DNA of 64,000 nt. Origin: Cladocopium goreaui. Its lineage: Eukaryota > Sar > Dinophyceae > Suessiales > Symbiodiniaceae. Under the pieces are notes generated by a model. It saw only the letters and a program-made list of their open reading frames with translations. It was not told the origin of the DNA and did no database searches. The stretch lies in the NCBI GenBank assembly GCA_947184155.2, contig CAMXCT020006636.1:62001-126000 (forward strand), in the 5' to 3' direction. Positions within the stretch are counted from its first letter, which is position 1; each line of letters starts with the position of its first letter. This document shows, one piece after another, positions 1 through 64,000 of the stretch. The translations under genes were made by a program, and so were the position numbers.

Positions 1-806
1 AGGAATTGTTATAGCATGTAAACTTTCACAGGCAAGTTATGATAAACCATGGTCCATGGGATGGGATTGGAGTCCCAGGAAAAAGCGACATCTCATTGCG
101 TTTGGATGTCAACCTTCATCGGCATTTGCCAGTCTTCAGTTTTGGGGAACTCCACGACCGTTGAAGCATGCGAATGATTGGAAAACCTGAGAATGATTTG
201 ATGAAAGCACGATTCTTGCATATATGTATATAATTGTATATAATTATAATGTAGAGGATCAATACTATTCAAACCATTCAATCCGAACTATGGGCCCTAG
301 TTGCTTAACACAAAAAACTCACACCCCATCGGGCCGCACCACGGAGAGCCTATACTCTACGCACAAGATTCAGAAACACTGGTCATGTTCTGCAATGCAG
401 CCCGTCCCATAGGTGCTTTTGGATGTTTCATGCTCGTAAGAGCCAGGATTGCGAAGCAGTTGGATGCAAGCGGTTTTGTTGGTCCACAACTTAAGTTCAT
501 TTTTCAGACGACCCTGAAAATGTTGATTTTTGTTCATAACCGGATGACGGGACCCGATTCTAGATAGGGAAGTTGCATTATGACATCATTCTGACTTGGC
601 TAACTTTGATTTGTGCTATTGGTTGGGTGGGGTCATAAACCCGCAACCATAACTCATGGGGGCCCTTCATGACCTTCATGCGAGAAAAGCAGCAGCCTTG
701 GTCATTTACCATTTAGATAAAACGCCCATTCATAGTTGCTTCAATATATGTGAAAAAAATAATGATTTCCCATGTCGCAAACAGTTCGTCGTTACCAGAG
801 GACCAG
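1..806. other. AT-rich non-coding stretch
   Basis: No convincing exon or element. A frame open from 301 to 567 has a plausible middle (around 370-480) but no clear splice signals, so it is not called. Probably intron or intergenic DNA. Confidence 0.4.
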
Positions 807-877
807 GCCTTTTCCGAAAACTTCCCAGGCATCTACCTCGAAGTTGTCGTAGCTGAGCTGCACGCCGATGTGACCAG
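807..877 (+). CDS. Candidate internal exon, unknown protein
   Basis: A CAG acceptor ends at 806 and a GT donor starts at 878. The open frame between them reads AFSENFPGIYLEVVVA and continues ELHADVT, with a normal amino-acid mix, while other frames look non-coding. The product is not recognised. It is the first of a long series of + strand exon-like blocks. Spliced neighbours cannot be assigned. Confidence 0.58.
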
Positions 878-1474
878 GTCAAGATGGTGCTCCTTAAGCT
901 GTTCCACCAGCATGGTGGCTTTGGTATTTAAACATATTGATAATGTCAAACTCAACATTGTGGTTTGTATATGGTTGGAAATTAATTTTTTGGGGATGGA
1001 TATTGCTTTGAAATACTGCGCGAGAGAAATGTGAGGATATGTCCAAACCGGGCACAAATTGCAGCGTGTCCTTGCTGTTTTTTGAACGGAAGTTGCTATT
1101 TTTCAGACAGGGTTCCGGTCATTGGATTCAGGTGTCGGGGAATTCTAATTAATTCTATGGAATCCTTCTCTTAGATCAAATATTAGACCCTTGCCGCTCG
1201 AGGAATTAGCTCATGTTTGCATTCAAACATCGCACTTTTTGTGTACCTAATGAATCGAAAAACCTCTAAGTCAATGAATCTTGTTTCTGAGTGTTAACCA
1301 AATGCATACAACTCCAGAAAGTCCAGTCATTACCTCCATCACCCAAAGATAGAAGATGCATTGAAGACGCTATTTTTGTCTCACTCAACTGCTACTTTAG
1401 GCGGATTTCACCTTTCTATCTTGTTGTGGGTTACGACGAGCCATGGTGACCCAAGCCTCGAACTGGCAACTTAG

Positions 1475-1601
1475 GTCAAGCACCAAACACCGGCAGACGG
1501 TGCCACGCTGGGCAGCCGCATTTTGTGGCCCATGCTGCGGTCTTTCTTGCTGCGCTGCTTGCCGCGCTCGGTGTGCGCCATGGCACAACTTCGGGCCTGG
1601 G
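1475..1601 (+). CDS. Candidate exon with hydrophobic segment
   Basis: A GC-rich island follows a TTAG acceptor. One frame contains the hydrophobic run HAAVFLAALLAALGV, compatible with a membrane helix. The other frames are Cys/Arg-rich and look like shadows. The donor near 1602 is a guess. Family unknown. Confidence 0.33.
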
Positions 1602-2496
1602 GGTGGCCGGATGTGGCCATATGATGCCATATGTTTGACCTGAAGCAACAAGAGGTTGTAAAGTGGCTTAGCCTTTTGAAATCAAACATATCAAAACATG
1701 GACACATAGAAAACCAATATGTTTCAAGTGGAACATCGTCAATGAACCGTAGATTTTGCGCTGTATGATTGGGAATTGGGGGGGCGCGCTCTTAATGTGT
1801 TCAGCTGCGTGCCATGCAAATTAGGTTGACATGGGATGGCAGCTGTGGCTCATCATGCCAAATTGCTTCAACTTAGCCTTCAAACAAAAATCACGCCAGC
1901 AGAACTTGGGAAAATCCACCGTCGACTTTACGATCTGTGGACGTCTGCGGATCACATTCCAAGGGCTTCACCAAGAGTTTTCTACATTTGTTGAATGGCT
2001 GAAGCCCTTGGCGAACCCTTGGTTGACCTTGGTAGTAACCAGTTCAAGAACGGCTGGGGGACCCACAATTCCTTGGATCGTTCGCCAGGCATGGTGCTTT
2101 GGGATCATTTGATTCTCAGAGCCTCGGCAGCTATGAGTCTCTTTGGGTGCAAACTTGCATCACAAGGATGGAGCCTACAATGAAAAACATAGGTATTACA
2201 TTGTATGATTTTGTGATTATATGTATATAGATATATAATATATATATATATATAATCTTGTATCTTTATGTATGCCTATAAATAGTTAGATTCATGTTAA
2301 TGCACATATCACATATATATATACATACCATGTATTAGGGTGAGACTACAGTTTACCATGCAGTATGTGTGTTTTGGGATGTTTTGGATGTTTCTGGTGG
2401 GTCAAGCGTTGGCCAGGCCAACACAATATCAATGTCCCCATGCAGCACAACAGCCGCGGTGCCCCTGGAAACTAAATCCAACCAGGAGCTTATGAA
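1602..2496. other. Intron-like stretch with AT microsatellite
   Basis: Mostly non-coding. An AT dinucleotide tract lies around 2215-2255. A weak exon-like frame near 1995-2035 (MAEALGEPLVDL followed by GTAGT) is not strong enough to call separately. Confidence 0.4.
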
Positions 2497-2679
2497 TTGA
2501 GGGTTGGCAACCAATGTTGCAATCCAATCACCGATGAGTGTTTGGCAGCCAAAAGCGAGGATGTTCCAGCACCCAACTATACAGAGTTGATCTCAACTGA
2601 AGAATTGACACAGAATTGGATAGCAGAAGAATTCATATCCGCCAAGCATCGCCAAGCAATGGTTATTGACTCATCTTAG
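2497..2679 (+). CDS. Weak hypothetical coding block
   Basis: A 60-residue open frame with balanced composition (for example KSEDVPAPNYTELIST) ends in TAG at 2677-2679. The frame starts with TTG rather than ATG, so it would be an exon continuation rather than a whole gene. No family recognised. Confidence 0.28.
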   Translation: MRVGNQCCNPITDECLAAKSEDVPAPNYTELISTEELTQNWIAEEFISAKHRQAMVIDSS

Positions 2680-2847
2680 TTTCCCTCAACTTGGCGAACT
2701 TGTCCCATCATGTTTATTCATTGTCCTATCATGTTACCATCATTTTCCCCTCATTTTCCTATCATTTTCCTATCATTTTCCCATCATGTTCCGTCATTTT
2801 CCATCGTTTTCCCGTAGAAATAGGTTGGGCCCCCTCCCTTTTCCCAG

Positions 2848-3011
2848 GTTGGCGCGAGCCCTGGCACCTGCTGCTGGCCGCCTTAAGCATTTTGCGCTGC
2901 AAGCGCCAGCTGCTGCTCCATCTATCGCCGTCGCAGAGCGGCGACAAGGCAGTGAAACTCATCATGAGCGCCACCGAAACGGAAGCTTTGGCGAAAAGCT
3001 GGAATCGTTAA
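2848..3011 (+). CDS. Candidate exon, unknown protein
   Basis: The acceptor TTTTCCCAG precedes a GC-rich island of about 160 nt in an AT-rich context. The best frame begins WREPWHLLLAALSILRC and ends KLIMSATETEALAKSW, running into a TAA at 3009-3011, so it could be a terminal exon. A second frame is also open but is Ala/Arg-biased. Product unknown. Confidence 0.5.
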
Positions 3012-3883
3012 GATAGCTGGAAAATCGACGAAATTGATGATACATAGAGATCATTTTCATAGTTCATATCCATTGATTATGATTGGACACTCTTCATTTA
3101 TAGTCATTCCCCATGCAGCAATGAACATAATCTATGATCCCCATCATATCCCCATTATATACCCAGCCCAGCAATGAACATAATCTATAAATTGTGGCAA
3201 TTTTTGCTGGGCATATACTGGGGGGATATGATGGGAGTGCCGCGGACATATTAGTGAATGAACAATGACGTATACTAAATATTGAACAGGGATACACCGG
3301 TGAAAACCCAACTTACTTTAAAGTATGTTGATTGCAGTAAGTTTGGCACCCTGTATGAAGCAGCAGAAGGCAGCGAATGTTTAACCAATAACCAAGGAAC
3401 ATGAGTTCACCAAGAAGAATGTTTGGTGTTGGCATAGTCATGCGGAAACATGATTTGATGATAGGGGTAAACATTCGTGAAATCCTAATTCTTCCATACC
3501 TGAGGTAAAGTTGGGGTGTGGCAAAAGTTTGAATTTGAACAGGATGTCATCAGGAAGACCAACTTGGTGGGATGTATCCATCAAACACGAGGACAGATAT
3601 TTTGTGCCCAGCTTCTGCCAAAAGGTCGGAGGCTAGCTAAACACCGTTCTCAACCCTTGCCATTTCCTTGCTCAAGATCCCCCAAACCACAAACAAAATT
3701 ATAATATATATAGACGACAACAAACTACATATATTTTCCAAACAAGTGACATGTAAACCCACAGCAATCCATATTGAATCCGCTTAAACCCATGATATCC
3801 CATGATAAATCCATGATGTACCCATATAATGTCCATATTAATCAATCGTTTCCGTTGGTTGGTAGTTGTTGGACTTTCCCAAG

Positions 3884-4017
3884 GACCCAGCTGAGCTGCT
3901 CAAGAATTTCCACGCCCTGAGAAACGACATCCGCGATCTTCGCGACACCCGCGAGGTGAAAGAGCTCTGGAACCAGGACGTTGAGGACTTGGAGGCTGCC
4001 ATGGCATCAGCTGCCAG
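3884..4017 (+). CDS. Candidate exon, charged helical protein
   Basis: The acceptor CCCAAG is followed by G and the donor is AG/GTTTTT. The single good frame reads DPAELLKNFHALRNDI, then a charged helix with RDLRDTREVKELWNQD and LEAAMASAA. The composition suggests an alpha-helical, possibly coiled-coil segment. Family unknown. Confidence 0.62.
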
Positions 4018-4588
4018 GTTTTTTCTAACCATCTGATAGTTCAACGTGGCAAAGGAATATTCACTATGGCCAATAAAGCGGGGACAATCATCGATGGGGA
4101 TTTTGTTCATCGCCACGGTTGATCATTTGGTTCTGTGTAATGGGAAAACATATGTAAAATGGAATATGGGGTTGTGGAAGCAACATGGAACCAACCAACA
4201 TGTGGTTATTTTGCTGTGTGGTACATGCACAATATACAGTACGCGAAAAAAATATGGGGTTTGTTTATGTTTAAACTTGTTTAACCACCAGGGTATAATT
4301 CAACAATGGGAACATGTCATGGAATTTAATGGAATATCACTGGGGAAGCATTAATGGAGGAAAATACATTAAGATTAGTCATAGCTCGACTCATACCCAC
4401 TTTGGGACGGAAAATGAAATCAAAAGAACACTGTTCAGTTTTTAAATGATTATATTATGCCATCATCAATCCCTTCAGTGTCAGTTTTCGTCCACTCATT
4501 TTTGATACAATCTCATCAAATCTATACGTCTATAAGACTTAATTCATGTTTCTCTAATGTGTCCTTGTTGTTTCTTTTTTCCTCCTAG

Positions 4589-4681
4589 AACAAATAGCCC
4601 ATGTCCAGATGCCTCAGGTGGCTGAAAGCGAGGTCATAGAACAGGAGCCTTTTGGGGGATATCAGAGGGAAATCTGCGCCG
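4589..4681 (+). CDS. Candidate exon, unknown protein
   Basis: A strong polypyrimidine acceptor (TTTCTTTTTTCCTCCTAG) and a GTAGTG donor flank a frame reading IAHVQMPQVAESEVIEQ then EPFGGYQREICA. Its phase does not fit directly after 3884-4017, so an exon lies between them or they are from different genes. Confidence 0.52.
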
Positions 4682-4718
4682 GTAGTGAGATATGAAATGA
4701 GGGAAAAAGGGATATGGA

Positions 4719-4816
4719 AAACTAACAGGTTGCTATGGAAAATCACCTTTTTTTAGTGTGTAAATCAGCTATTTCTATAGCCATTTTCAACGGCTATGTT
4801 AGTTTACCAGAGGGTA
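4719..4816. mobile_element. Family A MITE, left end degraded
   Basis: The right terminus TTTACCAGAGGGTA and the internal CTATGGAAAATCACC / GGCTATGTTAG arms match other family A copies. The left 13-bp terminus is missing. Confidence 0.6.
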
Positions 4817-5107
4817 TGGAAAACACAGACTAAGTTCATGGATTATATCAGTCCATCAGCAAAGAACATATGGATTTGATCGGGAAAGATGGGGGGATAA
4901 TCCAAAAACGTTCCAAAAACCATTGGATGTCATTAGGGGAAAAAATCTAATCAAGGGGAAAGATTGGGCTTTCACCGGGCAGAGACGGTGTTCCTATCGG
5001 GATTGGGGATCATACACTGCTTCCAGACCCGTGGCGGCTCCCATCAGCTCCCATCTACTATATGATAGCACAAAAAGAACCAACCAGAGACTTTCCTTCT
5101 AAGATTT

Positions 5108-5236
5108 CTACAATGTGGGGCCCCCCAGTTATAAGTTGGTTTATAAGCCCCAGGAACTATAGTTATAAGTACCATAAACCATAGTTATTGGAGTTATAAA
5201 CCAACTGAACGCTACCTTGGGGGTCTCACATTGTAG
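5108..5236. mobile_element. Family C palindromic MITE
   Basis: Terminal inverted repeats CTACAATGTGGGGCC and its partner ending CACATTGTAG surround nearly palindromic arms containing TTGGTTTATAA and TTATAAACCAA. A second copy lies at 8785-8916. Non-coding. Confidence 0.65.
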
Positions 5237-5468
5237 GGACCCTCCAATCAAACATGGCAATGGATGTTATAGATGATGTTCCCATTAATCACTATGAATC
5301 ACTATTAATATCACTATGAATATCTATTAATCATCCATCTCCAATTGATTTACCCATAAAAAATTGTGGTTTTCCATAGTTTTTTGGTATGTTTACCAGA
5401 GGGACATCACCCATGTCAAGCTAATTTTACCATTCAACTCAACCCCATCCTTAAAGGCGATTTTCCAG

Positions 5469-5573
5469 CAGGAGTGCGTCCTTGAAGGCAAGGAGAAGGA
5501 GACGCAAACCGAGGAAATGTGCCCCTTGGATTCGGCAGATTCAGTCTGCGCAGCAGCCAAAGGCTTGAACCCA
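5469..5573 (+). CDS. Candidate exon, unknown protein
   Basis: The acceptor TTTTCCAG and a GT donor at 5574 enclose exactly 35 codons: QECVLEGKEKETQTEE followed by MCPLDSADSVCAAAKG. The composition is acidic and balanced. Product unknown. Confidence 0.52.
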
Positions 5574-6414
5574 GTTGCGATTCCATCATTTATCATATAT
5601 AATATTTGTATATATATGATAATCAGAATTATATATATATATATATCTGATTATATGTATATTGATATATTATTATATATATAGTGATACTTGAACCCAT
5701 ATTTATAATGGTTTTGTATAGTCATATCATTATCAATTTTACTCGATAGACAAGGTGCCTTATTTTGAAAATTTACCCAATAACAGTCATAGTCATAGTC
5801 ATAGTACTTATTGCCATCACAAAATCTTCATATGATTGGGTAATAATTCATAGTATCTCGAAAGTGATTTAATGGAAAGCCTGCAGGGAAACCGAGATAT
5901 TTACTGGTAAAAAAAATGTGGTTTGCAGAATGATCCATAATCATTGTAACACATTATTGTTGGTTAAACCCCATTATTGGTTGTTATCATCATACTTTAT
6001 CCAAGAACAGTCAGATCATCGATTGATTATTAACTATTATACATTACGATATCAATAGTTGACATTCAGTTGAATATCAGTTTTACTAGTATGATAATGA
6101 ATTGAATACTCTATATATATATATATATGTAGTATCAATTATCAACTAGTACAATTGGTAATATCCATTCACAGTACCAATTGATATTACCAATTGTATT
6201 ACCACTTGTACTAGTTGATAATACCAATGTTGAACTGTGATAGTCATTGGTATTACCAATGAATTAGTCATTGAGTAATTGGTAAACTAATGATTGCAAT
6301 TAGTAATGGCAATCATCAATAGTAACTAATAACATCGGTTCAAATAATATACCCAGTCATGTCACTGATATTGGTACTAATAACATTGGTACTAATAACA
6401 CTAGTATCCAGCCA

Positions 6415-7690
6415 TATTATTAGTAACTAATAACACCTAATAACATTGTTACTAATAATATACCATATCATCAGTAGTTACTAGTAACTAATAACATTGT
6501 TACTAATAATATACCATATCATCAGTATTACTAATTATTAATAACATTGTTATTAATAATATGCCATATCATCAGTAGTTACTAATAACTAAGAACATCG
6601 TTACCAATAATATACCATATCATCAGTAGTTACTAATAACTAACAACATCGTTACTAATAATATACCATATCATCAGTAGTTACTAATAACTAATAACAT
6701 TGTTACTAATAATATACCATATCATCAGTAGTTACTTATAACTAATAACATCGTTACTAACAGTATACCATATCATCAGTAGTTACTAATAACTAATAAC
6801 ATTGTTATTAAAAATATGCCATATCATCAGTAGTTACTAATAACTAATAACATTGTTACTAATAAGATACCATATCATCAGTAGTTACTAATAACTAACA
6901 ACATCGTTACTAATAATATACCATATCATCAGTAGTTACTAATAACTAATAGCATCGTTACTAATAATATACCATATCATCAGTAGTTACTAATAACTAA
7001 TAACATCGTTACTAATAGTATACCATATCATCAGTAGTTACTAATAACTAATAACATTGTTATTAATAATATGCCATATCATCAGTAGTTACTAATAACT
7101 AATAACATTGTTACTAATAAGATACCATATCATCAGTAGTTACTAATAACTAATAACATCGTTACTAATAATATACCATATCATCAGTAGTTACTAATAA
7201 CTAATAACATTGTTATTTATAATATGCCATATCATCAGTAGTTACTAATAACTAATAACATTGTTACTAATAAGATACCATATCATCAGTAGTTACTAAT
7301 AACTAATAGCATCGTTACTAATAATATACCATATCATCAGTAGTTACTAATAATTAATAACATCGTTACTAATAATATACCATATCATCAGTAGTTACTA
7401 ATAACTAATAACATTGTTACTAATAAGATACCATATCATCAGTAGTTACTAATAACTCATAACATCGTTACTAATAATATACCATATCATCAGTAGTTAC
7501 TAATAACTAATAACATCGTTACTAATAATATACCATATCATCAGTAGTTACTAATAACTAATAACATTGTTACTAATAAGATACCATATCATCAGTAGTT
7601 ACTAATAACTAATAACGTCGTTACTAATAATATACCATATCATCAGTAGTTACTAATAACTAATAACATTGTTACTAATATGCCAGTTAC
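6415..7690. repeat. 51-bp satellite, about 24 copies
   Basis: The unit contains CCATATCATCAGTAGTTAC followed by TAATAACTAATAAC and a variable CATCGTTACTAATAATA block. Successive CATCAGTAG motifs are 51 bp apart. Variants (ATATACC, AGATACC, ATATGCC; CATTG or CATCG) alternate in a partly regular order, suggesting expansion of multi-unit blocks. The unit is not preserved as a coding frame. Confidence 0.9.
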
Positions 7691-7714
7691 TAACCCAATC
7701 ATGTCATCTCTAAG

Positions 7715-7828
7715 GCCTCGAGGCTGAGGACTTCGCGCGCCTCTTCTCCGACCTCAGTGTGCCGCCGCAACATGCGCCGGCGATGCGGCAGGACGCCGCG
7801 GCGGAGACGCTGGAGGCGGGACAAAAAC
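7715..7828 (+). CDS. Candidate exon, unknown protein
   Basis: A sharp GC-rich island begins just after the satellite. The acceptor is CTAAG followed by G and the donor is C/GTGGG. The frame reads LEAEDFARLFSDLSVP then PAMRQDAAAETLEAGQK. Antisense frames are Arg-rich shadows. Family unknown. Confidence 0.52.
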
Positions 7829-8035
7829 GTGGGAAAACGTGGAGAAAGATAAGCGGTTTTACTGGGATAAATTTGGGAAAACATGGGAACACATGGGAAA
7901 ACCATCAATTTGGGGGTGGGATTTTGGATTATTACCAGGAAAACATGGGGAAAACACGTGGATTTTGGTGAAACTTTGATGGTTTTTGCCTTGAAACATT
8001 GGTAATTAATCGTGATTGTTAGTTCTTTTTGCCAG

Positions 8036-8115
8036 CAGCAATTGGGTTTGAAGCAGCAAACATTGAGGAACATGAGAGGCTGGACCAGCAAAGATTTGGA
8101 CTTGAGGATCCATAA
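8036..8115 (+). CDS. Possible terminal exon
   Basis: The acceptor TTTTTGCCAG is followed by a frame reading AIGFEAANIEEHERLD then QQRFGLEDP and a TAA at 8113-8115. A longer open frame in another phase (8012-8305) overlaps it, so the assignment is uncertain. Confidence 0.36.
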
Positions 8116-8668
8116 ATGGGTGGTTTTTGCGTACGGCCTTGGAAACAATATATTGATTGGTTTGATAGCCTGGAACTTATCAGAACTTTTTGATGACCAT
8201 TGCTGTGTCATTTTGATCAATTCCGCGCTGGCTGACTTAGACCAAGAGAGGCCCATGAAATTACATAAGCGGCTGTTGATTGCGCTGCGCACTGCGCACT
8301 GCTAGGGCAGGGACCTGCATTGATTGCATGAAACCATGATGAGTTTAGCAGAAAGTGCTGTCCTAGAGATCCGGGACCCGGAAGCAATGATCTCATTTCC
8401 ATGTGTCAATCCAATGTAGCCATGTCAACCACCCTGATTAATCAACCCTGACCATTGGGGAGAGCCCATTTGTCAATCTGGGTTTGTCTTATCGGGTGCC
8501 CCAAAATATCCAAAATCCAATGGTTTATCTTGTCCAATCAAATCTCAAATTTTGGGGCAGGCCTCCATTAACAAAATCCAATTATCATGTGAAGTTGGTT
8601 ATGTATATCATGTATATCTCATAATTTCTGGCCCCATTATAGTTGGATCCTCCATGGGAATCCTCCAG

Positions 8669-8746
8669 GGCCCCAGGGCCTGCAGGGCCCCAGTGCCGCC
8701 AGGCGGATCTCGTTACGGAAGCAGAGAAGAACGCTGGGCGAACCCA
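8669..8746 (+). CDS. Candidate exon, unknown protein
   Basis: The acceptor ATCCTCCAG is followed by G. The preferred frame reads CRQADLVTEAEKNAGRT. An alternative frame (Gly/Arg/Pro-rich) is also open, so the phase is not certain. Confidence 0.4.
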
Positions 8747-8784
8747 GTGTGGGACAGTTTTTTTTCCCGGCTTTTCCAAAAAGG

Positions 8785-8916
8785 CTACTGCAAAGTGGAG
8801 CCCCCTAGATAGCTAAGCTGGTTTATAACTCCAATAACTATGGTTTATGGTATTTATAACTATAGTTAATGGGGTTTATAAACCAATTTATAACTAGGGG
8901 GCACCACATTGTGTAG
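8785..8916. mobile_element. Family C palindromic MITE
   Basis: Same architecture as 5108-5236: CTAC...GTGGAGCCCCC at the left, GGGGGCACCACATTGTGTAG at the right, and long complementary arms with TGGTTTATAAC. Confidence 0.62.
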
Positions 8917-8994
8917 CTGTAGCTCGGAACATCCTATGGTGGAAAATGATGATCCTATAGTTGACATGTGCTGCTTAAATGTTTTTTGGGGGGC

Positions 8995-9131
8995 ATGTAC
9001 CGCGGTTCTATTTCTGGACGGACCCGCTATGAAGCGTTGAGAGCCTCAGGAATTCTTGAGATTTCGCGCTGCTATACACGCTTCAGGCAGGAGACACCTG
9101 AGCTGGGGTCATGGAACCCTCACCTCAAAAA
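8995..9131 (+). CDS. Weak candidate exon
   Basis: Only one frame is open through this GC-richer block (MYRGSISGRTRYEALR, then RQETPELGSWNPHLKK). It ends at a possible AA/GTATAA donor 30 bp before a family B MITE. No family recognised. Confidence 0.3.
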
Positions 9132-9161
9132 GTATAAAGATTGGGTTTGGAAGAACATGTG

Positions 9162-9259
9162 CTGGTTGGTGGTTTGGAACATTTTTTATTTTCCCCAATA
9201 GTTGGGATGATGATCCAATCTGACTAATATTTTTCAGGGCGGTTGAAGCCACCAACCAG
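9162..9259. mobile_element. Family B MITE
   Basis: Termini CTGGTTGGTGGTTTGGAAC and GCCACCAACCAG are inverted repeats. The middle carries TTGGGATGATGATCC and TATTTTTCAG as in other copies. Confidence 0.72.
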
Positions 9260-9536
9260 GTTGCTATTGGTAGTGGCTATGGGTCCGTGCCTTCTACATC
9301 ACATTGGAGATTCGACCATCAATCATTTGGATCATTCAGGCAGAGACTTCTCACAGAGATAATTCCCACAGATAGTGGGTTTAACGATTTATTCCCCCCA
9401 TCTGATTAAAAACAAACCTGGATAAAACATGGTAATGAAATCCCATTAGATCATGTGAAATCCCCATTGTTGGTGAAATATGACCATTCTCCTATGGTTT
9501 TTCTAGAGGCTCCACCTGGAGAATTCCTTCCCGCAG

Positions 9537-9618
9537 AGCCATGGTCGCAGGTGATGCCTCTGACCAGAGCACGGTACTCCCCAGTGCTGGGCCCACGGTG
9601 CTGGAGACCGAGATTAAG
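9537..9618 (+). CDS. Weak candidate exon
   Basis: The acceptor TTCCCGCAG and the donor AAG/GTGGGC enclose a frame starting MVAGDASDQSTVLPSA and ending PTVLETEIK. It could include a start codon at 9541. Other frames are also partly open. Confidence 0.3.
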
Positions 9619-9915
9619 GTGGGCCTGGAAGATCCTGGAAGCTGCACCAAACCACTGGTTTTTGATACGTTTTCTTTGTTTGTCATGTTGTTTTCTTGTT
9701 TTTTCCTGAATTTTGCATTGTTTTGTTTGATTTTGGTGACATACAGCATTAAATAAATATATATATATACATATATGAGTAACCGACAAAATTATTGTAA
9801 TACTATATAATTTAGTCTTTGCTTCGCCTTGGCCTTTCCAAGGTTTCACAAAACCTTCATAACTGATAGGGGACGACCCTATACCGATACCCCATTTGTG
9901 ATACCTCCGGGAATA

Positions 9916-11224
9916 TCATGAACTTCCACACTACCCCCGGCAGTACTACCCTAAGAGAATTTTAGATAGTAAATAAGAAAACGGGTTTGTATCCCCTGAT
10001 TTTTCAAGAAATAATTAGTAGCCTAATAAAGAAAATGGGGTGGATACAAACCAAAACTAATTAGTAGCCTAATAAGAATTGATTTTGGCATTTTGTATAA
10101 AACTTATTAGCATGCTAATAAGGAAAAAAAATCCTTATTAGCATGCTAATAAGATTTATACAACTTTTTTTTGTATAAAATCTTATTAGGCGCCTAATAA
10201 GGATTTTTTTCATTAATAGATGCCTAATAAGATTTTATACAAAATTGACAGGGTATGATTTTTGTATAAAATCTTATTAGGGTCCTAATAAGGAATTTGT
10301 GCCTTAATAGATGCCTAATAAGATTTTATACAAAATTGACGGGGATGATTTTTGTATAAAATCTTATCAGGGTCCTAATAAGATTTGTGGCATTAATAGA
10401 TGCCTAATAATATTTTATACAAAATTGACGGGGATGATTTTTGTATAACATCTTATTAGGGTCCTAATAAGATTTTATACAACAAAACCTTAATAGTACC
10501 CTAATAAGTATTGGAAGGGATAACATCCACAATTGTTCCTTATTAGAGGCCAATTAGGTTTTTTGCACTCTTTTTGTATCCCATGATATAGTGTTTGGAT
10601 ACAAAAACTTAATAGTGCCCTAATAAGTATTGGAAGGGATAACATCCACAATTGCTCCTTATTAGAGGCCAATTAGGTTGTTGTACTTTTTTTGTATCCC
10701 ATGATATAGTGTTTGGATACAAAAACTTATTAGTGCCCTAATAAGGATTTAAAGGGATAACAATTTGCCTTATTAGGTGTCTATTAATTTTTTGTATCCC
10801 CCAGGGCCGGGCTTGGATACAAAAACTTATTAGTATACTAATAAGGACAGAAATTGCCTTAATAGCATACTATTAAGTTTTTGTATGATTTAGGGGATAC
10901 AAATCCTTGTTAGGATACTAATAAGAAAAAAGGCACTTTTCTTAATGTAGACCGGATTAGTATACTAATAAGGAATTGGATACAAAATCACACGTAATGG
11001 ATTTTAGGCCTTAATTACTATCTAATTTTAAGCTACTATTAGCATATTATTAGTATGCTAATAGGATACATTTAAGGGTTGTATCCGTATCCCAGAATGA
11101 GATTTTTTTCCTTATTAGCATACTAATAATATCTTATTAGTATGCTAATAAGGAATCCACAAATGGTCAAATCCTTAATATTTTTGTAGGGTAGTACGGC
11201 GGGGGGTAGTGTGGAAGTTCATGA
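9916..11224. mobile_element. Palindrome-rich element with ~38-bp terminal inverted repeats
   Basis: Left arm 9916-9953 (TCATGAACTTCCACACTACC, then CCCGGCAGTACTACCCTA) is matched in reverse complement at 11187-11224 with few mismatches. The interior (about 10020-11160) is packed with palindromes of the form CTTATTAG-NNNN-CTAATAAG with different centres (GCATGC, GGCGCC, GTATAC, GGTCC). Outside the arms, 9857-9880 and 11243-11265 share the direct repeat GATAGGGGRCGASCCTA, which may be an old target duplication. No ORF of note. Confidence 0.68.
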
Positions 11225-11436
11225 GAATATTGAAATCCTCACAACCGATAGGGGGCGAGCCTAATTTGTGCATGGCATTAAATTTAACATACAATTTTGT
11301 CCGCTACTCTCTCTCTCTATATATATATATATGTATATGTATGTACATTTGAGTATAGGAAAATACAGCCATTCATTTGGTCCTTTCCTCATTTGGCTGG
11401 TTTTATGTGGCTTTATTTTGTCAGCTTTCTCTGCAG

Positions 11437-11538
11437 CCTCTGACACCAGGCCGGCTTGGCGCGGTTGGACACATCGCTGGATTCGACCACCATGGACTTC
11501 CCAGACTTCTCAGCAACTCATTGCAGTCACGGATAAGC
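11437..11538 (+). CDS. Candidate exon, unknown protein
   Basis: The acceptor TTTCTCTGCAG and a GT donor at 11539 enclose 34 codons. The frame reads PLTPGRLGAVGHIAGF then DHHGLPRLLSNSLQS. Plausible soluble protein fragment, family not recognised. Confidence 0.47.
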
Positions 11539-12681
11539 GTAGAATGGCCATTGTGATGATACATCAGTGGAGTTGGGGCCTACAAATCACATGTTCATCC
11601 GTTTTCCTGGGTATCCCCTCCATTGGCCTGAAAACTCGAGAATTTACGGTTTTTAGGTGGCTGGTCTCAGCATGTTTCAGCTATCTCTAGAAAAAACATA
11701 AAAAAACGGTGAAACGCACACCTTGCATTTGGCTTACACATCACACACACAGCATTTAAGAATACATGATAATACAGGTGCCTACTTCAATGTTTTGCAT
11801 GTGAAGCAAGTGGTATGTCCATGAAACAGTCGACATGTTCAACATAGCCGTTGCTGTCATGGGATTCACCAGGGTCAGCAGGTCTAACCCTTCAGCTTTA
11901 ACCAAGGACAGTGGCATGGAGGTTTGTACATAGACGCCCTGCATCGGAAATTGGTTTTCCCGCCAGTAGGGGAGACCCTGGTGGGTTTCCGCAGAAATTC
12001 AGGACTGGTCCAGTCTACTCCAGAGAGTTTCTCAATGATCAGATAATTATCATTCCTCAAGATGGGTGGTTTGACATTAATTAAACATTGCCAACAACTT
12101 GGGTCGGGTCAATTGGTGCCAATGTCCGGCCGAGGATGTATCAATACCAATAGGACCCTCAGATGGGGAGATGCTGGAGTATGGTGGCGCCACTGTTGCA
12201 AGCGCTCCAATTTGTTGCGAGAAAAAAAATCGGGAGGAAAGGGCACACGGATGTCAAGGGCAACGGAAGCGGCCTTCACGACCACAGTTCCTCTTCCGGT
12301 ACTATCTGTGTATGGTAAACCCGTTTGCCACATTGAATTCCATTGATCTCCATTTTGTCTAGTGAGATGCCGGGTGATTATGTCGAAGAAATCATCCACA
12401 TGAGCCACATTTCATCCATATGTGTTTAAATCATTTTAAATCATATTTCCACAAGCAGTGATGTAATTAATTAACCCATCCCATCCCATCACAAAATACC
12501 ATTTCCATCCATTTCCTCCCCACAGCCAACCTCATTTGATCCATATTCACTATGTTCAACAATTGTTGACAGGCTATTGGGAGGCGACAACTGTTGCAAG
12601 AAAAACACAGCTTTTGGGTTGCACATCTTTACCAAACCCCCCCATAAAACCACGATAGAATCCCACATTTGAATACACGCA

Positions 12682-12781
12682 TACCCTGCGGTAAACTAAC
12701 ATAGCTATGGAAAATCTCTGTTTTCATAGGTAAATCAACTATAGATGAGCCATTTTCTATATGTTAGTTTACCAGAGGGTA
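12682..12781. mobile_element. Family A MITE
   Basis: TACCCTGCGGTAAACTAAC at the left pairs with GTTAGTTTACCAGAGGGTA at the right. The interior is the usual CTATGGAAAATC arm and its partner. TA dinucleotides at both ends fit a TA target duplication. Confidence 0.75.
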
Positions 12782-13599
12782 TCCATGTCACCATGGCCAA
12801 GCCTCAACTTTTCATCCCAGGCAGCGCATCGTGGTCATTGGCCACGGGGCATTCTTTGCAGCGCTGCTGGGAAGGTGGGTCGGGCGGAAGTCGGGGGGGA
12901 CCTTGGAAAAGGTGGAGTTGTTGCACGAATTCAGTGGGATTTAACGACCTTTTAAGGTCCTTTGAAGGGTTTCGTGCAACAACTCCTCTGAATGTAACTC
13001 AATTCCTCAGTTCACTGGTTTCTAGTTTTTTTTGAGGGGTGCGCTGGATTTCTGGAGTCTTTCCAGCTGACGGACACATTTTTTTGCTTGCAAATCAGGG
13101 GTTTGAAACCACCAACCCAAAAAAATCAACGGATTGGTGTAAGGCGAAAAGTTATTCCCCAATCACTTTCATGGAAAGAAATGGAAAAAACTGGTAACAA
13201 ATCCCAAGAAAACAAATGTATTGAATGATGGTCAGGGTATTGGTGGAGTATATCCTACCAGTATATCTTCATATCCGTTCATATCCTAATCATTAGTTGG
13301 TGATATCACCATCATCTCCAAACCAAATTGTATCCAAATTCAAAGGTGCCCAGTTTCTGCACCTTCGATCCCTGGTCGGAAAGTCGAGCTCTGGCCTCCC
13401 AGTTTGGTCCATAGATGATTGTTCATGGGAACTAGCATAAGAATGCATAAGATAAGATGAGTTCAGGCTATATTTGCTATAGATGATGAATTCCTTCTGT
13501 AGGTTCTTAGAAATGTTGTTCCGCAAAATTATCAAAATTGGACTGTTCCCCTGTTCCCAGGTTGGGTAGGCGCTAACGGGTGGCCCCTTTGGGACCCAG

Positions 13600-13683
13600 G
13601 TACCTGCAGAACTGCGAAGTGGCCGAGTTCGCCGAATCGCCCATGGGTGGCCACGAAAGACTTCGCGGGTGGCAAGGACCTGC
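13600..13683 (+). CDS. Candidate exon, unknown protein
   Basis: The acceptor GGGACCCAG is followed by G. The frame reads YLQNCEVAEFAESPMGG then HERLRGWQGPAW. A second frame is open but Arg/Val-biased. The donor is not located with certainty. Confidence 0.42.
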
Positions 13684-14106
13684 TTGGTGGTTAGGAAGGA
13701 GCTGAGGAGCGAAGGAGCTATGGTTGTCTACATGTTCTTTTAAATGGGGAGCCCGGGAGCTATCAAGAATTTCCCAACCATATGATGATAGTTTGTCATT
13801 CTTGGTGCAATCCATCCAGATTTTGGGATCAATTTTGATTCAGCCCAATGTTGTTGGGTAGAATAGTGGGAAAATCCCAAGTCATAGTCCCACAGTTGTA
13901 GATGATCCTTGTTAGGTCAACAAATGGCTTTGGCGCACCCCGTTGTGGCAAGGACTCTGAAGACGTGCCGCTGTGAGGGCTGCAGAAAAGGGCGACAGCT
14001 GGGAGATGTTGGGAGTTTACATAACTTAAATGGATCTTAAATGGCTACTTGGGCCCCGTACTCACGAATTACCACCACAACCTACCCAGAATTACCCATG
14101 TATAAT

Positions 14107-14214
14107 CTGGTTGGTGGTTTGGAACATTTTTTATGACTTTCCATAGATTGGGAATGTCGTCATCCCAACTGACGAACTCCATGATTTTTCAGAGGGGTAG
14201 GTCAACCACCAACG
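14107..14214. mobile_element. Family B MITE
   Basis: CTGGTTGGTGGTTTGGAAC at the left, TTTTTCAGAGGGGTAGG and CAACCACCAACGAG at the right, and ATTGGGAATGTCGTCATCCC in the middle. Confidence 0.72.
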
Positions 14215-15027
14215 AGTATACCTATGAATTTTCAACGCAAAGTGGTGAACGTAGCAACATGCTGGCGGTTGGGTACCACCCATGTGTGTCGGTCACCCAA
14301 ACGCCAAGCTGGTCATTTTCTCCACCTTACCTGGTCCACATCAACCAGGAGCCATGGCCTGGGTCAGCCGGGGGATAAAGTTGTTGAAGATCAGGTTAAA
14401 GTCCTGCCCAAACCTTGGAGATCTGAACTTTTCGATACCTTTGGCGTATGTGTTAAGATTGGGGCAACACCGTAAGGAATTCAACTGCAGATCCTTCGCT
14501 ACAGTGATTCCTTTTGCAGCCAGCAGGGCTTTCCGGAGTAGTGCAACAGATCGCCCAACATTTTATGCATTTGAAGAGGGCTAACATATGAATTTGGCGA
14601 CAAGATCATGCCCACCCGATTATATTGTCGGTTTGTGAACCCCATCAACCATAGATTCTGTCATCTATGTGTAAAATATTGTAAAATAATTATGTACATA
14701 TGTACATATCTACGAAAACCCATGAGTTGGAAACCAACTTAGCAGAATGAATCCAGAGGTGTTTGGCTGCCGGCTGTTATGTCCTCGGAACTGTTACCAT
14801 CAGTTCTGCAAGATGAGCAGTTTTAGCGCTTGAACTCATGGTATTAAATGACCCAACCCCCCTACAGCATATTCCATTTTTATTCTTACACATTTTTGAA
14901 TGAACCACCAAAAGTGGTTATATTTCTTGTTGTTTTGTTGCCAATTTGTCAATTTGTCACCTCAGTTTCCTACCAAACAAGGGATTCGACGCATTTTGGC
15001 ATCGGCCCATGGCGGTGCCGCCGCGCC

Positions 15028-15163
15028 ATGGCCGCCATGCTCCGGAGCAGCGCCGTTCTCCGATCGCTGGTGGCGGTGCGCCGGAGCAGCACCTTGCGCC
15101 AGCCGTTGCACCGCCGGCCCTTGAGCCAGCGAGTCCCCGAGCGGCTGGGACATGAAGACCTGG
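15028..15163 (+). CDS. Probable first exon with mitochondrial-type presequence
   Basis: The ATG at 15028 opens MAAMLRSSAVLRSLVAV followed by RRSSTLRQPLHRRPLSQR and VPERLGHEDL, ending at a G/GTTTGT donor at 15164. The first 35 residues carry many Arg and Ser and no Asp or Glu, and form a plausible amphipathic helix, which is typical of mitochondrial import presequences. The island is strongly GC-rich. The mature protein is not identifiable from this exon. Two further frames are open but are poorer (Ala/Pro/Arg only). Confidence 0.5.
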
Positions 15164-16078
15164 GTTTGTGGGGGTACTTTTTGTATCTCACTGGTTGTAA
15201 CCACCAGTGAGAATCCATTTTACATGTTTGGGTCTTAAAGGTCTTTAAGAAACCACGCCACTTTTTTGAAAATAATTGAGCTTCCGCACCAATGGAGTAC
15301 CGAGTGACTATGTAGAACCTCCCTGGTACTGTAGCATGGGAACAAGTGGTTCAAGCTTCAATTTGCTAGGCAATGAACCAGTTTGATACATGTTGATACT
15401 GTAAAAGATTATGATCCTGCGAAAGGTTGGTTCTTTTTTGAATGGATGATCCATATGTTGATTCTACAGGTCAGCTAGGATATTTTGCCACAGCCAGAAG
15501 GATAGTGAAGGCCTGAGCATTCGTCATTCCTCAGGCCCATGGAGTTCATCTCCGAGCAGCTTGAGACAAGGGCTGGGCTTAGCGACCAAGGGCATGGGAA
15601 AATGATGGTGACTTCAATTCTGGTAGGGGGGGAACTATTTGAATAAAACCATCATAAAACTGATTGGAGAATTATGAGAATTTGGGAGAAGATTGGCAAC
15701 TGTGTCATTTTGATCATATTGGGCTTCGATGGCTCGGAAAAACCGCTTGCTAGGAGCAATTGAACACCCCAAAAGAGGGCCCCGTGGGGATCTTGAGGCT
15801 GGATGGTGATGATTGCCATGATGACTTTTAATTTTGGGCGCATGCATACCAGCTGATAGACTAACATAGCCATTGAAAACCACCATTTCTCATAGGTAAA
15901 TTATCTATATAATAAAATGAAAAATGGTCATAGTAAAATTGGAACTCGATAACATCCTATCATACTATAAGATATTATCTATAACAAAATTATATATCTA
16001 CAATACTGGAGGGTGCCCATTGGAATCATTGGGCTTTGGAGATCGGAGATCCGAGGCATTGGGAGGATCTGACCCCAG

Positions 16079-16179
16079 CTGCTAACGCACCGAAAAAGCG
16101 CGCGGCAGTGAAGGTCGAGGGGAAGGAAGAGGAGACAGAGAGTCAGAAATGGGAGAGGCCTGGAGCTGAAAGATGCTGA
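16079..16179 (+). CDS. Possible terminal exon, basic/acidic tail
   Basis: The acceptor GACCCCAG leads into ANAPKKRAAVKVEGKEEE then TESQKWERPGAERC and a TGA at 16177-16179. The KKRAAVK stretch resembles a nuclear-targeting basic patch. Family unknown. Confidence 0.38.
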
Positions 16180-16599
16180 AGCATATTGAAGCTTCAATGA
16201 CTTTCCTGTGTTGAAGTCTTGAAACCAAGCCATTCTTCGGGTTTGGTCTCTTTCTATGGGCTGTTGGCTTATGAATACATCATATATTTCTCTAGCAAGC
16301 CCACCACGAGGGGGGGGCGGAGGAAAGCATTGTCATCATCCCACTCAGTTTTGTAACAGAAAAATATATATATATATGGCAACTTACAGAAAGATGCATA
16401 CATTTGTAACATATTTTATATAAGTATAATATATTATAAGGTTCTATATATTATAGTCACTGATGTTATATGGATCTGGATATATTAAAATATATTAAAC
16501 GTATTCAAACGTGATCTGATATATATATATATACTACATAGTGTGTGCTGTTAGTTCAGCGGGGGATTCGATGATCCCCAGGAAGATCGACTGATGAGA

Positions 16600-16727
16600 A
16601 GACTGAGTCGAGGTAAACTCTTGGTGCCATTTTAAAGTGATTAGTATTGATTAATAGTGATTAATCATGATTAATAGTGCTTTACAGTGATTAATAGCCT
16701 TCAGTCTGTGACTGAACTCTTGGAGAG

Positions 16728-16763
<36 letters not shown>

Positions 16764-16870
16764 ATTAATAGTGATTTAGAGTGATTAGTAGTGATAAATA
16801 CTGATTAACAGTGATTAGTAGTGATCAATGCCATGATTATTACTGTAGTGGTGTTTAGTCGTGCTTAGTA
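16600..16870. repeat. GTGATTAATA-type repeats with a GA microsatellite
   Basis: Imperfect copies of AGTGATTAATAGTGATTA surround a pure (GA)n run at about 16733-16761. Non-coding. Confidence 0.75.
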
Positions 16871-18193
16871 AACCATCCGCAATTGATATTTATTGGGTAT
16901 CCCCTAGAAATGGGATGATGTAAAATGACGTCCAGTCATGGCTGGCCACAGTAATTCCATGGTTTATGGCATTGTGTTTACCACACCAAAATCTTTGTAC
17001 CAGAACTAGAACCGTCAGACCGTCTAAGAACTGGAGTAATTTGAAGGCCTCAGCGGCTTGCTCACAACGCCAAAGAATATTGATATATTATCATTTCACG
17101 GCTTTCTGGAGCAAGAATTCGATGATTGTGGTGGATTTGGTCAGGGCTATCCATGGCTCGCACATGTTTCATCCGCCGAGCCCAGGGTAAGAATGTTGAT
17201 CCAAAAACATTTGGAGGAGAACCCCATGCCGACGCTTGGCGAAGTGATAAGGGTTTGATCATGGCTTAAGATCTGGGGAGTGCACACCGTGCACACCACA
17301 ATAAACTCTGAGATATCACAAGGCATCCTGAGGCACACTGTTAAGTGATGACAACGACAACGGCCACTTTTGGAAGTATATTTCATAAAGTTAGCTGAAA
17401 TGATCGTTCAGGAACTTCGAAGTCACAAGGAGTTCTGCTGCGCCTATATGTCAGATATGTCAGATATGACTCAGACATGTCAGGTTTTTAGCAAGATTTA
17501 TAGTCAGATCTTTTCTTGGGATTCAGGTCAGATCTATAGTTTCTCTTGAGCGGGTTCTCAAGTTCCGGTCAGGTCAGCTCTGGTGAACTCTCTTCTGTCG
17601 GGGTCGGTGGATACATCCCTTTGATATATATTCGAAAGGGCTGGAACGAAAACCAAGAAGCTTAGCCACATAATTGTGGGTTTCCCATGGTTTCCCATGG
17701 TTCTATATTAAATATATCTAAATGATATATGGAATATGCCCATATATTTATTTATTATATGTACAATTATATATATATATATATTAGATAGATTAAAAAA
17801 TGATGGTTTCTTACCAATAAGACCCAAAATATGATTCTTGTTGTTTCCCATTAATTCAGTTCGCACACCTAATTATATGGGGATCATGCCACTGACAAGA
17901 CCAAGAAACAATTAGCATCTTATAACTTATAACTATCCTTTGTTACCTCGAAGTAAAACTCATACACTCTGGCCCCAGTTTGAAAATTTGCCTAATTTCA
18001 CCCATCTATAGATGTACCTATACCATATGCAATGTTTATTGTTGTAGACCGAATGCCAATGTGGTAAACTAATCAACATTTGATTGTCATTTACATCATT
18101 CCATTTCCACGGGTAAACCTCAAACCCTAAACCTTATACCATTTCCACGGGCATATTATCGGGTATATTCACCCATAGGGATGCAAATCCGAG

Positions 18194-18300
18194 GATGAGC
18201 CCAGTGAGGGCCTACTACGTTTTGTGGAGGGATCTCTTTGAGATCATGGAGGAGAAAGATGCGCCGTTGCTTGCTGAAACACTTTTTGGGATGGGATGAA
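18194..18300 (+). CDS. Candidate exon, unknown protein
   Basis: After an ATCCGAG acceptor one frame reads MSPVRAYYVLWRDLFEI then MEEKDAPLLAET. A shorter frame (DEPSEGLLRFVEGSL then stop) is also possible. The 3' boundary is uncertain. Confidence 0.37.
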
Positions 18301-18484
18301 CTATTGGAAGCTTCTTGAAATCACCATTGGTTGTCAATGTCATTGAAATTTGGCTGGATTCTGGTGTAGTTCCTTGGTTCGAAATTTTCAACCTTACTTG
18401 AACACTTTTGGAGTGCGTCCCCATTTAGTTTATGGACACGGGGATGGAACCTAGACGTGAGTACGTCTAACTGCCAACTTTCAG

Positions 18485-20279
18485 GAAACTCAAAGAGAAA
18501 AGACTGCGCCCAAGGAAACCGGGGGAAAAGCATGACCTTCCCAGCGGTCGCGGTCGGCGCCGCTTGGGCGCTGCTGGGGCACCAAAGGAGACCAAGAGTT
18601 CCAGTGGCAGGAGGTCTGCCAAACAGAGCAGCAAGTTGGCGCTGGCACTTCAGAGACTGCAAAGTCAACAAAGTTCAGGAACTGAGGCAGTTGCAATCAA
18701 ACCAGAAGAGGCAGCAGCGGACAAGAGCCAAGACCCTGCCCTGAAGGAGGCAGCTGAGACAAAGCCTGAAGAGAAAGCAGCGGACAAGAGCCAAGACCCT
18801 GTGCTGAAGGAGGCAGCTGAGACAAAGCCTGAAGAGAAAGCAGCGGACAAGAGCCAAGACCCTGCCCTGAAGGAGGCAGCTCAGACAAAACCTGAAGATA
18901 AAGCAGCGGACAAGAGCCAAGACCCTGCCCTGAAGGAGGCAGCTGAGACAAAACCTGAAGAGAAAGCAGCGGACAAGAGCCAAGACCCTGCACTGAAGGA
19001 GGCAGCTGAGACAAAACCTGAAGAGAAAGCAGCGGACAAGAGCCAAGACCCTGCCCCGAAGGAGGCAGCTGAGACAAAACCTGAAGAGAAAGCAGCGGAC
19101 AAGAGCAAAGACCCTGCCCTGAAGGAGGCAGCTCAGACAAAACCTGAAGAGAAAGCAGCGGACAAGAGCCAAGACCCTGTGCTGAAGGAGGCAGCTGAGA
19201 CAAAGCCTGAAGAGAAAGCAGCGGACAAGAGCCAAGACCCTGCCCTGAAGGAGGCAGCTCAGACAAAACCTGAAGATAAAGCAGCGGACAAGAGCCAAGA
19301 CCCTGCCCTGAAGGAGGCAGCTGAGACAAAACCTGAAGAGAAAGCAGCGGACAAGAGCCAAGACCCTATGCTGAAGGAGGCAGCTGAGACAAAGCCTGAA
19401 GAGAAAGCAGCGGACAAGAGCAAAGACCCTGCCCTGAAGGAGGCAGCTGAGACAAAACCTGAAGAGAAAGCAGCGGACAAGAGCCAAGACCCTGTGCTGA
19501 AGGAGGCAGCTGAGACAAAGCCTGAAGAGAAAGCAGCGGACAAGAGCCAAGACCCTGCCCCGGAGGAGGCAGCTGAGACAAAACCTGAAGAGAAAGCAGC
19601 GGACAAGAGCCAAGACCCTGTACTGAAGGAGGCAGCTGAGACAAAGCCTGAAGAGAAAGCAGCGGACAAGAGCCAAGACCCTGCCCTGAAGGAGGCAGCT
19701 CAAACAAAACCTGAAGAGAAAGCAGCGGACAAGAGCCAAGACCCTGTGCTGAAGGAGGCAGCTGAGACAAAGCCTGAAGAGAAAGCAGCGGACAAGAGCC
19801 AAGACCCTGCCCTGAAGGAGGCAGCTAAGACAAAACCTGAAGAGACAGCAGCGGACAAGAGCCAAGACCCTGCCCTGAAGGAGGCAGCTGAGACAAAACC
19901 AGAAGAGAAAGCAGTAGACAAAAGCCAAGCTCTTGCGCTCAAGGACACAGATGCAAAATCGAGACTCGTCGTACCTAGAGGGTTCACAAGTGTGACCCGG
20001 TTCTCTTTTATGTCACAATGCAAACTTTACCCGGTCTTTGCCAGTTTGGTACCAGATTTGTTCAACTGCAACATGTCAAAAAGTTGGTCCTATTCATTCA
20101 CGCTCGGCTTGCCACAAATTCGGCACACAGCCTTACTCGCAATCCATGAATTGTTGAATGGGATTTCCATCTTTCAGGCATGTTACCTGTTACCTTCTTC
20201 AACCCCAAAATTGATTACCGGGGTGTTTCTTTCCCTCGGTGCTTGTATTTTTTTAAATGCAGTTGATGAATGTTTGTGA
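18485..20279 (+). CDS. Exon encoding ~20 tandem 21-residue K/E/A/D repeats
   Basis: The acceptor AACTTTCAG is followed by G at 18485 and opens a basic stretch (KLKEKRLRPRKPGEKHD). Then come about 20 head-to-tail 63-bp units (18699-19958) encoding the 21-residue KPEEKAADKSQDPALKEAAE plus T. Substitutions are conservative (A/V/M/P at one position, E/Q near the end, Q/K in SQD/SKD), so the frame is kept under selection or by homogenisation. The protein would be highly charged, low-complexity, disordered or helical. Coding probably ends near 19960. The remaining frame to the TGA at 20279 is less repeat-like and may be intron read-through or a true C-terminus. Because the unit is a multiple of three, antisense frames stay open too and are shadows. 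Confidence 0.6.
18699..19958. repeat. 63-bp coding minisatellite, 20 units
   Basis: Units begin AAACCTGAAGAGAAAGCAGC and carry AGCCAAGACCCTG in the middle. Divergence between units is low and changes recur in several units, indicating unequal exchange or gene conversion. Confidence 0.92.
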
Positions 20280-20523
20280 TATTCGGTTTGTTTGCTCCAC
20301 ACACCGGCTAAATGTGGCTAAAGCATGTATCCTTTGCAAGACATTCATTGCGCACAAACATATGTTTGGTTAGTTAGCTGAGCCGCCAACCTGCCGTAAA
20401 CATGTCCACTTTGTCCATGAAGCACATCGCTCACTACTTGCGGGTGCATCCCACTCAGTTATTTGGGTTATACCGCCAGTTGGACTAATTAATGGAATAT
20501 CCTCAATTCTATATACATATATG

Positions 20524-20614
20524 CTGGTTGGTGGTTTGGAACATTTTTTTCCCCCATATATTGGGAAGAATATTCCCAACTGACGAACTCATATTTTCAG
20601 AGGGGTTGAAACCA
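20524..20614. mobile_element. Family B MITE, right end eroded
   Basis: CTGGTTGGTGGTTTGGAAC at the left, ATATTGGGAAGAATATTCCC in the middle, TTTTCAGAGGGGTTGAAACC at the right. Confidence 0.65.
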
Positions 20615-20855
20615 ATGGGTCATGAACCACTTTCTGGGATGCACATCCCCCAGGACCCACCATATTTTCATATTTTCACTTTGCACATGATGAGACTACG
20701 CAACTGTTGGCTTCCAGGACATCCGGACCAACGGAAATCCCCAAGATCATGTCATATTCCTATGATTTTCCATTAGTATCATTAGTATTGAAATTGCTTG
20801 GTTGTTTCTTCATGTTTTTTCTAGATCATCTTGTATCCTATTACTATGACATAAT

Positions 20856-20969
20856 TACCATCTGGTAAACATACAGAAAACCATGGAAAATCACAATTTT
20901 CAATGCGTAAATCCACGAATTCAATGGCCATTTTCCAGTTCGCAAACTGTCACAAATTACCAGAGGGTA
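20856..20969. mobile_element. Family A MITE
   Basis: TACCATCTGGTAAACATAC at the left and ACAAATTACCAGAGGGTA at the right, with CCATGGAAAATCACAATTTT internally. Confidence 0.7.
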
Positions 20970-21089
20970 AAGCATTATTATATCCCATCCGTCCATATGG
21001 GATGTCATCCTTCCATGTCCTTCCCATTTTCCGATTTTTCAAGATGGCTATTGCACCACCAACCAGACCTATATAGATGATCTGATTTA

Positions 21090-21230
21090 CCCACTAACCA
21101 TCATTAACCATTAACCATCATCAACCATCAATAATCCTCCATTATAGCAGTATATAGCCCATCATTAACCATCATTAACCATCATTAACCCTTCCATTAA
21201 ACCCTCCATGAAAGCAGTATTATTATTAAC
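21090..21230. repeat. ATTAACCATC short tandem/dispersed repeat
   Basis: Repeated CATTAACCATCATTAACC blocks with small spacers. Non-coding. Confidence 0.7.
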
Positions 21231-21311
21231 CATTTTATGGCGTGTATCCTCCCATCGTATCCTCCCATCGTAATGCCATGAATCCCCGCCCCCGTCGCTC
21301 GGCGAACTAAG

Positions 21312-21385
21312 GCAGGGAGTCGGCGTGAAAAAAGGCCCAGCTGGTCGGACCGCACGGCGCCAGCAGGCCGTGGGGCCTCGGGGAA
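21312..21385 (+). CDS. Candidate exon, basic segment
   Basis: The acceptor AACTAAG is followed by G. The frame reads QGVGVKKGPAGRTARRQ then QAVGPRG. An antisense frame and another sense frame are also open over this GC-rich island, so the strand is supported mainly by the acceptor and by the neighbours. Confidence 0.36.
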
Positions 21386-21528
21386 ATGCAAAAAATGGAG
21401 GATTTTAACCTATTTTTAGCTGGGAAAATCTATTGATAAGATAGGATAATTGCTGGTAAAGGATGGGAACTATATATGGACATATCATGAAATATCCTAA
21501 TCCTATGGGAAATATTATGACATATTAT

Positions 21529-21628
21529 CTGGTTGGTGGTTTCAAACATTTTATTTTCCATAATATATGGGAATAACCCTTCCCATTGACAAACTCATAT
21601 TGTTCAAGATGGTTAAACCACCAACCAG
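21529..21628. mobile_element. Family B MITE
   Basis: CTGGTTGGTGGTTTCAAAC at the left and GGTTAAACCACCAACCAG at the right form the inverted termini. Confidence 0.74.
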
Positions 21629-22115
21629 ATAATTGTGATGGGATAATCATGGTATAAAGTTGACTTTTATCAGCTGATAGCTGGGGAAAATCAAAAAGTT
21701 TATCACTGTTTAAGTGATGGGATATTCATCAATAGTGGTTGATTGATTGATTGATTGATGCTGATGAATCATGATTGATAGTGATTCAGATGTTTGGTAG
21801 TGATTTATTGGAGGTAATGTTAGTAAAGCCTTATCGGTGGTATCAACCATAATATGTATATATATATACACACACATGTGTGAATTATTATTGCTTTACT
21901 GACATGACCTACCATATATATCCATATAAAAGGCATTCCAGTGACTTGGAACGGAAGATGGGCCAACGGGTTGAAGCTTGAGTTGGGGATTATATATTTA
22001 TGTTATATTTATGGGATCTATAACTGGGTTTGTTCAAGGTCATTTTTGGTCATCTTCCCCATGGGAAATCCACTAGAAATGGGGTTTATCTATTGTCAAA
22101 ATGTTCCGGGATCAG

Positions 22116-22172
22116 GAGGACGGCGACTTCACTGGATCCAAATTTTCTGTAAAAATACTTGGCATCGGAATC
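22116..22172 (+). CDS. Exon 1 of a phase-compatible run, unknown protein
   Basis: The CAG acceptor is followed by G and the donor is GTAAGT at 22173, the best donor in the window. Nineteen codons: EDGDFTGSKFSVKILGIG plus I. Phase 0 at both ends. The intron to the next exon is only 46 nt. The run 22116-22172, 22219-22290, 22691-22804 and 23661 onward keeps one reading frame. Confidence 0.62.
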
Positions 22173-22218
22173 GTAAGTGGTCGATGACCCATATATTTCT
22201 GGGATACAGAACTCGCAG

Positions 22219-22290
22219 GATCTAACTGAGCAGCCGCTGGCGGCAGGAGTTCGATTTCTGAGGTTTCTCAGAAGACTTGGTTGGTCCAAA
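22219..22290 (+). CDS. Exon 2 of the same run
   Basis: The acceptor ACTCGCAG is followed by G and the donor GTGTTA starts at 22291. Twenty-four codons in phase 0: DLTEQPLAAGVRFLRFL then RRLGWSK. A family A MITE begins 4 bp downstream of the exon end, so the donor site is squeezed between exon and transposon. Confidence 0.62.
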
Positions 22291-22294
22291 GTGT

Positions 22295-22399
22295 TACCCT
22301 CTGGTAAACATACAAAAAACTATGGAAAATCACAATTTTCAATGGGTAAACCCTTATAAATGGTCATATTCAATAGCTATGTTAAATTACCAGAGGGTA
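22295..22399. mobile_element. Family A MITE abutting a splice donor
   Basis: TACCCTCTGGTAAACATAC and AAATTACCAGAGGGTA termini. The left end lies 4 bp from the exon ending at 22290. Confidence 0.78.
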
Positions 22400-22690
22400 C
22401 CTTTGAAGACATTGGTTAAAGGGAGGTCCAAAGATTCAACAACAAGACCGCAGCCCAAAGCTGGAACTCTTGCATTTTATGTGAGATACATGTTTGCCAT
22501 GGTCATCAACATTCATCACAATTTGATAAGACTTCACATAGCTTATTCCAGATTCCCACTCTGGGATGAATCACCACACCGCATATACCATGTTTTGACT
22601 ATGTCACATTTGCTCATTACTTGGTTGTTCCCACCTTTTCCCCACTGAAAAGGCGGCTTCAAAAAATGCCAAAATGCCCTTCTCTCGCAG

Positions 22691-22804
22691 GCTGCGACTC
22701 GAAAAGTGATGCTGCAGGGTGACTATGCCAAGTTCAATGAATTTGTGCCTTGCTGTCAAGGGGCCCTCCAAGATGGCCGCGTTCAACTGGGGCAGATAAA
22801 GTGG
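22691..22804 (+). CDS. Exon 3 of the same run
   Basis: The acceptor TTCTCTCGCAG is followed by G. Thirty-eight codons: AATRKVMLQGDYAKFNEF, VPCCQGALQDGRVQL, GQIKW, ending before a GTGGAT donor. Phase 0 at both ends if that donor is used; a donor at 22801 is also possible. Family not recognised. Confidence 0.62.
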
Positions 22805-23660
22805 GTGGATCGGTATTTCTTGGGGTCTAAGACCTGATGTAGGCATTTACCAAACGAAGAAAACACAGCAAAAAAAACAATAGATCCACATAATAAATAT
22901 AAATATAATATATAATATATAATATAATATATATATATATGTGTGTGTGTGTATGTCTCCAATACATATCAAGGCGAATAGGCCATTCAGAATGCCAGAC
23001 AGACTCGCTGAAACCAAGGGGCATTTGCCGGATGTTTGTTATTTTTGGATCAATAAAAATACTTTGGAATGTGCAAGAAGCTAGGATTTGCAAGAGAGCT
23101 TCTGATAGCAGATTGCATTTGTTTCTCTATATTCACATATTCTCTTGGTTTAATACGTTTTGAACTTCAAAATGTGATGCAAAATCTGTACTGATCCAAA
23201 CAAAACTTGGTCATCCACAATTAGAAGTATCCGACTAATGCATGTGCAATCATTGCACTTTGATGATGGGTTGTGCACGATATGTAGAGAGCTCAGCAAC
23301 TTCAATGGTGAAGGCCATTCCCAGAAGGCCAGAAGGGTCCCCCATATCAAGTAAAGGTAGGAAGCAGGGGTTCCTGCAACTCTTCCCTAAGAAACCATTT
23401 TATTTAACATGTTTTAATCCACCTGGGGCAGCAGTTCCACTATAGATATGACCTTAGTTGTGGGGGTTATATCCCAACTGATGGAGGTGACTAGCATATT
23501 ATACCCATGAACAAGTTCAATTGCACCCCCAAAAATCCCACCATCCTCATTGATTGTTGGTTCATGTTGGTTCAGTCAGTTCGATCCTTATTGATCCCCA
23601 GAAGAATCACCAGAAAATCCCTATAAAATCCCTTCCCGTCTTCATAGGGCCCGGGCCCAG

Positions 23661-23735
23661 GTTTTGGACCGGCTGGGCAAAGCAAACCCCGACGGATCCT
23701 TGGCCAAGTCGGGATGGGGACGGATGAAAAACCAT
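23661..23735 (+). CDS. Exon 4 of the same run (3' end uncertain)
   Basis: The acceptor CGGGCCCAG is followed by G. The phase-0 frame reads VLDRLGKANPDGSLAKSG then WGRMKNH, with a GTTGTT donor as one option. Joined to exon 3 it gives a natural GQIKWVLDRLGKANPDG. Confidence 0.5.
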
Positions 23736-23955
23736 GTTGTTCCATATATGGGAGCCGTTCTAAAACCCATGCAAGACTTTTAGTATCCGAGTGTGGACCA
23801 TCAATTTTGAACACAATTTTGAACAGCCCCCAAATGAACCAGTGGAGAAACCAATGCGTGGCAAACAAGCCACAGCTGTTTTGAGTTTTCTTGATGTGAA
23901 AACCCAGGGTATGCAGGTTTTGATTTGTTTTGACCCATCATTGGCATTATGGCAT

Positions 23956-24064
23956 TTGGTTGGTGGTTTGGCTGGTTTGGAGCATTTTTTATTTTTCCGT
24001 ATATTGGGAATAATCATCCCAACTGATTAATATTTTTCAGAGGGGTAGGTACACCACCAACCAG
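23956..24064. mobile_element. Family B MITE
   Basis: TTGGTTGGTGGTTTGG at the left, TTTTTCAGAGGGGTAGG and CACCACCAACCAG at the right. The left arm contains a small internal duplication (GGTTTGGCTGGTTTGG). Confidence 0.7.
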
Positions 24065-24103
24065 ACTATTAATCACTATTAATCAACATTAATCACTATT
24101 AAC

Positions 24104-24152
24104 CAACTGACGAACTCATATTTTTCAGAGGGGTAGGTCAACCACCAACCAG
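24104..24152. mobile_element. Family B MITE, right half only
   Basis: CAACTGACGAACTCATATTT followed by TTCAGAGGGGTAGG and CAACCACCAACCAG. It lies 40 bp after a complete copy. Confidence 0.65.
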
Positions 24153-24191
24153 TAGCCACATAGAAAAACAAAAACCAAACGTCCCGCAAAG

Positions 24192-24262
24192 GTGAACGCC
24201 TTCCAGTGCCAGGTGGTGAAACGCGACCCCCAACCGCAATACCAAGAGATGGCGATGGGGAA
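24192..24262 (+). CDS. Candidate exon, unknown protein
   Basis: The acceptor CGCAAAG is followed by G. The frame reads VNAFQCQVVKRDPQPQYQ then EMAMG. There is no GT donor nearby. A GC donor (ATG/GCGATG) would fit dinoflagellate usage. Confidence 0.43.
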
Positions 24263-24607
24263 TGCTCCATTAAATGGCATCATAGGACATAGGATATAGG
24301 GGGGATATATCCTGTTGTCATGTTTGATTGCCGGAGGGTACATGGAAACATATGGAAACCAGAACAGGTCGGCCCTCACTTGGGCCGACCCAAAAGAGGA
24401 TCCGGGATCCAATTGGGACCCACCAACTTCTTTAGCGTTCGAAAATGGTATGAAATGTCCAAAAAAAAACAACAGATTCATCTCATCTCCGAATTTTCTC
24501 CAGGTATTCCCAAGTCAAGATATGTTAGATATGTTTTTTTTGGCATGGGGATGCCATGCACCCAAATATCAGGACACGCCTTTCTGGCTGATCCTTGCTG
24601 GCTGCAG

Positions 24608-24678
24608 GTTCCATTTTCTCGGACTTCATCAGGGTGTATCAAGAAGAGCGCCCTGTGGCCAAAATCCAATGTCATGTC
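24608..24678 (+). CDS. Candidate exon, unknown protein
   Basis: The acceptor GGCTGCAG is followed by G and the donor is GTTAAG at 24679. The frame reads SIFSDFIRVYQEERPVAK then IQCHV. Family unknown. Confidence 0.5.
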
Positions 24679-24866
24679 GTTAAGTTGTGGGCTTTGCCAA
24701 CCACAATAAACCAATCAAACAGTGATGAACTATGGATGTCCCGCGGAAGATATGTACATATATTATGGTTTACATTTTTTATATATACATAGAGCTATAC
24801 ATATATGTATATATGTGATATATATATACAAAAAGTATACAGATGCAACAAGTCAAAACAACAGCT

Positions 24867-24960
24867 TACCCTCAGGTAAACTCACATAGATAGGGAAAGG
24901 CTAGGGTTCCCCTAGGGAATAATCTACCAATGATGGATTTTCCATGTCTATACTTTGTTA
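24867..24960. mobile_element. Degenerate family A MITE
   Basis: TACCCTCAGGTAAACTCAC at the left. The right half is eroded. Weak match. Confidence 0.4.
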
Positions 24961-25045
24961 GTTGGCTGGGGACATCTAACTCACCATTCTTGAGGAATCT
25001 ATTGGGATGTTTGTTTTTGTAATGCATCACTGATGGTCCCGCCAG

Positions 25046-25131
25046 TGGCCCAGCGAGGCTACCGAAAGCGGCAGAGGGGACTTCGGGACAGGCTGAAGCG
25101 CAAGAACGTCCGCAAGTCTTTTGGATGCTGA
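25046..25131 (+). CDS. Possible terminal exon, very basic tail
   Basis: After GTCCCGCCAG one frame reads AQRGYRKRQRGLRDRLKR then KNVRKSFGC and a TGA at 25129-25131. Another frame (PARLPKAAEGTSGQAEAQ) is open too, so the basic reading is not proven. Confidence 0.36.
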
Positions 25132-25694
25132 GCTGAAAACCAGTTACAAATGGGATTACAAATGCTGTAACTATAAGGTTAAGATATCATTGTAAGCCAG
25201 TTGTTACTGTCATATGAGTCATATATATATATAATGGGGCTACACCAGTAAGAGGTCCCGTCATCCTCTCGGCAAATATCACACGACTTGCCGGAACAAA
25301 AAGCGCATTGATAGATGATTGTCCCAGCTAAAAACTTCATGTTAGTCTAGTTTTCTTGGAAAATTGTGTTTGTATGACAACTTTGTTGCTGTAGCATGCG
25401 TGCTTGCAAGACTGGTTGCAGGTTCCAGGTCATTGCGCACGAGGATTCATTGACTGCGTACATGTCATAGTCTCGAGGATTATGCGGAAGTTGTAACTAT
25501 CATGTGTCATTGAGTGTCTACCTATCCATCCATCTACCTACTAGATACATATTAGACTATTAGATATTCTACATATATATATATATATTCATCCTATTCC
25601 CCCAATTATTTAAACAACACCATTGTATGGTCCCATTTTCAAGTGTAAATCCTCTACATCCACCATGGTAACTCGTGTCTTGTCCAACGCCCAG

Positions 25695-25787
25695 GAACGC
25701 TGAACCGGGGTTACGAGGAACCAGAGGAGGAGTATGAAGCCGAGGCGCTTCATCGGGACCGAAAATGGCGGCGGTGGACCAAGCATC
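25695..25787 (+). CDS. Candidate exon, highly charged
   Basis: The acceptor ACGCCCAG is followed by G and the donor is C/GTATGA. It is the only open frame: TLNRGYEEPEEEYEAEAL then HRDRKWRRWTKHR. An acidic block is followed by a basic Trp-rich block. Family not recognised. Confidence 0.58.
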
Positions 25788-25942
25788 GTATGATTTGATG
25801 AACACCAACCATTGGTGGATCCTTTTTTATAGATATGTCATTATGTAATATAAGTGGTTGGGATATACAATCGTGCATCTGAATCCTCTCAACAAAACAA
25901 TCATTGATGAGTTGGGATATCTTAGTGCATTTAATATGTGGG

Positions 25943-26046
25943 TACCCTCTGGTAAACATACAAAAAACTATGGAAAATCACATTTTTGTAATGGGAAAAT
26001 ATATAAATAGCCATCTTTAATAGCTATGTTAAATTACCAGAGGGTA
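25943..26046. mobile_element. Family A MITE
   Basis: TACCCTCTGGTAAACATAC and AAATTACCAGAGGGTA termini, ACTATGGAAAATCACATTTT internally. Confidence 0.78.
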
Positions 26047-26164
26047 ATTCTGTCTTTATGGCTGGAGGTTTCTTATGTGGGAACTAGGGTCGTTATCACC
26101 AAGGCAGCATGGTCATGGCTGATGTAATCACTACGTGGCTTGGAAAATCGCCGAGTCATTGAGT

Positions 26165-26281
26165 TACCCTCTGGTAATTTGTGACATATGGAAAATGGAC
26201 CATGGAAATAGATGTTTTACCATGTTTTACCTCTGAAAGATGGTGATTTTCCACTTCGCTATGTAACAAATTACCAGAGGG
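26165..26281. mobile_element. Family A MITE variant
   Basis: TACCCTCTGGTAATTTGTGAC at the left mirrors ACAAATTACCAGAGGG at the right. The interior is diverged. Confidence 0.7.
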
Positions 26282-26938
26282 ATCCAGCACTTTCCACGTA
26301 TGCCATGTGCGAAATGGTTGGTTTAGTGGTAAATCCTACTAAAATGGATGATGAAATGGGGTACCCCCATTTCAGGAAACCTCCAGATGGTTTGATGGCA
26401 TCCTTTGTTTGATGATCCAGCATCTAGTTGTATCTCTAATAGTTGTATTGTAAGTAGCTTGGTGGGTTCTTTAGATATTTGTCGGTCCATGCATTTGTGC
26501 ACAAACCTGTGAAACCCTTTTATCCATGAACCGCCTTCTTCAGCCCGGATTTGTCCGCACTCTTGCAATCCCCAGCACGTTGCGTCGCATTTATCTTTTT
26601 ATCCAAATGATGGCATTTTCGAATCGTATGTGCGCATACAATAGCATACAATCACAATTGCCCGTAGAGAGGACATGATTCGGCCTAACCGTTGCAACCC
26701 CCAAAGTTGTTGCATGAAATCACGGATTTTGTTAGCCGAGAGATTAATTTCTCCCATGTTCATTGGAAACACGAACCAGGAAGAAGAGTTTAAAGATGAA
26801 TGGCGCGAAAAATCGATCTTGGAGGATTATTGGAAAGCCGAGAAGTTCCTTGGAGATTCTTATCGTTGGTAGATCCATGTAGATCCACTGAGTCACTGTG
26901 AATCGATCCAGGGGATATGGCGATCCATGCGATCCAAG

Positions 26939-27030
26939 GTATCACGAGCTTCATCAGAGGCTTCGAAAGGCGGAAGTTTCCCCTTGGGCACCCTTCGGGA
27001 AACAAATATGGCAATGGAGAAATCTATAGA
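26939..27030 (+). CDS. Weak candidate exon
   Basis: After an ATCCAAG acceptor two frames look protein-like (YHELHQRLRKAEVSPWAPF or ITSFIRGFERRKFPLGHP). A family A MITE starts at 27042. Frame and 3' end undecided. Confidence 0.3.
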
Positions 27031-27041
27031 TCATCCATGTT

Positions 27042-27145
27042 TACCCTCTGGTAAACTAACATAACTATGGAAAATCAACATGTTTAATGGGAAAACTCAC
27101 TATAAATGGTGATTTTCCATAGCTATGTTAGTTTACCAGAGGGTA
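27042..27145. mobile_element. Family A MITE, near-perfect palindrome
   Basis: TACCCTCTGGTAAACTAACA at the left is the exact reverse complement of the right end. CTATGGAAAATCAACAT and GGTGATTTTCCATAG arms give almost full self-complementarity. Best reference copy of the family. Confidence 0.82.
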
Positions 27146-27344
27146 ACCGATTTCGACCTTTGGGACCATCAGAAGGGCCTGGCTATGGAAGCAACAACAA
27201 AAAAAACATTTCAAAACTGGCAAGCCCTGGGAAACACTATCAGTATCATCACGATTTACACGTCGTCGTCGTCATCATCATCGTTGGTGTGGGAAGATGT
27301 TGGAATCAATACATCTTCAGTAGATCGGTAATTGTTTATCATCT

Positions 27345-27450
27345 TACACACACACACACGCACACACACACATATATGTATATATATATATACATATTGT
27401 GTATATATATACATATTGTGTATATATATATATAATGTATATATATATAT
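27345..27450. repeat. CA and TA microsatellites
   Basis: (CA)n at about 27345-27372 followed by interrupted (TA)n to about 27450. Confidence 0.8.
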
Positions 27451-28373
27451 ACAATGTAAATAGGATGACCATGTATATTTATATATATACTCCCCCTGGG
27501 TTGTGCAATCCAGATTGCCTAGTAGGCCTAGTTAAGATGAGCATGTAACCAATGTATCTAGTGACAGTATGTGAATATATTTGTGAATAGATTGCATGAC
27601 GATAAATCCCTAGTGCTCCTTACATACAATCTCGAAGGTGTTTGGACCCCAAATTCTCGAATGAAAAACCTTCTGGTAACTAAACAAATAGCCATGGAAC
27701 ATGCTCCACATGTAACATGGTTTCCCCAGCTATAAACTCCCATTTATATACGGAGAATTTTCATGAATTTTCCATATAATTCCATATATATTTATAAGTA
27801 CAGTATGTGTAAAATAACCAAAGGGTAAAACATGGTATTCCCATTTTATCACATGATATTCCATTACATTCCCATTACATTCACATTATGGTTCATTTAT
27901 GGTCATTTATGTTCATTTATATTCCCATTTTATTCCATAGCTATGTTGAATAACTAGAGGGTACTTCCTATATCCACATGTTTCTTGATTCAATCCGGAG
28001 AAATCTTGCCATTAAAAAACCGTATGAATTCTAATTCCATGGTAAGAGTACCTCCATATCAGGATTGTTTTCCATTTGTGTCCCATAGTTCCCTATGACT
28101 TTCCTATGTTCTTCACAATAAGGCCTTTATCTAGCAATACCCGGAGGGTAATCTCAGATCACATCACCGAAAAAAAATCACCATGGAAAATCCCATTCTA
28201 CCTCCATTTTTCATAGCTATATTCCCATCAATCCCAACTTTCAAATCACAGTAAACAGATAAATCATCAGAATTCCTGTGGTAATTCCCATATTCCCATG
28301 ATCTTCCCATAGGTTTTTCCAGCTTTCCCCATGACTTTCCTATGGATTTTCTCGCGGCCCGCGGCCCGTCCAG

Positions 28374-28470
28374 GACTTGCCAGAGCGCGAGCAGCTGGCA
28401 GCGGAGCGCACGGATCGCGTGGCAGATGTCTTGCGGAGCGCCTTCTGTGCCCCCGAAATCATGGAGAAAA
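28374..28470 (+). CDS. Candidate exon, helical protein
   Basis: The acceptor GGCCCGTCCAG is followed by G and the donor is A/GTCTGG. The frame reads DLPEREQLAAERTDRVA then DVLRSAFCAPEIMEK. Strong GC contrast to the flanks. Family unknown. Confidence 0.58.
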
Positions 28471-28500
28471 GTCTGGGAAAATTGTGGACGAAATGGATGA

Positions 28501-28556
28501 CTGGTTGGTGGTTTGGAACATGAATTTGATGACTTTCCCATCATATTGGGCTGGTT
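28501..28556. mobile_element. Family B MITE, left half
   Basis: CTGGTTGGTGGTTTGGAAC, then GACTTTCCCATCATATTGGG. The right arm is lost. Confidence 0.6.
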
Positions 28557-28610
28557 AATCTATGGTTAATCTATGGTTAATAATGCTTAATAATTGGAAT
28601 GACAATATAT

Positions 28611-28734
28611 CTGGTTGGTGGTGACTGGAACCATGGAATTTGATGATTTTTCCCATCATATTGGGAATGGAATAATCATCCCAACATATCCCAACTGACT
28701 CATTTTTTTTGAGAGGGGTTGAAACCACCAACCA
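28611..28734. mobile_element. Family B MITE
   Basis: CTGGTTGGTGGTGACTGGAAC and GGTTGAAACCACCAACCAG termini. Confidence 0.74.
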
Positions 28735-28894
28735 GATGGTTTTATAGGGGCTTCGGTTTATTTACGATAGTTTTATAAAGGGTTCGAATTATGTAATATA
28801 TACTCCCATAAGAAGCCCAATATGGGAAGATGATGGGAATGGGAGACCAGTCATTGGGGGTCGGGGATCATAAATTCCATGGACACTGAACCAG

Positions 28895-28995
28895 ACCCGG
28901 CTGCTGTTCGATGCTGGGTTTGCCACACTAGTTTGATTGGAAAAAAACCGGTTGCTGGAGGCGAATATCACACACATTGGTGCAGATATTGGTAA
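28895..28995 (+). CDS. Weak possible terminal exon
   Basis: The frame reads PAAVRCWVCHTSLIGKK then PVAGGEYHTHWCRYW and TAA. A CxxC...HxxWC arrangement could bind a metal, but composition alone is thin evidence. Confidence 0.22.
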
Positions 28996-31162
28996 AACGC
29001 TGGTTCATGAGGTATTATTCTATTAGTTTGCATGCCAGAGCTTAAAACATAGCCTGAACTTTGGACGCTTGCGCTGCTTCAATCTTCAACGCCTAAATTT
29101 GATCTTCAGGTTTACATGAAACGGACTATCGTATGGTACAATATCTTTGGATGTGGTAAGGATGGGGGTGCTATCGTTTCCACCCCATAGTTGTTCTTCA
29201 TTTTTTGCTGGTTTTTGCTTTTTATTTGGGCGCAAAAGTTGTTTATCATCGGTAGGAACAGCCCTGGGAATTGCGAAATATATTGTGAACATATGAGAAC
29301 AGAGAGGGTGTATTCACCTCCATTGATTTAGGTGTAGAAAAATGCAGGAACTGATCATTTGGGTTTCGGATTTTTTTCAATGTTGGTGGCATCCAGAAAA
29401 GCAAGAGTTGGAATCCAAATATAATTACCAAAAATAGAAATTAATCCAGAAAAAACAAGTTGTAATCTAGAAAATTCAAAGCTATGTTCCCTATCCATCC
29501 TAAATTTAATCCGATCTTTGGGCTTACTTCAGGAGTGTAGTATTAGGGTGTTGGATGATGGATGAATATTGGCTGCACACACACACCCTGCCGCCGAGGC
29601 AAAGAGTATGCCGACCAACATCGCCCGGTGCTCACGCACGAATCTTGCTAAGTCAGTTTTACACCCCTTTGGCAATAGAAACTCCGCAGTCTGGAATGGT
29701 TTCCCATCAAAGGATGTTTTGTGCTGTGTTATTAAACAGGGGTTGGTAACTGTCCCATTTTGGGAATATTGGACATCACCTTATAGTAGCCATTATAGAC
29801 CATATACCTAATGGTTGGGTGATGTTCAATGGGGACATTTAATGACCCACATATTACCCATGTTATGTTTTTCGCGGTTGCGAATGACCTGTCAACGTTT
29901 TTGTTACTCGTAGCTGCATCGATGCAGGGAGCCTGGGCCCTGTGAATGGGACAGTGACCAGTGTGTGCCAGTAGTGTATTGAAGTGGGTCCGTGCTTGGG
30001 AAAATCTTAGAGTCTTAGATCTTTATACTCAACCAAAAGATTGAAATGCCAACTTGTGTTGCACATGGATCCAGTGTCAAGGGCCTGTAATCCAGGCAGG
30101 ATGAAGCCAAGCCTCCGAGGAATTGGCAGATTACGAGAATCCCTACATGCTGAAGAGGAGTTGGGGGGCCAGTTTCTCTAGAGACAACACCTTGAGCAAT
30201 CTCTAGTTGACCCCTGGTTGGTATTTGGATAGGGCCATACGAACTGGATCTAACTGGTTTCAAGATGTTTCAAACTTTGGCTTGTACTGCACTGAGGGGA
30301 CCCCTGTCAGTCAGTGATGAGAGACAGTTTTTGAGCAATGGCCATGTCAGGAACCGATTTATTGGATGTACCTACCATCTGTAATGTAAGGGATAAATTT
30401 CAGGAAATATCCCCAGAAAATGTGGCCAGAAATATGGTAGATTGTGGTGCAGTACCTCCATGTTAGCCTCCTGAAAATTCGATTGTCCATTGTGTTGGTA
30501 CTTGCCCAGGACTAAAGACACGTCCTGCGTTTGCGAATTGGGAGATCATAACTTTATAACGGGCATATAGCAGCCCATAGATATAAAAGTGGGAAAGCTG
30601 GGGAAATGAAGCACACCTTATAACATCTTATAACATCCTGGGTCACTGTTCCACTGTGTGGGGTTGCTATAACATGAATATCAAACTTTCAGTGTATAAG
30701 AGTGGATGTTTAAGGTTGTTATAATATTCCAATGGGTATGAGAATGGGCAATGTCACCCCCGGTTTATCAATTGGTGGAACCAAGTTATTTAAACGCGAT
30801 GTTTCCGATGTTGCCCTACTTTTCGGATCCCCCTACAGTCTTACTTGGCAGCCATAATTTCCTCATGGGTCACCAACTTAGCTGCAACTTTAGGTCAACT
30901 ATAATAATAAATTGCTTTCAAGTCACCTAGCTAAATCTGGGTGAATTAGTGACCTCACTGTGACCGAACCCTGGAATCATGCTTAGAATTCGGGCAATTA
31001 CCCAATATGCCGCCATATGCCGCCTTATTTCAGGTTAATGAATTACTATAATTTACCCAGATTTATGTTAGCTTGGTTGATTTATCCAGGAATCCCATGG
31101 GAAACTTCTCCCATTGTTTCCCCGAGATGTTGGTGACATCCCCATGGGAAAGACGGGGCCAG
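28996..31162. other. Long non-coding stretch
   Basis: No exon or element recognised in about 2.2 kb. Short open frames near 29555-29811 have no supporting splice signals. Probably intron. Confidence 0.45.
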
Positions 31163-31267
31163 GAGCGCCATGGAACGCCTGCTGCACGAGCGCTGCGTGC
31201 GGAATCAGCTGGATGAGCGCGTGATGCCGCGCCTGTTGGATCAGCATCCGGAGACTGGCTTTGAACG
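31163..31267 (+). CDS. Candidate exon, helical protein
   Basis: The acceptor GGGGCCAG is followed by G and the donor is CG/GTGGGA. The frame reads AMERLLHERCVRNQLDE then RVMPRLLDQHPETGFE. Very GC-rich in an AT-rich context. Family unknown. Confidence 0.58.
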
Positions 31268-31369
31268 GTGGGAATACGGTGGGATTTTCCAGCGAAATCC
31301 CCAGGTAACTCTTGGTATAACTATTCATCATTTACTAACTATGGGTATAACTATATGATGGGTATAACA

Positions 31370-31980
31370 AACTATGGGTATAAGTATTATGGGTAATTAT
31401 GAAACACTGTAAATTTCACTGGCCCGTCTACCGTATCATGGCAATATTAAATATATAATCCCATGAAATTTGGCATTATTATTTGTATTATTCATAGTGT
31501 TATATTTACATATGTATGCAGTTATAACCACAACAGAAAACTACTAGTTATATATATATAGCTATAAATATACGTATAATTGTTCAACCTTTATTTGTAT
31601 ACATATGTATATATATATGTATATCTATCTCTCTCCCCTATTGTATTGTATATTTATATATATATAACCTACTAACTATATAAAACTATTTATTATATAT
31701 ATATATTGCTCATGAGTTATGTTTCATGTCTACCATAATTGACCTTTCAGCCATTGAACCATGAATTTTGTTTGATCATCCCATTTTGGGGACTAGTCAT
31801 CACAGAGCTAACCACTAGTATAGTATATATGAGATGTATGAATAATTTAGTTTTTATACATCCCATATCTATACCATTACCACATATTACCATTCTATGA
31901 ATATGTATATTTAATATAAATAATAATAAATTATCTATATATATCATATATCTATATATATATATTTGTTTTCATGATCA
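31370..31980. other. AT-rich intron filler
   Basis: Multiple ATATAT tracts (for example 31548-31562, 31600-31625, 31955-31968). Nothing coding seen. Confidence 0.5.
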
Positions 31981-32016
31981 TTACAAACCACCCAGCTACG
32001 CCCTTGCGGCTCCCAG

Positions 32017-32140
32017 GAATTAGTGAAGCTCCGGCGCCAGGCCGCTCTGCCTCCGGAGACGCTGGAGCCGCTGGCGGCCTTCCGCGGGGACGTGCGCTGG
32101 CACTTCGACGCGCGCGAACGGCTGGAGCAGAAACTCCAAG
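32017..32140 (+). CDS. Exon of a phase-compatible pair, unknown protein
   Basis: The acceptor GCTCCCAG is followed by G and the donor is AAG/GTGGGG. The frame reads ELVKLRRQAALPPETLEP, LAAFRGDVRWHFDARE, RLEQKLQ. It ends with one nucleotide of a Gly codon completed by the next exon at 32991. Confidence 0.63.
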
Positions 32141-32870
32141 GTGGGGCTCCCTTTAAGGGGCGGGGGGGGGTTGAGAAGTTGCTGATATTAAGGAAGGTTA
32201 TAATATGTTATAATATATTGTTAGGCATAGTGTTATTATATGTTATTATATATGATTTAATGGTATTTCAGTTGAAGATGTTTGAAGATAGCTATAGATA
32301 TACAGTAATTATGTTGGTATTTTGTTTTGAGATGTGTTTTCACCATGAAACATCGAGATTTGACATCGTCAACATGTAGATTTGGGCAACAGTGGATGTC
32401 AACTGATTTCACCACCTGACATCCAAAACACCCATGAGAACTTACGTATCACAAATAGACAGATAGACACACAGACAGACACACAGACAGATAGATAGAT
32501 AGCTAGATAGATACATATATATATGTATATATATATTTAAAAAAAAAACACACTCAAACACTGTATAGTAAATGTTGATCAATAATGGTTGAAACCAGAT
32601 TTGGCCGGAAACACATCGCATTCGTTTGTTTATGTTTTGTTTTCTTGAGCCATGGCCGAATGTTGTTCTTTAAGTGATTTATCTAATTGTTTTCACGTCT
32701 GAGTCTGAGGCATAGATTGGTATAACCATGTATAGTATACTGCATAGCCAATGAAGTTGGGGTCTGGAACCATCAACCAACATGCGTAGGACTCGAAATC
32801 GTCAGATGTCGCAGGCCAACCAAGTTGTGATGTTCAGAGTTCCGCTTTTTGGGATGATGAACCTATACCT

Positions 32871-32974
32871 TACCCTCTGGTAAACTAACATAACTACGGA
32901 AAATCACCATTTTTTATGGGAAAACTCACTATAAATGGCAATTTTCAATAGCTATGTTAAATTACCGGAGGGTA
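32871..32974. mobile_element. Family A MITE next to a splice acceptor
   Basis: TACCCTCTGGTAAACTAACA and AAATTACCGGAGGGTA termini. It ends 16 bp before the exon at 32991, so the acceptor CTGCTCCAG directly follows the element. Confidence 0.78.
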
Positions 32975-32990
32975 CTACCAGCTGCTCCAG

Positions 32991-33109
32991 GAGTGGATCA
33001 GGTGCTTCAAGTGATAGTGGAGAACGAGAATGCGAATGTGGATCAACTGCGTGCCGCACTGCCGGAGAAACGGGCCGCTCCCTGGCCCAATGTTGGGTTC
33101 CGGGAGCTG
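32991..33109 (+). CDS. Second exon of the pair
   Basis: The phase matches exon 32017-32140 (split Gly). The frame reads VDQVLQVIVENENANVDQ then LRAALPEKRAAPWPN and, if the later donor is used, VGFREL. GT donors exist at 33092 and 33110. Family unknown. Confidence 0.6.
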
Positions 33110-33339
33110 GTTGGATGGGTTTGGGATGGATTTACCATCAACATTCAGGCTGCTAAAATTGCGTGGTTGAATTTGGAAAACCAATTGAATACCCCAGAAC
33201 GCTTGGATGGTTTTTGGCGTAATTGGGACTCTTGGTATCTCTCTTACAAGGGGTTTTTGGGGAGTCACACTCTGCCAATTGCCCAAACTGTCAGTTGGCC
33301 ATTGCCATTTCTGATCTCTTAATGCCTGGTAGTGTTTCG

Positions 33340-33510
33340 GGGTATTTTACACATATATATATATATATTATATAGCATAATCATAAGACACGTACCCACA
33401 CACATAAATAAATAAATAAATATATACATATATATATAAAAATATCATAATCATAAGACACACACATATATATATATTATGATATTACTATTTTTATATA
33501 TACATCCACT
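33340..33510. repeat. AT microsatellites with a duplicated ATCATAATCATAAGACAC segment
   Basis: Several (AT)n and (AAAT)n tracts; the CATAATCATAAGACAC motif occurs twice about 70 bp apart. Confidence 0.7.
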
Positions 33511-34239
33511 TTTACAGAAAATGACACATCAAGAAACGGGCCTGTTTAACAAACCATGAATGAATTAAACCATGAGAAAGGCATGTTTCCCCATGAAAAA
33601 TTGTTTGTTTTTTTTTGTGAAATCTTGGCCAGGAAAATCCTCCAGAGAATCAACTGGAGGGCGTAAGGCATCCCTGGCGAAACCACTTGGGACCGGGGGA
33701 CGGTGGCCTTTGAGCTGAGAAAGTTTTTTTTTTTGTGGAAAAAAACGATGGAGAGAACCGTAGTTTCTTAGAAGGTAGTTGGTGGTTTGGAACATCTATG
33801 GGAAAACCATGGGAAAACCTATGGAATGTCTATTAAATATCTATTAATGTAGTTCAAGATTGTTTAGAAATAACTATTTCCATTCAAGATAGTTTCATAT
33901 TTTTGGAAAAAGCCATGCGTGAATGGAAGATATGGAAATCATACTTGTATAAACGTTGGCCTGGCATGGGCCAAGAAAGAATTGCGAGAAGTCAGTTCTC
34001 GCGGACAAATGTTGATATGGAACCGGAAAAAAATCACCACTCAACACGATAAAGGAACTCGTAGATGAACATAAATGAAGCCCTGCAAGTTCACTGATGT
34101 TTTCCGTGCTTGAACACATCTTGAGCACTAGAACATCTAGAACCTCATAAAAGTCACATGACACAACCGTGTCATGTGCGTTTATATTCTAATTTGAAAA
34201 GTCACCCCGTGTCCTCCGCACGGGTTGCACCAAGTGCAG

Positions 34240-34334
34240 GATTTGAATCGGCGGTGCCTCGTGGGGTGGCTGGTGGCACCAAGCTTCTCGACCCAGAAGG
34301 GGCTGATCTGAGTTTTCGCTGGGCATTTTGTGGT
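34240..34334 (+). CDS. Weak candidate exon
   Basis: After CAAGTGCAG, one frame reads FESAVPRGVAGGTKLLDP then EGADLSFRWAFCGCK. A shorter frame is also open. Phase to the neighbours undecided. Confidence 0.34.
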
Positions 34335-34768
34335 TGCAAGTTCTTGTGTTTAGCGGGTTGTCACTATAAGATTGACTGATCTTGTTTGGGGGTTCCTAGA
34401 ATGGGGTAGAAAAGGCCTATAAGAGAGGTAGATGCCTTTTGTTGTGTCAGATGTGTCAGCGGTCCTAGAATGGGGTGTGCCCCCAACTCATGGAAGCAAG
34501 AACATCGGATACAATTTGGGACTTCATTAAACATATTTAAATAATTAAACTTCATTGGATCCAATTCCGTGGGTATTGCAAGCTCCAAGTTAAGTTTGAA
34601 AAGCCCCATCCTACTCCAAGATAGTAATGGTTATATTCCATCAGGGGAAAGTTATCTATCCATGTTATGCTTATGTTCCTATTAGTACCTACAAAAACTG
34701 CTATGTTGACCGTCACTTTTTCTGCATCTTTTCTGGACTAACAGTCCCATCACCTAAGAATCTCCAAG

Positions 34769-34895
34769 GTTTGGCCAGCCAGAGCCAGAGCTTGCCACGC
34801 AGTTGGCCAAGATGCGCTATCCAACACTGCAGCGGGTGGCGCACACCCTGCCGAAGGATCCCAAGTACCGTGCGCATGTGGTGCGCTCCATTCGG
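34769..34895 (+). CDS. Candidate exon, basic protein
   Basis: The acceptor TCTCCAAG is followed by G and the donor is CGG/GTCGCT. The frame reads FGQPEPELATQLAKMRY then PTLQRVAHTLPKDPKYR and AHVVRSIR. The pattern resembles small mitochondrial or ribosome-associated proteins but no family can be named. Confidence 0.55.
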
Positions 34896-35876
34896 GTCGC
34901 TGGCACTTAAAGGGTCAGGAAAGGTGACTTCAAATTTGGTGGTTTGTTTGAACGTTTAGGGACCCTTAAATACCTTGGATTAGCATGGGTTATCATAGAT
35001 TATCCTGTTTTTTTTTCATGATCACATTGCAAATTCATATGATTTTCTGATTTTTCTGGGTATCCTCCATTTTCAGATGCATTCAGATGCTCAGAGTTTG
35101 GTTTTGGATTTAACCAACAACAACATTCTACTTGTGGTTTACTGTAGGGGAGTTAGTCGGAGGCAACGAAAGGTGGCCGTTGTGTAACGGCATTATCAAA
35201 ATATATCAAAAATATTATCATACACAGTAAGTTATAGACATCGAGGTTATGAATATAATATAATATATATATATATACATAACTTATTGTCAAGGGGAGA
35301 TATTCTCAAGGTATTACTACATATACAATTGAGCCTATATATAATAGTTATAATATGACCTATATTGTAGGCTTCTTAAGGCCCCAACATTGTTGAAGGG
35401 GTTCTCATTGGGGGTACACCGTCCGATCTCCAACGGACGATGTGCTAAGCTAAGGTGTTGGAACGCTCCAAAGACTGGGATTTCCAATCGAAATTGGACG
35501 CCATCAACCGACTCTGGGATTTTAGATGATTTTAGGACGTTGAAATGTGGCTGCCCTAGGGCGATGCCTAGGCAACGAAGGTCTGAATTCCAGTTATTTC
35601 AGGCAACATCACTCCAAATATGGCCTGAATATAGATGCTGCACTGCTAAAGTATATAATTGTATATATATATATACCTCCACCTTAGGATCTCTTAGGTA
35701 CACAGTAATTCAACACTATAATATATACCTCCAAAAAAAAAGTAAGGAAAATCTCAGCTGGAACCGCTGATCTGGCTTGAGGCAAAGCCACATTTTTTTG
35801 CAGATTTGTCTGTACTTCAATCTATTGACAAGGGACTTCACACCCCGAAATACGCTTGTTGATGTCTATACCACCA

Positions 35877-35935
35877 GCAGCAGCAGCATCATCATCATCG
35901 TCGTCGTCGTCGTCATCATCATCATCATCATCATC
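35877..35935. repeat. Trinucleotide repeat (AGC, ATC, GTC)
   Basis: CAGCAGCAGCATCATCATC, then GTCGTCGTCGTCGTC and ATC units. Confidence 0.85.
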
Positions 35936-36256
35936 GGCTTTTCTCATGACAATCAATACTAGGATTGACGGCCCAAGTGTATGATTGACACTGCAGTCAT
36001 CACAATTGTAATTTTAAGAGTGGCTTGCAGGTTTACCCCAATATTTGAAGGTAGAATATATGGTTTCCAGTGAAGATACTCCCTGAAACGCATTCATTCA
36101 ATGTTACTTAGTTTATATATACAACAGTATCCACACTATAAGTTATAACTTTATCTAGATTATAGATGATTATATCATATACGTACCTGCCCATAAGATT
36201 ACCGGGTTTTATCCCCATGTAGATCCCTTTGAACATTTTGACCCGTGGTCACTAAG

Positions 36257-36390
36257 GTATGAAGGAAATCTATGACACCATGAAAGACAGCCAGGAATAC
36301 ATGTCCGGACTGGACGAAAAGCTGGTTGTCAACCGAGTGCCCAGCCACATCAAGCGCAAATACGCCAAAGATCCCTGGGCTGATGGATGA
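36257..36390 (+). CDS. Candidate exon, charged protein
   Basis: The acceptor CACTAAG is followed by G. The frame reads MKEIYDTMKDSQEYMSG, LDEKLVVNRVPSHIKR, KYAKDPWADG and then TGA at 36388-36390. It is either a terminal exon or it ends at a GC donor (TGG/GCTGAT). Confidence 0.53.
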
Positions 36391-36572
36391 TTTGTGTTTT
36401 TTTGGGGATGGATCATGTTTGTTTTTTCCCCCCGCAACCCAAAAAGAGATAGACAAGTTAGACACGGTAGAAACTTATACAGGGAAACCGGGGAAACATT
36501 ATCTCAGTTAAAATGGCCACCATTTGGAGAGTCCATGAGGGATAGTTTTGGGACGTTTTGGGTGCGAAGAGG

Positions 36573-36675
36573 GGCGGCTTTTTGAGCAAAGCCAAGGATG
36601 TGCAGTACGTGAAACATTACCCAAAGATGCTTGGGCCTGCGGGGGAACGTGGAGGCGTTGGCCGTGCTTGCCAGG
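36573..36675 (+). CDS. Candidate exon
   Basis: After GCGAAGAG the frame reads GGFLSKAKDVQYVKHYP then KMLGPAGERGGVG. A second frame is open. A GC donor after ATGCTTGG would trim the less natural second half. Confidence 0.38.
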
Positions 36676-37010
36676 GTTTTCTCTTGGAAAGTGTAGTGTA
36701 GAGTTTTGATGCAATTTATGTTTTCTGTTTGATTCTGGGCATATTTGTAGTACAAGGTGGTGCCCCCCCGTTATACGTTGATATATAAACCTCACTAATA
36801 ATATGTTACTACCGTAGGCCCTAGTTGCGTTTGTTGTAGGACAAGTTACCTATTATCAAACCATTGTTATGGATATCCTGGCCCACAACTATAACGGTTG
36901 ATACTTGCCGGGGATTAACCCCCCCTTCACAACGAATAGGTCAATGAACATTTTCTATATTGAATGATGATAAATCTTCGATCAGACCGGCCTGTCTATC
37001 TTTTTTGAAG

Positions 37011-37089
37011 GTGGACATTGTTGTGGTTGAATCGAATGGCAACTTGAGGATGTGGTACAAAAACAAGAGCTTCTTTCGGTACAGGCAGG
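37011..37089 (+). CDS. Candidate exon, FG-GAP-like fragment
   Basis: The acceptor TTTTTTGAAG is followed by G and the donor is G/GTACCA. The frame reads VDIVVVESNGNLRMWYK then NKSFFRYRQ. The VDIVVVESNGNLR pattern loosely resembles an FG-GAP/VCBS blade, but one fragment is too short to be sure. Confidence 0.47.
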
Positions 37090-38022
37090 GTACCATGGTT
37101 CACATGTGGCCATCCCATCAAAGGACAGTGAAGGATGGTGATAGCAGTATGATGGGGAAGCAACGAGACAAAGCCTTATAGAAAAGTAGCAGCTTTTCCC
37201 ATAGGATCCATCAAGTGGATCAATGGGGATCTGATTGTGTCTTTAGGGGATCTACTTACGGTAGAAATTCACGATTTTTTTAATCCTAGCTTTGGAGTTG
37301 ACGTGGTGAAGAATCAATCAAATCATGCGATTTTGAAGGCGTAAGCTGTGTATGGACGGGCTTTCATATCAATGTGGAAGTTCAATCACCGCGTATTACT
37401 TTGCTGCACCTGTGGGTAGATTGTGCAGTTCATCGCCTTGAGATTTGTGTTGTATATTGGTTTGCCTGAAGGTAGGGTACGGTGAATCGTCATTTGTATT
37501 GAAATGAACATTTGGATGCATACCCCATCTGCAGACGTACCCAAGTTGGATACATGTAGAATAATGTAGATACATAACTTAACTGCTTCTGTATGCGTAT
37601 ATGCCATGCCATTATGTCTCCATTATCCCTTTAAACCACATTAAACCACCCTTTTGAGTATATAGTGAAATCAAAAAAACTTGGATGAATGGGATATGAT
37701 CGATATTCATGAGGAATTTAATGGATATCAATTATCAATTTATCCCATTCATCCAACGTGCGGGGACAATCCAACTTCCGATAGCCAATCTGTGGGCCCT
37801 TTCTCAAGGGCCCCCTCCTTTCCGATTTTACGATGTGTTGATAGGTAATCATCATTTTTATAATCTATAAATGGGCAATCTTCTGTATAGATATGTTAAA
37901 TAACCAGAGGGTAGCTCATTTGTGTTGGTTTTATTGATCTATGTGTGTGTTTCATTCCTATCAACATTAATCAAACAAATCAGATCCAGATTCCCTGCAA
38001 AAAGGGAACCCCAATCCTCACA

Positions 38023-38129
38023 TACCCTCTGGTAATTTAACATAACTATGGAAAATCACAATTTTTGATGGGAAAACTCACTATTTCTATGGCCATTTTC
38101 AAGAGCTATTTTGACATAACCAGAGGGTA
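38023..38129. mobile_element. Family A MITE just upstream of an exon
   Basis: TACCCTCTGGTAATTTAACA and CATAACCAGAGGGTA termini. It ends 19 bp before the exon at 38149. Confidence 0.76.
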
Positions 38130-38148
38130 GCCATCCTCACATAGCCAG

Positions 38149-38223
38149 GATATCGATCACCTCGTGCCCGGTGCCAGGCCGAGTCTTACAGCTACAGCAC
38201 CCTTGGGGAAGAAGAAAAAGTGA
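38149..38223 (+). CDS. Terminal exon, lysine-rich C-terminus
   Basis: The acceptor CATAGCCAG is followed by G. Twenty-four codons: DIDHLVPGARPSLTAT then APLGKKKK and TGA at 38221-38223. It marks the end of one + strand gene. Its upstream partners are uncertain. Confidence 0.52.
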   Translation, partial: DIDHLVPGARPSLTATAPLGKKKK

Positions 38224-38574
38224 GCCTCACCTGGGCTTCGTTAAACGGTTTCATGCGCAGAGAAAATCGAAGTTGTCAGCAAAAATGGTGAGGTAATGTG
38301 AGGTATACATAACATTACATAATAACTATTGATAACACATCAATAGCATCATGAATCCGAAATTTGAAACTGTGATAGGAACTATCAGTATTTTGCCTCG
38401 TGAATAGATAAATCACGATAAATCGTATTATGACTATGTCTTGAATAATGTCGTTTCAACGAAATCCGTGTTCAACCCGATGACTGGGGTGGTCCCAATC
38501 GACTGAACCAACCGTCGACTTTTCCTGGCTTTTTTTCAGCATGAGATCAGCTCCTTCGATCGTTAAAACATGTT

Positions 38575-38691
38575 CTGATTGGTGGTTTCAAAATGTTTCA
38601 AACATTTGTTATTGTTCCATATGTTGGGAATAATCATCCCAACTGACTTTCCTATTTTTCAGAGGGGTTGAAAATTGAAACCACTAAGCAG
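38575..38691. mobile_element. Family B MITE
   Basis: CTGATTGGTGGTTTCAAAA at the left, GGTTGAAA...CCACTAAGCAG at the right, TTGGGAATAATCATCCC in the middle. Confidence 0.68.
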
Positions 38692-38895
38692 TGTTAAATA
38701 TCTTAGCTTTCAGATCGCAGAGGATGTTTCACCATAGTTTTTCACGCCATCGTTTCACAAGAGGCTTAAAAAGCGGCGGGTTTTGGAGGCAGTTTCAAGC
38801 GCATTCATGGGCTGATAGATCCGGATGGGGGTTCGTCAGGGTGCGGATGGACTAGTGACGATTAGTGGGAAACGTCCTTCAAACATTTGCTAAAA

Positions 38896-38992
38896 CTGGT
38901 TGGTGGTTTCAATCATTTTTTATTTTCCATATGTTGGGAATAATCATCCCAACTGACTAATATTTTTCAGAGGGGTTGAAACCACCAACCAG
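38896..38992. mobile_element. Family B MITE, reference copy
   Basis: CTGGTTGGTGGTTTCAATC and GGGGTTGAAACCACCAACCAG are clean inverted termini. The central TTGGGAATAATCATCCC is conserved among copies. Confidence 0.8.
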
Positions 38993-39256
38993 TATATTAT
39001 AGATTTTTCTGATGATAGGTTTCAACCTGAAAAATGGCTGTCGTTTGTATTGCATTTCTTACTTCCAGGATTCCAAGCTAGTCCCCCGTCTGAGCCGCAG
39101 GCCAATTGAGCAGGGTTATACAGAGATGTATGATATCATGTGTGATGCCATTGGATGCAAATACAGTAATTGATATAAACAAAATAATCATATCATATAC
39201 AGCGATTAGAAATAACAATAATATAATATATCATAATATGGTATAGGGTGATATGC

Positions 39257-39340
39257 TGCAGCAACAACAGCAACAGCAACAGCAACAGCACCAACGCCAA
39301 CACCAACAAAACATCATAATCATCATCATCATCATCACAT
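39257..39340. repeat. CAA/CAG and ATC trinucleotide repeats
   Basis: GCAACAACAGCAACAGCAAC followed by CATCATCATC runs. The antisense Cys/Met-rich frame is an artefact of this repeat. Confidence 0.85.
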
Positions 39341-39483
39341 TGACAGTAGTATAGCAAGAGTAGAAATAATCACCAGCACTATGCCGCATCCGTTGCAATG
39401 AACTTTGCCAGCAGAGCCCCACCCCTGGCTGCCATTCGAAACGGTCAAGCTGTCAATTGTTCGAGATCTAGCTGCCATGGTTA

Positions 39484-39636
39484 TACCCTCTGGCAATCAT
39501 TTTTTTAATGGGAAAAACATGGGAAAATCATACGGAACATATGGGAACAATCCCCGATAAATGATGTTGAATGGGAAAATCATCGAACTAAGCTGGGGTG
39601 ACTTTCCAGCAAACCACGTTTCATTACCAGAGGGAT
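39484..39636. mobile_element. Family A MITE, long diverged copy
   Basis: TACCCTCTGGCAATCAT at the left and TCATTACCAGAGGGATA at the right. About 150 bp, so it has an interior insertion relative to the family. Confidence 0.6.
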
Positions 39637-41611
39637 AAGAATTTGCGACTTCCGAGGTCACCTCATTGTTACTCCACATGCCAAGTCTGAACTCAGTGAT
39701 CATCTGGAAACGTGGGATTCCAGATTGAAAGAATCAATGCTGCAACATGGTAACAAAAAAGTGAGGACAGATCAGTTCATGTGACAGACTTACACTGGAA
39801 TAACCATACACTTGGATTGTTAGACTGTTTTGGGGTTGGATTGAAAAAACGACATGGGCAACCCATGGTAACCCACTCAAAGTGACACTTAAGCCACAAG
39901 ACATGGTGCCAGAGTGGAAATGGCGCTAGCCATAGGCCCTGACGGTCCAGCATTGCTGGGGATTGTTGGAGGTGTCCTTGATGGGATGCCAGTTCCAGGG
40001 GATAGAACTGAAAGACATTGCTAGACATAGCTACACCCTCCAAGTCGACATAAAAAATTGGGATTTCACCCATTAATTTTATTACTTTGACCTATTCTTA
40101 TCGGTACTTTCGGGGCCCATGTGCACGTCTTCAGGCAACCTTCTTGAAAGATTCAGATCAGAAGAACTCATTACCTACCTGTAACCTATTTACTGAGGCT
40201 CCCTGTAATTCATCTGGAACTTGCTGTCTTTATCAATAGAAACTTGAGCCAATTTTTAATGATACCGTTCACTCCTGGACGTTGGTTATTTTCAGCGCCT
40301 CTAAGGGATCCTCAAGATGTGGGAGATTTTTATGGTTGAAGTTGCTACCCTCTGGTAATTTAACGTAGCTATTGAAAATGGCCCATTTATAGTTGATTTA
40401 CCTATTAAAAAAGGGTGATTTTCCATAGCTATATAGTTTACCAGAGGGTAATACCGACTACACATGGTTTGGCAATAGTTAAGTTTCTGCATCACGTGGA
40501 TGGGGATAGATGGGGATATTCATGGAATATTGCTGGCAATGGGGGATACTCATAGTGACCTTACCCATTCCGACTATGATTCGGGAAAACACCATGGTAT
40601 TGCCCCTCAAATACCATCCAAAAGGGAGAAGATAGGATCCCCAGGGATATGATTGACCCCTTGGAAAACTCAGATGGAATCGCAACAAGTCCGAGTTTCC
40701 CTGCCAGTTTGCAGGGGTGTCATGAGCTGCTGCATTTCTTGATTGGATTCATATACATCCGCTGCGCCGACGGATGTTTGTCTGGACAGATATCCATGTT
40801 TTTTCAAACCAAAATACCATGGCTTCCCTGCAAACGATTCTTGAACGACCTCGATTGTGAAAACATGGCCAAAAGCCACACATGCCGGTGATAACCAAAA
40901 GCCAAAACGAGAGGTTTCCCAATTTTCGGGCTCTCCGCGGTATCAAAAGCCGCCGGTTGCACCGTTGCACCGCCCGTGTAGCCGGCGTAGCCGGCGTAGC
41001 CCTGCCACCATGGACACTGCATGGCATCGCAATCACACCACCCTTCCCGCGCTGGATGTCTCTTGGCAGGCTCCATGATGGCCAGGGCACCCTCTGGCGT
41101 CATCAAACATGGAGGGGTTGTTATGCCAAAAGAATCGTGGGTGAATGTGTTAAAAATATTTAAACATCCGGGCAAGCATGGATCTTCGAAAGGAACATGC
41201 GCATGAACACAAGTGCAGAAAAGAGTTCCAGCAGGAAATTTGAGACGTTTTGATGCGGGGCATAAGAGAAGCAGAGCTCCTGCCACCTGCTGAAATTAAA
41301 CTACCCCAACATGGGGTTGTTTGAAAATATGGTACCCTCAAAATTGATACTAGCTGGTCATACTTTCTCCCAGAAATTCGCGAAGCGGTTTGTGTAGAAA
41401 CCCTATTTTAGACATGCGCGCAGCAGCTCAGGATAGCCTGCATCCAATCCAACTTTGCTGGGAAAATCAAGCTGTACCTACCATATATTTTTTGGCCTAT
41501 TTTTTAAGCCTATGTAAGGGAATATCCCCAGAAAATATGGCCCAAAATATGGTACTAACGTACCTCCATTTTAGGACCCAAAAACTCCCCACATGTCCCA
41601 CCTTTGCCAAG
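39637..41611. other. Long non-coding stretch with one MITE
   Basis: Apart from the family A copy at 40346-40450, no supported exon. A GC-rich patch near 40945-41075 contains CCGGCGTAG triplication but no consistent frame with splice sites. Confidence 0.42.
40346..40450. mobile_element. Family A MITE
   Basis: TACCCTCTGGTAATTTAACG and ATAGTTTACCAGAGGGTA termini. Confidence 0.76.
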
Positions 41612-41689
41612 GAGGTGACGGCTTCCATGCAGCTGGGAGCGGTGAGCAAAATGAAAACCCATGAGTCCAAGTATCTCAGCAGCATATGA
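41612..41689 (+). CDS. Candidate exon, possibly terminal
   Basis: The acceptor TTTGCCAAG is followed by G. The frame reads EVTASMQLGAVSKMKTHE then SKYLSSI and TGA. A GTATCT donor at 41670 is an alternative end. Confidence 0.43.
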   Translation, partial: EVTASMQLGAVSKMKTHESKYLSSI

Positions 41690-42079
41690 ACGGCCAAAAC
41701 CTGAATTTGGGCATTATTCATGGATTTTCTAATGCAAAATTCATGGATGTTCTAATGGAGTTTCTGACTTTAGCCGACTTTGGCGCTGGGTTCCAGATTT
41801 GCTGAATCTGCTGAATTTCTTGATTTTTAATCCCGTTCCCAGCAGTTAGTTAGGTTGGATTTTCCAGGATTTTCATGTTTTAGCTACAGGTGATGTTTTC
41901 TAGATCCATTCGGGAATCTGCTGAGGATATTCTCTTGTTGGGGGACCATTGTGCAATTCAAAGTCTCTGTTCAAGCTTTGGTTGGAGCGGTTAGGGCAAG
42001 TGGATTCAACATTATTCCACATTATTTCCACCATTTGCACAGATAGATTTAAACAGCAGAAGACGGGGGATGGAATCAG

Positions 42080-42135
42080 AACAACAACAGCAGCAGCCAC
42101 AACAACAAGAACAACAACAACAACAACAACAACAG
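42080..42135. repeat. CAA/CAG trinucleotide repeat
   Basis: AACAACAACAGCAGCAGCC then CAACAACAACAACAACAAC. The antisense Val-rich frame is an artefact. Confidence 0.85.
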
Positions 42136-42284
42136 AAATTGGGAAGTTATTTACAGCACCCCATTTTTCGAAACGGACGTGGTTCCACAGAAATTCTTTA
42201 AAAAAAGCGGGGTTTTGCACCCAAGGAGGATAGGAATGACCCAGACGGTAGGAATCTCACAGCTTGCAGCTTCTTTGCACAACA

Positions 42285-42407
42285 TACCCTCCGGTAAACA
42301 GCCACATAACTATGGAAAATCAATGAAAATCACCATTTTTTAATGGGTAAATCAACGAACTAAATGGCCATGTTCAATAGCTATGTTAGTCATTACTAGG
42401 CCGGGTA
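42285..42407. mobile_element. Family A MITE, diverged right end
   Basis: TACCCTCCGGTAAACAG at the left. The right end reads TAGTCATTACTAGGCCGGGTA, a mutated terminus. Confidence 0.62.
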
Positions 42408-42704
42408 ACATTGCAAAGACACTGGTCTCGAGCCGAAGAAGATGGCATAGAGCATTCTCGCCCACACAATGCAACACACAACAGTAAGATGATGTTCGGA
42501 TCAAATTTTTGTTGCGACATCAACGAGTTTGGATTTCGTTGATGATGTTTGGTCTGATGATTTTTTTGTAGATGTTTTTAATATTTTGTAGTTCAGCCAG
42601 ATTACGCAGATTGAGACTCTTTGAGAATCTTTTTTCGAATCCTGCAAACCGAACCATCATCCAACCGTGGCTGAAGTGATGACGTCCTGAGGTATCAATT
42701 TCAG

Positions 42705-42779
42705 GATTTCCGCGCTGAGATGATGGAGGACTTTCATAAGAAGACCTCCTACAAGCTTGGCAGGCGCGGTCCAAAGTGA
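42705..42779 (+). CDS. Terminal exon, basic C-terminus
   Basis: The acceptor CAATTTCAG is followed by G. Twenty-four codons: DFRAEMMEDFHKKTSYK then LGRRGPK and TGA at 42777-42779. It ends a + strand gene. Family unknown. Confidence 0.54.
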   Translation, partial: DFRAEMMEDFHKKTSYKLGRRGPK

Positions 42780-43304
42780 TGGGCGAATTCTTCCAGAATC
42801 AAGCCAGAGCAAGCCGATCAGGCTGCTATTTCACCAGTGTTGAGGTATTTTTGGGTTGCTTCTACCATTTTCATCCATTTTCTACCCCTATGATTTATCT
42901 AGATTCCTTGAAATCTCAAGTTTGGACCCGAAATTTCCTTTTGCTCGCCACGCGTACAACCTGGCGTTTGCCACCAAAATCCTGCAAACTTGTGAAAGCC
43001 CTGTTTTGGCGGCCTGTTATTGGAGAAAACAATTCAAGGTGGTGACTAGAAATGTCCGGGCTCAACAAGTCCCATCAAAAATGCATTCGTGTCCTTATCT
43101 CATCCAAGGTGGTGCCTCCTAGATAGCTTATTTTGATGTACAAGTATTCAGAACTAACAAAGCTAGGGTTTATGGATGTTTATGATAGATATCAAGCAGC
43201 TTCATGTGGTGGTAATAAACCAACATGTCTGTCATCCTTAAAGCCACTACTTGGTGTTTGATCCCTCTGAGTCCACTGGGTATGGGATGTATCCGGCACC
43301 AAAT

Positions 43305-43389
43305 CTGGTTGGTGGTTTGGAACATGTGTTTATTTTTCCATATCTTGGGAATGTCATCATCCCAACTGACGAACTCATATTTTTCAGAG
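43305..43389. mobile_element. Family B MITE, left part (split by insertion)
   Basis: CTGGTTGGTGGTTTGGAAC through ACTGACGAACTCATATT and TTTCAGAG. The missing right part, GGGTGGGTCAACCACCAACCAG, is found 2.9 kb away at 46304-46325. Confidence 0.78.
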
Positions 43390-46295
43390 ATACCCCTAGA
43401 TTGATCCTCTATAAAATGCCGATGCTTTGACTCTATAAAATGCTGTTCCGGGACCCATTTTATAGAGAACTGGCTTGGTCGTCTATAAAATGCCCCTCCA
43501 GAGCTCCCTATTTTATCATTTTATAGAGAGCTTCCTTCCGAGCATGAAAGATGATAGAGAGGTACAAGACGTTGCAGATAGATTATGCATTTTATAGGGG
43601 GGATTCTTTCCAAAATGTTACCGTTATTTATGGACCATGTTGTGAAAGGAAAGTGCATTTTATAGAGGGAAACTGGGGGCAACCTTGATCTTTAACATGC
43701 TTTCAGAGCATATATTGGCTTGTACGGAAAGGGCATTTTATAGAGGCTTTACTTTCTTGGTATTCCGTAGGTGGCAGTTTGAAGGATGCACATGGATGCG
43801 CACTGATTCTTGCAACTGTAGGGTCTGAGTCGAACACACGCGTGCGCCTTGCAACCTTAATTTTATACCGTTGGGCCAGCCATCTAAATCCCTGGGCTAG
43901 TGCCCACTGGCTATAGCCAGCTAAGAATTTAAGCCAGGCAAATCTTGAAGTCCCTGGGGTGAGGACAAAGAAATTTCAAAGAGATCAGCATTTCCAGAGA
44001 CTCATCCGGGGAGTTCAGCCTGCTATTTCCGGGAAACGTCTCTATAAAATGCTGTCTCCGACTAAGGGAGATCCGCGGATGGACGGGTAGGGGGCATCTC
44101 CAGTCGGAAACAGCATTTCATAGAGACTCATCCGGGTGCTATTTCCGGGAAACGTCTCTATAAAATGCTGTCTCCGACTAAGGGAGATCCGCGGATGGAC
44201 GGGTAGGGGGCATCTCCAGTCGGAAACAGCATTTCATAGAGACTCATCCGGCAGATCAGCCTGCTATTCCGGGAAACGTCTCTATAAAATGCTGTCTCCG
44301 ACTAAGGGAGATCCGCGGATGGACGGGTAGGGGGCATCTCCAGTCGGAAACAGCCTTTCATAGAGACTCATCCGGGCAGATCAGCCTGCTATTCCCGGGA
44401 AACGTCTCTATAAAATGCTGTCTCCGACTAAGGGAGATCCGCGGATGGACGGGTAGGGGGCATCTCCAGTCGGAAACAGCATTTCATAGAGACTCATCCG
44501 GGCAGATCAGCCTGCTATTCCCGGGAAACGTCTCTATAAAATGCTGTCTCCGACTAAGGGAGATCCGCGGATGGACGGGTAGGGGGCATCTCCAGTCGGA
44601 AACAGCATTTCATAGAGACTCATCCGGGCAGATCAGCCTGCTATTCCCGGGAAACGTCTCTATAAAATGCTGTCTCCGACTAAGGGAGATCCGCGGATGG
44701 ACGGGTAGGGGGCATCTCCAGTCGGAAACAGCATTTCATAGAGACTCATCCGGGCAGATCAGCCTGCTATTCCCGGGAAACGTCTCTATAAAATGCTGTC
44801 TCCGACTAAGGGAGATCCGCGGATGGACGGGTAGGGGGCATCTCCAGTCGGAAACAGCATTTCATAGAGACTCATCCGGGCAGATCAGCCTGCTATTCCC
44901 GGGAAACGTCTCTATAAAATGCTGTCTCCGACTAAGGGAGATCCGCGGATGGACGGGTAGGGGGCATCTCCAGTCGGAAACAGCATTTCATAGAGACTCA
45001 TCCGGGCAGATCAGCCTGCTATTCCCGGGAAACGTCTCAATTTGTCTACGTCTCAATAATTTTGACGTGCTTTGCATTTTGAACACTTTTGAACAATTTA
45101 GATATGTTATGAATTGTTTTTATTTGTATATGCATCATTTTACACCAAGACTTTTTAGATGTTTTTTACATAGGTATGGTATAGTAGGTTTGGTATTTGA
45201 CATCAGGCCTGTACTTATTCTTTCATTCCAATTCCTTGCGCCCGACTCGTTGCATTCGGATCACCGCTACGGGGAAGACACAATGGGGTGATATGGGGTG
45301 TTACAACGGGGAGACACAACGGGAAAGGCGGAAAGGCTGGCTCGAGGACTTCGACCCAAAAACAGGGAGACACAATGGGGAAAGACAACGGGGAGACCCA
45401 AAGGGGAGAAAGAAAGGTGGAAGACAACGGGGAAATGATGCAAAATGAGCAATGTCACTTTTATAGCTGGTAAACAAGAAAAAGTTGCTTTAGAAACATA
45501 TTGAAATTGCAAAATTATGCATATGTGTTGAATAACTTGATATTGTTAAAAAAGCAATTTCTATCCATAAATTATGTCCACAAAATCAGTGGTTCATTTT
45601 CAAGGTATTGGAATGTTTTTTTTATTCTTTTTCAAAATATGTTAGTCATTGTTAGTCATTTTATAGCCCCAGAAAAAAGGGGTCGTATATAAAATGATGG
45701 TTTTTTGAGGCACCCGTTATTAAAAAAACGTAGAATTTTATAAGCCATGTAAAAAAAAAATACGGGGGACGGGATCCTATAAAAATTGGTTCCCGCCCCC
45801 CGGCTGGCGGGATTTAATAAGGGAAATTAAAAGGGGGATGTTATAAGTGTTTTGTTTTGCACCCCCAAGGTAAAATTTCATGGTAATCCCTCTATGTCTT
45901 ACCGGGTATTGCCGGCATATACCGGCCTATACATACTATAGTCAAACAAGTTGCACGTCGCTGCGCCAATGAATCAAATCAGATGGGTTAGCAACCGCCT
46001 GTGGAAAAGGCATTTTATAGACATATGTCTTGCCATATTGGAGCAGCGCTTCGAAGACAACACCTAGATTGGAGCAGCATTTTATAGAGGATAACTGGGT
46101 TGTTGCCCGATGTCGCGCTGCGTGTCTTTGCACACGCGTCGTCTGCGGAGAAGCATTTCATAGAGATGACGGAGAGGTCATTTCATAGAGGGTTCCCACT
46201 TGCTGTCTATATGCTGGCTGACGGAGGACCATTTTATAGCCAATTTTCTCTATAAAATGCTTCGTAAAGCATCCTAGGGAACAAGTAAGGGGTAT
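43390..46295. mobile_element. 2.9-kb non-autonomous DNA element with 8-bp target duplication
   Basis: Ends ATACCCCTAG at the left and CTTAAG-type AAGGGGTAT at the right are short inverted termini. The 8 bp TTTCAGAG occur at 43382-43389 and again at 46296-46303, matching a single copy in intact family B MITEs, so this is a clean insertion scar. The interior is dominated by inverted CTCTATAAAATGC / GCATTTTATAGAG motifs and a 126-bp array, with no transposase-like ORF. An 8-bp duplication is typical of hAT elements, but the termini are not diagnostic. Confidence 0.72.
44033..45050. repeat. 126-bp hairpin satellite, 8 copies plus a partial
   Basis: AAACGTCTCTATAAAATG recurs at about 44036, 44154, 44276, 44401, 44527, 44653, 44779 and 44905, then a truncated copy at 45031. 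The later units are exactly 126 bp apart and almost identical, the first ones are shorter. Each unit is itself an inverted repeat: CTCTATAAAATGCTGTCTCC, GACT at one side and AGTCGGAAACAGCATTTCAT, AGAG at the other. Confidence 0.9.
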
Positions 46296-46303
46296 TTTCA
46301 GAG

Positions 46304-46325
46304 GGGTGGGTCAACCACCAACCAG
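46304..46325. mobile_element. Family B MITE, right part
   Basis: Completes the copy begun at 43305, with the 8-bp duplication in front. Confidence 0.75.
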
Positions 46326-46445
46326 AAATCGAAATGTTAGTGATCCTATACTCCCATGATGTTCTGAATTTTCTCCCCTTTTCAAAACCATAATTCGCAC
46401 ATCCCCAGAAACCAGCCAGTTGTATCCCCCACCCATCTCCGACAG

Positions 46446-46555
46446 ATTGCGCACCATTTGGGGCATGAAATTCACCTTCGCCCTTCGCACTGCGCTGGCT
46501 GCTCTGCTGGCGTCCATCTATGGCATGCATCCAGAGGTGGAGCGGTGGAGCGGCC
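46446..46555 (+). CDS. Candidate exon with membrane helix, gene interrupted by retrotransposon
   Basis: The acceptor CATCTCCGACAG precedes a frame reading LRTIWGMKFTFALRTAL then AALLASIYGMHPEVERW, with a GC/GTGGAT donor at 46556. The hydrophobic FALRTALAALLASIYG run looks like a transmembrane helix and loosely recalls the first helix of FUSC-type transporters, which is only a suggestion. The LTR element begins about 100 bp downstream, inside the presumed intron. Confidence 0.46.
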
Positions 46556-46648
46556 GTGGATGATCCCTGGAAATCCCCTAATGTCAACCCCGGATTTTGC
46601 TAAACCATGGATTATGACAATTAGGGGGGTAGCCCTCCAATAGTCATG

Positions 46649-46653
46649 ATATA
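46649..46653. other. 5-bp target-site duplication (ATATA), left copy
   Basis: ATATA directly precedes the 5' LTR and also directly follows the 3' LTR (63631-63635). The right copy lies in an AT-repeat, which slightly weakens the proof. Confidence 0.7.
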
Positions 46654-46793
46654 TGTTGTTGCACAGTCCTAGTGTAGATACCACTGTTTTCACCTCTACT
46701 TGTTGTATGCTGTGGCTCAAGAAACAGTGCATGCTGCAGGGTAGTATCTGTACTTATTTTGTGGTACGTTGTGGTTTGTACCCTGTTTCTACA
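46654..46793 (+). repeat. 5' LTR (140 bp)
   Basis: Starts TGTTGTTGCACAGTCC and ends CCCTGTTTCTACA. I see no difference from the 3' LTR. Unusually short for such a large element. Confidence 0.93.
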
Positions 46794-46808
46794 GGTTATC
46801 AGCCGTAT
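46794..46808 (+). promoter_or_regulatory. Putative primer-binding site
   Basis: GGTTATCAGCC immediately follows the 5' LTR and resembles the initiator-tRNA-complementary TGGTATCAGAGC used by many copia elements. Not an exact match. Confidence 0.42.
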
Positions 46809-46872
46809 CGCGAAGCGATCGCTGGTTTCCTTTGTGTTTCGCACTTTTCGCTCTTCCTCTGTAGCTTTCGCA

Positions 46873-47343
46873 ATGGCCTCTACCCCCGCGCTCCCTGCCC
46901 CGGGCGGGAACGCCTCGGCTGCCTTGGCCTTAGCGAACCCTACACAACCGGAGGAAATGGTAATCCACTCAGGCGCTGCTACAACTACAGAAGGTGATAT
47001 GAGTTACTTGGATGAAGAGTTTGACCCATGCCGCCAAGATCCACGCAGGAACATGCCAGGTGTCTTAGACTCAAGTGTTGAAATCAGTCAACTCAATACC
47101 ATCAACTTTAACACTGTTGATCAGCGTACCGCCAATTTGGCAGTGGTACAACAGGGTATTGATCCGAGCCTGGCGAATCATCTTATGGCTGCTCAACAGC
47201 AGGCATTGCAGAGTGAGGCAAATGTGCGCCACTCTGAGGTCATGGAACGTCAACGCATGGAGCTTGTGAGTGAAGCTCGAGATCAACTTGCAAGCGTCGA
47301 ACAACAAGCAGCGAAGAAATTTCCAGAAGAAACCTTTTGTTGA
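46873..47343 (+). CDS. Gag, N-terminal part (frame 1)
   Basis: The start at ATG 46873 gives MASTPALPAPGGNASAAL. The frame extends upstream into the LTR, so this ATG is a choice based on position after the leader. The second half is Gln/Glu/Ala-rich and likely coiled coil (VMERQRMELVSEARDQL). It ends at TGA 47341-47343 inside ACCTTTTGTTGA, where the coiled-coil reading continues in the -1 frame (next entry). A single missing T in the T-run would explain it; programmed slippage is the alternative. Confidence 0.7.
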   Translation: MASTPALPAPGGNASAALALANPTQPEEMVIHSGAATTTEGDMSYLDEEFDPCRQDPRRNMPGVLDSSVEISQLNTINFNTVDQRTANLAVVQQGIDPSLANHLMAAQQQALQSEANVRHSEVMERQRMELVSEARDQLASVEQQAAKKFPEETFC

Positions 47344-47966
47344 ACGAGCAGGCCGCCCAGGCGATGAGTGAGCAGAAATCTGCTCAACTGCAGGTCACAG
47401 CGCAGGATCATCGCATCAGGGAACTGAGTGCCGAACTGACTCATGTGGTCAACAATGCAGGTGTCTGGACATCGTCTGCGGAGAAGTCCAATGCTGACCT
47501 GCAGGCAGCACGTTCAGAACTTGCCGAGTACCGCACTCAGATTGATGCAATGAATCAACACGCTTTGAACATGCATAAGCTGGCCGAATCTCAGAAGAAG
47601 GACTTCGAGGCGGAGATTGAGAAGCTTCGGAAAGAGCAGAAAGAGTTCATCCGGAATCTAAAGTCTCAACCTCTGGAGGGAACTCCTGGACTCATGATCC
47701 ATTACGGTCCCGGAAAACCCATTCCACAATCCTCGAAGCCCAAGGGTCCAACCATTGTAGAGTTAGCTTCGGGAAGCAAGAAGCCTCAGCATTCATCAGA
47801 TGCTGACGATGAGCATTTTCAGGCAGAACCTTTGAAGCCACCGGGACTTCCCGGCGGTGGACCTCCAGGAGATGACGATGGTGACGATGACCACGACGAC
47901 AAAAGAGGTCGCAAAGACAAGAAACTGAGACCACAAAATGCAAATATTTGCACTTTAGGCACTTAA
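47337..47966 (+). CDS. Gag, middle part (frame 0), truncated by insert
   Basis: It continues the coiled coil (LNEQAAQAMSEQKSAQLQ) to an acidic Asp/Gly/Lys tail with DDGDDDHDDKRGRKDKK. Retrotransposon coding stops at 47924. The last 13 residues are read from the left inverted repeat of the insert. The basic RGRKDKK run is resumed at 50628 by DRKKDRKTSRGRSRR, showing that the two pieces were once one protein. Confidence 0.75.
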   Translation: MLNEQAAQAMSEQKSAQLQVTAQDHRIRELSAELTHVVNNAGVWTSSAEKSNADLQAARSELAEYRTQIDAMNQHALNMHKLAESQKKDFEAEIEKLRKEQKEFIRNLKSQPLEGTPGLMIHYGPGKPIPQSSKPKGPTIVELASGSKKPQHSSDADDEHFQAEPLKPPGLPGGGPPGDDDGDDDHDDKRGRKDKKLRPQNANICTLGT

Positions 47967-48339
47967 TGAATTTATAAGTATACTATAAGTTACTATTATC
48001 CTTCTAATATCTTGTTCAAATTGTTTTTTCAAAAATATTTTGTTATAAGTTCCACTAAATTTTTAGGTGAACTTATAACATAATAAGGAAAATATAAGCA
48101 AATATAGTAGAATATTAGTCAAAAATAAGCCAAAATAAGCGAAAAGAAGTGATAAGAAGTGAAATTTGATTTTTATGTGTGTTTGATAGATTCGCAGGAA
48201 TGTTGATTTTCGACGAAACAATATTGTCTCAGAGCACTACTTTTCTGACGAAACCTTCCTGAACAGGAATATGCTGCTAAAGAACAATTCTCTGAAGGCG
48301 CCTATTTGGAAAAAAAAATGGTAGGAAAAAAAAATTGTA

Positions 48340-48945
48340 GGGACAATTTCTCTGCAGGATACTTCCTGAAAAGGAAAAATTGTGTGGGGAATAGTTCTCT
48401 GCAGGATACTTCCTGGAAAGGAAAAAAAATGTAGGGAATAGTTCTCTGCAGGATACTTCCTGGAAAGGAAAAAAAATGTAGGGAATAGTTCTCTGCAGGA
48501 TACTTCCCGGAAAGGAAAAAAATTGTAGGGAATAGTTCTCTGCAGGATACTTCCTGGAAAGGAAAAATTGTGTAGGGAATAGTTCTCTGCAGGATACTTC
48601 CTGGAAAGGAAAAAAATTGTAGGGAATAGTTCTCTGCAGGATACTTCCTGGAAAGGCAAACATTTGTAGGGAATAGTTCTCTGCAGGATACTTCCTGGAA
48701 AGGAAAAAATTGTAGGGAATAGTTCTCTGCAGGATACTTCCTGGAAAGGAAAACATTTGTAGGGAATAGTTCTCTGCAGGATACTTCCTGGAAAGGAAAA
48801 CTTTTGTAGGGAATAGTTCTCTGCAGGATACTTCCTGGAAAGGAAAACTTTTGTAGGGAATAGTTCTCTGCAGGATACTTCCTGGAAAGGAAACAAAAAT
48901 GTAGGGAATAGTTCTCTGCAGGATACTTCCTGGAAAGGAAAATTT
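48340..48945. repeat. 45-47-bp satellite, about 13 copies
   Basis: TTCTCTGCAGGATACTTCC then TGGAAAGGAAAA and TGTAGGGAATAG, spaced 46-47 bp from 48351 to 48917. A long antisense open frame (Ser/Phe/Leu-rich) is an artefact of this repeat. Confidence 0.92.
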
Positions 48946-48949
48946 AGAA

Positions 48950-49680
48950 AATTCAGAAAATTCAGAAAAAATCAGAAAATTCAGAAAACTCAGAAATTTC
49001 AGACATTTCAGAAAATTCAGAAAATTCAGAAAATTCAGAAAATTCAGAAAATTCAGAAAATTCAGAAAAGTCAGAAAATTCAGAAAATTCAGAAAATTCA
49101 GAAACCTAGAAAATTCAGAAAATTCAGAATTTACAATTTAAATTAAAAGGAAAACAATTCAGAAAATTCAGAAAATTCAGAAACCCAGAAAATTCAGAAA
49201 ATTCAGAAAATTCGGAAAAGTCAGAAAATTCAGAAAAGTCAGAAAATTCAGAAAAGTCAGAAAATTCAGAAAATTCAGAAAATTCAGAAAATTCAGAAAA
49301 TTCAGAAAAGTCAGAAAATTCAGAAAATTCAGAAAATTCAGAAATTCAGAAAAGTCCAGAAAATTCAGAAACCAGAAAATTCAGAAAATTCAGAATTTAC
49401 AATTTAAATTAAAAGGAAAACAATTCAGAAAATTCAGAAAATTCAGAAAATTCAGAAAAGTCAGAAAAGTCAGAAAATTCAGAAAAGTCAGAAAATTCAG
49501 AAAATTCAGAAACCCAGAAAATTCAGAAAATTCAGAATTTACAATTTAAATTAAAAGGAAAACAATTCAGAAAATTCAGAAAATTCAGAAATTCAGAAAA
49601 TTCAGAAAATTCAGAAAATTCAGAAAATTCAGAAAATTCAGAAAATCCAGAAATTTCAGAAAATTCAGAAAATTCAGGAA
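48950..49680. repeat. AGAAAATTC nonamer repeat with higher-order blocks
   Basis: Tandem TTCAGAAAA units. The segment AGAATTTACAATTTAAATTA then AAAGGAAAACAATTCAG recurs near 49125, 49391 and 49535, marking larger duplicated blocks. Confidence 0.9.
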
Positions 49681-50159
49681 ATATTTATAGAGAAAAAAAA
49701 GGATAAGTAAGTATTTATAATAATGTCAAGTTAGGATTAATAATTCCCTGCGATTAATCAACCACCAAAATCTCAGCAAAAAAACCGTATGAACAAAGTA
49801 TGCGAAATCAAAAGAAAGTAAATTGTAGAACAATATGAACAATAAAACATAAATAGCAATTATAGAAAATACATTTTCAAAACAAAAAGCAAGCCAGCTA
49901 GCTTTAAATCTTTTACCAACAAAAAAATATAATAGAATATTTTCCAAATTAGGTATCCATCTTCATCCCTGAATTATGTAGTTTGGAAGTAGTAACCGAA
50001 GCCTCATCTGGGCAGTCGTATACAATTGAAGAAGACACATCAAAAGAGCAATTGTTCTTTCCAAGAAGCATCCTTTATATGTTTTTTTCCTTTTGCCTCT
50101 GAATGATTTCTCCACAGATGTACTTCAAGATTCTTTGTGTCACTCGCAGCCGCGCATAT

Positions 50160-50380
50160 TCCTGTAGAAGAACCATTTCCTGTAGAAGATAACTCCTGAA
50201 AAGCATTGTTCCTGAAAATGAAATCAATCTGAATAGAAAGATTCCTGTTAAGGATAGTTCCTGAAAAGGATTCATTCTGAATAAAAAAATCCTGAAAGGA
50301 TAAGTCCTGAAAAGGATAATTCCTGAAAAGGATAAATCCTGAAAAGGGTGATTTCTAAAAGGATGATGCCTGAAAAGAAT
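50160..50380. repeat. TCCTGAAAAGGATAA repeat
   Basis: Short palindromic-like units TCCTGAAAAGGA repeated with small changes. Related in sequence to the TTCCTGGAAAGGAA core of the 47-bp satellite. Confidence 0.8.
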
Positions 50381-50617
50381 GAAAAAAACAATGAAAAAAG
50401 GCAAGAAAAAATATTCCAAAGGAAACAAAAAGGTCGACAACTATTTTCAAAAAATATATAACAGAAAAATGCATCGTCTATAATCAATTCTGATCATCAA
50501 AAAAACATTGAAAAATAAGTGAAAATAAGTAAAAATAAAGAAAAAACACTTCTATGATAAGTTCATATAACTACTAATATCTTCATTAAGTGCCTAAAGT
50601 GAAAATATCTTCATTTT

Positions 50618-53600
50618 GTGGTCTCAGAAGATAGGAAGAAGGACCGCAAAACCAGTCGTGGCCGCTCGCGACGACGACGGCGAAGAGATCCTTCGTCCTC
50701 ACCTTCTTCATCATCCACATCCCCTACGACGTCAAGTTCGGATTCTGAGAGTTCCTTTGCGCGAAAGGTCAAAAAGGCCTTGGAGCGTTCTAGGACTAGT
50801 GATACTAAGGCCAAAGAGTCTGATAGGATCCTTGTACCTAAGTTCCCACAACCCGAAAATTATAGGAATTGGAGAATCCGAGTAAGGGATGCCATAATTG
50901 CTGCTTCTGCTAAACCCGACCTAGCCTTTCAGTGGGTGGAGGAAGTGTTCAGGACAGATCAGTCTGTCGATGCCTTGAAGGACTCAGGTCAATTCGTGAC
51001 CCTGGACGCAAAGCTCATGTCTTCGCTCACCAACATCTGCGAAGGGGACTTTGCACGGCAACTTGACATCTTTAAAGAAGAACAAGCCAAGTCAGGGACA
51101 CCAGCTAGGGGACGTCAAGCATTGCTCATGATTCATAAACACTTCAGTACAAGTAGGAAGCATGGTGCAGTGTACGACATTGAGGACCTCATGGCTGTTA
51201 CCTTGGTCAACGATGATCTCAGAGGTTTCATCACCCGATGGGACGCTGTGATCGCTGGAATGACTTCCGAGCCTGATATGATGTGGAAGCAAGCCTACTT
51301 TCACAACGCCATCAAGAACTTCAAGCCTCTCTCTCATGATCTGGCTGTGTATGATCGCACACCGGAGGGGGAACCCAACCGCTCTTATGATTTTCTCATG
51401 AAAGCTGCGAGGGACTACCTTGAGAGGAGACGTCTTGAGAAGATGCGCCAGGCAACCAAGAAGTCCGTTTCAGGTAAAAGAGATGCCACGCCGGCACCCA
51501 CGAGGCCTACATCCACGGGAAAGCCCACTGGCATTTGCTATGACTTCCAGGCTGGCAAGTGTACCAGGGGAAAGGATTGCCGATACAGACATGAAAAGGC
51601 AGACAAAGGAAAAGGTGGAGGTAAGAAAGGCAAGTCCAGGTCCAAGTCAAGGGGCGATGGTCGTTCTTTGTCTCCAGGACCTAGGAACCAGGTGTGCAAG
51701 TTTTGGAAGGCAGGCAAGTGTCAACGAGGTAATGACTGTGCTTTCCAACACCCACCAAAGCCTGCAGCTGCATCTACAAAAGATGACAAGCGTGGAAAGA
51801 GCCAGAAAAAGAAGAAGAAGAACAGAAAGAAGAAGGGCGATCGCTCCAGATCGTCAAGTCGAGGTTCCAATTCCTCGAAAGGCTCTCAGAGTCTCAAGGA
51901 CAAAGGGGGAAAACCATCTTCCTCTGGCTCAGCTGCAGTTTGCCTGATGCGCGCTCTGATGATGGTCGCAGTCGTCAACCCTTCGACCAGCACTCATCGC
52001 GTGCCGGAAGGCATCGCCTCTCCGCATTGTTTCAACCAGCATTTTGCCATGCCAGTTACACCCAATCGCACTGTTTCATTTGGGGGCAACGATGAAATCT
52101 TCGAAGTTCCCATTGAGCAAAATTGTAATTTATATCCGTGCCAAGCCAAACAACGAACGTTCAATCCAGTTCGCATCACCAAGGACGATCGTACTCGTAA
52201 AGATACGATCGAAGCACGAGAAAGTGATGCAATACTTGCAGCACAGATGTTGCAATCAGCTGTCTTTCGGGAGTTGCATGGTAAGCTTTGCAAATGCAGC
52301 TTTGAATGTGACAGTGATATCGGCTGTCGCCACTGCATCCGTTCTGATCTGAATGCATTGCCAGGACACATGCCTTCTCACCAGCGTAATGCATCCGCTG
52401 AAATCGCATGGATCGCTGACACCGGTAGTGCTCAGGACTTAGTGTGCAGCAAGATGATTCCCGATGACATTGTGTATCACTCTCATGAACCCCTTGAATT
52501 AATCACTGCAAATGGTTCTCAATCAGCTGACCAACAAGCTTCTGTTCACATTGATTGCATCGACAAAGAAGTTCATCCATATGTTCTTCCTGATACCCCG
52601 GCTGTAATATCGGTAGGGATGAGGTGTATTCAAGATGGATGGGATTTTGTTTGGAAAAGCTTTAGTCGCCCATATTTCAAGAAGAAAGATGGAACTAAGA
52701 TTAAACTTGAAGTCAAAGATTTTGTTCCTTATTTACCATCAAGAGATGGTCAGGTACCCGCTGCAGTAGGGATTCCGTTTTCATGGGACTCCACTGCCGG
52801 GAACGGAAAGCCTATCATCTCACCTATTCGAAGGTCTCGCATGTCAGCTGTCGGCACTGAGTCTGAGGACGAAGTCGAAGAGGTCGAAGTACCTTATGAG
52901 GCTTCCATCGCAGATGACGATGAAATCCCTGGACATGGTGACGATAGTCTCGAGGAGTTCTTCCCTGGTGAACTTGCGCCAGGACCTCCAGCAGCCATGA
53001 CGCCGGAAGGCGATGTGGGTTCGGAAGACGAAGCCGAAGCTCCTGAAGAACCAGTTGACGGTCGACTTCAGCTGCCTGAACCCCAACCAATTGATCGTGG
53101 TGAAGCTGCACTTCGAGACGAGGCCAGGACCCTTAGGCACATGATGACACACACCCCGAAGAATCCTTTTTGTGAAACATGCAAATGTGCAAAGATGTAC
53201 AAACCTACTAAACGTAGCAAAGGGGAATCTTTGACTGTGGAACCCAATAAGTTTGGGGATCACATCACTGGGGATCATCTTGTGACTAGGGATGCCAACG
53301 AACAATCAATCGATGGTGATAGAGTTGCAATGGTCATGAAAGATGTCGCTACGAATTTTCGTTGGATCTATCCTTCAGCTAGAAGTCATGCCAAGGATTG
53401 TGTTTTAGCTTTTAGGCATTTCATTGCACCTGGTGAAGAAGTCGGAGTGTTCTATTCCGATGCAGCACCATCCATCAAGCTCGCTTGTCGGGAAGTTGGG
53501 TGGAGACAGAACACTAGTGTTGCTTATGTCTCTAAGTCGAACGCAGTCGCCGAGAGGAATCTCAGGTCCGTGCTTGAAGGGACTAGAGTGAACCTTGAAC

Positions 53601-56600
53601 AGGCAGGGCTTCACCATTCCTATTGGAGTTATGCTGCACGACATTGGTGTATGGCACACAACATCCAGGACCACCCTGAAATCTTATCTCCTTGGGAGCT
53701 TCGTTTTGGGGAAAAGTTCAAGGGACCCAACATTCCTTTTGGGGCTCGCATTGACTACTGGACTGGACCGAAACTTAAACCCAAGAAAGATTTGCGTTTT
53801 GACCCAACTTCAAATCCAGGTGTCTTTTTGGGATATGCCATGCAACCAGGTTTCGTTTGGAGAAATGAGTTTCTTGTAGCATCATTGAAGGACCTTATGG
53901 AAAAGGAATTCAACGAATCTGTCCAAGTTGTTCGTGTCAATCAACTCACTGTACCTGATGAACCCTTTGTTTTCCCTTTGAAAGGAAGGTATAAGGCCAT
54001 TAGGGAAGGTCTATACGAGTCTCTTAGCCTTGAAGCTCCACCAGATCCAAAGAAGATGGACGCTCAAACAATTGAAGACTTGGTTGCCCCAAGGAAAGCT
54101 GTTGAGCGAGGACCGGTGGAGGGCGAAGAGGAGTTTGAACAAATGATGCGTGAAGTTGGACTTGAATCCGATGACATCGAGGTAATTGACCCCAAAACTG
54201 GAAAATCAGAATTTATCTCAAAGGATGACCCTTCGTACTACGATGCTAGTGGTTTTAAGGGTAGACGATACAAAGGTTCCTCCAAACCCAAGGACATTCC
54301 AACATTCCTTTGGCGGGGGGCCTCTAAAGCGGCTAGAGAAAGGGCCAAGCGTGAAGCCTTGTTGAAAGAGGCAGCTGAAAAGCATGATGCTGCAGTTGCC
54401 AAAGAACGTAAGTACAACAGGGTTATAGAGCGTTTTGCCAATTCAGCTGTCAAAGAATCCAAGAGTGACGAACCATCAGATGATTTCATTCCCGCAATGC
54501 CAGTCACCTTCAATCCGGGGGGCTCGCATGGTGGAAACCATTGCCACAGAGACAAGCTTAAGGATCAGTCAGAGCTCATGTGCTTTCATTTTTCCAATGC
54601 ACTCGTGGCAAGACCCGTTGGACAGAAGGAGATCAACAATACTCCGGCTGCCCAAGCTGCACTCGATAAGGAATGGAATAACCTTACTAGTAAGGGTGCA
54701 TGGGATTATTCCACTGTTAGGGAATGGGATGATGTTTCAAGGGAAGCTATCAAGAACAAGACCAAAGTTCATGTAGGCAAAATCTTCGAGATTTGTGTCG
54801 AGAAAGGAAGTGAGCTACCGCAGGGTGACCCCATGCGCAAGTTTAAGGGTCGCACCGTTTTCCAAGGAAACAACGTGAAGGACGAGGCGGCTGATGTTGC
54901 TTTGTTCGCGGAGCTCGGAAGTTCACCGGCCAACATGGAGGCAGGAAAAGCATTGGATGCTTATGGCTCCATGCCGGGGAACCGGACATCACAAGGTGAT
55001 GGTAAGCAAGCTTACACCCAGGCGTTGATGCAAGGAATTTTGACTTGGATCAGATTGCCAAGGAACCGTTGGCCGAAGGAATGGATTGGTGTGTTTAAGG
55101 ATCCAGTTGTTCTTCTTATTTTGGCATTGTATGGTCACCCTGATTCGGGGGGTCTATGGCAACGCCACTGTGAGAAAGCACTCTATGCAGTTGGATTTCA
55201 CCCACTCTATCCTGAATGTTGGCCTTCAATGTTTTGGCATCCGAAATTGAAGTTGTTGCTTGGTGTATATGTTGATGACTTCAAGATGTCCGGACCTTCC
55301 AAAAACATTGACGAAGGGTGGAAGTTGATTTCTTCTCAGATCGACATGGATACTCCAGAAGATGCCGGCAGATACCTTGGATGTGAACATGTGTTCAAAC
55401 AGAACGTCAAACTTGATGTAAGCGCTCATCCATTTGCTCATGTCTTCGATGCTAGCATCCCAGATCCTTCCAGTAAGCCAGCCAGCCCGGCCCGCCGAAC
55501 AAAGGACTACTGGGAGCATATGCCAGAACTTGGAGTTTGTGTTCATCATCACCTGCAACCTCGCAAGAAGTTCCAGGACAAGCCGAAGGACGATACATCC
55601 TTCCGGGCGGGAACGCACCGGCTAACCGTGTGTGAACCTTTCCAAACCCAAGATGAACCCAAAGAATATGTTCATGATATGGGATCTCAAAACCCAACTG
55701 GACTTCCATTTTGGTGGACGGGATCAACCTACTTCGTGGACGAATCCATCAAAGAACCCTCAAAAGTTTTGGCAGCTGCTAAGAAGATAAGAGACAAGTC
55801 AGGAGCAAAGAAAGCGGCTAGGGCACAAGGATTTACTTTTCTTGATGAACTTGAGCAACATAAATCCAAGTGCATGACAAAGAATGTCAACACAGTCGAA
55901 TATGACATGCGACAGTTCTTACAACAATGTCTTGACCGCTATGTTGAACTAGCAGGACCAAACATTAAGTTCAAGAAAGTTTCAACTCCGTTCCCAGATG
56001 ACAAAATCGCACGTCCCATCATGGACGAAGCAGAAGCTCGGGGGGAACTCCAGCCCATAGCATCACGTGTGCTAATGAAAGTGCTGTTCGCAGCACGAAT
56101 GGCTAGGTTCGATCTTCTCCGTGCTACTCAGGGTTTAGCAAGTAGGGTTACAAAATGGTCACCTGATTGCGACAAGAGTCTTCACCGATTGATGTGTTAC
56201 ATACACACAACCCTTGATCGTACAATGGTTGGTTTCGTTGGGGACCCACCTGAGGCTTGCAAAACATGGTTGTTTGCAGATTCAGATCATGCTGGGGAAC
56301 ATGACAACAGATCTACAAGTGGTTGCCTCCTTGCTTTGGTAGGACCAAACACGTTTTATCCACTCACAGCTTTTTCAAAGAAGCAGACTTCAACGGCTAT
56401 GTCATCGACAGAGGCTGAAGTCACGGCGGCAAACCTTGCGTTGCGTGCTGTTGGATTACCTTCCTCCTGCCTGTGGTCAGTCATACGTCACGCGGGGGGA
56501 GATAGCACCCAACAAAAGCCGTCCCGCAGAGTGGAAACTCGTGCCAAAAACCCCAAAGAGGATTATTGGGAGCACAGTCCATTCACCAACCAAGTTACCA

Positions 56601-59600
56601 GAGTTCATGTCAAACCCCGAAATAAACTGTATAACCCAATTGATTCGGATTGTCCAGTGAACCTTCAGGGATTGGCAAGGCAAAGGTACACCATCATGAA
56701 AACCAAAACTGGTGATGTTGAATTTGATTTGACATGGGACTGGACGACTCCTGATGCTGACATGATCTATGACTTCGAATGCACTGGAAAAACTGTCTTT
56801 AGGATTCCTGGACCAAATGAAGTTGATTATGGGGTTGAGTCACGGGAAATCAGATCTGCTTTAACTGATTTTAAGCACACGGGATCTGAAAAGCGGGGGG
56901 ATGAGAGTGTGTACATGGCAGGACCAGGTAGTCTTGAGGTCATTTTCCTTGAGGACAACCAAGCGACCATTCGCATTCTTGAGAGTGGTAGGTCACCGTC
57001 ATTTAGGCACACTGACAAAACCCAAAGGTTGAATTTGTCATGGTTGTCTGAACAGTTCAAACGAAAACATTTCAGACTTGTCTATGTTGGGTCATCGCTT
57101 CAAGCGGCAGACATTCTCACCAAGCCTTTTACCAACTCCGAGAAATGGGAATCAGCTCTGCGATTGATGGGTATTTCATCACAGCCCCTTCCACGGAAGG
57201 AGCCACAAAAGATGAAAGCCTGCGCAGGGGAACCTGCACCTTCAACAGTGTCGGGATCCCAGCAACGCGCAGGGGAACCTGCTTGCCCTTCAGTGGCGTC
57301 TCATAGCAGGGTACTTATTGAATTTTGTTGTGGACCTGATTCAAAGCTTGGTGATCGTTCAAGGAAGCATTCAAAAGATTGTTATGTCGTCAGATGCACA
57401 GAAGAAAGAGATGTTACATCTAGATCGAACAGAATGGACATTCGGAACGAAGTTGTTCAAGCAATTGAGAGTTCAACTATACAACCTTGTCCAGTTTTGA
57501 TTTGGATTAGCATTCCCTGCGCTGGTGGCACAACATGGTCATATGTGAACTTGCAACATGAATCAGCCAAACTCAAAGTTGAATATCATCGACATGTTTT
57601 TGAAAAGATATGGTCATCAATGGTCGATTTTCTCAATCTTGTTCGTCATTTGAGTCCCAAGATTGCAATTGAATGGCCAGCTCATTGCATCTACTGGAAG
57701 TTTGACCGAGTTGAAAAGTTTTGTGGAAAACATCAGCTCATTAAAGTCACATTTGATGGATGCATGGTTGGTATTGTCAACAAAGAAGGTGAATCTATAA
57801 AGAAACCATGGGCTATTTTAACTGATTGTGATTCAATCGTCACTGCATTTGATGGACTGTCATGTGATGGTAGTCATAACCATGTTCAAGGCAGAGGTCA
57901 TGACTTGAAGGAAACTGAGTCGTATTCCTTTCAGATGACGGACATGATCCATCGAGCTTTCATTGCAGCGACCAGCTCGAAACCCGAACTGACGACTTCT
58001 ACTGCACTCTGCGCTGTTTCGCTTTCTACATCATCTACCATGGCTTACTTTCGCCGCTTTCCACAAGCAGAGGTCGAGGAGGCAGACTATTCCGCTGCTG
58101 CGGATGCTGCTGGCATTCGACCCGGGGAACCGGAGTCCATTGAGGATGATGAGACTTTGGGGCCCAATGGAAAGGCGTGGTTTGCGTTGACTGGGAGCAT
58201 TTTTGGCTCTGTCACGCAGTGTCGTGTGGTAAACGAAGCTGATGTGATTTCGGATTTGACATCCATCATGGGGAACACTGACCACTCGCTGTTGGCCAAA
58301 GGCTACCTTCGCGACGTCAGCCCCGAAGACGCGAAGCTCCTCGACGGCGTTTCCAGCTTCTCACTCAGAGGCATGGTATGCCCAGGGGAACCTGAGGCCA
58401 ACTTCATCTTTGCCGGAGATTCTTCGATGGCACTTGTGGATATGGTCGACGGGTTCGCTTCTACGCGCAGGAACATCGGCGAGTACATCAAGGAGAAGCC
58501 GGATCTCCTCCCACCAGGCCGCAAGACGGTCTGGCACGATCTCAAATGGGGTCGTGGGCTGCCTGACATCATCAAGGGCGTCGAGCACTCTCTTGCATGT
58601 CTGCAGCGGAGGGGAACCTCTCGCCCATCTGTCATCGTCATCTCTTATGCTGGCAACGACATTTTTGGGAACTACGGCTTCCTCCACTGTGATTGGCTTG
58701 ACAAGGAGATGGCATGCTACTCCCAGAAGCGCCGTGACGCAGCAAACGATCTCATGGAGGAGAGGGTCAACACCCATTTCTCCGCCTTGAACGACCTCGT
58801 GAAGCTGACGACACGTGCCGACGTTGGGAACATCGTCCTTATCATGCCGTGGTACGGCAGGGGATATGGGTTGCACCCCGACTATGACCGTCAAATGATT
58901 CGCGAAGCTGAGGCTTTGAGGAAGCGCGGACTCTGCGTCCTCGATGCCACGTCGCTTATCAAGTGTACTACACGATATGACGGCCAGCACATGGAGAATT
59001 CGGAGCATAACCGCCTCCAGTGCATTCGCTTCTATTCTGAAGCCGGCGCGCTTGGATATCATCTTTTCCGGCTTCGATCATGCAAGCCATTGATCGAGCT
59101 GGCTGAGATGAAGAAGCGCCGCGAGGAATCGCTGGCCAACCCCCTTCCTGAGAACAACCCCGAATGGGAAGAGATGGAAGAAGTGTTGGTTTCCATGGAC
59201 GTGGACGGTTGGGAGATCTATGTGAAGGAGACCCGACCCAAAGGGCAAAGGCTTCCCAATGAAGTTGACCCCGCACGTGCACAAGTCGCACAGGCTCCTG
59301 CGGTGCAGGATGATGCCACTGTGGCCTCATCGAACTGGCAGCTTTTGGAGTCAGTGGACGCTGCACTGCCGGGGGAACCCGAGCACTTTGAACCTCATGA
59401 GATCAAAGAGCCGGAGATGGATGGTGAGCTCATTGACGCCATCCTCAAGCCCTTTTTGGATCGGTTGCCTGGTGTTTCCGACGAGCGCGACATTGACGAG
59501 CCGGACGCTGACGGGGAGATTGTCTTCCGAGAACCCATCGTCGGCGGCTCAGCATCAATGTTTAGCCAGCGGAAGCTGCGCTCCCATCTGATGAACAAGA

Positions 59601-61249
59601 TCCATGCTGTGGACTTCAGATTGGATGGTTCTGGCGTAGTGAACATCTTGGACACCGACGTCACACGTGACCCTGCCAAGCTCGAACTTCGGCAGGAATC
59701 CATGCAGCAGACCGAAGATGGTGCAATCATCATTCGTCGCTTTGACCTGACGGATGAGGAGAAGCATCGTCAGATGGAACGGGAGATCTTTGAGGAGCCC
59801 AAGACCGCCGAGGAGAAACTTCGCGCGGGTGACCCTGCTGCCACTGTCCAGATCGTATCGAAGGCCAAGTCGAAGGCGGCTTCCTCATCCGAAGCGGCAT
59901 CATCTTCGACCGGCATCGCCCAGGTGATCGGGGACACTGTCAGTCAATTCATCAAACCCGAGATGAGGGATCAGGCCACGATGATTCAGCCGAAGCCTGT
60001 CCCGAAGATCCCGAAGATCTCAACGGCGACGGGAACGTCTCCCATGGCGTCCCCAAAGCCCAGTCCGCCACCAACTCCGAAGAGTGCAACTGCGTCTCCC
60101 AAGCCGGAGCCACCTGCACTCCCAGCGGAAGCTGCGGACCAACCTATGCCCAAAGCTTTGCCCTTTAAGGCACCGCCTGCATCGTTGACAACCACCTCAC
60201 CGAGGGCACCTCCGCAGAAGTCATCGGCGCCTGCAGCTGCGGCTTCGTCGGAGCCTGCCCCGAAGATGGCCAAGAAGGAGCCGCCTATGGCAAGTGCTCC
60301 TCCCCCGGGAACGGGTGGACCTCAGCCTCCGGCTGAACCGCCCTTGCGACCACAGGGATATCCCAAGTGGTACTTCTACTCCCCGGGAACGGGCGAGCGC
60401 AGGGAATTCATCGTTCGATGTACCGACCTGCCAGGCCTGAGGGACCTTGGAAGACTCAGTCATGATGATTTCAAATTTTCAAAGAGGGTGACCGGGCTTC
60501 TCCGTGGGTATGATCACAAATTCCTCGAGGCACATCATCGCCACATTCCTCCTGAATTTGATGAGGAACTGTACGTGAACTTTGAGTCCATGTACACGTA
60601 CCTCCGAAAGCGGCATCGTGCTCAGCTTTCGCGACAGGACCTGTACCTGATTCTTCGAACTCAGGACCGGTTCATGTGCCGCATTCAGGCTGGAATTGTC
60701 GGGGAACTGACAACCATGGACATGCCATACCGCATCACCCACGTGAAGGCCTGTCAAGGCCATGACCAGTCGCTCATTGACAAGGTGGGAACGGCTCCAT
60801 TGGTCAAGCAAATCATCTCGCTTGACTACCAGTTCACGGTCGAGGACTTGAAGAAGGGATTCTACCCCAGGGTTCCTATTTATCCTCACCTGGCGGAAGC
60901 CGAGGTCCCAGAAGAGTTTAAGGTTATTTACCATTACACTTCATGGGACTCCCTCCAGCAGATCATTTGCACGGGGATTTTTCCAGGGGCCACCTCATGC
61001 AAGGGTCATGCTTATATGACCCGCCATGCGCCTTGGGAAATCGAAGGCAAGGATCCAGGCGTCAGAACGAACAGACCCTGTGCATCGCGATCGACACCGA
61101 TTGTGCTCTGCACTATGGTCTTCGCCTGGTGGAAACCTTGGCCGGTGCACTCATCACTGAGGACTGGGTGCCCAATCATTGCCTCATCTACGCATTCGAT
61201 TGCGAGAAGTCGCAATACCTTTGGGCGAACCATGGCTACAACGGCGTGA
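50618..61249 (+). CDS. Giant Gag-Pol plus cargo polyprotein (about 3540 residues)
   Basis: One uninterrupted frame. The first ten nucleotides belong to the insert, so the true product starts upstream in gag. Order by residue of this frame: Arg/Ser-rich basic stretch (1-60), Gag capsid-like region (70-290, with PKFPQPENYRNWRIRV), two CCCH fingers (307-378), aspartic protease (DTG at 601-603), integrase (841-1000), RT (YVDD 1551-1554), RNase H in two parts (1880-1945, 2108-2185), methyltransferase-like (2225-2440), SGNH-like (2595-2800), Pro/Ser-rich linker (3125-3250), Tpt1/KptA-like (3270 onward). From about 61076 the frame is no longer the biological one; the last 58 residues are out-of-frame. 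Copia polyproteins are usually about 1300-1500 residues. Confidence 0.9.
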   Translation: MVSEDRKKDRKTSRGRSRRRRRRDPSSSPSSSSTSPTTSSSDSESSFARKVKKALERSRTSDTKAKESDRILVPKFPQPENYRNWRIRVRDAIIAASAKPDLAFQWVEEVFRTDQSVDALKDSGQFVTLDAKLMSSLTNICEGDFARQLDIFKEEQAKSGTPARGRQALLMIHKHFSTSRKHGAVYDIEDLMAVTLVNDDLRGFITRWDAVIAGMTSEPDMMWKQAYFHNAIKNFKPLSHDLAVYDRTPEGEPNRSYDFLMKAARDYLERRRLEKMRQATKKSVSGKRDATPAPTRPTSTGKPTGICYDFQAGKCTRGKDCRYRHEKADKGKGGGKKGKSRSKSRGDGRSLSPGPRNQVCKFWKAGKCQRGNDCAFQHPPKPAAASTKDDKRGKSQKKKKKNRKKKGDRSRSSSRGSNSSKGSQSLKDKGGKPSSSGSAAVCLMRALMMVAVVNPSTSTHRVPEGIASPHCFNQHFAMPVTPNRTVSFGGNDEIFEVPIEQNCNLYPCQAKQRTFNPVRITKDDRTRKDTIEARESDAILAAQMLQSAVFRELHGKLCKCSFECDSDIGCRHCIRSDLNALPGHMPSHQRNASAEIAWIADTGSAQDLVCSKMIPDDIVYHSHEPLELITANGSQSADQQASVHIDCIDKEVHPYVLPDTPAVISVGMRCIQDGWDFVWKSFSRPYFKKKDGTKIKLEVKDFVPYLPSRDGQVPAAVGIPFSWDSTAGNGKPIISPIRRSRMSAVGTESEDEVEEVEVPYEASIADDDEIPGHGDDSLEEFFPGELAPGPPAAMTPEGDVGSEDEAEAPEEPVDGRLQLPEPQPIDRGEAALRDEARTLRHMMTHTPKNPFCETCKCAKMYKPTKRSKGESLTVEPNKFGDHITGDHLVTRDANEQSIDGDRVAMVMKDVATNFRWIYPSARSHAKDCVLAFRHFIAPGEEVGVFYSDAAPSIKLACREVGWRQNTSVAYVSKSNAVAERNLRSVLEGTRVNLEQAGLHHSYWSYAARHWCMAHNIQDHPEILSPWELRFGEKFKGPNIPFGARIDYWTGPKLKPKKDLRFDPTSNPGVFLGYAMQPGFVWRNEFLVASLKDLMEKEFNESVQVVRVNQLTVPDEPFVFPLKGRYKAIREGLYESLSLEAPPDPKKMDAQTIEDLVAPRKAVERGPVEGEEEFEQMMREVGLESDDIEVIDPKTGKSEFISKDDPSYYDASGFKGRRYKGSSKPKDIPTFLWRGASKAARERAKREALLKEAAEKHDAAVAKERKYNRVIERFANSAVKESKSDEPSDDFIPAMPVTFNPGGSHGGNHCHRDKLKDQSELMCFHFSNALVARPVGQKEINNTPAAQAALDKEWNNLTSKGAWDYSTVREWDDVSREAIKNKTKVHVGKIFEICVEKGSELPQGDPMRKFKGRTVFQGNNVKDEAADVALFAELGSSPANMEAGKALDAYGSMPGNRTSQGDGKQAYTQALMQGILTWIRLPRNRWPKEWIGVFKDPVVLLILALYGHPDSGGLWQRHCEKALYAVGFHPLYPECWPSMFWHPKLKLLLGVYVDDFKMSGPSKNIDEGWKLISSQIDMDTPEDAGRYLGCEHVFKQNVKLDVSAHPFAHVFDASIPDPSSKPASPARRTKDYWEHMPELGVCVHHHLQPRKKFQDKPKDDTSFRAGTHRLTVCEPFQTQDEPKEYVHDMGSQNPTGLPFWWTGSTYFVDESIKEPSKVLAAAKKIRDKSGAKKAARAQGFTFLDELEQHKSKCMTKNVNTVEYDMRQFLQQCLDRYVELAGPNIKFKKVSTPFPDDKIARPIMDEAEARGELQPIASRVLMKVLFAARMARFDLLRATQGLASRVTKWSPDCDKSLHRLMCYIHTTLDRTMVGFVGDPPEACKTWLFADSDHAGEHDNRSTSGCLLALVGPNTFYPLTAFSKKQTSTAMSSTEAEVTAANLALRAVGLPSSCLWSVIRHAGGDSTQQKPSRRVETRAKNPKEDYWEHSPFTNQVTRVHVKPRNKLYNPIDSDCPVNLQGLARQRYTIMKTKTGDVEFDLTWDWTTPDADMIYDFECTGKTVFRIPGPNEVDYGVESREIRSALTDFKHTGSEKRGDESVYMAGPGSLEVIFLEDNQATIRILESGRSPSFRHTDKTQRLNLSWLSEQFKRKHFRLVYVGSSLQAADILTKPFTNSEKWESALRLMGISSQPLPRKEPQKMKACAGEPAPSTVSGSQQRAGEPACPSVASHSRVLIEFCCGPDSKLGDRSRKHSKDCYVVRCTEERDVTSRSNRMDIRNEVVQAIESSTIQPCPVLIWISIPCAGGTTWSYVNLQHESAKLKVEYHRHVFEKIWSSMVDFLNLVRHLSPKIAIEWPAHCIYWKFDRVEKFCGKHQLIKVTFDGCMVGIVNKEGESIKKPWAILTDCDSIVTAFDGLSCDGSHNHVQGRGHDLKETESYSFQMTDMIHRAFIAATSSKPELTTSTALCAVSLSTSSTMAYFRRFPQAEVEEADYSAAADAAGIRPGEPESIEDDETLGPNGKAWFALTGSIFGSVTQCRVVNEADVISDLTSIMGNTDHSLLAKGYLRDVSPEDAKLLDGVSSFSLRGMVCPGEPEANFIFAGDSSMALVDMVDGFASTRRNIGEYIKEKPDLLPPGRKTVWHDLKWGRGLPDIIKGVEHSLACLQRRGTSRPSVIVISYAGNDIFGNYGFLHCDWLDKEMACYSQKRRDAANDLMEERVNTHFSALNDLVKLTTRADVGNIVLIMPWYGRGYGLHPDYDRQMIREAEALRKRGLCVLDATSLIKCTTRYDGQHMENSEHNRLQCIRFYSEAGALGYHLFRLRSCKPLIELAEMKKRREESLANPLPENNPEWEEMEEVLVSMDVDGWEIYVKETRPKGQRLPNEVDPARAQVAQAPAVQDDATVASSNWQLLESVDAALPGEPEHFEPHEIKEPEMDGELIDAILKPFLDRLPGVSDERDIDEPDADGEIVFREPIVGGSASMFSQRKLRSHLMNKIHAVDFRLDGSGVVNILDTDVTRDPAKLELRQESMQQTEDGAIIIRRFDLTDEEKHRQMEREIFEEPKTAEEKLRAGDPAATVQIVSKAKSKAASSSEAASSSTGIAQVIGDTVSQFIKPEMRDQATMIQPKPVPKIPKISTATGTSPMASPKPSPPPTPKSATASPKPEPPALPAEAADQPMPKALPFKAPPASLTTTSPRAPPQKSSAPAAAASSEPAPKMAKKEPPMASAPPPGTGGPQPPAEPPLRPQGYPKWYFYSPGTGERREFIVRCTDLPGLRDLGRLSHDDFKFSKRVTGLLRGYDHKFLEAHHRHIPPEFDEELYVNFESMYTYLRKRHRAQLSRQDLYLILRTQDRFMCRIQAGIVGELTTMDMPYRITHVKACQGHDQSLIDKVGTAPLVKQIISLDYQFTVEDLKKGFYPRVPIYPHLAEAEVPEEFKVIYHYTSWDSLQQIICTGIFPGATSCKGHAYMTRHAPWEIEGKDPGVRTNRPCASRSTPIVLCTMVFAWWKPWPVHSSLRTGCPIIASSTHSIARSRNTFGRTMATTA
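51536..51739 (+). other. Two CCCH zinc fingers in Gag
   Basis: Residues 307 onward: C-x7-C-x5-C-x3-H (CYDFQAGKCTRGKDCRYRH). Residues 360 onward: the same spacing (CKFWKAGKCQRGNDCAFQH). They replace the CCHC knuckle usual in copia Gag and should bind RNA. Lys/Ser-rich linkers surround them. Confidence 0.85.
52400..52580 (+). other. Aspartic protease active site
   Basis: EIAWIADTGSAQDLV places the catalytic DTGS at residues 601-604. It corresponds to the DSGAS/DTGA motif of copia proteases and should cleave the polyprotein as a dimer. Confidence 0.8.
53110..53720 (+). other. Integrase (HHCC plus DDE)
   Basis: Zinc-binding H841-x3-H845 and C852-x2-C855 (LRHMMTHTPKNPFCETC), then catalytic D886 (ITGDHLV), D948 (FYSDAAPS) and E979 (NAVAERNLRSVLEG). 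The last two are 31 apart, a little shorter than the common D-35-E. Confidence 0.85.
54840..55420 (+). other. Reverse transcriptase
   Basis: Catalytic Asp at residue 1461 (QGDGKQAYTQAL, aligning with the copia DVKxAFL block) and YVDD at 1551-1554 (LLGVYVDDFKMSGPS), then GRYLGCEH. The palm motifs are intact. Confidence 0.87.
55490..55600 (+). other. DYWEH module, copy 1 (between RT and RNase H)
   Basis: Residues about 1628-1655: RRTKDYWEHMPELGVCVH then HHLQPRKKF. Similar to copy 2 at 56545-56640. Not part of a standard copia polymerase. Function unknown. Confidence 0.6.
56255..57165 (+). other. RNase H, interrupted by a ~160-residue insertion
   Basis: Part 1 has ADSDHAGEHDNRSTSG (D1888) and FSKKQTSTAMSSTEAE (E1932). 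Part 2 has EDNQATIRILESG (D2113), RHTDKTQRLNLSWL and ADILTKPF. In ordinary copia RNase H, the STEAE and EDNQ blocks are separated by only about 20-25 residues; here by about 180, including DYWEH copy 2. Confidence 0.82.
56545..56640 (+). other. DYWEH module, copy 2 (inside RNase H)
   Basis: Residues about 1978-2007: NPKEDYWEHSPFTNQVTR then VHVKPRNKLYNP. It shares DYWEHxP, a VxH dipeptide and a PRxK motif with copy 1. Confidence 0.6.
57290..57970 (+). other. Methyltransferase-like Rossmann domain
   Basis: VLIEFCCGPDSKLGD (residues 2232-2246) looks like a SAM-binding motif I. CPVLIWISIPCAGGTTW (C2301) resembles the PC motif region of cytosine-C5 enzymes, and KIAIEWPAHC follows. The pattern is suggestive rather than diagnostic; it could be a degenerate or different Rossmann enzyme. 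It lies directly after RNase H in the same frame. Confidence 0.5.
58397..59060 (+). other. SGNH/GDSL hydrolase-like domain
   Basis: Block I FIFAGDSSMALVDM (GDS, Ser2602), block III VIVISYAGNDIFGNYG (G2679-N2680-D2681) and block V DGQH (D2788-x2-H2791) appear in the order and spacing of SGNH hydrolases (about 187 residues from Ser to Asp). All four family-defining residues can be placed. Esterase domains of this family are known in ORF1 of some LINEs, not as a usual part of copia elements. Substrate unknown. Confidence 0.62.
60425..61220 (+). other. Tpt1/KptA-like RNA 2'-phosphotransferase domain
   Basis: KRVTGLLRGYD (from residue 3289) aligns with the LSxxLRH block, LILRTQDRFMCRIQ with the NDKQRF region, THVKACQGHDQ (Q3380) with the RAxQGHS motif, IYHYTSWDSLQQII with YHGT, and DPGVR with VGxR. 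After the frame change, GLRLVETLAGALITEDWVP matches the C-terminal half. The His of LRH is Gly here, so catalysis is doubtful. Tpt1 removes an internal 2'-phosphate from spliced tRNA using NAD+; a role in this element is unknown. Confidence 0.58.
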
Positions 61250-62625
61250 AGAAGTACCTTCGGGACAAGGCCTCCGAGAACGCTCTCACTTGGCAGGAGA
61301 ACGAGGCTCGGAAGGGCACTCCCAACTACGACGAACTTGAAAGGTACGAGGTTTCGGACCTGGAGGTGTTGAAGAACATGTTCGTGAATGAGTACGATCA
61401 GTGGAAGGATGTCATCACTCTGCGACGTCCGCTCATTTACAAGGAAGTTCCGACACCATATCCTGTCGTCGATGAGTTGCTCCCGAAGTTCAAGCAAAGG
61501 CCGCTCAACTTCACCAATCTCCTTTGTGTGGCACGCAAGCCGACAGCAACTGCTGCTGGCTTCGACATCGCCCCTGACAACGCGCGGGAACGCCGTTCTG
61601 ATCGCTTCGATCAGGAGGCATTTGACCCTTCCGCGGAGGGGAACCTCACGCGCTGGCGGTATGTCTCAATGTTGGCTATGCCAGAATTGACATGCCCCCG
61701 GTGCAGGAAGATCTTTCCTGAGGGGATGTTGGTGTGCCTCGCATGCGGCTTGTCGCTGGCGACTATGTCCGACATGCGCCGTGCGTGCCAGGTGTTTCGC
61801 TTGGAAGAGTTGGCGGAGAAGCTGGGCTTCGAGCTGACGTTGGACCTTCTTGGCGACGACGACGTAGCAGGCACCACCCAAGGTGCCAAGCAGATCAGAT
61901 CTGCTGCGGCAGTCCTCAAAAATCACGCCCGTTCATATATGAAACAGGCGAGAAAAGCTGGACTGACCTTGCTACAGCGTCTGGGAACGGACGCCCATTA
62001 CGCCTTTAATTGTGCGGTCCAGGACCTTACACCTCGGTGTATGCATTGGATTACAGTTTTGGGCAATGTGGTGCTTCCCTCCATCAAGCGCACGCGAGAG
62101 GAGATCCGAACTGGAAAGATTCGGCAGTACAAAGCGCGTATGTGCATGGTCGCATACGAGGAGGAACAGATGAAGACGATCATCGTGGATGATCATGTCC
62201 TCATCTGGTACAAGAACCGCTTTTACAGAGCCAACCAGTTCGCGGCCGCCTATGCCTTGATTCCGGTGGCCGAGCGTTTCGAGGTCTTGAGCGTCGCCAA
62301 CACGACGTTCCAATCCCTTGCGTTGTCCAAGCAGGATGTGTATGCCGACATTCTCAGCTATGTCGACGACATCTTGCGCCCCCTCACGGAGGCCAAGGAC
62401 ACGGAAGGCGGAAGCCGACCCCTGCCTGCAACGAAGCAGCAGAACCCAGATGTCACCAGGTCTTCGCGTCCTGGCTATGGTTCTCATCAGGGGCCCACTC
62501 ATGGCTACAGTCAGCAGGAATGGAATGACTACTACAATCAGTGGACTGACCAGGAGTGGGAAGAGTGGCGCCGTCGAAACCAAGGCCATCAATATCGGGA
62601 TCGACGTTGGTCGGGCTATCGCTGA
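61078..62625 (+). CDS. C-terminal part of the polyprotein in the -1 frame
   Basis: The frame is open from 60943, but the protein-like reading begins near 61078 with LCIAIDTDCALHYGLRL, completing the Tpt1-like domain. A further C in ACCCTG would restore one frame with the upstream ORF. Later: a zinc ribbon C-x2-C...C-x2-C (CPRCRKIF and CLACG, about 61693-61749), helical segments, and a Trp/Gln/Arg-rich tail (EWNDYYNQWTDQEWEEW) ending in TGA at 62623-62625. It may be a mutation, an assembly error or programmed frameshifting. Confidence 0.75.
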   Translation: MCIAIDTDCALHYGLRLVETLAGALITEDWVPNHCLIYAFDCEKSQYLWANHGYNGVKKYLRDKASENALTWQENEARKGTPNYDELERYEVSDLEVLKNMFVNEYDQWKDVITLRRPLIYKEVPTPYPVVDELLPKFKQRPLNFTNLLCVARKPTATAAGFDIAPDNARERRSDRFDQEAFDPSAEGNLTRWRYVSMLAMPELTCPRCRKIFPEGMLVCLACGLSLATMSDMRRACQVFRLEELAEKLGFELTLDLLGDDDVAGTTQGAKQIRSAAAVLKNHARSYMKQARKAGLTLLQRLGTDAHYAFNCAVQDLTPRCMHWITVLGNVVLPSIKRTREEIRTGKIRQYKARMCMVAYEEEQMKTIIVDDHVLIWYKNRFYRANQFAAAYALIPVAERFEVLSVANTTFQSLALSKQDVYADILSYVDDILRPLTEAKDTEGGSRPLPATKQQNPDVTRSSRPGYGSHQGPTHGYSQQEWNDYYNQWTDQEWEEWRRRNQGHQYRDRRWSGYR

Positions 62626-63490
62626 GGCACCGCGGAGGGGAACCTCTCGCCTGGTGGATTTATCTTCATCTGAGGCGGGGCATTTTCCTCTCAATGCACG
62701 GTGTCGCACAGCGGAAGCTGTTGCCTTTTCGGATTTAATTCGGTTAGGCGACTAGCTTCATTTTGCACAGGTGGGTGAGCGATTCCACCATCATTTCCAA
62801 CACAAGTGTGCTAAGTCGGAATTTTTGCCAATCTAGTCAAATTCACAAAAAGTTTCATTAATGCTTTGAATGCATATAATTTGAAGCAGGCATTTGGCAC
62901 TCATCTTATTCTTGCCATGATTCCTTCTTGCATAGCACACGGCTGGTAGTTGCATGCACCGCAGAGCGGAAGCTCTTGCCTTGCGAAGTTAAGGCAGCTT
63001 TGAAGCATTTCTAAAGGCTTCCCTGCGGGTTCACACCAAAACATGAATTCAGCTTTTGCCATAATTCAAATTGCTTTGCTTTGGCAATCTCCTGGGCGAC
63101 CACAAGAACTTTTGTTGCCGCGTGGAAACGCTGGCCTAGTATTGGGCCAAGACCTTTTCTTTCCACCTTGCATGTTCGACCACAAGCCCAGTCGAGCCTA
63201 AAATAAAGCTGAATGCACCCAACCGAATTGACTTGCACTGCATCCGTCTTTCAATGTACTTGGAGTCCGATTGAATGGATTGCATTCGCATCTGCACTTG
63301 TTCGTCAATCCTTGCATACCTGAGGTGAGAACACAATGGACGAAGAAAGGATAGGCCGTGGACGGGTTCTGGTTTGGTTGTTGTTGTTGTGTTTTCTAAA
63401 TTGTTCTAACATAATGGCATCCCTTACTAGTCTGTACATAGCCTAATTTGCAGCTTCATCTCCTGTGCGGTAATTACACTGCACGGGGGG
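62626..63490 (+). other. 3' untranslated region of the retrotransposon
   Basis: No coding continuation. It holds at least four of the GGAA-loop hairpins (62635, 62708, 62963, 63120). The run GGGGGG at 63485-63490 directly before the 3' LTR may serve as a short polypurine tract. Confidence 0.6.
63485..63490 (+). promoter_or_regulatory. Possible polypurine tract
   Basis: Six G immediately upstream of the 3' LTR. Short compared with usual tracts, but correctly placed to prime plus-strand synthesis. Confidence 0.45.
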
Positions 63491-63630
63491 TGTTGTTGCA
63501 CAGTCCTAGTGTAGATACCACTGTTTTCACCTCTACTTGTTGTATGCTGTGGCTCAAGAAACAGTGCATGCTGCAGGGTAGTATCTGTACTTATTTTGTG
63601 GTACGTTGTGGTTTGTACCCTGTTTCTACA
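63491..63630 (+). repeat. 3' LTR (140 bp)
   Basis: Same sequence as 46654-46793 by visual comparison. Followed by ATATA, the right target duplication. Confidence 0.93.
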
Positions 63631-63718
63631 ATATATATATATAATTATATATATATATATGATACTTAAAGTCATAATATGATACTTTTTTTAATGGTAG
63701 CCTCCCAATTAAAGAATC

Positions 63719-63812
63719 GTTTGGGGTCTCTTAATCCAGGTAAGATCATGGAAAATCTACAAATGGAGCTTTCCTGGAAACATCATTTTTCTGAATCAAG
63801 AGTCCCCCAAAC
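63719..63812. mobile_element. MITE-like inverted repeat
   Basis: GTTTGGGGTCTCTTAATCCAG at the left pairs imperfectly with CTGAATCAAGAGTCCCCCAAAC at the right. Single copy in this window. Confidence 0.5.
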
Positions 63813-63824
63813 AAACTAACCCCA

Positions 63825-63868
63825 CCCCCAAATAATAAACACCTCAGGTAGTTTTTATTATTTGGGGG
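63825..63868. repeat. Short hairpin
   Basis: CCCCCAAATAATAAA and TTTTATTATTTGGGGG are complementary around a short loop. Confidence 0.65.
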
Positions 63869-64000
63869 CATTTATTATTAGGGTTACCCCTTATACTAAA
63901 TTTAAAACCCTAATATGAAAATTGTTTTTTCTATTTCAGAATCGATTAGATTTCCTTTTAACATCTAATTAAAATATTGCCACAAATTGGATTTCGAAGC

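Follow-up and report, generated by a model that had tools for sequence, protein, structure and literature searches.

The locus raises the question of why a retrotransposon should carry, dispersed along its sense strand, many short hairpins that close a GGAA loop. The window analysed here, a 64,000-nt stretch of the Cladocopium goreaui genome (assembly GCA_947184155.2, contig CAMXCT020006636.1, positions 62,001–126,000, forward strand) to which all coordinates refer, contains a giant dinoflagellate-type, copia-like retrotransposon of about 17 kb. Its bounds are given by paired, identical LTRs of 140 bp, as found in copia-type elements, which amends the extent proposed in an earlier note on this DNA to 46,654–63,630. 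In the gag-pol-type frame, one CCCH-finger model scores above its Pfam cut-off and the RVT_2-type reverse transcriptase (RT) model PF07727, present in many of the 120 listed relatives, scores 19.6 bits (E 7.7e-4), under its cut-off of 31.6. The Pfam scan of this frame gave no integrase match; PF00665 (integrase) was found in one relative, P0045, and we take the conserved motif AERNLRS to mark the integrase-like region, presuming the integrase position from this motif. For the Tpt1-like domain, which the earlier note had named together with the CCCH fingers as a candidate binder, this copy yields only a weak match (E 0.38), and relatives of the element carry PF01885. A second frame overlaps the end of the gag-pol-type frame; several other copies of the element have a single longer open frame.

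The hairpins (Table 1) share a strict geometry, in which four base pairs close the GGAA loop, one unpaired nucleotide follows the fourth pair on the 3' side, and three more pairs are nearly always followed by C (25 of 27 hairpins; base preferences are also present). The bulge, the lower stem and the flanking C are new details beyond the earlier note. As the loop reads G-N-R-A and is closed by a stem, it is a GNRA tetraloop. The whole element holds 24 complete sense-strand hairpins and four variants, about 28 in total, the former making up 24 of the 120 GGAA sites outside an insertion. These 120 sites fall into 20 with no non-Watson-Crick position, nine with one, four with two and 87 with three or more. 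In 49,701–64,000 the strict geometry fits 21 of 114 GGAA sites, whereas every other stem split or bulge tried fits at most 7 and the strict geometry with any other loop at most 3.

Table 1. Coordinates of the hairpins and the main parts of the element in the window.
Feature	Position	Strand	Remarks
5' LTR, 140 bp	46654..46793	+	identical to 63491-63630
3' LTR, 140 bp	63491..63630	+	identical to 5' LTR
gag-pol-type frame	50618..61249	+	CCCH fingers, integrase-like and copia-type RT regions, extra domains
second frame	60943..62625	+	overlaps end of gag-pol-type frame
hairpin 1	46900..46918	+	4+GGAA+4+bulge+3; N-terminal part of gag
hairpin 2	47413..47431	+	
hairpin 3	47672..47690	+	one G.U
UGAC-loop hairpin	51254..51272	+	same geometry; outer stem GCN...NGCC; in gag
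hairpin	51999..52017	+	
UGAC-loop hairpin	53276..53294	+	same geometry, weaker (G.U pairs); unchanged in 2/2 covering copies
hairpin	53549..53567	+	one G.U; in conserved integrase-like motif AERNLRS
hairpin	54526..54544	+	
hairpin	54971..54989	+	in conserved RT-region motif MPGNRTS
hairpin	55603..55621	+	3+bulge+4 form; bulge base differs in L002
hairpin	56526..56544	+	
variant hairpin	57222..57240	+	5-bp upper stem, 6/7 pairs
variant hairpin	57267..57286	+	2-nt bulge
hairpin	58119..58137	+	
hairpin	58380..58398	+	
hairpin	58606..58624	+	
hairpin	59118..59136	+	
hairpin	59367..59385	+	
hairpin	59564..59582	+	
UGAC-loop hairpin	59823..59841	+	same geometry; outer stem GCN...NGCC; unchanged in 2/2 covering copies
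hairpin	60120..60138	+	
hairpin	60301..60319	+	
hairpin	60379..60397	+	
hairpin	60888..60906	+	one G.U
hairpin	61124..61142	+	one mismatch, 6/7 pairs
hairpin	61303..61321	+	one G.U adjoining loop-closing pair; outside Watson-Crick-only list
hairpin	61633..61651	+	3' flank G, not C
3' UTR hairpin	62632..62650	+	
3' UTR hairpin	62706..62724	+	one copy has C->T at 62712, leaving G.U
3' UTR hairpin	62961..62979	+	
3' UTR hairpin	63117..63135	+	bulge T->A in one copy

The earlier note had described about 27 GGAA stems, always on the sense strand, in all reading phases and the 3' UTR, with freely differing stem sequences and with no such set in the 46 kb of host DNA. This observation is confirmed; it is real and sharper than first stated. 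Among 168 GGAA sites in 46,903–63,131, 36 are flanked by four or five contiguous Watson-Crick pairs, and a tandem array holds 10 of them, which leaves 26 dispersed sites with at least four pairs, nearly the number given in the note. Nine sites have exactly three pairs, one of them within the array and another (48,308) at its edge. None of the 94 antisense TTCC sites in the element has three or more pairs, the host part of the window (1–46,902) contributes one of 291 GGAA sites with at least four, and 20 randomly chosen 10-kb stretches from this genome, which include 7.5 kb of N, gave 2 in 2,078 GGAA sites on both strands. The hairpins use all reading phases (10/5/3 for the 18 tabulated), account for four of the five GGAA sites in the 3' UTR, and have no stem sequence in common. 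GGAA stands alone among the 256 tetraloops, its 36 stems of at least four pairs being followed by TACT with 12 (the array unit) and CAGA with 6. The excess also holds against the codon-preserving shuffles that the note had proposed as a check: synonymous shuffling gave a mean of 0.44 (maximum 4 in 2,000) against 15 observed in the polyprotein frame and 0.01 against 2 in ORF2, and first-order Markov sequences for 50,618–63,630 gave 0.08 (500 runs) against 21.

Comparison with nine other copies of the element points to selection on the nucleotides themselves. In coding stems and loops 0 of 324 positions vary, against 75 of 1,045 in the 30-nt flanks and 602 of 8,522 elsewhere, and for third codon positions 0 of 101 vary against 448 of 2,736 (Fisher p about 1e-10 and 3e-8, respectively, for related copies whose positions are not fully independent). 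The stems, loops and flanking bases of the 3' UTR vary at 1 of 80 positions, a C-to-T change that leaves a G.U pair, against 258 of 781 in the rest, where a further 97 positions are gapped (p 5e-12, with the same dependence among copies and positions). The bulge base varies at 1 of 18 coding and 1 of 4 UTR sites. Of six chance hairpins with the same geometry and other loops, which served as a control, four had changed in the same copies. Compensatory changes at one site were not seen between these copies, which are too alike. The pattern indicates that selection keeps the hairpin structure while the neighbouring sequence drifts.

Selective retention of the shape suggests that the retrotransposon marks its RNA for recognition by some partner, for example its coat protein. 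The best explanation, which we hold with middling confidence, is that the hairpins are dispersed packaging or assembly signals for which the Gag encoded by the element is the putative reader. The sense RNA would present about 28 copies of a 7-bp stem whose fourth pair is followed on the 3' side by one unpaired base of free identity, with a GNRA-fold tetraloop and a 3' C, and recognition would rely on the shape of the backbone, the fold of the loop and the bulge, and not on the bases of the stem. The reader would be the CCCH-finger region of Gag, and many weak cooperative contacts might select and condense the RNA of about 17 kb into a particle, by analogy with MS2 and hepatitis B virus (HBV). 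Isolated 19-mers fold as drawn in 11 of 12 cases, the twelfth (52,000–52,018, one base off the hairpin) folding with 5 bp. Six sites refolded with ±20 nt of context all gave upper-stem probabilities of 0.90 or more; with ±40 nt three of the six exceeded 0.5, and of 27 sites given ±100 nt, five did so for the upper stem and one for the lower. With so weak a predicted fold in context, the hairpin would need to be held by a protein or by folding during transcription.

Many copies, free stems and a common loop and bulge match what the available part of PMC6281560 describes for packaging signals of single-stranded RNA viruses, namely genome-wide stem-loops with a partly common loop motif and a bulged base. 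Like the translational-repressor type of MS2, the dispersed stem-loops here have a common loop and bulge, but in MS2 the bulged base is a 5'-side A and the loop motif (x)xYA, whereas ours lies 3' and is free in identity; there is no relation between the two in host, element class or coat protein. HBV is likewise reverse-transcribing, and its pregenome has several dispersed stem-loops with an RGAG loop motif read by the core protein; the accessible parts of PMC8677749 and PMC7612645 concern a 3.2-kb genome in which three conserved sites were studied, compared with about 28 of strict geometry in an LTR retrotransposon. The genomic RNA of the yeast LTR retrotransposons Ty1 and Ty3 is packaged by Gag; according to an excerpt of PMC4974528, however, their internal sequence is dispensable for retrotransposition with proteins in trans, Ty1 requiring only about 380 nt from its 5' terminus and 357 nt from its 3' terminus, and dispersed internal signals are therefore not the rule for LTR elements, in contrast to the conserved structures found here through the coding body. 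Most of what is known about the selection of RNA by LTR retrotransposons comes from such terminal signals in yeast elements. If the packaging reading is true, about 28 selection-kept body hairpins would thus clearly exemplify, in nature and outside viruses, the recognition of an RNA at dispersed sites; their motif (loop, bulge and flank) is sharp enough for tests with short synthetic RNAs.

In a correction to the earlier note, the loop is not fixed throughout, as UGAC occupies the same geometry at three further sites, two of them with the same outer stem and flank. UGAC is a UNAC loop, a type described as a GNRA mimic in the available part of PMC5311481. A second family of the same genome (L043, with L045 as a 99% copy) carries, within 6.5 kb, four sense-strand hairpins that fit the strict form GCN...NGCC, and one on the other strand, compared with 2 in 385 kb of random DNA; their loops are GCAA, GCAA, GCGA and AUGC, the last neither GNRA nor UNAC. 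Conservation is weaker there (2 of 72 positions variable against 47 of 560, p 0.10), and one change breaks a pair. The strict sense-strand form was not found in the relatives L022, L031, L032 and L033, and L044 has one doubtful case with a UAAA loop. Reverse translation of 88 related protein clusters gave 224 GNRA-compatible sites against 46.9 in local shuffles, which hints at other loops in other relatives. Because of these UGAC, second-family and GNRA-compatible sites, what matters in the loop may be its fold and not its letters. Only tentatively, we extend this to a giant dinoflagellate copia-like superfamily with dozens of one-bulge hairpins, in which each family would have its own GNRA-type loop (GGAA here; GAAA, GCAA, GNGA, UNAC or UNGC in relatives). 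Loop identity would then act as a code for self-recognition that pairs with the family's own Gag, so that many related elements in one nucleus would package only their own RNA. If families do differ by loop, they would let the evolution of such a code between RNA and protein be followed step by step.

These loops also bear on the possibility that a host RNA-binding protein for export, localisation, stability or translation control binds the hairpins, the element having evolved many sites in the manner of a multi-copy regulatory element. Host proteins that bind bulged hairpins are known, sites in coding parts and 3' UTR alike would suit them, and the conserved flanking C and preferred bases do not require Gag. 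Nevertheless, we regard this as unlikely: the near absence of the motif from random genomic DNA gives no sign of a host network, and the GCAA, GCGA and AUGC loops of the one other family checked in DNA, together with the hint of further loops from reverse translation, are better explained by a partner that the element encodes and that evolves with it than by a single host protein. Less likely still is an RNA-RNA architecture in which the loops dock in receptors on their own or another copy of the genomic RNA and so compact or dimerise it. Docking of GNRA loops is a well-known kind of tertiary contact, and the loops are of GNRA or GNRA-mimic type, but docking alone leaves the exact bulge position and the flanking C unexplained, and loop position 2 is G in GGAA and UGAC hairpins alike. 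That the hairpins are substrates of an RNA enzyme we consider improbable. Helix 45 of small-subunit rRNA, a short GGAA-loop hairpin modified by KsgA/Dim1, is a precedent for dimethylation, and the PF01885 domain of relatives would suit an element-encoded enzyme, be it methyltransferase-like or Tpt1-like. Helix 45, however, is a single site and is not known to have a bulge at the matching position, the GCAA and GCGA loops of the second family differ from the GGAA substrate, and a Pfam scan of three frames at E 0.001 found no Dim1-like domain.

Conservation was measured in DNA, and a single cDNA strand would give strand asymmetry too, as expected if hairpins in single-stranded cDNA or cruciforms served integration, recombination or escape from silencing. 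The nine sites with exactly one non-Watson-Crick position nevertheless comprise four sense-strand G.U pairs, no A.C and five other mismatches (small numbers), and the one new stem change in the 3' UTR makes a G.U. This is modest strand evidence for an RNA-level fold; GNRA and UNAC are, moreover, RNA fold classes (PMC5311481, in the part available), here combined with one bulge and flank in a dispersed set, and we judge a DNA-level signal very improbable.

The RNA role proposed in the earlier note is thus supported by nucleotide-level conservation in coding and non-coding parts, by the free bulge base and by the GNRA-mimic loop at a few further sites, whereas its mobile mini-element, or a mutational by-product of short template switches making palindromes, is barely credible: a single element does hold many near-identical shapes, insertions of 12 or 21 nt would preserve the frame and relatives are gapped at variable linkers (57,274, 59,571 and others), but at 53,556 and 54,978, in conserved integrase-like and RT blocks, relatives align without a gap (9 of 91 and 9 of 112 matches listed, plus 12 relatives), stems are unrelated in sequence, stem and loop are far more conserved than the flanks, and template switching is not expected to give a fixed loop and bulge. 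An insertion origin is excluded only at such conserved protein sites.

The tandem array is a 47-bp minisatellite at 48,328–48,942 and apparently sits within a nested insertion. Its GGAA stems (48.4–48.9 kb) have no lower stem and were dropped as members of the hairpin set; as for the TACT count, the array unit itself reads AGGA-TACT-TCCT.

The earlier note had described mini-hairpins with a GGAA loop dispersed through the retrotransposon on its sense strand, and both the loop and the strand hold up in a scan of all 256 tetraloops on contiguous stems of at least four Watson-Crick pairs. GGAA closed 36 stems, followed by TACT with 12 and CAGA with 6, and antisense TTCC loops with at least three pairs numbered zero. 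Ten of the 36 stems belong to a 47-bp tandem array; in the others, four pairs are followed by a single-nucleotide bulge in the 3' arm and three further pairs. With G.U allowed, this complete geometry was found at 21 of the 114 GGAA sites in 49,701-64,000 and at most three times for any other loop, and the alternative bulges and stem splits we tried reached a next-best count of 7 versus 21. Leaving the nested insertion aside, the whole element has 120 GGAA sites, of which 24 are complete in a scan that admitted G.U as the sole non-Watson-Crick pair and is hence no proof of strand; one 3+bulge+4 hairpin and three near misses add to these. Split by non-Watson-Crick positions, 20 of the 120 sites have none, nine have one, four have two and 87 have three or more.

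Base preferences were tabulated for 27 hairpins, a table from which the later found hairpin 61,310 is absent. C directly follows the stem in 25 of them and directly precedes it in 20; in the 5' arm, 22 have C in the middle of the lower stem and 20 have G as the second base from the loop. The bulge is T in 12, A in 9, C in 4 and G in 2. The 100 % pairing of alignment A2 (23 hairpins) is a description and not proof, as its rows were picked for pairing. Rfam returned just two matches over 46,654-63,630, both far under the gathering scores (E 0.76 and 0.88). Chance as the origin of the set is excluded: 2,000 synonymous, codon-preserving shuffles of the polyprotein frame gave a mean of 0.44 and a maximum of 4 hairpins versus 15 observed, those of ORF2 gave 0.01 versus 2, Markov sequences led us to expect 0.08 versus 21, and random DNA of the same genome (twenty 10-kb stretches, 7.5 kb of them N) held the geometry at 2 of 2,078 GGAA sites on both strands.

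The carrier appears to be a copia-like element whose zinc fingers (PF00642) score above the Pfam cut-off and whose reverse transcriptase match (PF07727) is weak (E 7.7e-4) and stays under its cut-off. A further block is presumably an integrase, a label based on a sequence motif and on PF00665 in one related protein (P0045). Among the best 120 of 128 relatives are proteins named from Symbiodinium and Polarella, which point to a dinoflagellate host, and some relatives contain a Tpt1/KptA domain; the frame that is split at the Tpt1-like region of the window copy is undivided, reaching ~4,400 aa, in several other copies. With a 1.8-kb piece of the element as query, the genome (G000, 1.17 Gb in 6,202 contigs) gave the window itself plus at least 39 further loci, 96-98% identical, when 40 of 226 candidates were scored. 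No relatives were found in viral_contigs, and those in genome_contigs are two short bacterial-MAG contigs, L032 (RGVM01000345.1) and L033 (JAPKCZ010000429.1), which lack the 7-pair GGAA hairpin, although L033 has a single 6-pair site. The copia family relatives also include a protein (P0120) labelled as uncultured Marinobacter, and in all three cases contamination is likely. The segment interrupting gag resembles a nested insertion or, alternatively, an inverted-repeat intron, because at 21 other places the match to a relative's protein runs through this point without extra length. Its 47-bp and 9-bp minisatellites contain the GGAA stems of 48.4-48.9 kb, and we dropped the 47-bp array from the hairpin set, since it has no lower stem and lies within the apparent nested insertion.

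Coordinates of the features on the window
Feature	Position	Length	Remark
Tandem repeats upstream of the element	43,986-45,038	126 bp each	about seven, near-identical (7.2 copies, 99%)
Retrotransposon	46,654-63,630		bounded by identical 140-bp LTRs
Segment interrupting gag	47,925-50,627	~2.66 kb	between 56-bp inverted repeats (89% identical)
47-bp array	48.3-48.9 kb
Main frame	50,618-61,249	3,543 aa	CCCH zinc fingers and weak copia-type reverse transcriptase match
UGAC hairpins of strict form (loops)	51,261; 59,830
Hairpin 53,556	53,556		integrase-like block
Hairpin 54,978	54,978		RT block
Tpt1-like region	60,943-61,249		position of the frame overlap that splits it in the window copy
3' UTR stretch with possible pairing partners	62,650-63,150		downstream of each of the four hairpins, sequence able to pair with the 3' arm as a competing helix

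Selection on the hairpins became apparent when the window was compared with nine other copies, of which seven cover 53.4-58.2 kb and two cover 52.4-61.3 kb. Nineteen hairpins including the three near misses were entered and 18 were covered; a position was counted once if any copy differs, and as the copies are related, variable positions are not fully independent events. Stems varied at 0 of 252 positions, loops at 0 of 72 and bulges at 1 of 18, and the 30-nt flanks at 75 of 1,045 and the remainder at 602 of 8,522. Among third codon positions, counted as far as 60,900, 0 of 101 were variable inside hairpins versus 448 of 2,736 elsewhere. As a control, we followed six hairpins that have this geometry by chance and carry loops other than GGAA: four had changed (54,207, 54,739, 56,237 and 58,768) and two had not. 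The 3' UTR, compared with nine stretches 85-89% identical to the window across ~1.2 kb, gave the same picture, with 1 of 56 stem positions, 0 of 16 loop positions, 0 of 8 flanking bases and 1 of 4 bulges variable, and a remainder with 258 of 781 variable and 97 gapped positions; the sole stem change replaces a C-G pair by U.G. Coding constraint therefore cannot account for the hairpins, which are conserved in the 3' UTR as well as in the coding part. Judged from these sequence comparisons, selection acts on hairpin structure, and the bulge, whose place is constant and whose base is free, appears to be structurally required. The data show that hairpins of GNRA type with a single bulge are dispersed along the sense strand and kept by selection.

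A mobile mini-element, the second possibility raised in the earlier note, is rejected at conserved sites, which are free of gaps in the relatives aligned. At hairpins 53,556 and 54,978 the relatives' protein aligns gap-free in the rows listed (9 of 91 and 9 of 112 matches, and 12 relatives) regardless of its capacity to encode the hairpin, and these two arose through in-place substitution. Insertion is possible in variable linker stretches, 57,274 among them, where the aligned relatives show gaps. In the related proteins P0002-P0006, 17 of 43 changed sites stay hairpin-compatible versus ~7.4 expected from their own substitutions; P0009 (0/6), P0010 (0/11) and P0012 (0/12) retained none with ~0 expected and are hence uninformative.

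Reverse translation of 88 related-protein clusters, one representative each, yielded 224 GNRA-compatible sites versus 46.9 in 12 shuffles in 20-residue blocks, and, at the protein level alone, 105 UNRC-compatible sites versus 47.9. The shuffle mean was surpassed in 54 clusters, in 31 by more than 3 sd. The no-bulge geometry gave a raw count of 120 GNRA-compatible sites in the same clusters. Outside the clade, with near-duplicate proteins included, 324 of 929 sites of the bulged geometry were GNRA-compatible, and six other geometries gave 43-165 of 447-1,285. GGAA ranked first of 256 loops in the window frame, P0003, P0005, P0006, P0007, P0008 and P0121, tied first in P0009 (4 sites only), second in P0004 and P0023, 4th in P0032, 67th in P0057 and 125th in P0010; an earlier count using 19 other loops gave a weaker GGAA preference. 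A family-level preference for GAAA (P0023 type), GCAA, GNGA (P0019), UNAC (P0047) and UNGC (P0038) loops is tentatively suggested by these protein sequences, and for TNGC/TNAC by peptides.

The loop was also said to be invariant, which stands insofar as GGAA dominates and fails at three more sense-strand hairpins of the window that share the geometry and have UGAC loops. Two of them show the strict form with GCN...NGCC outer stem and flank, which random DNA shows twice in 385 kb. UNAC loops mimic GNRA loops, according to an excerpt of PMC5311481. A UGAC loop alone is weaker evidence, because UGAC hairpins recur in three random stretches (L011:8556, L017:7100, L024:4245); these are nearly identical palindromes with a stem different from the element's, apparently a separate repeat family. 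A further side observation concerns L023, where on the minus strand at ~4,500-7,000 34 of 44 TACAA words lie in 4-bp hairpins, apparently a tandem hairpin array. A second family of this genome (L043, 6.5 kb, of which L045 is a copy at 99%) carries four strict sense-strand hairpins with the loops AUGC, GCAA, GCAA and GCGA, and one strict match on the opposite strand. Five further copies differ at 2 of 72 stem and loop positions versus 47 of 560 in the flanks (p 0.10), one being a loop substitution that turns AUGC into ACGC and the other a stem substitution that breaks a pair. Against generality count L022 (25-45% identical in its segments), L031, L032 and L033, from which the strict sense-strand hairpin is absent, and the further family L044, which lacks the set and has one doubtful strict sense-strand case.

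Selection on stems and loops in coding and 3' UTR parts supports the RNA role proposed in the earlier note. The hairpins may be read by a protein via loop fold, bulge and flank, and their number and spread would suit weak contacts made cooperatively at many points of the genomic RNA. The natural candidate reader is Gag, which the element itself encodes and which has CCCH fingers; family-specific loops would fit co-evolution with such a self-encoded partner. Dispersed packaging signals are thought to act in this way in MS2 (PMC6281560, in excerpt) and hepatitis B virus (PMC8677749, in excerpt). Ty1 and Ty3 need terminal sequence only (PMC4974528, in excerpt), which counts against internal packaging signals here. 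Among the open-licence papers listed on dinoflagellate retrotransposons (copia and LTR types included), GGAA tetraloops and packaging signals of retrotransposons, the motif is not described in titles or abstract beginnings, and the words stem, hairpin and gag are absent from the accessible part of PMC5890265 on dinoflagellate retrotransposons.

Predicted folding also counts against the packaging reading, as within ±100 nt other pairings are favoured at most sites and the upper stem exceeds a probability of 0.5 at 5 of 27; for six sites, it was kept in 6/6 at ±20 nt and in 3/6 at ±40 nt. Over the 27 sites, the excess of a competing downstream helix was not significant (P 0.10). The downstream partners of the 3' UTR hairpins possibly form a switch or a second hairpin, and for hairpin 63,124 the alignment seems to show that a strongly changed haplotype retains a shorter partner.
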